From the NCBI GenBank assembly GCA_015061615.1, contig SUWE01000028.1:1-34692 (forward strand): a stretch of 34,692 nucleotides of DNA, read 5' to 3'. How positions within the stretch are numbered: the stretch's first letter is position 1; every line of letters starts with the position of its first letter. A program made the position numbers and the translations under genes. This DNA is from Lentisphaerota bacterium (GTDB taxonomy: Bacteria; Verrucomicrobiota; Lentisphaeria; Victivallales; Victivallaceae). Positions 1 through 34,692 of this stretch are shown piece by piece. Below the pieces are notes generated by a model. That model was given only the letters and a program-made list of their open reading frames with translations, ran no database searches and was not told the DNA's origin.

Positions 1-152
1 ATACCACTTGCCAGTACAAAATCCCGCATGCGCGGGCGCCAGGGGTGCAGGGGGCGTCCGTCTTCGTTACACTACGCCGTGACAAGTCGTTAGCACCCCT
101 GCAAAAAAAAAACACAAGTTTTGCGCTCAGCCCCATGATGATTCAGAAAAAA
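1..152. repeat. Gene-free left edge with GC-rich inverted repeat
   Basis: No gene is visible here. A 9-base inverted repeat, CAGGGGTGC at 40-48 and GCACCCCTG at 93-101, encloses GC-rich sequence containing CGTTACACTACGCC. This resembles the GC-rich modules at 21019-21093 and 23540-23630. A short hairpin (CCCGC at 23-27, GCGGG at 32-36) is followed on the minus strand by ATTTTG and could be a weak terminator. A run of ten A at 103-112 becomes a T-run on the minus strand, just past the stop of the gene ending at 153, and may help end that transcript. The reading as repeat or terminator is an inference. Confidence 0.35.
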
Positions 153-1223
153 TCACTGATTGGCAAGGTAATCTTTGAGCGCCTCTGCAACAGCGGGCCA
201 CTTTTTGATTTCACGGTCACCGAGCAGGATAACGCCTTCGACAATGCCTTTGGCAATATTTTCGCGCGCCTTGTCGAGCTGATAAAGCAGCAAATCGATC
301 GGGGAACCGATATCCGATCTGCCGTATTCGTGCAGGAAAATTCCCTGAATGATCGGCTTGCCGGGGAAGTTCTGACGGCAAAGCTCAAGTTTTTCATCGT
401 ATTCAAGGATCTCATCCTTGTTCCAGTACCAGAGGTTGACCACGTCGATATACGGCTGGACAAGGGAGTAATCTTTGGTTCCGAGTTCGTGAACGTAGAT
501 CACACCGTACATGCGGAGTTTGTCATTGTACTTTTTAAGTCCCTTGTAACGCGCTTCAAAGGCATCCGGCAGCACGATTTTGTCGAAGTATGTTGATACA
601 TCATCGCACATGGCACCGACGATATTGGGGTACTGCAAAGAAAGTTTGCTCAGATATTCGGCATTAGCGGCATCGGCAAAATATTTTTCTTCGGGAGTAC
701 GCAGTTTATCTGCACCGCGATCTGCATCATAAAATTCATCCTGCGCGCCGGGGGTGCGGCACTGGGAGTTGATCTGGCAGAGCATCCGTTTGTATTTGCT
801 GTGCATCTTCATCATCTTGTCATCGGTCGGACCGTAAACATAGACGACATTATCCGCATTGAAGTAATCCGCGCCGCGCACAAGGGTATCATCCGCCATC
901 GAACCGCCCCAATAGGGTGTGGGTCCGCCCCATACCCAGAGGTTGTCTCCGGTGAGTTTCGCCATCTTTTCCGCCGGAACTTTCGGGAGTTTGGCAAGAT
1001 ATTCGTAAAGAACCTTATCCAGTTCGGAGTTTTCCGGTTCGATCAATCCCGACCAGACGGTATTGCCGCAGTTGCGCAAAGGGTCATCTTCCACATAGCC
1101 TTCGGGAACCGGAGCGGTACATTCACCAAGCAACAGTTCCGGATGCGCTTTCTGGACTTTTTTGACCTTCTGCACCAGATTTTCGATTGCGATATTGAGC
1201 CTGAGTCTTTCTTCCTTTGTCAT
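153..1223 (-). CDS. Hypothetical protein, probable TIM-barrel hydrolase-like
   Basis: This is a 356-residue soluble protein with no signal peptide. I do not recognise a named family. It is rich in aromatics and acidic residues, with alternating strand-helix segments such as VVYVYGPTD, YPNIVGAMCDD, YGVIYVHEL, IDVVNLWYW, KPIIQGIFLHEYG and VEGVILLGD. Each strand ends in acidic or aromatic residues, as in (beta/alpha)8 glycosidase-like barrels; that fold is an inference. The ATG is chosen because GAGGTG lies 4 bases upstream. It starts 8 bases after the amidohydrolase stop, so it is the third gene of an operon with the M24-like and amidohydrolase genes. It may act on the same unknown small molecule or sugar. 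The gene is complete and is the last of the operon. Confidence 0.75.
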   Translation of the reverse strand: MTKEERLRLNIAIENLVQKVKKVQKAHPELLLGECTAPVPEGYVEDDPLRNCGNTVWSGLIEPENSELDKVLYEYLAKLPKVPAEKMAKLTGDNLWVWGGPTPYWGGSMADDTLVRGADYFNADNVVYVYGPTDDKMMKMHSKYKRMLCQINSQCRTPGAQDEFYDADRGADKLRTPEEKYFADAANAEYLSKLSLQYPNIVGAMCDDVSTYFDKIVLPDAFEARYKGLKKYNDKLRMYGVIYVHELGTKDYSLVQPYIDVVNLWYWNKDEILEYDEKLELCRQNFPGKPIIQGIFLHEYGRSDIGSPIDLLLYQLDKARENIAKGIVEGVILLGDREIKKWPAVAEALKDYLANQ

Positions 1224-1231
1224 TTTTCACC

Positions 1232-2023
1232 TCAATTCAAGCCGAGGATCTTTCCGGCATTTTTGTAAAAAATCTTATCCTTATCTTCCTGCGGAATATC
1301 CAGAGCATTGATCGCCTCAATGGCAAAACGCATCTGCATCGCTCCCTGAAGGGGAACGTCGGTACCGAAAACGATATGATCGGCTCCGGCAAGGGAGTAC
1401 ATTTTTTCCATCACGCCGGGGTAGACATACATAAGGTAATGGGCAGTATCGACATAGACATTATCCGTACACACTTCCATCACCTTTTCCAGAGAATCGA
1501 GATTGGGGAAGTACGGATAGTTGCCGTTCTGGTAAGTTCCCGCCATGTGCGCAAGGACAAACTGCGTATCCGGGTGATGCTTTGCAATATCCGCCACCGT
1601 CAGCGCAGGGGAAAATCCCGTTCCCGGCATACACGATACATGAAAAAGCATCATCGGAACCTGATCGGCAACCGCTTCGACCTTGTCGCGGCACCGTTTG
1701 GAGTCAAGGGAGTAACCGTGATAATCGGGGTGGATCTTCACTCCGCGGAACTTGGAGTTGCTCTTCAAGAGTTCCAAATCCGCTTCCGACTCCGGAAACA
1801 CCGGATCATAAACCACATATCCCAGAAGTTTTTCGGTTTCCTTCAGTGCGCGGTCAAGTTCGGCATTGCCTTCGCGCACATCGTACATGATCGAACGTGA
1901 GGCAGATACGCATAATTTATCCACATTTGACTCAGCGCAGTATTTTTCCAGCGCTGCCGCATCCGCCTGCCAGAAAGGGGCAAAATTGATATTGCCCAGA
2001 TGTCCGTGAATATCAATTATCAT
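1232..2023 (-). CDS. Amidohydrolase family protein (metal-dependent hydrolase)
   Basis: This 263-residue protein resembles the amidohydrolase_2/TatD-like superfamily of metal-dependent TIM-barrel hydrolases. The N-terminal D-I-H-G-H gives the H-x-H metal pair (His6, His8). Later barrel-strand ligands are visible as MLFHVSC, FVLAHMAG and the C-terminal VFGTDVP aspartate. Such enzymes hydrolyse or decarboxylate small cyclic or acyl substrates; the substrate here is unknown. Frame also permits a GTG at 2029 overlapping the upstream stop, but GAGGTG at 2031-2036 is 7 bases from the ATG at 2023 and only 1 base from the GTG, so the ATG is preferred. It is translationally close to the M24-like gene upstream and the barrel protein downstream, and all three share the promoter facing the AraC regulator. 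Confidence 0.85.
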   Translation of the reverse strand: MIIDIHGHLGNINFAPFWQADAAALEKYCAESNVDKLCVSASRSIMYDVREGNAELDRALKETEKLLGYVVYDPVFPESEADLELLKSNSKFRGVKIHPDYHGYSLDSKRCRDKVEAVADQVPMMLFHVSCMPGTGFSPALTVADIAKHHPDTQFVLAHMAGTYQNGNYPYFPNLDSLEKVMEVCTDNVYVDTAHYLMYVYPGVMEKMYSLAGADHIVFGTDVPLQGAMQMRFAIEAINALDIPQEDKDKIFYKNAGKILGLN

Positions 2024-2025
2024 TT

Positions 2026-3189
2026 TCACACCTCAAGAATATTGATCTGTCTGCCGAAGCTGGAAAGTTCTTCCGCCGGACCGTCGGCACGGACGATAAG
2101 ACCGTCTTCCCAGCGGAATCCCATTCCGTTGCGGTGCAGGAAAACGTCACCCATAAAGGTCATATCTTCCTCAAGGATATAGTCTGATGAAGTTTCAAGG
2201 AAGGGGTATTCGCACTCCATCTGACCGCAGCCGTGCGCCGGACCGTAGAGAATAGCATCTCCGTAACCCTGATCGGTAATGTAACCGTGGACTTTCTTCG
2301 CCACGTCGCTCGCTTTGACTCCGGCACGCATGAGGTCAAAATCCATATTCAGCGCATCGAGACCGACCTGCATGAATTTGCGGATCTCGTCCGGACACTT
2401 GCCCAGCACCACCGGTCTGCCGATACTGCTGCTGTAACCTTCGACTTTGGCGCCGATGCTGAAGTGGATGATTTCACCCGTGCCGACTTTGCGCAGAGAG
2501 GGACGGCTGATCGCCTGATCGGAGTTCGGTCCGGAACAGCACCAGATGGGATAACCGGTAGTTTCCGCGCCGTTGGCAAGCATTGCCGCCGTGGCGATTC
2601 CGCACAATTCGACTTCGGTCATACCCGGTTTGATATTTTCGAGAATGGCTTTGAAACCGATTTCAGAAATTTTTGCGGATTTGCGCAGACACTCAAGTTC
2701 CAGCGGAGATTTCTTCATAAACACCGGACGCAAAATGGCATCGGCATTGACGATATTTTCAGTTCCGCCGAGCGCATCGGCAATGTTGCACATAATGGTG
2801 TAGGGGAACATGTGGAACCCGGTGATACCGAGCTTTCTGACGGAAAAGCGTTTCATGATCGCCTTCCAGTCCGGATGGGTGGAACCGGGGTAGTCCGGCT
2901 GGGAGGATTCACGGAAATCCATCGTCTGGATGACCGTGGCAAGTTTGGAACGCGCCGAAGCATAAGTCAGTGTCTCCGGTCCGACGATCAGTGCCGCCTC
3001 ACCGTCGCGGGTGATAAGCACGCCCGCCGTTTCAAAACTGGGCCAGTAATCGGAAAAATAACGCACTCCGGCAGGTTCGGATTCAGTTGAAAATACCAGA
3101 AATGCGTCAAGATCGGTCTTTGCCAGAACCGCCTGCGCTTTTTTGATGCGGTTGTCAAACTCTGCCTGTGTCAAAATCGTCTCTGCCAT
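2026..3189 (-). CDS. M24 (creatinase/aminopeptidase fold) protein lacking metal ligands
   Basis: This 387-residue protein has the two-domain layout of the M24 family: a creatinase N-terminal-like domain (about 1-155) and a pita-bread C-terminal domain (about 165-375). Alignment by eye to methionine aminopeptidase places the five metal ligands at Ser244 (normally Asp, in FSIGA), Ser255 (normally Asp, in GYSSSIGR), His319 (AHGCG), Asp348 (normally Glu) and Glu361 (RWEDG). Both bridging aspartates are therefore Ser, so a dinuclear-metal Xaa-Pro peptidase is unlikely. Creatinase itself is a metal-free amidinohydrolase of this fold, so a creatinase-like C-N hydrolase is an attractive alternative. 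It is the first gene of the operon, divergent from the AraC-type regulator, which suggests induction by its substrate. Confidence 0.85.
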   Translation of the reverse strand: MAETILTQAEFDNRIKKAQAVLAKTDLDAFLVFSTESEPAGVRYFSDYWPSFETAGVLITRDGEAALIVGPETLTYASARSKLATVIQTMDFRESSQPDYPGSTHPDWKAIMKRFSVRKLGITGFHMFPYTIMCNIADALGGTENIVNADAILRPVFMKKSPLELECLRKSAKISEIGFKAILENIKPGMTEVELCGIATAAMLANGAETTGYPIWCCSGPNSDQAISRPSLRKVGTGEIIHFSIGAKVEGYSSSIGRPVVLGKCPDEIRKFMQVGLDALNMDFDLMRAGVKASDVAKKVHGYITDQGYGDAILYGPAHGCGQMECEYPFLETSSDYILEEDMTFMGDVFLHRNGMGFRWEDGLIVRADGPAEELSSFGRQINILEV

Positions 3190-3221
3190 GATTCACCTCG
3201 TAGTTTTGTTGATTGCGGATA

Positions 3222-3250
3222 TTGACAAAATATCTTCCGTTGTGTATATT
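3222..3250 (+). promoter_or_regulatory. Promoter for the AraC-type gene
   Basis: TTGACA at 3222-3227 and TATATT at 3245-3250 are separated by exactly 17 bases, a near-ideal housekeeping sigma promoter. The predicted transcription start is near 3257, about 40 bases before the ATG at 3297. The -10 lies inside a 15-base palindrome, so a protein bound there would block it. Confidence 0.75.
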
Positions 3251-3256
3251 ATACAC
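3242..3256. promoter_or_regulatory. Palindromic operator-like site in the divergent promoter
   Basis: GTGTATATTATACAC is a 15-base palindrome: 7-base arms around a central T. It holds the -10 of the rightward promoter (TATATT) and, on the other strand, TATAAT for the leftward operon. It may be a regulator site, or simply a shared AT-rich symmetrical -10. AraC-family proteins usually bind direct repeats, so the binder is uncertain. Confidence 0.5.
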
Positions 3257-3276
3257 CATATACCGCCGTATGCAAA
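3248..3276 (-). promoter_or_regulatory. Promoter for the M24/amidohydrolase operon
   Basis: On the minus strand TTTGCA (3276-3271) is followed after 17 bases by TATAAT (3253-3248). The -35 is weak (4 of 6), as expected for an activated promoter. It overlaps the rightward promoter, so the two divergent transcripts probably compete or are co-regulated. Confidence 0.5.
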
Positions 3277-3296
3277 TGTAAGAAACGGATAAAAAG

Positions 3297-4064
3297 ATGT
3301 CAAATTCACCCAAAGTGCAGATATTGAACACCGGATTTGTTCCGGCAGTGGTACGCTGGCAGTACAAACATGCAAGTGTGCCGACATGGAGATTTTACTG
3401 GAACATGGATCCCGGGGCGTGGATAAGTTCACGCGGCAGTGAGATCGCACTGACTCCGGATATTGCACTGCTGATTCCGCCGCAGACGCCCTTTTCCACG
3501 CGTGCGGAAAAGGAGTTTGCCCACTTTTTCGTCCACTTTTCTCTGCCGGAACACTTTTCAGCGGAAAGAAAGGTGCATAAACTTTCCGTCAAAGATATAA
3601 TCCTGCCGTTTATAGCGGAAAGACTTTCATCCTGCACCGGCAATGAGCTTACTCTTGCGGCATCGGCGGTGGTGAATGCCGCATTGCTGATGCTGCCGGA
3701 AGGCGCTCTGCACCATAAAGAAGATGACTCCACGGGGACGGCATTTGATAAAGCATTGAGCATCATCGAAAAAGAACCTGGCTTTTCCGGCGGCTGTCCG
3801 GAACTTGCCCGCCTTTGCGGAACAAGTGTGAACACTTTGCAAAGACAGTTCCTCAAAGCGACGGGACTTCCGGTAAAAAAGTGGCTGCTGAACCGCAAAA
3901 TGGAGTACGCCGTGGAACTGTTGATGTACAAAGGCGCAACGATAAAAGAGACTGCAGACAAACTTGGCTTTGCCGACCGCTATCACTTTTCCAAAGTATT
4001 CAGGCACTACTTCGGCATTTCCCCTGCCCGGTTCATAAAAAGCGGCGGCATCCCCCTGCCGTAG
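3297..4064 (+). CDS. AraC family transcriptional regulator
   Basis: This 255-residue regulator has an N-terminal ligand-sensing domain of cupin type (about 1-140) and a C-terminal double helix-turn-helix (about 160-250). The first recognition region is around 167-188. The second ends in the family signature GFADRYHFSKVFRHYFGISPARF (read at 224-246, close to the AraC consensus). It is the only obvious plus-strand protein gene of the window's left third. Transcribed away from the M24/amidohydrolase operon across a 107-base gap, it is most likely the operon's local activator. The ribosome site before the ATG is weak. The 3' end contains the terminator of the convergent membrane-protein gene. Confidence 0.93.
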   Translation: MSNSPKVQILNTGFVPAVVRWQYKHASVPTWRFYWNMDPGAWISSRGSEIALTPDIALLIPPQTPFSTRAEKEFAHFFVHFSLPEHFSAERKVHKLSVKDIILPFIAERLSSCTGNELTLAASAVVNAALLMLPEGALHHKEDDSTGTAFDKALSIIEKEPGFSGGCPELARLCGTSVNTLQRQFLKATGLPVKKWLLNRKMEYAVELLMYKGATIKETADKLGFADRYHFSKVFRHYFGISPARFIKSGGIPLP

Positions 4065-4076
4065 AAAGAAGCCGCC
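4037..4076 (-). terminator. Intrinsic terminator of the GT-C-like gene
   Basis: On the minus strand GGCGGC (rc of 4071-4076) pairs with GCCGCC (rc of 4044-4049) and is followed by GCTTTTTA. It terminates the leftward transcript ending at 4089 and lies within the 3' end of the convergent AraC-type gene. Confidence 0.6.
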
Positions 4077-4088
4077 CTGAAAACAGGA

Positions 4089-5747
4089 TCAATTCTGTTC
4101 CGTACTGTTTTTGCGCCGGCGCACCCGGTCGATCACAATGGTGAGTCCGGCAAAAAATGCCGTCAGGTTGAACACCCATACCAGCGGATATCCTCCGGCA
4201 AGATAAGGGGCATTGACTGCCGGGAAACCGGTGGCATCGGTATAAGCAATTCCTACGGTCAATACAAAACATGCAGCGGCACAGCCAAGCAGGAAAAAGA
4301 GCGTTTTCAAAAGCGGTATATCTTTCCCGCGAACTGCAAAAAGTTTTATCAGGATAACCATAAATCCCAAAGCTCCGAGAACGGCAAACGGGATGGATAT
4401 TTTTTCGTAAAACATTTGTACCTTGCGCAATATCCGCAGCGACATATTCCTATAATGACAGAGATGACTCAGTTCATCAGAAGCATGATCGAATTTGCTT
4501 CCGGTGAAATCTTCCAGATAGCGTACTCCGCGCACCGGTTCATGCGAAGGACCGGGATAAAAATAATATTGATCATTTTTCAGCAGCATGGCCCAGCTTT
4601 CCCCCAATGCTTTCTTAAAATGGGGGTACGCAGAGGGTTTCCACGGAGCCATCAACGCGCTGGGCATGGTGGGACGGGTTTGCAGTTTTCCTGCAGCAAT
4701 GGCGGCATCAAGTTCATCGGCAATGGCGGCAAAACCCTTTTCCGCTTCTTTGGCTTTGCCGTTACTCCAATAGAGCATAGCCCAGAAAATATGACCGTTT
4801 TCCACTTCACCGTTCACCTTGTGCATGATATCAAGCCAGCGTTCGACCTCATTCCGGTTTTTACTCATTGTCGGGGAGTAATTATAAAGATCCTGAATCT
4901 GCCTGCGGCTGATTGCCAGCCGCGGCGGCAGCTGGGCGGAATCGTGCCAGTTTATACTATAAACCGTTTTTACCATCCGCGGAAAACTGCCTGAGGCAAA
5001 AAATGTCGTTCCCCAGAAACCGTTGTAATGCCAGTTCAGTGCCGATATGATCTCAATGGATATGAACAGCACAATAAGCGGCAGAGCAAGAACGGTTCCG
5101 TGAATAAGATACGCTTTGCTTTTGAGCTTGAACACATACAGCAGAAAAATCAGCGAAACAATCAGCATGCCGATAGCAAAAAGCACTCCCCAGATGGCAT
5201 CTTCTCTGGTGTGATAGAACCATGTAAGTCCGATAATTCCGGGAATCGACCAGATGGAGAGCTTTTTTGCCGGAGCGTTGAGCCGCAGAAGCATTCCGGA
5301 AAGCGAAGCCAGTATCAGCAAAACCTGCCATACAGTTATCGAGTTACGGTAAACTCTCTGGGAAATAACATACGCAACCGGCATAAAAAGCAGCACCGTA
5401 AAAAATACAAGCTGCATCCATCTGCTTTTGATCACCGGACGCAGAGCAACAGTCATCAAAAGCGAAGCGATCGAGTGGCAGAGCGACACCAGTCCGGCAT
5501 AACCGATACCGGTCATTATTCCGCAAATCAGAAACAGTGGGAATCCGATACCTTTAGTCAGCATCAGAGAATCATCCATCCACTTCAACCCCAGCAGACA
5601 GTCGGCGATACGCGCCATAAGCAGATCATCATAAGTACCGATGGTGTATATCGGCATCAGGGGCAGAAATGTAACAAGCCGCTGTTTTATAAGCATCAGC
5701 AGGACAATGACGATACCGAACCGATGTTTTTTCATAAACTCTTTCAT
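4089..5747 (-). CDS. GT-C-like multi-pass membrane protein
   Basis: This 552-residue integral membrane protein has about 8-10 hydrophobic segments in the N-terminal half and three at the C-terminus, flanking a soluble region (about 265-445). Near residue 37 it reads GTYDDLLM, and shortly after TKGIGFPLFL. The pattern GTYDD...TKG-P-PLFL occurs in a class of bacterial GT-C-fold membrane proteins, where the acidic pair sits at the first extracytoplasmic loop and binds lipid-linked sugar. A glycosyltransferase role is therefore inferred but not proven. The start could be 5747 or the in-frame ATG at 5735. It follows the GT2 gene by 28 bases, suggesting a pair in which GT2 makes a lipid-linked sugar and this protein uses it. 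Confidence 0.7.
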   Translation of the reverse strand: MKEFMKKHRFGIVIVLLMLIKQRLVTFLPLMPIYTIGTYDDLLMARIADCLLGLKWMDDSLMLTKGIGFPLFLICGIMTGIGYAGLVSLCHSIASLLMTVALRPVIKSRWMQLVFFTVLLFMPVAYVISQRVYRNSITVWQVLLILASLSGMLLRLNAPAKKLSIWSIPGIIGLTWFYHTREDAIWGVLFAIGMLIVSLIFLLYVFKLKSKAYLIHGTVLALPLIVLFISIEIISALNWHYNGFWGTTFFASGSFPRMVKTVYSINWHDSAQLPPRLAISRRQIQDLYNYSPTMSKNRNEVERWLDIMHKVNGEVENGHIFWAMLYWSNGKAKEAEKGFAAIADELDAAIAAGKLQTRPTMPSALMAPWKPSAYPHFKKALGESWAMLLKNDQYYFYPGPSHEPVRGVRYLEDFTGSKFDHASDELSHLCHYRNMSLRILRKVQMFYEKISIPFAVLGALGFMVILIKLFAVRGKDIPLLKTLFFLLGCAAACFVLTVGIAYTDATGFPAVNAPYLAGGYPLVWVFNLTAFFAGLTIVIDRVRRRKNSTEQN

Positions 5748-5775
5748 AGCAGTTTTCCGTATACTCCGAAAGTAA

Positions 5776-6918
5776 TCAGTTTTTCTTTCTGAAACGCCGT
5801 ATCATGGAGTTGGTGAGCAAGCCGATCATGAAACTGCCGATCAGAGTGAGCAGCTGAGTCAGACCGAACAACAGATCGGATTGCTGAAGATTGTGGAAAT
5901 CATTCCGGCACCAGCTCACAATAATAATACCGATACCGGCGGCTTCGATGAGGAACAACAACAGCAGTACGAAGAAAACGTTTGCTTCATCCCAGTTCAG
6001 AACTTTGCGGGTTACCCATAAACAGGGGCGCGAGCCGGAGGCTGTATACAAATAACACCCTGCCTGATAAAGCTGCATGAACAGAATCGAACCACCGATA
6101 AGCAGCATTTTGGTATGAATATCAAAGATATGGAATCCTCCGACGACACTGGGACCGGCGATCAGTGTGACACATGAGAGGCAAAGCATCAGCAATACCC
6201 CGAAAAATCCGAGACAATCAAAAAGTTCAGGTCTTTCCGACAGGATAAAGAGCAAGTGCCGCATACCGTCACGCCACGTTTTCAAATGCGGTTTTCTGCT
6301 GCGGAGGTCTCTGCGCAGACCGCCTTTGATTTCGACGATCTTCGACCTGGTTTTAAGAGCGGTTATAAGAAGTTCACTGGCGAACTCCATTCCGTTTGCA
6401 TCAAGAGTCCAGGTTTGATAACGGGTTTTCTTTATCAGACGGAATCCGGAATTGCAATCAGTCAGTTTCCCGCGGAACAGTATATTTATCAAAGCAGTCA
6501 GCACGGGAGTTCCCAGGTGGCGGTGCAGAAACGGCATAGCACCTTCCTCGATCTCACCGCCGTTCATTCTTGAAGCGATGACCATATCGGCATCTTCTTT
6601 TACTGCCGCATCGAACATCTCCGGAATTTTATTCAGGGGGTAACTTCCGTCAGCATCGGCGAATGCGATATAATCAAGTTCAGCGGCGGCAAAACCGCCT
6701 TTCAAAGCGGCACCGTAGCCTTTTTCTTCAACCGGAACCACTCTGGCTCCGGCAGCAGATGCGATCGCAGCAGTCTCATCGGTACTGCCGTTATCCGCGA
6801 CAATGATCTCATAAGAGATATCCGGACGCGAACTCAAAGTTGTTTTCAACTCGTCAATACACTGTTTGACTGTTTCCGCTTCATTCAAGCAGGGAAAAAC
6901 AAAAGAAATACCGTTCAT
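5776..6918 (-). CDS. Glycosyltransferase family 2, DPM1-like with C-terminal membrane anchor
   Basis: The 380-residue enzyme starts with a GT2 nucleotide-diphospho-sugar domain: FPCLNEAETV, then ADNGSTDET at 41-49, and the metal-binding DADGSYP at 88-94 (D-x-D type). The segment GMEFASELLITALK and the following R-R pair are typical of polyprenyl-phosphate sugar synthases (DPM1/GtrB group). Four hydrophobic segments after about residue 235 anchor it in the membrane, as in GtrB-like proteins. It likely moves a sugar from a nucleotide donor to undecaprenyl phosphate. The ATG at 6918 is chosen over an upstream in-frame start at 6966 because residue 1 then begins the GT2 strand and an AGGGG lies about 9 bases before it. 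It has its own promoter at 7018-7046. Confidence 0.88.
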   Translation of the reverse strand: MNGISFVFPCLNEAETVKQCIDELKTTLSSRPDISYEIIVADNGSTDETAAIASAAGARVVPVEEKGYGAALKGGFAAAELDYIAFADADGSYPLNKIPEMFDAAVKEDADMVIASRMNGGEIEEGAMPFLHRHLGTPVLTALINILFRGKLTDCNSGFRLIKKTRYQTWTLDANGMEFASELLITALKTRSKIVEIKGGLRRDLRSRKPHLKTWRDGMRHLLFILSERPELFDCLGFFGVLLMLCLSCVTLIAGPSVVGGFHIFDIHTKMLLIGGSILFMQLYQAGCYLYTASGSRPCLWVTRKVLNWDEANVFFVLLLLFLIEAAGIGIIIVSWCRNDFHNLQQSDLLFGLTQLLTLIGSFMIGLLTNSMIRRFRKKN

Positions 6919-7017
6919 ACTCACAACCCCTGTTACAAACGTTTCCGTTCCGGATACTCCGGACAATATTTTACAAATTTTTCAATATTCAGTGATTACA
7001 CAACATGCAACCGCTAT

Positions 7018-7046
7018 AATATAACATACATGAAGAGATATTTCAA
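7018..7046 (-). promoter_or_regulatory. Promoter of the GT2/GT-C operon
   Basis: Minus-strand TTGAAA (7046-7041), 17 bases, TATATT (7023-7018). The predicted start is near 7011, giving a leader of about 90 bases before the ATG at 6918. It sits just past the stop of the MBOAT gene. Confidence 0.75.
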
Positions 7047-7063
7047 GGCAACAGCACTTTTAC

Positions 7064-8443
7064 TTAAAAGCGGAAGTAGATAAACGGGTTGTACGATGCT
7101 CCGGCAAGGCGCAGAAGCACCAGAAAAAGCAGAAGACAACACACACTGCGCCACACAAGCAACCCGTTTTTATTCAGTCTGTTATATATCATGCGCGGCA
7201 GAGTTGTACTGTAAAACACCGCAAAGAGAGCCATGACGGCAAACGTTCCGGATACAACCATCATGCCGCCGGAGTTCCACGCAGAAAAACAGAACATTCT
7301 GCGGATATAAAGCAGTGCCGAAGAAAAAGTTTCCGCCCGGAAAAAGACCCAACCGGTAAGCACGACAATCAGCAAATAGATATTCCCCAATACCGGAATG
7401 CTCTTTTTGTCAACTTTGAAAATCCTTTCCAATATGATAAATGCTCCGTGCCACGCGCCCCAGAAGATGAAGTTCCACCCCGCGCCATGCCAGAATCCGG
7501 TCACCAGAAAGACGATCCCCAGATTGCGCAGAGTCCGGAACCTCCCTGCCCGCGAACCGCCCAGCGGAATATACAAATACTCTTTGAACCATGTGGAAAG
7601 CGATATGTGCCACTTTCGCCAGAACTGCGTCACCGACGCTGCCGTATAGGGGAAGTTGAAGTTTTCCGGAATTTCAAAACCGAACATTTTCCCCAGACCG
7701 ATAGCCATATCGGAGTAACCGGAAAAGTCAAAAAATATCTGCATCGAATAGGCGAAGATCCCCAGCCACGCCTCCTGCGGCAGAAGTACGGCGGTATTTG
7801 AAGAAAAAACCGCATCGGCAGTTTCCGCCATGACATTGGCGATAAGCACTTTTTTTGCCAATCCTTCGATAAATCTCTGCAATCCGGCGGCAAATTTGTC
7901 AAGAGTTTCGCTCCGTTCACGGATATAATCGGATATCTCATGAAATTTAACGATGGGTCCGGCGATAAGCTGGGGGAAAAATGTTATGTACAATCCGGTA
8001 TTGAGCAGATTCTTTTCCGCCGGAGTATCATGCCTGAAAACATCGGTCAAATAAGAGACCGCCTGAAAGGTGTAAAATGATATTCCAATGGGCAGAACGA
8101 TATGTTTCAACGGCAGCGCCATACCGCTTAAAGAGTTCCAGTTTTCAATAAAAAAGTCCGTATATTTGAAATACCCCAGTGCGGCAATGTCAACGATAAC
8201 CCCGACGGCAAAAACAACTTTCCGCAGCAAATCGTTGCGGGTGCGGTCGATAACAAGTGCCGCAACGTGATTCCAGATGATCGAAGCGATCATCACCCAT
8301 ACCAGTGTCACCTCGCCCCATGCGTAAAAAAGCAGACTTGATGCAAGCAGGATATTGTTGCGCCATGAACGCGGCGCAGTATAATAGATGAAAAGCAGCA
8401 GCGGGAGAAACGCGCAGATGAAAACCAGTGACGAAAACAGCAT
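7064..8443 (-). CDS. MBOAT family O-acyltransferase (AlgI-like)
   Basis: This 459-residue polytopic membrane protein belongs to the membrane-bound O-acyltransferase family that moves acetyl groups across the inner membrane to acetylate exported polysaccharides (AlgI, PatA, DltB). Signatures include LPIGISFYTFQAVSYL at 117-132, QFWRKWHISLSTWFKEYLYIPLGG at 273-296, and the catalytic histidine region TGFWHGAGW, with His319, then His332 in WGAWHG. Length matches the family. It starts 3 bases after the stop of the AlgX-like gene with GGGGAG as ribosome site, and is the last gene of the acetylation operon. Confidence 0.95.
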   Translation of the reverse strand: MLFSSLVFICAFLPLLLFIYYTAPRSWRNNILLASSLLFYAWGEVTLVWVMIASIIWNHVAALVIDRTRNDLLRKVVFAVGVIVDIAALGYFKYTDFFIENWNSLSGMALPLKHIVLPIGISFYTFQAVSYLTDVFRHDTPAEKNLLNTGLYITFFPQLIAGPIVKFHEISDYIRERSETLDKFAAGLQRFIEGLAKKVLIANVMAETADAVFSSNTAVLLPQEAWLGIFAYSMQIFFDFSGYSDMAIGLGKMFGFEIPENFNFPYTAASVTQFWRKWHISLSTWFKEYLYIPLGGSRAGRFRTLRNLGIVFLVTGFWHGAGWNFIFWGAWHGAFIILERIFKVDKKSIPVLGNIYLLIVVLTGWVFFRAETFSSALLYIRRMFCFSAWNSGGMMVVSGTFAVMALFAVFYSTTLPRMIYNRLNKNGLLVWRSVCCLLLFLVLLRLAGASYNPFIYFRF

Positions 8444-8446
8444 GAT

Positions 8447-10135
8447 TCACTCCCCGTACTTTATTGTAAGGAAACGGTGCAGAAACCGTTCCGTCGATTC
8501 GATTATGACTGCCTGCGGCTTGAAATTGCGGATATCGGCGGCAAAGGGTTCAAAAACAAAATCCTTGCCCGAACCGTAAAAGGCGTAAATTTCCTCACTT
8601 GCCAGCGGCACCATGAAGGGACTTATATATCCCCAGAAACTGTCGGCAACGGTAAGGATCCTCAAGCCCCGGTAATTTCTGTTGCCGGAAACAAAATGTC
8701 TTGTCAGCAAACTTATCTGCGGAATTTCCTGCATTTTGCGCAGATCGTGACGGAAGATGAACTCCGGTTCCGGTGCGGCAATATATTTATCATCAAGATC
8801 TTCTTCCGGTTTCAAGCCGAGCTGCATCGCGGCGTCGATATCGCCGTTGCGCCCGGTTTTCCATTTGGAAATATTTTCCGGAACAGCTTCAAGATGAGGG
8901 AATTTTTCCATTATTGCCTTTTTTATTTCCTGTGCGGAAATATATGCTCCCTGCGGAGTCTGGTGGGTCCCGCCCATGTAATAAAGCTGATACTCTTTTT
9001 TCTTTTCCAGAAGTTGCGGCAATGGAGCAATAACTGTAACTTTGCTGTGTTTGCGCAGATAATCGGTCAACTGTTCCAACCGCGACTGCTTATGACGGCG
9101 CTGTTTGAGCAGGAAATCCGGATAATACTCCTCATAGACCCGCTCCTTATCCGGCATAAGCACCACAAATACCGGAGCATTGAAGCGGGCGGCGAACTCA
9201 TCGGCAACGGCATCAAGGCGCCTTGCACACTCTCTGAGTTCATCAGCGGTAAAACGGTTGAGATTCTGCGCCATTGCCACGGAATCGAATCCGGTGGAAA
9301 AAATCCACCCCTCTTTTCCGTAAAACGCCTTGCTGTTCCGCGCGAGCGTTCCGCCTGAAAAGAGATTGGATTCAAAGATCTTCCGGTTCAATTTTATCAT
9401 TTTGCCGCGGCAGAAAAAACGGTCGCCCAGATAGAGTTCAAACTCTTTGGGGAACTTCTTTGTCAATGACGGGAACTTCTGGAAAAAGCGGTTTTCATCG
9501 CTGACCACACTCCAAATATCCAGCCTCATCACCGGAAAAAGCATCAAAATCATCGCTGCCGTGATAAAAAACAGCTCTCTGGCAGGTTCGACTTTTATCC
9601 GGAAAAAAAACATTCCTGCCGCCGCAAGCGCAATTATCAGCGCCGCGCTGAACACTTTGTATTGCAGGACACGGCAGGTCTTTATCCGCACCGGGAATGT
9701 GACAGCGGCGGATGAATCAATAATAAGTTTTCCGCCGTCGGTCCTGACTCCTTCAGTTACCGGCAGATCTTTTTTCCAATCGGCGGAGTAACTTTTTTTG
9801 CGCCCTTTCACGGTGAGGTTGCTTATGGCGATTTTCTTACCGTCAGCAACTTCAATGCGGAGACCGAAAATATTTGACTGAACTGCGGGGATTTGCAGTT
9901 TGACTTTCTGCATTCTGTCGCTTTCCGGCAGGGTAAAGCGGGCAAACAGGAGTTTTTCCCGGCTGAAAAGATCGCCTTCATGGTCGCTTGCCAGCGCGAT
10001 ATTCACTTCAGTTTGAGCGGAGTAGAAGAACTCCGTTTCAAACTCTTTTACAACGTACCACGGTGAAAAAAAGAGCATGACGAAGGCAAAGACAAGCAGA
10101 GAGAAAAATATCTGCAAACTCCTCTTTATCCCCAT
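8447..10135 (-). CDS. AlgX/AlgJ-like polysaccharide O-acetylation protein
   Basis: This 562-residue protein has an N-terminal membrane anchor (about 6-25) and a second hydrophobic segment pair near 160-210. A C-terminal SGNH-like domain of the AlgX/AlgJ (DHHW) type follows. GTHQTPQGAY at 389-398 matches the family's D-x-H-W-T-x-x-G-A-Y block with Asp replaced by Thr, and TVADSFWG at 495-502 matches its G-D-S-F nucleophile block (Ser499). Such proteins transfer acetyl groups supplied by the MBOAT partner onto exported polysaccharide. I prefer the ATG at 10135, which has GGGAG upstream and begins a normal membrane anchor, over the in-frame ATG at 10213, which would overlap the upstream gene. 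The Thr in place of Asp at the first motif deserves checking. Confidence 0.82.
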   Translation of the reverse strand: MGIKRSLQIFFSLLVFAFVMLFFSPWYVVKEFETEFFYSAQTEVNIALASDHEGDLFSREKLLFARFTLPESDRMQKVKLQIPAVQSNIFGLRIEVADGKKIAISNLTVKGRKKSYSADWKKDLPVTEGVRTDGGKLIIDSSAAVTFPVRIKTCRVLQYKVFSAALIIALAAAGMFFFRIKVEPARELFFITAAMILMLFPVMRLDIWSVVSDENRFFQKFPSLTKKFPKEFELYLGDRFFCRGKMIKLNRKIFESNLFSGGTLARNSKAFYGKEGWIFSTGFDSVAMAQNLNRFTADELRECARRLDAVADEFAARFNAPVFVVLMPDKERVYEEYYPDFLLKQRRHKQSRLEQLTDYLRKHSKVTVIAPLPQLLEKKKEYQLYYMGGTHQTPQGAYISAQEIKKAIMEKFPHLEAVPENISKWKTGRNGDIDAAMQLGLKPEEDLDDKYIAAPEPEFIFRHDLRKMQEIPQISLLTRHFVSGNRNYRGLRILTVADSFWGYISPFMVPLASEEIYAFYGSGKDFVFEPFAADIRNFKPQAVIIESTERFLHRFLTIKYGE

Positions 10136-10175
10136 CGCTTTTTCTCCCGTGATATACCGAAACAGGCAAACGGTA

Positions 10176-10985
10176 TTATCCGTTGATCCCCAGTTCTTTG
10201 CTGAGAACGTCACGGCAGACCTTCACAAATTTCATCTCATGCCGGATACCTTCGGCAGTGTAGCGCATTTTCGGGTCGTACCAGTGAAACTCTGCGGAGG
10301 GATAGGGAAGCAAACGCAGTTCGGCGCCGTCGATTCCGGTGCATGTTTCATCAAGGTCACACGCCATCACCAGAAATTTGGAAGGCTTGCCCTTGCGCAA
10401 TTCGGTGATTTTACGGCAGATGCGCTCGATATCCTCTTTTCTGCCGTCGGCTTTTTTATGCAGAACAAACATAATCAGATTGGGATAATCCATAACTTCG
10501 CGGAAGTTGGCGATCCTGCCGCGCAGACGGTTCTGGATTTTTTCCAGATCATCCGGACCGCAATCTTTGTCATGGGGATAGAACATACCGGATTCCGGAG
10601 TATTGTTCCACCGTTTCCACTGGAAATCGTAGCTCCAGCCGTCGGCGAAGTAGTCGGCAAAATCATTTTCCAGATTATGCGCGACAGCTTCCGGAGGGGA
10701 ACAGGCAAGGTCAAAAGGCATACCTTTTTCACCGGCGGCTTTACCGGGTTTGAGCATGTAAGTTGTGGTGTAACTTCTTGCCATGCAGTCACAGCCAAGA
10801 GAGACGATCTTGTATTCCTCACGGTGTTTTTTCATGAATTTCAAATTGCTTTTCATGAATGCCCACAGTTCCCGGCTGATTTCAGGAACCTCATCGGTTA
10901 TTTTGAAAAATGAAAAAAACATCATGCTCAGATATCCGCCGGGCAGACGTTTGCTCAGTTTGGAAAGTGTTTTTCTTATCGACAT
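10176..10985 (-). CDS. DUF1796-like putative papain-like cysteine peptidase
   Basis: The 269-residue protein carries SLGCDCMAR at 62-70 and GMPFDLACSPPEAV at 88-101. This is the pattern of the DUF1796 family (serine-leucine-glycine-x-x-cysteine, then P-F-D-W/L), annotated as putative papain-like cysteine peptidases. A histidine follows at 176 (MFVLHK). The family is often found with surface polysaccharide or glycosyltransferase genes; its true reaction is not established. It is the first gene of the operon leading to the AlgX-like and MBOAT genes, 40 bases ahead of the former. Its leader, from a promoter at 11194-11222, contains a 169-base hairpin repeat. The ribosome site AAGGGA lies about 9 bases before the ATG. 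Confidence 0.75.
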   Translation of the reverse strand: MSIRKTLSKLSKRLPGGYLSMMFFSFFKITDEVPEISRELWAFMKSNLKFMKKHREEYKIVSLGCDCMARSYTTTYMLKPGKAAGEKGMPFDLACSPPEAVAHNLENDFADYFADGWSYDFQWKRWNNTPESGMFYPHDKDCGPDDLEKIQNRLRGRIANFREVMDYPNLIMFVLHKKADGRKEDIERICRKITELRKGKPSKFLVMACDLDETCTGIDGAELRLLPYPSAEFHWYDPKMRYTAEGIRHEMKFVKVCRDVLSKELGING

Positions 10986-11014
10986 ATATTATTTCCCTTA
11001 ATAAACTCCTGACG

Positions 11015-11183
11015 CCAGAGGTAATTGCAAAAGTCAATAAAAAAAGATTGAAAAGATACCGTTGATGAGATTAAAAAGAGAGTTTAAGGCGGCTGCTGAA
11101 TAAGTAACCAGCCGGAAACGCTCCTTTTTCAGATCGCAACGGGAATTTTCAAGAATTTTTCAGAACTTTTGAAATTGCCTTTC
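11015..11183. mobile_element. Long-hairpin repeat, copy A (MITE-like), in operon leader
   Basis: This is one of three related ~170-base elements. The ends are inverted: GGTAATTGCAAAAGT at 11021-11035 against ACTTTTGAAATTGCC at 11065+100, i.e. 11165-11179, with 13 of 15 matching. Inner arms also pair: TTGAAAA (11048-11054) with TTTTCAA (11146-11152), CCGTTG (11059-11064) with CAACGG (11137-11142), GTTT (11082-11085) with AAAC (11116-11119), and GGCTGCT (11091-11097) with AGTAACC (11103-11109, one mismatch and one G-T). The outer ~60 and ~55 bases are nearly identical to copy B. It carries no ORF and no clear target duplication. It lies between the promoter at 11194-11222 and the DUF1796-like start, so it is transcribed. 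Confidence 0.75.
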
Positions 11184-11193
11184 CGATTTACTT

Positions 11194-11222
11194 AATATAG
11201 CACGAAACTGGAATTTTTTCAA
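11194..11222 (-). promoter_or_regulatory. Promoter of the O-acetylation operon
   Basis: Minus-strand TTGAAA (11222-11217), 17 bases, TATATT (11199-11194). The predicted start is near 11187, only a few bases before the hairpin repeat at 11183. The leader to the ATG at 10985 is about 200 bases, mostly repeat. Confidence 0.75.
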
Positions 11223-11239
11223 TCTTTGTTCACCGGATA

Positions 11240-13135
11240 TCAGAAACGCAGTGCATCTGAACGCAGTTTCATCACCGAACCGATATTTATCCTGCCTTCA
11301 CTGCGCGGCATATCTTCGCGGGCAACGAAGGCGGTCAAAGCGAACTCCGGCAGCTCGACCTGAACTCCGGAATTGAGCATTTTTATCACGATACACTCAA
11401 ATTTACGCGCCGGTTCACGCTCGATCATCTCCTGCACCATGCGGAGTTTCAAACGGTCATTGGCGGCGAAACACGCACCGTCGATGCGTTCTTCGATCTC
11501 CGAACAGTGACGGGCGACCGACTCCAGAACAGATGCGCTTTTAGTCCGCTGATTCAAATCCAGCTGCCACAGCTGCTGATGCACAGTCAGATCGGCATAG
11601 CGGCGTATCGGACTGGTGAAGTGAGCGTAAAAAGTCTTGCCGAGGGCAAAATGGATATCCCCTTTCACACTGTACGATGCGCGGGCAAAGGAACGCAGGA
11701 TCATTCCCAGAATCAGATTTTTTGCCGGGTCTTCGGGCAGAGAGGCGATAAATTCGCGACAGCATTTACGGTCGGCGATATCTCCGACATTGTAACCGAA
11801 AGCATCGTGCATCACTTCAGAAAATTCGACGGTCTTTTCCATTTCCGGCTCCGGATGCACCCGGTAGATGCCTGCAAGCTGTTTCTGCGGTAATTGCAGA
11901 CCGACAAACTGATTTGCCGCAAGCATACACTCCTCGACCAGCTGTTCGGATTCCCGTGAAATTTTGCGGTCGATACCGGTTACAGTGTTGCTCTTTTCGT
12001 CGCATATCACGCGCACTTCCGGCAGGGCAAGTTCGATAAATTCTTCGGTTTTTTCGCGGTAACTGCGCATTTTACGCACGACCTGAGCAAGCAGTTTCAA
12101 CGTTTCCGGAGTCTTATCCAGCCATCTGCCGCCGACGGTGCCGCGATCAAGAAATTCCTGAACTTCATCATAGTCAAGCCGTTGAGCAACTTTCACAAGA
12201 GTGTGTTCCCTCGTTCCGGATAAAACTCTGCCTTCGGAATCGACTTTAAGGAAAACGGAGTGCGCCAGGGAATCCTGATTTTCCTGCATACTGATTTTTG
12301 CCGTCAATCCGGCGGGGAGCATCGGCAGCGTTCTGCCCGGCAGATAACAGCTGAATCCGCGGAGTCCGGCAAGTTTGTCAAAACGCTCTTTGGGACGGAT
12401 ATACGCCGCAACATCAGCGATATGTATCCCGGCAGTATACGTTCCATCTCCATTATCTTCAATAGATAAGGCATCGTCAAAATCTTTGGCGTCAAAGGGG
12501 TCTATCGTCAGGATAAAGAGATCCCGGCGGTCACTGCGGGGGATTTTTGCAGGTACGATGGCGCGGGCGAGGTTCTCATCTTCTTCCGAGTATTTGCCCG
12601 GCAGTTCAAACTCCGCCATCACCGCATCCAGATCGGCGCTCAAAACTCCGGCTTCGCCGATAACTTCGCCGATTTTTCCGGTCAATTCGCCGTTTTCACT
12701 GCTTTCGCATTTTATACGCACCCAGTCGCCTCTTACTGCACCTTTGCGCGAACCGTAAATGGATACCACTTCCGGCAGACGTTTATTCAACGGCGCTACG
12801 AAGGAACCTTCAACAAGCTGACCGACAAAACTTTTGCGCTGACGGTCGAGTATCTCCACGACTTTGCCGACCGGACCGCGCTCACTGTCTTCCGGATGTC
12901 CCGGACGCGGCGGCAGAAGTTTCACTTTGACCGTGTCACCGTCAAGGGCAAATCCGGCAAATTTCGCAGGAACAAACACCTCATCTTTACCACTGCCGTC
13001 ATCAGGAACGACAAATCCGTACCCTCCGGCGGTCATGGAAATTTTTCCGGTGATACACTCCCCGTCACGCAGGGCTTTTCTTTTTGCGGTACGCTCCGCG
13101 ATACGGCGCAAACGGACTTTACGGCTCTTTTTCAT
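11240..13135 (-). CDS. rnr: Ribonuclease R / RNB-domain exoribonuclease
   Basis: This 631-residue 3'-5' exoribonuclease starts with a basic tail and cold-shock (OB) domains, including GGYGFVVPDDGSGKDEVFVPAKFAGFALDGD near 37-67. The RNB catalytic domain follows: IDPFDAKDFDDA at 211-222 supplies the magnesium-binding aspartates (Asp212, 218, 220, 221), and AHFTSPIRRYADLTVHQQL is the conserved late motif. The usual N-terminal helix-turn-helix is absent. The C-terminal S1-like domain is only about 50 residues and ends in DALRF, and no reading frame past the stop resumes it. The ATG overlaps the stop of the binding-protein gene by 4 bases, so translation is coupled. It is the last gene of a long operon. 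Confidence 0.92.
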   Translation of the reverse strand: MKKSRKVRLRRIAERTAKRKALRDGECITGKISMTAGGYGFVVPDDGSGKDEVFVPAKFAGFALDGDTVKVKLLPPRPGHPEDSERGPVGKVVEILDRQRKSFVGQLVEGSFVAPLNKRLPEVVSIYGSRKGAVRGDWVRIKCESSENGELTGKIGEVIGEAGVLSADLDAVMAEFELPGKYSEEDENLARAIVPAKIPRSDRRDLFILTIDPFDAKDFDDALSIEDNGDGTYTAGIHIADVAAYIRPKERFDKLAGLRGFSCYLPGRTLPMLPAGLTAKISMQENQDSLAHSVFLKVDSEGRVLSGTREHTLVKVAQRLDYDEVQEFLDRGTVGGRWLDKTPETLKLLAQVVRKMRSYREKTEEFIELALPEVRVICDEKSNTVTGIDRKISRESEQLVEECMLAANQFVGLQLPQKQLAGIYRVHPEPEMEKTVEFSEVMHDAFGYNVGDIADRKCCREFIASLPEDPAKNLILGMILRSFARASYSVKGDIHFALGKTFYAHFTSPIRRYADLTVHQQLWQLDLNQRTKSASVLESVARHCSEIEERIDGACFAANDRLKLRMVQEMIEREPARKFECIVIKMLNSGVQVELPEFALTAFVAREDMPRSEGRINIGSVMKLRSDALRF

Positions 13136-13890
13136 AATACGATCAATCCTGAATTTGCCATTTGAGTACGGTATTTATCCTTTTTCAGCTCTTTGAGCAA
13201 AAGCTGCAAACGCGCACTGTTTTCCTTATACGCAATGACGTAACGCACTGACAGCGGGTATTTTCCGGAAATTATATCCGCACTGGTCGGCAGAACTCCG
13301 CCGATCGGCAGACACTTCACTTCGACCGGAGCCTGCGGAATATACTGGGCAAAGAAGATCGAAGCGGTGTTTATAAAGGTGAAGCCGGAAGAAAATGAAT
13401 CCACTTTGAATATCTCCTCCGCCGCGGCATCGTTGCCGAAAATCCGCCGGACAAGGGTTCCGGAAGGGGAGAGCGGTTTCATCATTATCCGCTGGATATC
13501 AAGATTTATTCTGTTGTATTCCACCCAGCTCGGACGGGGGGAACGCAATATCTCACCGACCTGTTTTTTTGTCAATGCCGCCCCCGGATTGGCGGAACTC
13601 ACATAGAGTGCCAGCGCTTCACACGCCAGCGGAACAACATTTCTGTTGGCGGCAAAAACGGAGTCGATCACCACCGCATCGACGCTGCCTTTATCCAGCT
13701 CCGCAAGCGCCTTTGAGGGGTCCATACGTTTCATGGATACTTCAAGGTCACTTTGCAATGCCAGCGTTACCGATGCCCGGAACACCGCTTCAAGCGGCGC
13801 TCCGCCGGTGGCGTCGGCAAGGAGCAGTTCCGCCCCCTTCACCGGGAGCAGAAAGAGAAAAAGCACGCTGATTATCAGTAACTTATTCAT
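13132..13890 (-). CDS. PstS-like periplasmic substrate-binding protein
   Basis: The 252-residue protein has a signal peptide (residues 1-19, ending VKGA) and the reduced layout of phosphate-type binding proteins. It shows SVDAVVIDSVF, ALALYVSSANPGAALTKKQVGEILRSPRPSW and SPSGTLVRRIFG, matching the PstS pattern in which 'PLT..QL..IF.G...W' precedes an S-G-T anion loop. The binding residues are not conserved enough to name phosphate as ligand, and no ABC transporter genes are adjacent, so a sensing or orphan role is possible. Its ATG overlaps the hisC stop by 8 bases, and its own stop overlaps rnr by 4 bases. Confidence 0.78.
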   Translation of the reverse strand: MNKLLIISVLFLFLLPVKGAELLLADATGGAPLEAVFRASVTLALQSDLEVSMKRMDPSKALAELDKGSVDAVVIDSVFAANRNVVPLACEALALYVSSANPGAALTKKQVGEILRSPRPSWVEYNRINLDIQRIMMKPLSPSGTLVRRIFGNDAAAEEIFKVDSFSSGFTFINTASIFFAQYIPQAPVEVKCLPIGGVLPTSADIISGKYPLSVRYVIAYKENSARLQLLLKELKKDKYRTQMANSGLIVL

Positions 13891-14944
13891 TGCGGTAAAG
13901 GTTTTTCAAAAAGCGGATGAGATTGATATTCTGCGAACCGGAACCGACGGTTATGCGCAGATATTTTCCGGTGACTTCGCCGGGAAAATAGCGGACGATG
14001 ATATTCGCCTCACGCAGGGTCTTGAACAGACCTTCAGCATCGCCATCCGGCGGGGATACAAAGAGAAAATTCGCCTGACTGGGGATCACTTTGAATCCGA
14101 GAGCGATAAGCTCCCGGTTCAAAATCATGCGGGTCTTGATGATCTGGCGCACCCGTTTGCGGCGGTAGGTTTTATCCTCAAAATTCGCTTTGGCAAGGAC
14201 TTGTGAAATCCGGTTGACGTTGTATGAATCCTTGAGTTTCATCAGACCGGCGATCAGATTTTCGTTGCCGAAAGCATAGCCGACACGCAGACCAGCCATT
14301 GACGAACCTTTGGATAAAGTACGCATGACCAGCACGTTGTCGAACTTTTTGGCAAATTCGGCGCAGTTATCCGCCGCAAAATCGCTGTACGCTTCGTCGA
14401 TAAGCACGATGCCGTCAAATTCCCGGCAGACCTTTTCCACCAGCTCTTTGGGAGCGCAGTTCCCGGTCGGCGCATTGGGGCGGGTGATTATCAGCAAATT
14501 GGCATTTCCGGCAAGCTCCACGATATTTTCCGGATAGGAAAAATCCTCCTTGTCAAGGTCGATCTTTATCACCGGTGCGCCCTGAAGCGCCGCCAGCACC
14601 GGATAAAGCGAATAACTCGGCTCAAAGACCGCCACCGGCAGTTCATAAGAGGTGAATGCGCGGAAAATCATCGTCAGCAGATCATCGGAACCGTTGCCGA
14701 CGATCACATTGTCGCGTTTCATCTTGACGCTTTCAGAAAAAAGATCGCGCAGTTCATCCGCTGTCGGGTCGGGATAAAGCCGCAGATCGACATGCTTCAA
14801 CCGGGCAAGCACCTTGCGCACTTCCGGTGAAGGCGGATAGGGGTTTTCGTTGGTATTGAGCTTTATCAGCTTTGCGGCCTTCGGCTGTTCCCCCGGAACA
14901 TAACCGGCGATCGCATCAATTTCTTTACGGAAATAGGATTTCAT
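13883..14944 (-). CDS. hisC: Histidinol-phosphate aminotransferase
   Basis: This 353-residue PLP enzyme converts imidazole-acetol phosphate to L-histidinol phosphate. Fold-type I aminotransferase signatures are LNTNENPYPPSP near the start, IVGNGSDDLL (81-90), TRPNAPTGN (154-162), LIDEAYSDF (181-189, Asp183 to the pyridine nitrogen) and TLSKGSSMAGLRVGYAF (209-225), in which Lys212 forms the Schiff base. Those match HisC rather than other class I/II enzymes, but broader specificity is possible because no other his genes are nearby. I chose the ATG at 14944 over 15040 since AAGGAG precedes it. That ATG shares its A with the upstream TGA stop (TGATG), a coupled arrangement. Confidence 0.92.
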   Translation of the reverse strand: MKSYFRKEIDAIAGYVPGEQPKAAKLIKLNTNENPYPPSPEVRKVLARLKHVDLRLYPDPTADELRDLFSESVKMKRDNVIVGNGSDDLLTMIFRAFTSYELPVAVFEPSYSLYPVLAALQGAPVIKIDLDKEDFSYPENIVELAGNANLLIITRPNAPTGNCAPKELVEKVCREFDGIVLIDEAYSDFAADNCAEFAKKFDNVLVMRTLSKGSSMAGLRVGYAFGNENLIAGLMKLKDSYNVNRISQVLAKANFEDKTYRRKRVRQIIKTRMILNRELIALGFKVIPSQANFLFVSPPDGDAEGLFKTLREANIIVRYFPGEVTGKYLRITVGSGSQNINLIRFLKNLYRNE

Positions 14945-15477
14945 CAAAAAACACTCCTTATCAATGTATATAAAGCAGTTACAGCGCCCAGCACTCCGCA
15001 GGCGGCAACAGAATATTTCCATGCAGACGATACCGCGCATTTGCGGAAAATATCACGCAAAGTACACGGTTTGGCGGCGAGCCAGATACCGGCGATGCCG
15101 CAAAGCAGCATAATGACCGTGACTGCCCCCGCTCCGGCAACGCGGAAATCAAACGCATAGTGAACGATATCATAACCTGCCAATATAAGAAGAAATGCAA
15201 CTCCTCTGGCAGCATAATGATCCAGATGCCGGAAACTCAACACCGGCAGCACCACCGCCAGCGGATAGAGCCACGGCACGACCGCTTCCGGAGTGACCGG
15301 AACTGCCAGCGGCACGCAAAGCAGCGCACACGGCAGACAAAGGAGCAATCCGGCGATGCGGTTCCTGCAAAGTTTTTCAAGTTTGTTTACCGTCGCAGGA
15401 GCGGCTTTCAAGGCACAGACTGCAAGCGCCGCCAGTACGAGTGCCAATACGAGCATTTCAATTTTCAAAATCCACAT
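14944..15477 (-). CDS. Small polytopic membrane protein of unknown function
   Basis: The 177-residue protein is almost wholly hydrophobic, with about six membrane segments: residues 5-25, 37-53, 56-76, 85-104, 107-128 and 145-170. I recognise no family. The start at 15477 places a membrane segment immediately after the Met and lies 14 bases past the tatD-like stop; the in-frame ATG at 15582 would run into that gene. The ribosome site is weak (GATGGAC). Its stop overlaps the hisC ATG by one base. Position between the tatD-like gene and hisC offers no clear role. Confidence 0.72.
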   Translation of the reverse strand: MWILKIEMLVLALVLAALAVCALKAAPATVNKLEKLCRNRIAGLLLCLPCALLCVPLAVPVTPEAVVPWLYPLAVVLPVLSFRHLDHYAARGVAFLLILAGYDIVHYAFDFRVAGAGAVTVIMLLCGIAGIWLAAKPCTLRDIFRKCAVSSAWKYSVAACGVLGAVTALYTLIRSVF

Positions 15478-15490
15478 AACACACTGTCCA

Positions 15491-16309
15491 TCAAAGGTTG
15501 ATACCGTAAAATCTTCTGCCGTTGGCGGAAAATATTTCCGCCGCTTTTTCCGGGAGCATCTGCCGCTGGGCGCCGAGAGCAAGCGCCACCAGCGGAACCA
15601 TTCCCGGCGTGTTGCTTCTGCCGCGGTAGGGAACCGGTGCCAGATAAGGGGAATCGGTTTCGATCAATATCCGCTCATCCGGAACAACTGCGATCGCTTC
15701 GCGGATGTTCGACGCCGCCTTGAAAGTGTACATTCCCGTAACACCGAAATATCCGCCCAGAGCAAGGAATTTTTCCGCATCGGCGGCGTTGCCCGCGTAG
15801 CAGTGGATAACGAATCTGCCCCCTGCCCCGGCAAAGGGTCCAAGCATTGCAAGAGCATCATCGTACACTTTACGGCAGTTGTCTTTGTCGCGCAAATGGA
15901 GCATTGCCGGCAGATTCCACTCCAATGCAAGCTGTAAAAACTCCTCAAGAACGGTTTTCTGACTTGCCTCATCGGAAAAGTCGTAAAAGTAATCCAAGCC
16001 GATCTCACCGACGGCAGCCAGTTTTTCATGATTCCGGAAAATGGAAAAATCCGGCTTTTCCCCCGCGAGGTACTCCGTTGCCGCATGGGGATGGATCCCG
16101 CAGGAAAAGTAAACATTTTCCGCATATCCGGCAAACTCCATTGCCCGCACCGATTCAGCGCAGTTGCTTCCGGCGCAGAGCATGAGCAGCCTGTCAACCG
16201 GGACGGCAAAATCCTTTGATGCCAGTTGAAGATCATTCCGGCATCTGCTCAGAAAATCTTCAAATGTATCCTCTGCGGACAGATGGAAGTGGGTATCGAA
16301 AATTTCCAT
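15491..16309 (-). CDS. TatD family metal-dependent hydrolase (DNase-like)
   Basis: This 272-residue TIM-barrel protein shows the TatD signature set: DTHFHLS (His7, His9), GEIGLDYFYDFS (Glu102), MLHLRDKD (His138), VIHCYAGN (His169) and IETDSPYLAP (Asp219). These coordinate two divalent metals. TatD proteins are 3'-5' exonucleases or DNases, with a proposed role in DNA repair and D-aminoacyl-tRNA deacylation for some members. Length is typical (about 260). AAGGTG precedes the ATG. It begins 2 bases after the LptF/G-like stop. Confidence 0.93.
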   Translation of the reverse strand: MEIFDTHFHLSAEDTFEDFLSRCRNDLQLASKDFAVPVDRLLMLCAGSNCAESVRAMEFAGYAENVYFSCGIHPHAATEYLAGEKPDFSIFRNHEKLAAVGEIGLDYFYDFSDEASQKTVLEEFLQLALEWNLPAMLHLRDKDNCRKVYDDALAMLGPFAGAGGRFVIHCYAGNAADAEKFLALGGYFGVTGMYTFKAASNIREAIAVVPDERILIETDSPYLAPVPYRGRSNTPGMVPLVALALGAQRQMLPEKAAEIFSANGRRFYGINL

Positions 16310-16311
16310 TA

Positions 16312-17655
16312 CTACACCTTGTCATGGACGATCTTCAACGCTCCGGCGATGATGAATGCAACCGTCGGTGCAAGTCCGCAAAGCATCGGGTCAAGCGCAC
16401 CGCTTTTGCCGAGCATCAGAAAGAACTGGGCAATGGCGATATATATAACGATCAGTGCAATGGCGGAAATTATCGCCAGCATACTTCCGGTACGCTCGTT
16501 ACGCGTGGCAAGCGGAATACCGAGGAACACCGCCAGAAAACATGACCACGGAAAGGCAAGACGGTAGTAAAAGACCGTTTCATAAATGCACTTTGCGCGG
16601 CGCGGCATATTGGGATTTTCCTTCAATATCTGCCAGATAAGCGGGGTGGAAAGGTTGTCTTTTTCTTTCACCGCATTCAAAATCTTTTCCGGCCGTTCCG
16701 GAATTTCTGCTTCAGAAAAACGCACATTGGCAAAGGATATGGGCTGATGGAACATGATCGTTCCGCGCGACTCCTGGAACATCACCTCTTCAGCACGGTC
16801 GTAACTGGTAAAACTCCCCTTGTCAAAGACCCATTCACTGGTGTCGTAATCGTAATGCACTTCGTCGATGGTGAAGTCGATTTTGCGTCCTTCAAGCAGA
16901 CGGATGATGGCAAGAGAGCGTTTTTCCGGCTCATTCAGGGGGGGCAGTTCGGCAAAACGCGGACCGGTTATTTCCCGCAGATGCGCCTCAAACTCCGGAG
17001 TTCCGGGAGTTCCGATCAACTTGGCGATCATCACCTGATCCCACTTCGTTTTCAAGGTGACATTGGTCTGTTTTTCACCGACGACAAAGAGCTGAAAGAG
17101 CCAGCGGCGCTTACCGTCAACGCTTTTGTAGGTAAGCAGACTTTTAGAGTAACGGTCACTTTTGGTACCGACATCGTAAAGTTTTTCGGCTTCTACTGAA
17201 GTTTCCGGAATCAGGACTTCATTGAAGTAAATGTTGACTCCGGTCACGAACAACCCCATGGCAAGGATCGCTCCGCCGCAGCGCAGAAGGGAAACTCCGG
17301 ATGCACGCATTGCGGTGACTTCAAGATTTTTACCGAAAGTCGCCATCGTCCACATACAGCCCAGCAGCATGGAAATCGGCATGATGAAGCGGATATTTCC
17401 CGGCAGACGGTAGAGCAGATATTTGATGACATCACGGATGGGCATTTTCGCTTCCAGAAAATCGGAAACGTCCCGGTAAAAGTCACTTAAAATAAACAAT
17501 ACGCTGAACACCAGCATCAAAATCGCATATTTGATAAGAAACTCTTTCAAAACGTAACCGTCGAGTTTCCAAAGCGGGAACCAGCGGCGCTTGAGCAGTT
17601 TCAAATCTTTGTAACTGCTGGCAAAATCAACTTCAATTTTCTTATTTTCCGCCAT
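16312..17655 (-). CDS. LptF/LptG family lipopolysaccharide export permease
   Basis: The 447-residue protein has the YjgP/YjgQ layout: three N-terminal membrane segments, a large periplasmic jellyroll domain (about 130-345) and three C-terminal membrane segments. The first segment follows LDGYVLKEFLIKYAILML, and the R-L-P-G-N-I-R-F-I-M-P-I-S stretch and AMRASGVSLLR are family hallmarks. With LptB and a partner permease it extracts LPS from the inner membrane, which supports a Gram-negative envelope. Only one of the two permeases is in the window, so F cannot be told from G. It is the second gene of the operon, 15 bases after cstA. Confidence 0.9.
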   Translation of the reverse strand: MAENKKIEVDFASSYKDLKLLKRRWFPLWKLDGYVLKEFLIKYAILMLVFSVLFILSDFYRDVSDFLEAKMPIRDVIKYLLYRLPGNIRFIMPISMLLGCMWTMATFGKNLEVTAMRASGVSLLRCGGAILAMGLFVTGVNIYFNEVLIPETSVEAEKLYDVGTKSDRYSKSLLTYKSVDGKRRWLFQLFVVGEKQTNVTLKTKWDQVMIAKLIGTPGTPEFEAHLREITGPRFAELPPLNEPEKRSLAIIRLLEGRKIDFTIDEVHYDYDTSEWVFDKGSFTSYDRAEEVMFQESRGTIMFHQPISFANVRFSEAEIPERPEKILNAVKEKDNLSTPLIWQILKENPNMPRRAKCIYETVFYYRLAFPWSCFLAVFLGIPLATRNERTGSMLAIISAIALIVIYIAIAQFFLMLGKSGALDPMLCGLAPTVAFIIAGALKIVHDKV

Positions 17656-17670
17656 TATTCAAAACTTTCT

Positions 17671-19128
17671 TCAGGGATTAAGTTTTACCTCATCTGCCCG
17701 TAATCTCGCCCATGCAAAGAGCGTTACGGCAAAGAATCCGGCAAACATATACGCATCATACAAATCCAGCCCCAATCCCAGCGGTCCGCCGTGTTCAGGA
17801 CTTATCCAGAGAATGTAAGTCGTTACGACAAAGGTGATGAAAACTCCCGGCAGAACAGTGATGAATGCCGGACGTTTCAGCGAAAAGAGATAGATCGAAC
17901 CGGCAAGCAGTGCAAAGACGGCGATCACCTGATTGCTCCAGGCAAAGTAAGTCCACAATTTCTGGAAACTGCTGTTGTCGGCGTTGCTCCAGTAGAGCAA
18001 TCCGGCAGTGGCGGCAATAAGCGGCAGAACCAGCAGCAGACGGGGCATCAGCGGTTTCTGATCCACCCGGAACATTTCCGCAAGCGAAAGCCGCAGACTG
18101 CGCATCGCGGTATCACCGCTGGTGATCGCAAGGATTATCACACTGACGACCACCACAACAGAAATATTGCTGTACAGGAAGTGTGAGGTGATTTTTACCA
18201 GCACGCCGTTGGGATTTGTTCCGATAAGCGCAGGGAAAAGATTGTAGACCGCAAGCGCACCTGCCGACCAGACCATCGCAATAAAACCTTCGACGATCAT
18301 CATACCGAAAAATACTCCGAACCCCTGCTTTTCATTCCGTATCGTGCGGGCGACGATCGGCGCCTGAGTGGCGTGGAATCCGGAAAGTATTCCGCAGGCA
18401 ATAGTTACAAACAGCATCGGCAAAATCGGCTTATTGCCGGCGGCAGTGAACATTTTCGCCTTGAATGCGGCACTTTCAACCAGCAGTGACGGATCTTTTA
18501 CCGCGGCGAACAGCAGCGTTCCGAAAAGCGCCACAGTTCCCAGAAGCAGAATTGCACCGAATAAAGGATAGATCTTACCGATGATCTTGTCAACGGGGAA
18601 AAGCGTTGCAATAATGTAGTAAACGAATATCGCGGCAACACTTATGTAAAATGCACTGTTGCCGCCGCCGAACAATCCTGCGGTAAGCTGTGCCGGAATA
18701 TTGATAAACACCGCCACCACAAGCAGTAATGCCAGCACGAGGAACGCAGAAAAGATACGGTAGAGTGTTTTGCCTGAAGTAAGCCGCACCAGCTCCGTGA
18801 GGTTTGCTCCGTTATGGCGGATGGACATCATTCCCGCAACATAATCATGCACCGCCCCCATAAGGACACAGCCGACCGGAATGATGACAAAAACGATATC
18901 GCCGAAAAGCACTCCGCTGATAACGCCGATCACCGGACCGATACCGGCGATATTCAACAGCTGGATAAGCATATTTTTCCAGTGCGGCAGAACGACATAA
19001 TCCACCCCGTCAGGATTGGCGACAGCGGGAGTCGCCCGGTCATCCGGACGCAAAATCCTTTTGACGATAGCGCCGTAGAGGAAATACCCTGCGGCAAGAA
19101 CGAGCAAACCGGTGATAAAAAGTTTCAT
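17671..19128 (-). CDS. CstA family carbon-starvation peptide/pyruvate transporter
   Basis: The 485-residue membrane protein has at least twelve hydrophobic segments and CstA family signatures: the extracytoplasmic start motif, NIAGIGPVIGVISGVLFGDIVFVIIPVGC, DYVAGMMSIRHNGANLTELV, and GILSGFHATQAPIVARTIRNEKQG. E. coli CstA has about 700 residues; this belongs to the short form frequent in anaerobes. Known members import peptides or pyruvate, while the substrate here is unknown. The reading frame could begin at a TTG (19134), but the ATG at 19128 is better spaced from AGAGGA, giving the start used here. It is the promoter-proximal gene of the operon to rnr. Confidence 0.92.
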   Translation of the reverse strand: MKLFITGLLVLAAGYFLYGAIVKRILRPDDRATPAVANPDGVDYVVLPHWKNMLIQLLNIAGIGPVIGVISGVLFGDIVFVIIPVGCVLMGAVHDYVAGMMSIRHNGANLTELVRLTSGKTLYRIFSAFLVLALLLVVAVFINIPAQLTAGLFGGGNSAFYISVAAIFVYYIIATLFPVDKIIGKIYPLFGAILLLGTVALFGTLLFAAVKDPSLLVESAAFKAKMFTAAGNKPILPMLFVTIACGILSGFHATQAPIVARTIRNEKQGFGVFFGMMIVEGFIAMVWSAGALAVYNLFPALIGTNPNGVLVKITSHFLYSNISVVVVVSVIILAITSGDTAMRSLRLSLAEMFRVDQKPLMPRLLLVLPLIAATAGLLYWSNADNSSFQKLWTYFAWSNQVIAVFALLAGSIYLFSLKRPAFITVLPGVFITFVVTTYILWISPEHGGPLGLGLDLYDAYMFAGFFAVTLFAWARLRADEVKLNP

Positions 19129-19162
19129 TTTCAAATTCCTCTTTTTCTGATTAAACTGCTAT

Positions 19163-19191
19163 AATATAACTCCGGTATGTGTAATACGCAA
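19163..19191 (-). promoter_or_regulatory. Promoter of the cstA-to-rnr operon
   Basis: Minus-strand TTGCGT (19191-19186), 17 bases, TATATT (19168-19163), followed by the same ATAGC as the GT2 promoter. The leader to the ATG is about 25-30 bases. It lies 18 bases beyond the gltX stop at 19209 on the same strand. Confidence 0.68.
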
Positions 19192-19208
19192 GGGAGTTAT
19201 TCAAGTTT

Positions 19209-20657
19209 TCAGCCGAGTTTTGCCAGCGCGTTGCCGATACGGCGCAAGGATTCTTCTCTGCCGAGGATCTCCATGATCTCTCCGGGACCGCCGGGAGTCA
19301 CCGCACAGCCGGAAACCGCAATGCGCACCTGCCACATCGGGCGGCCGGCTTTGACCTCTTTTTCCGCCGCAAATTCACTGAGCAAGCCGGAAATATTTTC
19401 CGCGTTCCACACCTCAAGTTCCGCAAGACGTTTGCGCAGTTCCGGCAGATCTTCGCGGGTGTTGCCGGCATCGCTTTTGCTCTTTTTGTGGGTGAAAAGT
19501 TCGATTCCGTACTCCGGCTGTTCCAGCAGGAAAGCGATTTTTTCCGGAATTTCGCTGAACACTTCCGTTCTGCCGTGGAGCAAAGCGGCGATTTTTTCCC
19601 ACGCAGACTCAAGAGGAGTTCCGGAAATATTGGCAAACGGCTTGGCTTTTTCCGCAAAATCTTCAAACGCAAGTGCTTTGATATATTCGGAGTTCATCCA
19701 GCGCAGTTTGTCATAGTCGAAAACCGCCGGAGATTTGTTCAATCCGCTGATTTTGAACGCACTGCCAAGTTCTTCAAGGGTGAATATCTCGCGGTCGCTT
19801 TTGGGAGACCACCCCAGAAGCGCAATGTAGTTGACGATCGCTTCAGGCAGATAACCTTCGGCAACAAGATTTTCAAAACTGACCGAACCGTGACGTTTGG
19901 AAAGTTTGGAAATATTCCCTTCCGCATCCCGTCCCATGATAAGCGGCAAATGGACGTAGGTCGGAATTTCCCAGCCGAATGCCTCGTAAAGCAGATTGTA
20001 TTTCGGCGTGCTGGAAAGGTACTCCGAACCGCGCACGACGTGGGTGATATTCATCAAGTGGTCATCGACGACGTTGGCGAAGTTGTATGTCGGCATATTG
20101 TCCTGCTTGAGCAATATCTGATCGTCAAGAACTTTGTTTTCGATCTGAATTTCTCCGAAAACCGCATCGGTGAAACTGCTCACCTTGCTCCGGTCGATAC
20201 GCTGGCGGATGACATGCGGAACTCCGGATGCAACTTTGGCTTTCGCGTCTGCGGCATCCATCGCTGCACACGGACAGAGGGCGGATGCTTCGTGAATGGA
20301 GTCTTCGTCGGATTCTTCTTCACACTTTTCACAGAAACAGTAGTATGCGTGACCGGATTCCACCAATTTTTCGGCATATTCGCGGTAAAGTCCCTTGCGT
20401 TCACTCTGGATATACGGACCGAAACCGCCATCTTTATCCGGACCTTCATCATGTTCAAGACCGGCACTTTTCAGCGTGGCATAGATGACTTCTACCGCGT
20501 TGGCAACGTAACGCGCCTGATCGGTATCCTCGATACGGAGGATGAATTTTCCGCCCTCGGAACGGGCAAGCAGCCACGCGTAAAGCGCAGTACGAAGATT
20601 GCCGACATGCATAAACCCTGTCGGACTGGGGGCAAAACGGGTACGGACGGTTGACAT
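19209..20657 (-). CDS. gltX: Glutamyl-tRNA synthetase
   Basis: The 482-residue class I synthetase charges tRNA-Glu. FAPSPTGFMHVGN at 8-20 carries the HIGH-type motif (HVGN) and KLSKRHGS at 251-258 carries the KMSKS-type motif. A cysteine-rich insert (Cys107, 109, 112, 128 and 130) resembles the zinc site of bacterial GltX. Length matches bacterial GltX (about 470-490). The start at 20657 follows AAGGAG by 7 bases; a further in-frame ATG at 20741 would be inside the promoter region and is rejected. The gene is divergent from tRNA-Glu. It could be non-discriminating, since no gln-tRNA genes are visible. Confidence 0.96.
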   Translation of the reverse strand: MSTVRTRFAPSPTGFMHVGNLRTALYAWLLARSEGGKFILRIEDTDQARYVANAVEVIYATLKSAGLEHDEGPDKDGGFGPYIQSERKGLYREYAEKLVESGHAYYCFCEKCEEESDEDSIHEASALCPCAAMDAADAKAKVASGVPHVIRQRIDRSKVSSFTDAVFGEIQIENKVLDDQILLKQDNMPTYNFANVVDDHLMNITHVVRGSEYLSSTPKYNLLYEAFGWEIPTYVHLPLIMGRDAEGNISKLSKRHGSVSFENLVAEGYLPEAIVNYIALLGWSPKSDREIFTLEELGSAFKISGLNKSPAVFDYDKLRWMNSEYIKALAFEDFAEKAKPFANISGTPLESAWEKIAALLHGRTEVFSEIPEKIAFLLEQPEYGIELFTHKKSKSDAGNTREDLPELRKRLAELEVWNAENISGLLSEFAAEKEVKAGRPMWQVRIAVSGCAVTPGGPGEIMEILGREESLRRIGNALAKLG

Positions 20658-20700
20658 ATAAATAATCTCCTTATAAGTAGTATTAACGGTACATTCATCT

Positions 20701-20729
20701 AATATACTGTTATTTTGCAAGATTTTCAA
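20701..20729 (-). promoter_or_regulatory. gltX promoter
   Basis: Minus-strand TTGAAA (20729-20724), 17 bases, TATATT (20706-20701). The predicted start is near 20694, giving a leader of about 36 bases. Confidence 0.72.
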
Positions 20730-20748
20730 CTTTTTATACAAAGATTAC

Positions 20749-20777
20749 TTGACAATCACCGGTAATTGAAGTATATT
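20749..20777 (+). promoter_or_regulatory. tRNA-Glu promoter
   Basis: TTGACA (20749-20754), 17 bases, TATATT (20772-20777). This is a near-perfect promoter, with predicted start near 20784, 13 bases before the tRNA. The two -35 boxes of gltX and the tRNA are 19 bases apart, back to back. Confidence 0.85.
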
Positions 20778-20796
20778 TTATCAGTGTTTTGAATGC

Positions 20797-20872
20797 GTCT
20801 CCATCGTCTAGAGGCCTAGGACACCGGGTTCTCATCCCGGCAACATGGGTTCGAATCCCATTGGAGATGCCA
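20797..20872 (+). tRNA. tRNA-Glu (anticodon CTC)
   Basis: This 76-base tRNA folds into a cloverleaf. The acceptor is GTCTCCA with TGGAGAT (G-T at the first pair), the D-arm contains GTCTAGAGGCCTAGGAC, and the anticodon stem CCGGG/CCCGG holds the loop TTCTCAT with anticodon CTC. The T-arm ATGGG/CCCAT has loop TTCGAAT, followed by discriminator G and an encoded CCA. It decodes GAG. T-runs follow at 20873-20880 and 20884-20890. Its 3' end is repeated at 21094-21104. Confidence 0.97.
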
Positions 20873-20900
20873 TTTTTTTTGCCTTTTTTTACCTAATCAT

Positions 20901-21018
20901 CCAGAGAGTAATTCCTGCAAAAAGCAAGCAATGACTTTGGAAAATAAATTTTCCTCCGTCATTGCTTTTACTTTTTGCTTTGATATTTTTTGCACTGCAA
21001 AAAATGGAATTACTCTCT
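20901..21018. repeat. Long hairpin E1 next to the tRNA
   Basis: This segment forms a nested imperfect hairpin of about 118 bases. AGAGAGTAATTCC (20903-20915) pairs perfectly with GGAATTACTCTCT (21006-21018). AGCAATGAC (20927-20935) pairs with GTCATTGCT (20958-20966), and GGAAAAT (20939-20945) with ATTTTCC (20948-20954). Its left end, CCAGAGAGTAATT..GCAAAAAG, resembles the ends of the ~170-base hairpin repeats (CCAGAGGTAATTGCAAAAG). It has no coding potential. Confidence 0.7.
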
Positions 21019-21093
21019 TACTGTCCCATTGCCTTGCGTTACTCGCCCCTCTAGGGGCTGCGTTACTCAGGCACTTCGTCGCTCCGCTCCTCG
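21019..21093. repeat. GC-rich module after hairpin E1
   Basis: It contains CTTGCGTTACTCGCCCC and, 25 bases on, another GCGTTACTC. A similar module follows E2 (21250-21345) and a third lies at 23540-23630. The origin is unknown and it has no ORF. Confidence 0.45.
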
Positions 21094-21104
21094 TGGAGAT
21101 GCCA
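21094..21104 (+). repeat. Second copy of the tRNA-Glu 3' end
   Basis: TGGAGATGCCA repeats the last 11 bases of tRNA-Glu (20862-20872) and is again followed by T-runs and an AATCAT. The copies are 232 bases apart. It could mark a tandem duplication, or the far end of an insertion at the tRNA. Confidence 0.65.
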
Positions 21105-21130
21105 GTTTTTTACCTTTTTTTTCCAATCAT

Positions 21131-21249
21131 CAGTAAGCAATCCCCGCAAAAAGCAACTCCTGACTTTGGCAAATTTTGATTTGCCCCGTCTGGAGTTTTT
21201 ATTTTTGCTTTTATCATTTTTTGCTTACAAAAAAATGGGATTGCTCACT
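21131..21249. repeat. Long hairpin E2, structural paralogue of E1
   Basis: Outer arms are AGTAAGCAATCCC (21132-21144) with GGGATTGCTCACT (21237-21249), one mismatch. Middle arms are AACTCCTGAC (21155-21164) with GTCTGGAGTT (21188-21197), one mismatch. Inner arms are GGCAAAT (21168-21174) with ATTTGCC (21179-21185). Arm lengths and loop positions match E1, but the paired bases differ in both strands together. Confidence 0.7.
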
Positions 21250-21509
21250 TTTGTATGGGTTGCCCTGCGTTTCTCGCCCTGCGGTCTGCGATACTCGCGC
21301 ATAATTCGCGCAGGTGCTGCGCTTTTGATGTATCTGCGGCACACCAAATCTGTCAGACAAGTCAGACAAGTGCCGCATTCTGACGACAGCGCGCCACAGC
21401 GGGTATCTGAAGCCCGCGTTACCCGTAAGCCGTTGATCATGAAGTACATCAATGTCAATGACGGAACAATACTGCTTGATTGCGGATTTGCTTCAGATTT
21501 CAATTTGAA
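21250..21509. other. Gap between hairpin E2 and hairpin repeat B
   Basis: A GC-rich module (CCTGCGTTTCTCGCCC) lies at 21260-21290, followed by CGCGCATAATTCGCGC. A short direct repeat, TCAGACAAGTCAGACAAG, is at about 21352-21369. A possible 34-codon ORF starts at 21439. No recognised gene is present. Confidence 0.4.
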
Positions 21510-21543
21510 AGAGGCAATTTCAAAAGTTCTCAAAAACTCTTGA
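21439..21543 (+). CDS. Possible 34-residue ORF or gene remnant
   Basis: The peptide begins MKYINVNDGTILLDCGF and runs into hairpin repeat B, which supplies its last residues and stop. It has no ribosome site upstream. It may be the leftover start of a gene interrupted by the repeat, or chance. Confidence 0.2.
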   Translation: MKYINVNDGTILLDCGFASDFNLKEAISKVLKNS

Positions 21544-21679
21544 AAATTCCCGTTGCGATCTGAAACTGGGGCGTTTTCGGGCGTTACCGCTTTGGGTAGC
21601 GCCCTCAAACTACCAGCTTTCATCTCCTCAACGGTCTCTTTTCAATCTTTTTTTGATTGACTTTTGCAATTACCTCTGG
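21510..21679. mobile_element. Long-hairpin repeat, copy B
   Basis: This 170-base element is inverted relative to copy A. Ends are AGAGGCAATTTCAAAAGTTC at 21510-21529 and, as reverse complement, CCAGAGGTAATTGCAAAAG at 21661-21679. The outer arms are almost identical to A. The central stem differs: GGGCG-T-TACC (21579-21588) against GGTA-G-CGCCC (21595-21604), replacing the A and C versions by paired changes. No ORF and no clear target duplication are seen. Confidence 0.78.
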
Positions 21680-21690
21680 AAAAGTAATAA

Positions 21691-21732
21691 AATGCCTGAG
21701 CAATAACTGAAAATGCCTCGGCAATGCAACTG
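21691..21732. repeat. Short imperfect tandem repeat at the 3' end of the AAA gene
   Basis: AATGCCTGAGCAATAACTG (21691-21709) is followed by AATGCCTCGGCAATGCAACTG (21712 on), two related ~20-base units just past the stop at 21738. They could be a weak terminator region, although no strong hairpin with T-run is seen. Confidence 0.4.
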
Positions 21733-21737
21733 TTTTT

Positions 21738-23291
21738 TCAGACTTGCTCAAATATCCAGCGGTCGATCTGTCCGGCAGCGTTATCGAAGTTGACTCCGAT
21801 CAGAATGATCTTTTTGCCGCTGTTCATATAACGGCGGAAATAGTCCCGCTCCCTGATCTGCTGTAACGCGATCTCATCACTTTTATTCAACTTGAATTCA
21901 AAGACAAACACAAAATCTTCATTGGTCGCCACCGCATCTATTCTTCCGTTATTGGTACGGGATTCGGCAGTGATACTGATGCCCAGCAGCATGAATATCG
22001 AATAGAAAAGCAACTGGAAATTGCTCTCATTTTTCAAATGCACATCATACGGAACTTTGGCGAAAAAAACCTTCATCGTCTCCATGAATCCGTCAACGTC
22101 TCCGGCGGTCACCTTATCTGCCAGACGGTAGACGGAATCTTTCACCTGATCGACGTGCAGTCCGCTGCAATCCCCGGTCAGATAAGCCTCAAATGAGCCT
22201 TTGACTTCCAGATTTGGGAAACGAAGCATATAAGCCGTATCTCCATAACGTTCAACGGCTTTGTCGATCGTAAGATATCCGGTCTGCAAAAGCAGTGTCA
22301 GGGGATTGAGTTTATCGACTTCATAGGCATCAAAGGCGAAAGAGGAGACCGGATTCGACAGAACATCTTCAAAACTGAAGTGATTTTTGCGGATAAGCTC
22401 CAGCAGAAATGAGGGGGTGCCGGTGGAAAACCAGTAGTTGTTGAATTTTCCGCCGGATTCAAGAAACTTGGCAAAAGATACCGGATTGTAAACCGTTTTG
22501 GCTTTTTCCTCAAAGCGGTAACCGTTGTACCACTCTTTGATTTTGGCTTTGAAATCATTTATATCACGCGAACCTGCAACAGCTTCGATACGGTCGCCGA
22601 AGTTAGCTTCCAACTCCTCCTGCGTGTAGCCGAACATGGTAGCATACCGGGCATCCATCGTGATATCGGTAAGGTTGTTCAAGTCAGAAAAGAGCGAAAC
22701 GTGGCTGAATTTACTCACTCCTGTGACAAAGAGGAAACGCTCCTTGTCATTGCGGTCTTTCAGCACGCTGTAAAATCCTTTGAGACACTTCTGGATATTG
22801 GCGATTTCCGGATTGGAAATATTGTCAAGAATCGGTTTATCGTACTCATCGACCAAAATGACCACCTTATTTTTCCTGGCAAGCTGATCGATCAGATCAC
22901 CGAAACAGAGTGCGGGAGTCGAACCGGAAACCTCTATACCGTATTCTGCGGCGATTCTTTTAACTTTTGCCGTCAGGTAATCCGGCAGTTCCTTCATTGC
23001 ATCAGAAATAACATTGTAATCGCCGAAACTCAGGTGGATGACCGGATGCACTTTCCATTCATACGGTTTATCGTAAATGGCAAGACCTTTGAAAAGTTCT
23101 TTTTTGCCCTCAAAGACCGCCTTCAAAGTGGATACAGTCAAAGATTTACCAAAGCGGCGCGGACGGGACAGAAAATAGGACTCCCCGGCGGGATTTATCA
23201 AATTCCAGATATACTCCGTCTTATCGACATAGAGATATCCTTCCTGCCGTAATTTTTCAAAATTGTAAACGCTACTGGTAATATCTTTCAT
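21738..23291 (-). CDS. AAA-ATPase-like / PD-(D/E)XK (DUF1703-type) protein
   Basis: This 517-residue protein has the AAA-ATPase_like N-terminal domain and a C-terminal DUF1703-type PD-(D/E)XK nuclease-fold domain. The N-terminus has YLYVDKTEYIWNLI and a Walker A variant SRPRRFGKSL (42-51). Walker B is VILVDEYDKPI (144-154). The late part has NGRID (Asp452) and EFK (Glu465-Lys467), the catalytic pattern of the nuclease fold. Such proteins are abundant in Bacteroidetes and PVC genomes; their function is unknown, though defence or mobile-element roles are suspected. The start at 23291 follows AGGAG by 9 bases; the in-frame ATG at 23342 would lie in the -35. It has its own promoter and is isolated between repeats. 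Confidence 0.88.
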   Translation of the reverse strand: MKDITSSVYNFEKLRQEGYLYVDKTEYIWNLINPAGESYFLSRPRRFGKSLTVSTLKAVFEGKKELFKGLAIYDKPYEWKVHPVIHLSFGDYNVISDAMKELPDYLTAKVKRIAAEYGIEVSGSTPALCFGDLIDQLARKNKVVILVDEYDKPILDNISNPEIANIQKCLKGFYSVLKDRNDKERFLFVTGVSKFSHVSLFSDLNNLTDITMDARYATMFGYTQEELEANFGDRIEAVAGSRDINDFKAKIKEWYNGYRFEEKAKTVYNPVSFAKFLESGGKFNNYWFSTGTPSFLLELIRKNHFSFEDVLSNPVSSFAFDAYEVDKLNPLTLLLQTGYLTIDKAVERYGDTAYMLRFPNLEVKGSFEAYLTGDCSGLHVDQVKDSVYRLADKVTAGDVDGFMETMKVFFAKVPYDVHLKNESNFQLLFYSIFMLLGISITAESRTNNGRIDAVATNEDFVFVFEFKLNKSDEIALQQIRERDYFRRYMNSGKKIILIGVNFDNAAGQIDRWIFEQV

Positions 23292-23313
23292 TATCACATA
23301 CTCCTGTTGATGT

Positions 23314-23342
23314 AATATACACTGAATCAACGATGATTTCAA
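23314..23342 (-). promoter_or_regulatory. Promoter of the AAA/PD-(D/E)XK gene
   Basis: Minus-strand TTGAAA (23342-23337), 17 bases, TATATT (23319-23314). The predicted start is about 8 bases after the -10, leaving a leader near 17 bases before the ATG at 23291. Confidence 0.75.
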
Positions 23343-23487
23343 TTATCTGTTTTGCAAAAATAGAAAATATGTGTGATTTTATGCTGGAATATCTGTCGCA
23401 ACCAGTTGCAAAGTTAACGTAAACAGATCAACTTGCCAGCGGCATCAGTACTTTAAATTCTGAGAAAATGTTGAAAAAATATAAGAT
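23343..23487. other. Gene-free spacer upstream of the AAA promoter
   Basis: AT-rich sequence with no gene seen. TTGAAAAAATATAAGAT precedes the AGAGGCAATTTCAAA repeat end at 23488 but is too closely spaced to be a promoter. Confidence 0.4.
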
Positions 23488-23650
23488 AGAGGCAATTTCA
23501 AAGAATCAAATCAATGCCGAATTTTTCAGCATATTTTTTATATGCGGGTTGCGCTCGCTTTGCTCGCGCTCTGCGGCGCACCCCCCGCCTGCCCGCAAGC
23601 CGCGCGGTTTAACGCTTTGCCCGACCGGGAATAACGGTTGTTTCAACTTT
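23488..23650. repeat. Hairpin-repeat end plus GC-rich module (fragment D)
   Basis: AGAGGCAATTTCAAA at 23488-23502 matches one end of copies B and C. It is followed by a hairpin GCATAT-TTTTT-ATATGC (23529-23545) and a GC-rich module starting GGGTTGCGCTCGC that resembles the module after hairpin E2. No matching second arm was found, so this looks like a fragment or composite. The GC-rich hairpins may also serve as terminator for the gene ending at 23655. Confidence 0.45.
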
Positions 23651-23654
23651 TGAT

Positions 23655-24230
23655 TCAATCGGTTATTTTTACCAGAATCACCTGATCAATAAAAACCCCA
23701 TCCTGCTTTTGAGATCCCGGCACATAAGCCGGTCCGGTAAATTTCAAAGAGACATACACCGTGTATTTATTTCCCGCATCAGCTTTATAAACCTTGGAGA
23801 GATCTGCCTGCATCTGCCACCACCACATCAGCAAAGAGGTTCTGCCCGGCAGAAATTCATAATCCCAGAGTTTATACCAGTGAAACTTCTCATCCTGCGG
23901 GAACTCCCGGATGGTGAAAGACGGTCCCTGTTTTTTCGCCGTCCAGTTATAAATGCTTACTGTTGACGAGTACATTGCACCGCGCGGCTTTTTGTCAATA
24001 CCGTGCTGCCACTTTTCATTCGGTGCAGGCGCGGCAAGGGATTTGCCGGTTTCGGAATCGGCATCTTCCCGGACAAATTTTGCGGAATTATTCAGCCGCA
24101 ATCTTTCCGAACCGAATTTGACAACTTTATTTTCCGGTACATCTTTCAGGAACTCCGGGGTCGAATTTTCTGCGGCAGCAGAGAAAACTGCTCCGGCAAA
24201 CAGTATTACGGTCAGTAAAAACTTTTTCAT
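23655..24230 (-). CDS. Secreted protein of unknown function (operon end)
   Basis: The 191-residue protein has a clear signal peptide (MKKFLLTVILFAGAVFSAAA, cleavage about 20) and a beta-rich remainder with many aromatics (YNWTAKKQG, FHWYKLWDYEF, LLMWWWQMQADLS). The later pattern YTVYVSLKFTGPAYVP and DGVFIDQVILVKI resembles galactose-binding-like carbohydrate-binding modules, but that is inference. It is the last gene of the eight-gene minus operon, 33 bases after the oxidoreductase gene. No lipobox or membrane segment beyond the signal is seen. Confidence 0.75.
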   Translation of the reverse strand: MKKFLLTVILFAGAVFSAAAENSTPEFLKDVPENKVVKFGSERLRLNNSAKFVREDADSETGKSLAAPAPNEKWQHGIDKKPRGAMYSSTVSIYNWTAKKQGPSFTIREFPQDEKFHWYKLWDYEFLPGRTSLLMWWWQMQADLSKVYKADAGNKYTVYVSLKFTGPAYVPGSQKQDGVFIDQVILVKITD

Positions 24231-24263
24231 CAGTTGTGCCTTTCCTTATTTTGTATGGTTATT

Positions 24264-25352
24264 TTACATCAGCCGGGGGTCATCACTGCGGATGATCTCA
24301 CCGGTATCTTCTGATAATTCAGCGGCGAAACAGAGTTTCATCGTCTGATATGCATCGTTTGCAGTAACTTCCGGCTTTTCACCTTTCACAGCTCTTTCGA
24401 TTGCCCGGAGGTTTTGACCGAGGGTATTGTGACAATGCTCCAGAGACTCTTCCGCCGGATATTTATAAGTTTCAACGATCTCACTTTCCAGTCTTTGGGG
24501 ACCGTCGGAAAATTCCCACCGCCGCAGCCGGCAGCGGAAAAGATCCGTTTCCAAAGCGCCTTTATCACCGCAAATGTGGAAAGTCAGACAATGTCCGTCA
24601 TCGGATTGCTTTTCGTGGAGTTCCCGCAGCGGGTCGGCATGATAAGTTTCAGCGATATACATGATGAAATTCAGCACACCGACCCGGTCTCCCGGAAAGC
24701 GGATAAGCATTTGATGATTATCCCGGTGATTGAAGTAGGGTACGACTTTTTTAGAGGAAAGAGAGTAGATCGATTCAAATTCATCATCAAAAAAATAACG
24801 CTGCAAATCCAGATAATGAGAGAGTTTTTCCCCGATGAGGAAACTGCCGGTGCTGTTGCTGCGCCAACTGTTTTTCAGGTGAAATTCAGTACAGAAATAG
24901 CGGCATTGTATGTTGACAGGATTGCCGATTTTCCCCTCTTTGATCCACTCTTTTGCTTTGGTATAAAGCGTGGAATAGTGCAATTCAAAACCAAGCTGCA
25001 AAAAAGCTCCGGTCTCCTTTTCGACCTGAATCATTTTTTTTGCTTCTTCCAAAGTTGCCCCCATGGGTTTTTCCAGCAATACCGCTTTGCCCTGACGCAT
25101 GAAATCGCTTGCCTGCTGAATGTGGAACTGATTGGGGGAGCTGATCGACGCAAAGCGGATCGCAGGATCTTTAAGAGCATTTTCGTAAGAGATCGGCATT
25201 ACATTGCCGAATTTCTCTTTTGCCTCATTGAAACGTTTTTCATCGGGGTCGCAGATATACACTTTATCCACATAAGGAGACTCCACTGCGGCTTGGACAT
25301 GAACCATGCCCTGCACTCCGGCACCGATGATCACAGCATTGATTTTTTCCAT
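24264..25352 (-). CDS. Gfo/Idh/MocA family oxidoreductase
   Basis: This 362-residue NAD(P)-dependent sugar oxidoreductase has a Rossmann nucleotide loop GAGVQG (10-15), acidic ribose-binding Asp in YICDPDE (33-37), ISSPNQFH and the family signature EKPMG (94-98), where the lysine is catalytic. The C-terminal half is the usual alpha/beta sheet domain. It likely oxidises or epimerises a sugar or inositol-type product released by the operon's glycosidases. The ATG at 25352 has AGGAAA upstream and starts the Rossmann strand; an earlier in-frame ATG at 25454 would overlap the CapA-like gene. Confidence 0.92.
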   Translation of the reverse strand: MEKINAVIIGAGVQGMVHVQAAVESPYVDKVYICDPDEKRFNEAKEKFGNVMPISYENALKDPAIRFASISSPNQFHIQQASDFMRQGKAVLLEKPMGATLEEAKKMIQVEKETGAFLQLGFELHYSTLYTKAKEWIKEGKIGNPVNIQCRYFCTEFHLKNSWRSNSTGSFLIGEKLSHYLDLQRYFFDDEFESIYSLSSKKVVPYFNHRDNHQMLIRFPGDRVGVLNFIMYIAETYHADPLRELHEKQSDDGHCLTFHICGDKGALETDLFRCRLRRWEFSDGPQRLESEIVETYKYPAEESLEHCHNTLGQNLRAIERAVKGEKPEVTANDAYQTMKLCFAAELSEDTGEIIRSDDPRLM

Positions 25353-25383
25353 AATATTTTTCCTGATAAGTTTATGTTTTTTA

Positions 25384-26598
25384 TCAGCATCTGGAAACCC
25401 AATCAGGTTTCTGCAGAGCTGAAATTTCATCAAAGCGTTTTTTTGCCTCTGCAAGCAGACCTTTTTCGATCAGCTGTACTGTGTGGCGGAGAAGTTCATT
25501 GTGCGATTCACAGCAGAAAATATTCCGGATGCCGAGCCAAGTCTCATCATTGGCACACGGTTCCCATGCTTCCGGTTTTTTCAGGTTGTAAAAGGTTGCG
25601 AGGTATCCTTCGGCACCGTAGAGTGAACTCCATGAATCAAACAGTTTGTTCAATCTCTCCGGATCCTGAAGCACCAGGCACAACTTTTCCAGATATTGAA
25701 AGAATAGTTCCTCATCTTTTTCCGGCAGAGGTTTGATTTTATCCTGATGATTGTAATAAGGGATCAATTCAAGGGCAAAAGCTCCTTTTTTATCGCAGTG
25801 AAATTTTGCCAGATAGCCGATGAACCAGCAGGGCAGCGAAGTCGGCCGGGGCGGAAAATAGAAGTTGCCGGGGGAATAAACTATCGGGACTCCATTATAT
25901 ATTTCGTAACCGCACGGACAATGAGTGTGGCAGTTGAAAACAACATCCGCACCGCTTTTTGCGGCGAAACGGCAGCGTTTGGTCAACTCCGGCGAGGGAA
26001 ACGGATAGTGTTCATGACCGCCGTGAAAAGCAGTAAATACCAAATCGCACTCTTTTTTCAAGTCGCTGATGCTCTCCTGCAACTTGTCAAGATCCAATCC
26101 GGCACATCCGGGAGTGTCATCTTCTGCGATGCCGAATTCATGCTCTGCCTGATTGATAATGGCGATTTTCAAACCGTTGCAAGTGAGTATCAGGGGAGCG
26201 TTTGCGGATTTACTGTCCATCCCGGCTCCGACAGTTTTCATCCCCGCTTTGCGGCAATTATCCAGCGTATCAGATAATCCCTCTTTGCCGTAATCTCCGG
26301 TGTGATTGTTGGCAAGCAGGGCGATATTGATTCCCAACGCCTGCAGAAACTTCAAACACCCCTCGTGACTGCGGTGATTGGGTCCGCTTTTGGCGATCGG
26401 GGTATCCTGCCGGGTGACGGCACACTCTAATTGACAGATCCGCAGATCGCTTTCTGCAAAAACGGGTTTTATGAGAGAAGCGATCTCCTCTGCTCTGACG
26501 GCAACATCATCGGCATTGATTTCCCTCGGGGAAAAGTCCCCGGTGAAAATGGTTGAAACGGTTTCTTTGCCTGGTTCACGCCACTTGATCAATTTCAT
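25384..26598 (-). CDS. CapA-family metallophosphatase-like protein
   Basis: The 404-residue protein belongs to the CapA (PGA_cap) calcineurin-like family. It shows TGDFSPRE near the N-terminus, LECAVTRQD, LANNHTGDYG (95-104), AFHGGHEHYPFP (190-201), NCHTHCPCGYE (222-232) and YSPGNFYF, the metal-binding set of that family. Named members belong to poly-gamma-glutamate capsule synthesis, but many paralogues in gut bacteria occur in sugar loci and have no known reaction. No signal peptide is present, so it acts in the cytoplasm. AGGAG precedes the ATG at 26598; an upstream in-frame ATG at 26673 is less likely, as it overlaps the acyltransferase gene. Confidence 0.88.
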   Translation of the reverse strand: MKLIKWREPGKETVSTIFTGDFSPREINADDVAVRAEEIASLIKPVFAESDLRICQLECAVTRQDTPIAKSGPNHRSHEGCLKFLQALGINIALLANNHTGDYGKEGLSDTLDNCRKAGMKTVGAGMDSKSANAPLILTCNGLKIAIINQAEHEFGIAEDDTPGCAGLDLDKLQESISDLKKECDLVFTAFHGGHEHYPFPSPELTKRCRFAAKSGADVVFNCHTHCPCGYEIYNGVPIVYSPGNFYFPPRPTSLPCWFIGYLAKFHCDKKGAFALELIPYYNHQDKIKPLPEKDEELFFQYLEKLCLVLQDPERLNKLFDSWSSLYGAEGYLATFYNLKKPEAWEPCANDETWLGIRNIFCCESHNELLRHTVQLIEKGLLAEAKKRFDEISALQKPDWVSRC

Positions 26599-26623
26599 TT
26601 TTTTCTCCTGTACGTAAAAATAT

Positions 26624-27880
26624 TTATGGGATATCATATTGTTTACAGTACATGCAACTGCCGTATTTTTCAATATCGTTTGTTAAAAAAAGCCATCCGC
26701 ACTCCCCAAGCAGACGTCCGGAACTCAAAATCCGGTGAAATGCTTTTTCCAGAGAGCTGTTTTGCGGCAATTTTTCAATCTCCGGATCGGATCTGCCGAA
26801 AACAAAAAAGAGACCGCTGGTTTTATTCAGTGGGAAAGTCGGGAAACGGTATCCCTCTTTGGCAAAGGCGGCAATATTGCTGTCCGGCAGCGCCTTTTGC
26901 CATTCGTAGAAAAAGAGCCATGATGAACTGACGAATACCGGTATATTCAAATGCAGATGTTCACGGAAAAATTTCACGGCTTCAAGCATGGAGTCTCTGA
27001 CAGAACTTTCCGGCAGAGCTTCGCCGGCAGGAATATGGATGCTTGGGATAATCTCTTCTGCATCAGCCGCACACTCCCACTCATTTTTGTTCAAAACAGC
27101 AATTTTGCTCACATCGGCATAACCATCCGGCAAAATCCGGTAACCGCGGATATTATTGCTGTCATCTTCCAGAAAACTTTCTGTCAGGTTGCTGTTTTCT
27201 TCCGGTCCGGGGCGTCTGCCCTCTTGAGTATAAGTGATTCCGGAACGGGATAAGAGACAGATTTTACCATTTTTCCGGTTGCGGTAAATCAGGGGGACCC
27301 AGTCGGGGTATTTGTGCAGCAGATACTCAAGTCTGCCGATGCGGAAAAGTTTTCCATCGGCGGCGTGCCGCAGCCAGTGGAGCTGGATGGCGTTGACTCC
27401 GGGAACCCCGTTGTGTCCGGCGGCGTGGATATCCATCGCCCCGCCGAGCCAGAGAGCGGTTTTTTCCGCCATATCCTGCGGAATATCCATCTCTTTGTAC
27501 CGCTTGAATATCAGGGGGAATGCTCCGAGGGCGATCATCAGATAGAATATCCCGGTATTTTCATTGAAAACCTTTTCAATGTGAGGCAGATTATTCAGTT
27601 CGATGCACCACGGGTCGCGGCGGTAAAAGCCGTAATGGAGCATATTGGCAAAAAATCTGTATGCAGGATTTTTTTCAACGATCCCGGCGACAAGCCGCAT
27701 ACGTTCTTCCACAGGAACATTGCGTTTGGTAAAAGGATAATATTTCATGGCGTTTTCCGGTTTCATAAACTCCGGAAAACTTTCATCGCAGTTTTTTTGA
27801 AATTCTGCGAAGAACGGCAAAAGCACCTTTTTTTCTTTTTCAGCAAATCCGAGGAGCCGGCAAAGTGTATCAAGTTCCAT
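26624..27880 (-). CDS. Acyltransferase of the NAT_N / GNAT_C type
   Basis: This 418-residue cytoplasmic protein resembles the paired NAT_N (N-terminal helical) and GNAT_C (C-terminal GNAT-like) acyltransferase family. Matching segments are YLLHKYPDWVPLIYRNRKNGKICLLSRSG (186-214), RGYRILPDGY (245-254), SIHIPAGEALPES (280-292), FVSSSWLF (316-323), LPDSNIAAF and the late LEKAFHRIL...GWLFL. The usual family text has IPAGG and CxSWL, so the call rests on my recall of that consensus. It probably transfers an acyl group to an amino group of a saccharide-derived substrate. It sits between the secreted protein and the CapA-like gene. Confidence 0.75.
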   Translation of the reverse strand: MELDTLCRLLGFAEKEKKVLLPFFAEFQKNCDESFPEFMKPENAMKYYPFTKRNVPVEERMRLVAGIVEKNPAYRFFANMLHYGFYRRDPWCIELNNLPHIEKVFNENTGIFYLMIALGAFPLIFKRYKEMDIPQDMAEKTALWLGGAMDIHAAGHNGVPGVNAIQLHWLRHAADGKLFRIGRLEYLLHKYPDWVPLIYRNRKNGKICLLSRSGITYTQEGRRPGPEENSNLTESFLEDDSNNIRGYRILPDGYADVSKIAVLNKNEWECAADAEEIIPSIHIPAGEALPESSVRDSMLEAVKFFREHLHLNIPVFVSSSWLFFYEWQKALPDSNIAAFAKEGYRFPTFPLNKTSGLFFVFGRSDPEIEKLPQNSSLEKAFHRILSSGRLLGECGWLFLTNDIEKYGSCMYCKQYDIP

Positions 27881-27893
27881 AACAAACCTTCAT

Positions 27894-28979
27894 TCAGCGG
27901 AAAGTGCGGAGTGCCGCCTGACCGATCCGGGAACGGATATCACCGGAAACTTCAACTTCATGATATGCCGCCGGAATATCCCGTTTTTCTTCCGCTTTTC
28001 TGAAACGTTCTTTACATTTGGCAACTTCTGCAAGGAAGGAGCTTTTTTCTTTTTCCGTCAGTGTCCCGGCGGCGATGATCTTTTCAATGACCAGCACATT
28101 GCTGCGGAATCCGGAAAAGTCGGCTTCCGGTATCCATTGTACTCTTTTGAGCATCTCTGTTATATTGGGCTGACGCTCGTTGAGAAAACGGCGGCATGAC
28201 TCCTGCGGATCTTCATTGAGAAAGTACCCCAGAGCGAAGTGAAAAACCTTTTCCCCCTCTTCCGGAATAAAGTCCAGCATGACCATATTGTTGGCAGAAG
28301 CGGTGATTTTTTTATATTTTTCCGGTTCAAAGACCAGAAAATTACCGTTGCGTTCAGAGTAGTTGCGGTTGTAAAGTGCAAGAGCGCCGGCATCAGTGGA
28401 ATACTCCATTTTCTTTTCCGGGATCTTCTTATCAATTCCGCGGGTCATCAGCCGCCGTTCCCCGCCGCCGGCAGCTTTCCACTTTGCACCGCCCGGCCAC
28501 GCTCTCAAGCGTAAAGTTGCGGGAGTCGATTTCACGGTAACTTCCATAAAAATCCACTCTTTTGCGTTGTTCAACTGGATAAGTTTCAAGGTCAATCCCT
28601 GCCAGATGATCTCTGCATGGACACCGTTTTTTGTGGACATCAGACAGACTTTTTCTGCCGGGGAAAGTTCAGTCAGACTGCTTTTATCCGGCATGATGCA
28701 GGAGAAAAAATTCCACATGCACCAGGAGCCGTTCTGTATCCTGCCGTGGCGGAGACCGAGTTCAAAGTCGCCCCACTTCTGTTTGACCGGCTTATTTGCC
28801 GGGTCGAGCAGATAGTTATAGGTCATTTCCGACTGATTGAAGAAAAAGTGTTCACTTATTTTCCGGTATTGTACTGCATTGCGGACAACGGGAGTTTCCG
28901 AGTGGAGCAGACGCGGTTTGGCTTCTGCAAAAGTTCCGGTCAAAAACAATGCCAGCAGGGTGAAAAGTTTTATTTTCAT
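27894..28979 (-). CDS. Secreted protein of unknown function
   Basis: This 361-residue protein has a signal peptide (residues 1-20, ending FAEA). The mature part is beta-rich with charged loops, and contains W-G-D-F-E-L-G-L-R-H-G-R-I near 70-82 and HAEIIWQGLTLKLIQL. A helical C-terminal quarter is present (about 275-345, with EKIIAAGTLTEKEKSSFLAEVAKCKERFRKAEEKR). I do not recognise a family. It lies directly between the 1102-residue GH42-like enzyme (18 bases upstream) and the acyltransferase (13 bases), so it is probably a periplasmic partner in the same glycan pathway, for example a carbohydrate-binding or processing protein. Confidence 0.78.
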   Translation of the reverse strand: MKIKLFTLLALFLTGTFAEAKPRLLHSETPVVRNAVQYRKISEHFFFNQSEMTYNYLLDPANKPVKQKWGDFELGLRHGRIQNGSWCMWNFFSCIMPDKSSLTELSPAEKVCLMSTKNGVHAEIIWQGLTLKLIQLNNAKEWIFMEVTVKSTPATLRLRAWPGGAKWKAAGGGERRLMTRGIDKKIPEKKMEYSTDAGALALYNRNYSERNGNFLVFEPEKYKKITASANNMVMLDFIPEEGEKVFHFALGYFLNEDPQESCRRFLNERQPNITEMLKRVQWIPEADFSGFRSNVLVIEKIIAAGTLTEKEKSSFLAEVAKCKERFRKAEEKRDIPAAYHEVEVSGDIRSRIGQAALRTFR

Positions 28980-28997
28980 GACAGATATTTCCTCTGT

Positions 28998-31900
28998 TTA
29001 TTGAAGATCAACGCTTTTTTCTGCTGTCAAACCCGTTGTGAAATTCTGTAAGCGGAAACGGTATTTGCCGCAAAGTGCATTGAAAGGAAAGGTGAATGAC
29101 AGTTTGCTTTCTTTATGAACTTTCAGAACTTTTGCAAGCGTGGTCAATTCTTTACCGCCGGGGTCGAAGACCCGCAGTACGGCAAATTGTCCGGCAGGTA
29201 TGGAGGTCAACGGTATTTCGATCTTCTCCCCCCGCTGTGCTGTTTCCGGCAATGCCAATACAACTGCAGGCTGTTTTTCTGCGAATACGGCAAAGAGTCT
29301 CAAGGGAGTACCGCCGGGTTCAATGGTGACGGATTTTTTCATTTCTTCACTTGTCAAACCCTTGCCGCACTCATAAATGTACGCTTTTTCCGGCAGAGTG
29401 ACGGTAACCGGTTTGCCGGATTCTTCCGGAATAACGCCGATAAGCTCATAACCGCTGCCTTTGCGGATACGCAAAGTTGCTTCGCAAGTTACGGTGTGAG
29501 ATATATCCACTCCGGCAGATTTCAGCATACCGCTGACGAAAGCATCAAAAGGAGTTGCTTTTGAAGCACTGGTTTCGATCACGGAAAAACTGAAATTCAT
29601 CAGTACAGCTTTACCTTTGCCGAACTTTTTCTGCACCATGTAAGGTCCATCGGGATTTATCAATGCAACAGAGGCTTTCATAAGCGGCGCCGACAGGGGT
29701 TTCACCTGATTTGCCGGTTGATTTTTCAACAGGATATCTCCGAAAAGTTCTGCAAGCGGATTGCGGGTTTGCTTTTTGAGATTTTCGTTGAAAACGCCGG
29801 GGTAAAGGTCCGCGATCACAGTACCGCCGTTTCTCACGAAGTCAACGATCGCGGCACTTTCTTTATCGCTGATTGAGGATATTCCGCAGAGAAAGAGTAT
29901 CTTCATATCTTTCAGGCGGTCAAGTGTCCGGGCAGTGACAAATTCAAAATTGACTCCGTTGCGATAGGAGTAACGCAGCAGCGGAGCGATCGAAGTTTCC
30001 GGATTGGAACAGCGCGGGTCAGCTTTGGGAGCCCGTTTTGAATTGTGATTCCAGAAAATTCCCGCGCCCTGCGGGGCAAGCGGCGTATGGATGAGCTGTT
30101 GAGCCGTACCGAAGCGGAGACGGCGGAATTCATCCATATATTTTTTTGCGTAGGAGTCGGTATAATCTATTGCCAGTATGCCATGCGGAAAATCGTCAGA
30201 AAGGGCATACCACGCATTGCCGTTGACGACACCTTTGAGCAGGGCATCCAGTAATGTATGCGGATAGGTCACACTTCTTTCTTTGTGATAACCGATCCAG
30301 ATAAAACGGGGACGGTCAGGGTAGAGACTGCGGATAAGTTCATCTTCCAGCAAATTGGAGTACGGCCCCCACCAGTCAAGTTTATCCATCATCAATTCAA
30401 TATTGTGATTGCCGAAAGTACCTTCCAGACCGACTTTTGCGTTGGGATCGAGTTTGCGTATCTCTGCGGCGCAGAAATGGTGGATATCGGCAAACATCTT
30501 TTCCATATACTCATAGTGGTCGTTCCACTCCGGAGCGTTGTTTTCCTTTTCCGTGACGGCAAGCGGGCGGTGGGGAACAGCATCGAAATCAGAATATGAA
30601 CTGCCCCACTGGGCATTGAGTTTGCCGACAGTACCGTATTTCTGTTTCAGACAGTTGCGGAATGATTTCAAATCCGATGCCCCGAATCCGGCAGAAAGGG
30701 TGTTGCCGTTTTCATCCCCCAGGGAATAGAGCAGTGGTGAGAAACGGGGAAGTCCTTTCATGCGGCAGTGGACATAATCTTTCCAGATCTGCTGAACTTC
30801 AGGACGGTAAAAGTTGTGGTCACCGCCGAGTTTTGCCAGAGCCTTCATCCCTTCCGGATAAAAGAGCTTGCTGAAGTTGACTTCGCCGTTTTTACCTTTG
30901 AGGATGCGTATTCTGGTCAGATACGACACCAGACGCTGATTGAGCAGGGTGTATTGCCGGGCGTTATCCAGAGATACCTTATAGTGCGAAAGCGCCGCAT
31001 TGAATCCCAGATCATCCCCCGACCTTGCCGCCATCAGCGGGTCCGCCGGACCGCCCCACGAGAACTGCACATACCCATCTTCAGGATAAGGAACGGGAAA
31101 AATCAACTCTTTTTCGGTATATCCGGTCTTATTTCCGGCAGGGGAGTAAAGTTCCGCCTGCAGATATCCGGCGGCATCGGGCATGAAAAACTCCTTTATT
31201 TCAAAGCTGACGGAGTTTTTTCCGGCGGGTATTTCAATTATCTTTCTTTTCCAGATACGGTTATGGGGAAAGTCGGCAAGCGACAAAACTGCCTTGACCG
31301 GTTCCGTGAAGGTTTTGCCGGTGACGAGCGTACCTTTGACCGGCTTTCTGGGAAGAATGGTATCGGCAGCGACATTCAATGTGAGCTTCCGTTCCGGGAT
31401 ATCTGAAGTGAACTCTGCGGTGCTGAAACTCTTTCCGGGCAGAAGCAGATCGAAAAAGTAAGTGCCGTTGGGCAGTTCCGGAAGTGTGAAAACCGGGGAT
31501 TTCACCTTTCCCTGCGCAAGAATATTGTTGTATTCATCTCTCAAACGGTACTCCAAATCATCCGTATTTTCCGGTAAGATGATGGTATTGCCCTTTTTGA
31601 CCGCTTTAAGCGGCACAGAGTCGCCCTTTATCACCCAGTCCAATGCCCGGAGCAGAGTCATCTGGGCATTTTCATACCGTGCCGCCCAGCGGCGGTCGGG
31701 GAAGATCGGGGGCAGCATCCCCGCACGGGAGTACCTGACGGTACAGATTTTACCTTTTTCAAACTGATACGCGCGCACTACTGTTCCGGGATGAATGGAT
31801 TCAGCAGCAAAAGCAGGAGCTGCAAGCGGTTTTGCCAGCGGTTTGGAGTAAGGCATTGCAGTGTTGACAAGCAGCAGACCGGTTCCGGTTCTCACCTGCT

Positions 31901-32306
31901 GCAACAGCTGGAACTGTACATCCGGCGGCAGTTTGTCAAAAGGAACATTGACCAGCATGACGGCATCATATTTCTGCTGTATCTTTTCTCTGATCTCAGC
32001 ATTTTTTTCGTAAGTTCCGGTTCCGGAAAGGGCGGCATCGTAAACCCCGTCGTGAGCGATCTTCTGACCGTTGTAAGTGACAAAGACAGTTTCCTGTGCC
32101 GGATAACGCTGAAGCAGTTCAGCAACGTGTCGTCCCTCGATTCTGGGAAAAATCAGCAGAAGTTTTACAGGGGAAAAATTTTTCGCCCAGACAAGGTGTT
32201 CCGTCCGGTAATTCCGGGTCAGGGTATTCACATACCAGCCGTCATGTTTTGCAACGAGATTTCCTGCACAAAACAGCAGGAGCAACATCAGATATATTTT
32301 TTTCAT
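28998..32306 (-). CDS. Secreted GH42-like beta-galactosidase-type glycosidase
   Basis: The 1102-residue protein starts with a signal peptide (about 1-19). Residues 44-180 look like a GATase1-like sensor fold (YDAVMLVNVPFDKLPPDV), followed by beta-sandwich segments to about 400. A glycosidase barrel (about 410-740) includes FSWGGPADPL, LYSLGDENGNT (acidic candidate Glu532), LNAQWGSSYSDFDAV, GLEGTFG (Glu628) and GNAWYALSDDFPHG. After that a GATase1-like trimerisation domain follows, FLCGISSISDKESAAIVDFVRNGGTVIADL, and a C-terminal beta domain. This resembles GH42-type enzymes common in Lentisphaerota. Catalytic residues are not assigned with certainty. Its ATG overlaps the CBM9-like stop by 4 bases. 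Confidence 0.82.
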   Translation of the reverse strand: MKKIYLMLLLLFCAGNLVAKHDGWYVNTLTRNYRTEHLVWAKNFSPVKLLLIFPRIEGRHVAELLQRYPAQETVFVTYNGQKIAHDGVYDAALSGTGTYEKNAEIREKIQQKYDAVMLVNVPFDKLPPDVQFQLLQQVRTGTGLLLVNTAMPYSKPLAKPLAAPAFAAESIHPGTVVRAYQFEKGKICTVRYSRAGMLPPIFPDRRWAARYENAQMTLLRALDWVIKGDSVPLKAVKKGNTIILPENTDDLEYRLRDEYNNILAQGKVKSPVFTLPELPNGTYFFDLLLPGKSFSTAEFTSDIPERKLTLNVAADTILPRKPVKGTLVTGKTFTEPVKAVLSLADFPHNRIWKRKIIEIPAGKNSVSFEIKEFFMPDAAGYLQAELYSPAGNKTGYTEKELIFPVPYPEDGYVQFSWGGPADPLMAARSGDDLGFNAALSHYKVSLDNARQYTLLNQRLVSYLTRIRILKGKNGEVNFSKLFYPEGMKALAKLGGDHNFYRPEVQQIWKDYVHCRMKGLPRFSPLLYSLGDENGNTLSAGFGASDLKSFRNCLKQKYGTVGKLNAQWGSSYSDFDAVPHRPLAVTEKENNAPEWNDHYEYMEKMFADIHHFCAAEIRKLDPNAKVGLEGTFGNHNIELMMDKLDWWGPYSNLLEDELIRSLYPDRPRFIWIGYHKERSVTYPHTLLDALLKGVVNGNAWYALSDDFPHGILAIDYTDSYAKKYMDEFRRLRFGTAQQLIHTPLAPQGAGIFWNHNSKRAPKADPRCSNPETSIAPLLRYSYRNGVNFEFVTARTLDRLKDMKILFLCGISSISDKESAAIVDFVRNGGTVIADLYPGVFNENLKKQTRNPLAELFGDILLKNQPANQVKPLSAPLMKASVALINPDGPYMVQKKFGKGKAVLMNFSFSVIETSASKATPFDAFVSGMLKSAGVDISHTVTCEATLRIRKGSGYELIGVIPEESGKPVTVTLPEKAYIYECGKGLTSEEMKKSVTIEPGGTPLRLFAVFAEKQPAVVLALPETAQRGEKIEIPLTSIPAGQFAVLRVFDPGGKELTTLAKVLKVHKESKLSFTFPFNALCGKYRFRLQNFTTGLTAEKSVDLQ

Positions 32307-33352
32307 TTTGCCTTGTCTCCTTCGGGCAGATTAAAATGCAAATCCAGTAAATATTCCCATTTCAGTTTGAAAAGTTTCTCTTTTGCCGTGTTCAAAAGCT
32401 GATAGGCGGTCAGCGACACATCTCCGTGCAATTTTTCACAGTTCCCGACGGTTTCACGGCATGCTTCGGGGATTTCTCCGCGGTGCAGACGTTTGATATC
32501 TTCCAGCAGTGCGGAATATTCCATCCATGCTTCTTTCACAACCTTTTCCATCGGTTCGATCCGGGTTCCTGTTTCAGAAAAACGGATCAGCTCTTTTCCG
32601 GCAGGCAGTATGCAGGGAATCAGCACTTTTCCTTGCAGGATTTCAGCAGTTTTCTGCGGAGTTACCGGAGTTTTTCCGCAAAAAAAGAGATAACCGAACT
32701 TCTCCGTCACCCGCGAATCAGCTCCGGCGGCAGAGGCGGCTCCGGTAAAACGCTCTTTCCAGGCGTAACGGGCATGGAGAAATTGCCAGAGATCGCCGGG
32801 AACGGCTTTTTGGCCCAGATCTTCCCATGAAAAAAACAATTCCAGTACCCACTGTTTTTTTTCTATGGATGCCGAAGTCTGCCAGTTGAGTCCGTTCCAG
32901 TCCCAGAGGTATACGACCGTATCCAATCTTTTGCGGTCAGCTTTGACTCCGGCGGGGTTGACGGTGAAAACGGTGTGTCCGATACCGTTGGCATCCGGAT
33001 CAAAGTACAATTCGGCACAATCGTCGCGCCAGAGGTCGACGTTGTCATCTTCCTGAAAATTTTTACGGAGCAGTTCCATCTGATCGTCATGATTCACTAT
33101 CCCGACATAAAGTCCGTTGTCATGGTAAACTGCCCGGAACTCTGTCTTCAACGGACTCCGGGGCGGGTTGGGTTTGCCGTACTGCCAGTAGCGGGAAAGA
33201 ACTTCTGCCTTTTTCCAGCACGGCTCATCAAGTTTGCCGTCAAGCACAGGAGGAGCATCTGCCGGAGTGACCTTGTAAAATGCGACCTCTCTGACTCCTG
33301 CCGTGCTTCTGAGAAAAAACAGGCATAATATCAACTGAATAATCTTTCGCAT
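32303..33352 (-). CDS. Secreted CBM9-like carbohydrate-binding protein
   Basis: The 349-residue protein has a signal peptide (about 1-19) and an N-terminal CBM9-like domain (about 30-215): PPVLDGKLDEPCW at 34-46 is the family start pattern, followed by FRAVYHDNGLYVGI, DDNVDLWRDDCAELYFD and HTVFTVNPAG. The C-terminal part (about 230-345) is helical and unidentified. CBM9-like modules bind reducing ends of sugars. It lies immediately upstream of the glycosidase with a 4-base overlap, so the two are probably made together and act on one glycan outside the cytoplasm. Confidence 0.88.
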   Translation of the reverse strand: MRKIIQLILCLFFLRSTAGVREVAFYKVTPADAPPVLDGKLDEPCWKKAEVLSRYWQYGKPNPPRSPLKTEFRAVYHDNGLYVGIVNHDDQMELLRKNFQEDDNVDLWRDDCAELYFDPDANGIGHTVFTVNPAGVKADRKRLDTVVYLWDWNGLNWQTSASIEKKQWVLELFFSWEDLGQKAVPGDLWQFLHARYAWKERFTGAASAAGADSRVTEKFGYLFFCGKTPVTPQKTAEILQGKVLIPCILPAGKELIRFSETGTRIEPMEKVVKEAWMEYSALLEDIKRLHRGEIPEACRETVGNCEKLHGDVSLTAYQLLNTAKEKLFKLKWEYLLDLHFNLPEGDKAK

Positions 33353-33367
33353 GGAATCACCGTAAAA

Positions 33368-34168
33368 TCAGAAATTACCAAAGGTGTTTTTGGTATCCTT
33401 GAAATTATCGCTCCACTGCCAGGTACGCAATCTGGAATTCAGACCATCGCCGTCGTTGTTCAATTCCGCCCAGTGCTGGGCATTGACGACCTGAGCCATG
33501 CCCAGATTTTCAACACTGCCGTCGGCATGACCGAAATTTGCTCTTTCACTGTGCCGGAAAGCGATCGGCTGTTTCCCTGAACTGCTTGCCGGATTGAATG
33601 TGCTGGCAGTTGTTGCTCCGCTGCTGAGCAATCCGTTATTATAATTTTCACCCAAAAGGATATTTACCGACGGACGGCGCAGTCTGACACGTTTTTTGAT
33701 ATTATTGATCTTGTCGGGAAAAGTGATATATTTGTTTGAACCGTAAGAAGTATACGCATGGCAGAGGTATGCTTCATCATCCATCGCGGGACAGCGGAAA
33801 ACTCCGGTACTGTCTGTATTTCCGCTCTGTCTCCATTTATTGGAATTGGAAGGATTGGTCATTTTGGATATCTGGTAAAGAGATGCCACACAATCCAGAT
33901 AGTAGGTTTGATTGACAGTTTCCGACGGGGCGCAACCGGTGTAATATCCGTTGGGAAAGAAATCATCATTGTCATCGGCATAATTGTGGAACACCATGGA
34001 AAGTTGTTTCAAGTTGTTTACACAGCTGATCATTCTGCCGCGCTCTCTTGCCGAATTGAGTGCCGGCAGCAGTATCGCGGCAAGAATGGCGATAATTGCG
34101 ATAACTACCAGCAGTTCAATCAGCGTGAATCCGGCAATGTTTGTAAAAAGGCGTGTTGTTTTTCTCAT
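33368..34168 (-). CDS. Pseudopilin-like protein with H-X9-DG C-terminal motif
   Basis: The 266-residue protein starts with a type IV pilin-like prepilin leader: [25 protein letters not shown], where Gly13/Phe14 is the prepilin peptidase site and Glu18 the +5 glutamate. Its C-terminal part has the H-X9-DG motif ([12 protein letters not shown]), the mark of a family massively expanded in PVC bacteria (Planctomycetes and Lentisphaerota), function unknown. The start at 34168 is chosen because AAGGAG lies upstream. It is the promoter-proximal gene of the eight-gene operon, only 15 bases ahead of the CBM9-like gene, so it is probably made with the saccharide proteins. Confidence 0.95.
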
Positions 34169-34222
34169 GATTTTTTCTCCTTGACTTTGAAAAAAGCTGA
34201 TCCGGTTAACTTGTTTTACCAT

Positions 34223-34251
34223 AATATACACGGGGATAATAAAAATAAAAT
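34223..34251 (-). promoter_or_regulatory. Candidate promoter of the prepilin-headed operon
   Basis: Minus-strand TATATT (34228-34223) preceded by only a weak AT-rich -35 (ATTTTA, 34251-34246) after 17 bases. The predicted leader is about 50 bases. The weak -35 would fit control by an activator, which is inferred. Confidence 0.5.
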
Positions 34252-34528
34252 GGATAAAAACGACATTATTAATGACAAAAAGACGGTTTGATGCGCACAG
34301 TAACATCCCTGTCGGACAAAGCAGGCACACACAGATTTGTTATAGAGATGTACTCTTTGTTTACGAAGATAATGCGGCAGAAAACCGATATTGCATCATG
34401 CAATTCCAACGGGAACGGATAATTTATTCAACATGGATAATTCCGGCATAAAGATGACATAAAACGTACTGCGGAACAAAAAGGCATGAAAAAATCATAA
34501 AAAAGTGTTTCCCACCGGCAAAATCAAC
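34252..34528. other. Gene-free stretch upstream of the prepilin-like gene
   Basis: No ORF of note is present on either strand. The stretch is AT-rich and may contain regulatory sites for the operon; I see nothing definite. Confidence 0.4.
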
Positions 34529-34557
34529 TTGAAAACCGGAAATTCCGGGATAATATT
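34529..34557 (+). promoter_or_regulatory. Candidate rightward promoter before hairpin repeat C
   Basis: TTGAAA (34529-34534), 17 bases, AATATT (34552-34557). A 13-base palindrome CCGGAAATTCCGG (34536-34548) fills the spacer. The predicted start is near 34564, beside the repeat end at 34566. Confidence 0.45.
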
Positions 34558-34565
34558 ATATCAGA

Positions 34566-34692
34566 AGAGGCAATTTCAAAACTGATTCAAAAAGAGATTG
34601 AAAAATCAGCGTTGATGAGATCAAAGCGGTAGTTTGAGCGTGGCTATTGAATAAATAACCACCGAAAACGCTCCGCTTTGAGATCGCAGCGA
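34566..34692. mobile_element. Long-hairpin repeat, copy C (cut by window edge)
   Basis: AGAGGCAATTTCAAA at its left end, then GTTGATGAGAT as in copy A, in the same orientation. The central stem is GTGGCTATT (34640-34648) with AATAACCAC (34654-34662), and AAAGCGG (34623-34629) pairs with CCGCTTT (34673-34679). Those stems are absent as sequence in A and B but occupy the same place. The distal arm lies beyond the window. Confidence 0.7.

Follow-up and report, generated by a model that had tools for sequence, protein, structure and literature searches.

Small mobile palindromes in bacteria

In length, the closest described counterpart of the family reported here is YPAL (RU-2), the Yersinia palindromic sequence. 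YPAL is described as a small, mobile element of ~168 bp that is abundant between genes and predicted to form a stem-loop (PMC2229807, PMC2267715). Its duplications vary in length (3–26 bp), and by description it carries its inverted repeats internally (PMC2229807). The present family resembles YPAL, as described, in its nearly equal length, in being a mobile palindrome, and in the type of stem-loop fold. In contrast, it has terminal inverted repeats and mostly 4–5 nt duplications, which set it apart from YPAL by description, and it occurs in Lentisphaeria rather than in Yersinia and Erwinia. ERIC (IRU, RU-1) is described as a MITE-like, imperfect palindrome of 127 bp that forms one long stem-loop and is found across genera (PMC2229807, PMC2267715). 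The elements described under that name have TA termini and occur in enterobacteria and Vibrio, whereas the copies in our genome are mostly 165–166 bp long (33/50) with GAG..CTC ends.

Correia elements (NEMIS) of Neisseria are small mobile hairpins bounded by terminal inverted repeats (TIRs), for which RNase III action on transcripts has been proposed (PMC2229807); they are 106–158 bp long with a 24-bp TIR (PMC2229807, PMC2267715). The present elements are likewise small mobile hairpins bounded by TIRs and differ from the described NEMIS in their length. We know of no comparable conserved apical motif in Correia elements. The pneumococcal RUP has ends in common with an IS and also lands in IS genes; it is the sole bacterial repeat that a 2007 review names as having IS-like ends (PMC2229807). 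Here, too, there are relatives, ending in GGG, that share their ends with an IS, and two copies landed in IS genes. However, RUP as described belongs with IS630 and TA targets, whereas the IS here is of the IS5 family and makes a 4-bp duplication. Furthermore, unlike RUP and other IS-derived MITEs, our elements have a separate structured core as their interior, in which no internally deleted IS can be seen.

REP and REPIN sequences are palindromic, non-autonomous partners of RAYT, a Y1 enzyme; their fold is recognised as a single strand, and they are not known to make a target duplication. The abstract of one paper gives their units as 20–40 bp. In contrast, our elements are ~165 bp long with duplications, and no PF01797 match reached E 0.001 in their own genome. 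The family is akin to repeats of the ERIC/YPAL/NEMIS type. We found no description of it in the open-licence literature, which does not in itself establish its absence from print.

Three copies in the window

The window, by which we mean the whole stretch of 34,692 nt that was analysed, was said in an earlier note to hold three hairpin repeats of ~170 bases. All three belong to one family of ~165 bp. Copy A (11018–11181, plus strand, 164 bp; 137.3 bits with model R2) is a full-length hairpin with ends GAGGTAATTGCAAAA and TTTTGAAATTGCCTT. Copy B (21511–21676, minus strand, 166 bp; 156.6 bits) is inverted relative to A and C. Copy C (34567–34692, plus strand) consists of the first 126 bp only, since the contig (34692 bases) ends inside it; its R2 match of 104.2 bits is cut at the 3ʹ end. 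In A, B and the copies elsewhere in the genome, the inverted repeats run out to the element ends. The fold of A has a z of −6.5 relative to dinucleotide shuffles and that of B −7.9, and in each case none of 200 shuffles was equally good.

The individual stems proposed by the same note were recovered. The apical stems are TGCT/AGTA in A, TACC/GGTA in B and TATT/AATA in C, each adjoining a C opposite A; the next arms are AAAAAG/CTTTTT, CTGG/CCAG and AAAGCGG/CCGCTTT, respectively; and GAGAT lies opposite AGATCGCA in an internal loop. The apical motif spans 11083–11118 on the plus strand in A (TTTAAGG..GTAACCAGCCGGAAA), 21574–21609 on the minus strand in B (TTTGAGGGCGCTACC..GGTAACGCCCGAAAA) and 34633–34668 on the plus strand in C (TTTGAGCGTGGCTATT..ATAACCACCGAAAA). 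In B, it forms a tandem G.A and a C.A mismatch; the apex of A has AA/GG where GA/GA is usual, and retains the C opposite A. A lone end-like 15-mer, GAGGCAATTTCAAAG (23489–23503, plus strand), which was absent from the earlier list, is likely a remnant; folding around it (23460–23720) is not unusual (z −1.4). At gathering score, Rfam returned one tRNA for the whole window and no match to the copies, and there was no covariance-model match in 10980–11220 at E up to 5.

A dispersed and mobile family

BLAST revealed a dispersed family, with 44 matches in the window's own genome. Its presence is patchy: 34 of 100 relatives carry it, the own genome counted among them. Among the matches listed are also named Lentisphaeria MAGs; many Lentisphaeria hosts come from animal guts. 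Viral contigs searched with the apical pattern gave no match. The ends of the family are of at least three kinds: GAGG.., GACG/GGCGG.. and GGG..CTCTAAAAATT. One genome, G096, has a form with a duplicated apex, and Y-shaped elements of 276–310 bp carry the same GGG ends. Model R2 did not match the Y-shaped GGG-ended loci up to E 1, bar a weak match (E 0.29) in L318; hence, it is through their ends that the Y forms are linked to the core. In several relatives, the copies are truncated in length or have a poor fold (L087, L088, L091, L093, L094, L098, L105).

The elements have the traits of MITEs, being short, free of long ORFs, bounded by terminal inverted repeats and present in many dispersed copies. 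They also have target-site duplications. An exact flanking duplication of at least 4 nt was found for 77 of 164 copies from all genomes sampled, as compared to a mean of 3.1 and a maximum of 9 in 300 re-deals of the flanks; the other 87 have no exact 4-nt duplication. In the own genome, duplications of at least 3 nt flank 24 of 50 copies (re-dealt mean 2.4, maximum 9; 5000 re-deals), a count that omits 9 of 45 places without two defined ends, A and C included. The duplications are mostly 4–5 nt long and, as read by eye, 6 nt in some lineages. Copy B scores 0, and no duplication is visible at A. Given the target duplications, we conclude that the family transposes, in agreement with the mobility that the earlier note had suggested as one of two options.

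One copy splits a PF01609 transposase gene, and another copy of that gene matches at 93% over 393 bp, ending exactly before element base 1; this constitutes a one-sided empty site. The right half of the C32 insertion was not found in the sequence stretches examined. A search for a clean two-sided empty site gave 106 spanning matches, largely tandem element copies as far as inspected. The match at copy B is not an empty site but a paralogous locus (C33), in which a remnant of that insertion is left after deletion. In the case of copy A, there is no element in 17 RNB-gene orthologue loci of relatives, 16 of them read at least 1.1 kb past the estimated stop and one 166 bases; this comparison does not extend to 16 further members of the genus. 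Around two copies in G014, the match in three relatives is limited to the block between the copies.

Compensatory change and strand polarity

There are 51 representatives with <90% identity, and the alignment used for covariation has 48 rows. The structure of model R1, from RNAalifold, has 45 pairs, and that of model R2 has 65. Cells with both sides changed number 505, versus 199 after column shuffling and at most 207 after sliding; the structure tested derives from the same sequences, which favours it here and, to a lesser degree, in the re-pairing test that follows. On a tree that is only approximate, since copies look mosaic, there are 77 compensatory branch events, versus 6.4 expected and a maximum of 15 in 500 column re-pairings, with at least two such events at 21 of 65 pairs. 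Thus, the paired changes around a fixed architecture described in the earlier note are genuine, and the independent divergence of arms that it named as contrary evidence is not seen in the 48 rows. Comparison of the copies shows that the whole element, and not its ends alone, is retained as an imperfect hairpin of nearly fixed length.

Could paired changes arise without selection? Template switching within the hairpin (quasi-palindrome correction) would match the arms of an ordinary palindromic MITE, and the mosaic copies and symmetric inner deletions (51, 85 and 122–124 bp) suggest that the hairpin does take part in recombination or replication slips. However, template switching should erase mismatches, and these persist: the left apical motif TTTGA, opposite a GA-type right side, is found in 44 of 48 rows and the C.A mismatch in 43. 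Moreover, the mismatches are polar. Across 51 sequences, G.A outnumbers T.C by 369 to 29 and A.A outnumbers T.T by 110 to 25; G.A exceeds T.C in 50 sequences, with the reverse in 1. Outside the apex the counts are 277 G.A versus 26 T.C and 198 G.T versus 120 A.C, and among groups of like start letters G.A exceeds T.C in 13 of 14, with one tie. The overall excess of G.U over A.C is weak (223/176; 30 sequences versus 15). Neither decay nor pure palindrome correction fits well with the conserved mismatches and the strand polarity, and we consider such correction fairly unlikely as the source of the paired changes. The conserved apical motif consists of a tandem G.A plus a C.A mismatch, and the mismatches of the element have plus-strand polarity.

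A candidate enzyme

G080 carries a 1287-bp transposon that is bounded by GGGTTCCTCTAATAATT and GGGAACCTCTAAAAATT, has a TTAA duplication and encodes an IS5-family transposase (ORF of L349), which scores 288.7 bits with NF033581 (cut-off 140) and exceeds the cut-offs of PF01609 and PF05598. The first 17 bases of the ~279-bp element in the same genome agree with the right end of this IS at 17 positions and with the left at 14; for the 165-bp core elements of G058, the numbers are 16 and 15. In contrast, GAGG ends agree at only 5–9 of 17 bases. A search of 30 genomes with the IS5 protein gave a match in one, G098, whose 163-bp elements have ends unlike its IS (best 5 and 3 of 17). Another genome, G114, has a GGG-ended member (L356; model R2 E 5.8e-5) and an intact PF01609 gene (L344) without GGG-type ends. 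Seven PF01609 matches in four of five genomes include none between GAGG ends (6/7 loci inspected for ends), and all 30 loci inspected in nine further genomes lack a GAGG-ended autonomous element. Likewise, end pairs 400–4000 bp apart (238 loci) gave no autonomous GAGG element but three other cases: a 636-bp nested copy and two without a recognisable transposase in translated frames read by eye. The GGG-ended partner is the only autonomous candidate from these searches.

The earlier note left open whether the hairpin is under selection or is copied by a structure-aware enzyme. Covariation, polarity and target duplications support a hairpin that is both selected and mobile, whereas a structure-aware enzyme is unsupported: the ends of GGG-ended relatives match an ordinary IS5-family transposon, so an ordinary transposase that works at the ends would be enough to account for their mobility. 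An alternative is movement as a folded single strand, by an HUH enzyme, a recombinase or reverse-transcribed RNA. The full-length hairpin joining both ends, the plus-strand polarity, the conserved non-Watson-Crick motif and the failure of the PF01609 and IS5-protein searches to find a DDE partner in the window's lineage are consistent with this. Nonetheless, it is unlikely, given regular target duplications of 4–6 nt, the IS5-like ends of the GGG lineage, and the Y1 transposase search (PF01797), in which no more than three of the eight element-rich genomes, and not the own genome, had a match at E 0.001.

Relation to neighbouring genes

The elements could instead be a regulatory RNA (a terminator, RNase III or mRNA-stability site) spread by transposition and kept for a benefit to the host through neighbouring genes. 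Such functions have been proposed for ERIC and NEMIS (PMC2229807). The positions of copies are compatible with this: 111 of 128 overlap a called ORF by at most 40 nt, and the median distances from neighbouring 3ʹ and 5ʹ ends are 60.5 nt (n=102) and 97 nt (n=120), respectively. However, gene orientations around 123 copies (38/35/25/25) show no preference, and we reject a terminator role for want of an excess of convergent genes. Patchy presence and insertions into or beside transposase frames also make a host-beneficial RNA distinctly unlikely. Lastly, although contigs break within some copies (contig C53 included) and many of the listed MAG matches have a contig start no more than 100 bases away, a chance set of inverted repeats or an assembly artefact is refuted by 137 exact occurrences of the 15-base end pattern, versus 0 for the reversed control, and by the same architecture in many MAGs.

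A selfish hairpin?

We propose that these elements are probably MITE-like, non-autonomous transposons that depend for movement on a DDE enzyme supplied in trans, and that selection acts on their folded plus strand. A DDE transposase would act on the element ends. In the GGG-ended lineages, for which there is an IS with matching ends, this may be the IS5-family enzyme; in the GAGG-ended lineage of the window, a related enzyme may have escaped detection or been lost. A factor that favours spread of the element may recognise the folded plus strand, be it ssDNA or RNA, which would explain why arms co-evolve while ends differ between lineages.

More tentatively, and with considerable doubt, the conserved core may be a selfish plus-strand hairpin that has been joined to at least three sets of ends, and perhaps to different transposases, in two families of one order, its mobility or control depending on recognition of the folded strand by a factor beside or beyond end binding. 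The duplicated-apex forms of G096 and the Y-shaped elements would then be further designs of the selfish core.

Bacterial MITEs are usually viewed as what deletions have left over, with a hairpin that simply follows from the inverted ends. Here, the ends vary, yet a full-length fold of nearly fixed length persists from genus to genus and in two families, with heavy compensatory change, conserved non-Watson-Crick motifs and strand polarity. Selection of palindromes as folded strands thereby becomes directly testable, and the GGG-ended branch gains a candidate enzyme of the IS5 family.

A dispersed family of hairpin elements

The window spans all of C53, a single contig of the 2.7-Mb MAG, and carries element copies A (11018–11181, plus strand), B (21511–21676, minus strand) and C (34567–34692, plus strand), the last having lost its 3ʹ part at the contig end. 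The three repeats described in the earlier note are real, with bounds now refined from the sequence and the covariance model R2; the stems that it listed are present, as are its C-opposite-A mismatch and its GAGAT/AGATCGCA loop. It knew no named family with such ends, and Rfam gave no match to the copies, either across the window at gathering score or in 10980–11220 at E up to 5. Folding z-scores are −6.5 for A and −7.9 for B (200 shuffles each, none equally good). The locus of copy B, beside an AAA-ATPase/PDDEXK_9 gene, is duplicated: 21400–21850 has a paralogue on contig C33 (L059:1700–2330), where only ~31 bp of the element is left, apparently through deletion at a TGAAAAT microhomology. 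Nearby, 3ʹ of the tRNA-Glu gene, direct repeats of 29 and 44 nt with imperfect identity lie at 20862–20945 and 21094–21174; no more than one tRNA is predicted.

With copy A as the BLAST query, the own genome yields at least 44 matches, 40 of 155 first-look candidates having been scored. The end pattern GAGSYAATTKCAAAA occurs exactly 137 times versus 0 for its reversed control, and GAGSYAATTKCAAAR, with one mismatch allowed, 188 times versus 3. Length is 165 or 166 bp in 33 of the 50 own-genome copies with two defined ends; the remaining lengths are 43, 44, 51, 85, 122–124, 131, 142, 163, 186, 199–200 and 636 bp. Short forms keep both ends and have lost the inner hairpin, and remnants with one end, left or right, are also present. 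Covariance model R1 (E ≤ 0.001, stricter filters, a capped number of matches per genome) detects family members in 34 genomes out of 100, own genome counted: 20 of 34 in the genus, five more in the same family (f1) and nine in family f4 of the order. The apical pattern, built from Lentisphaeria copies, occurs in at least 117 stretches of named genomes. Among the matches listed, every title names a MAG of Lentisphaeria, Lentisphaerae or Victivallaceae except one, “uncultured bacterium”; given the origin of the pattern and the length of the list, other phyla may carry it too. It had no match in viral contigs.

Covariation and strand polarity

The 148 full-length places comprise 125 distinct sequences, reduced to 51 representatives under 90% identity. 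Most of the 46 folded copies from relatives form a single full-length hairpin, mostly 161–167 nt; the exceptions are short (L087, L088, L094, L105) or have a weak or different fold (L091, L093, L098). In the 48-row alignment A3, both sides of a pair have changed in 505 cells; shuffling columns gives 199 ± 13 such cells, and sliding the partners never more than 207. Of all cells, 78.5% are paired versus 63.9%. With states assigned by parsimony on a FastTree phylogeny, both sides change and pairing is kept in 77 branch events, versus 6.4 ± 2.6 for re-paired columns (maximum 15, 500 trials) and at most 14 for slid columns; 39 of the 65 pairs have at least one such event, and 21 at least two. These figures are strong rather than exact, since the structure was derived from the same sequences, which favours it, and the copies look mosaic.

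Conservation goes beyond pairing. At the apex, TTTGA (44 of 48 rows) faces CCGAAAA or a near form, giving tandem G·A, and a C·A mismatch is present in 43 rows; window copy A has AA/GG where others have tandem GA/GA. When the arms of the 51 representatives are aligned strand-symmetrically, G·A outnumbers T·C (369 versus 29), A·A outnumbers T·T (110 versus 25), G·G outnumbers C·C (46 versus 19) and G·U outnumbers A·C (223 versus 176). With the apex excluded, the respective counts are 277/26, 105/25, 40/13 and 198/120. Per sequence, G·A exceeds T·C in 50 and the reverse holds in one; G·U exceeds A·C in 30 and the reverse holds in 15. Palindrome correction alone could be proposed as the source of the paired arms, but such conserved mismatches would be lost under it. 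Judged from these sequences, the plus strand of the element, as RNA or ssDNA, looks shaped by selection, because the opposite strand would carry pyrimidine mismatches instead.

Some copies have a 33–35 bp REP-like palindrome (CTTGTCCCGCCGTAGC..GCGAAGGCGGA type) inserted at the apical tandem-G·A site. Own-genome insertions (C40:24484, C50:12265, C74:5984, C46:50521, C85:7490) are in the left arm, those of G013 (L271–L274) are in the mirror-image right arm, and one G014 copy (L235) has two. Copies of ~201–204 bp in G096 (L275–L277) have an apparently duplicated apical hairpin. A further repeat, of the GGGGCTGAGCGCAAAACCTG.. type, sits inside or beside element ends on contigs C44, C49, C52 (34673), C68 (26341) and C8 (62971) of the own genome.

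Called ORFs, defined on length alone, are overlapped by more than 40 nt in 17 of 128 copies with sufficient flank, and neighbour-gene orientations are 38/35/25/25 among 123 copies with two neighbours; with these values the element looks like neither a terminator nor a gene regulator specific to one strand.

Evidence for mobility

Target duplications were scored in 50 own-genome copies (36 of 45 places and, in addition, 14 length variants; the nine places omitted include A and C). Flanking direct duplications of at least 3 nt occur in 24, versus a mean of 2.4 (maximum 9) with re-dealt right flanks, and of at least 4 nt in 21, versus 1.0 (maximum 5; 5000 trials each). Pooling the sampled genomes gives 164 distinct full copies, and in 77 of them a duplication of 4 nt or longer is exact (48 at 4 nt, 22 at 5 nt), versus a mean of 3.1 (maximum 9) in 300 re-dealings; with a 2-nt boundary shift the count is 104, versus 22.8 (maximum 36). 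By eye, the duplication is 6 nt in GACG/GGCGG-ended lineages (G098, G046, G032). Within the window, copy B scores 0 and no duplication is visible at A.

On contig C32, an element interrupts a PF01609 transposase gene, whose alignment with its copy on C8 (93% over 393 bp) stops at the base adjoining the element, on one side; in G014 (L235) an element adjoins a truncated PF01609 frame. The element is absent from copy A's site in the 17 RNB-gene loci read, out of 33 relatives with matches (16 loci with at least 1.1 kb read past the estimated stop, one with 166 bases only). Copies also stand in tandem, two or more together, at L278–L281 (G046) and L089 (G033). At L280, identical ACTTCA lies ahead of, between and behind two copies that look identical, and at L278 and L281 the spacer equals the right flank; spacers in G021 and G033 are AAAG and AA and differ from the flanking duplication.

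GGG-ended relatives and a candidate IS5-family partner

GGG ends (GGGYAYYTCWAAAAATTC, one mismatch) are matched in 47 of 148 relatives, at 30–63 places per genome in G030, G058, G075, G114 and G132. The ~165-bp core with GGG ends is found in G132, G058, G030 and G092, and R2 matches two G132 copies, both outside the model's input, at 3e-15 and 6e-15. A second GGG-ended element of 276–310 bp in G075, G080, G083 and G089 (L323–L325, L328, L330, L339, L341; L328 is the G080 example) is almost fully paired and Y-shaped, a basal stem bearing two hairpins; folding energies of six examples, taken from G075, G083 and G089, are −120 to −149 kcal/mol. It is not found by R2. Its copies also differ by paired changes (CAGCCC/GGGCTG versus CATACC/GGTATG).

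PF01609 was found at 30 places in six of nine GGG-ended genomes. One of these places, L349 (G080), lies within a transposon of 1287 bp that is bounded by GGGTTCCTCTAATAATT and GGGAACCTCTAAAAATT and has the duplication TTAA; its 348-codon frame encodes a transposase of the IS5 family (NF033581, 288.7 bits, cut-off 140). Over the first 17 bases, the ~279-bp G080 element is identical to this IS at 17 (right end) and 14 (left end), and the 165-bp G058 element at 16 and 15. Window element ends share 8–9 with the G080 IS and 5–6 with the G098 IS. A search of 30 genomes, picked mostly for non-GGG end types, matched this transposase in one (G098). These searches gave no enzyme for the window's GAGG-ended lineage, where one is inferred.

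Relation to known palindromes

In the way it works, the element resembles ERIC, YPAL/RU-2 and NEMIS, which are palindromes of a MITE-like kind (PMC2229807, PMC2267715). Its length is close to that of YPAL/RU-2, to which it is likened by description and not by sequence, but it lacks the internal placing of YPAL's inverted repeats; nor does it have the defining size and termini of ERIC. The portion consulted of a 2024 MITE review (PMC10969869) does not use the words “Lentisphaer-”, “Victivallis” or “compensatory”. What is new here is the strength of the covariation, a strand-polar fold bearing motifs, and the exchange of ends around a single core, together with a Y-shaped element that shares the GGG ends and a candidate partner of the IS5 family.
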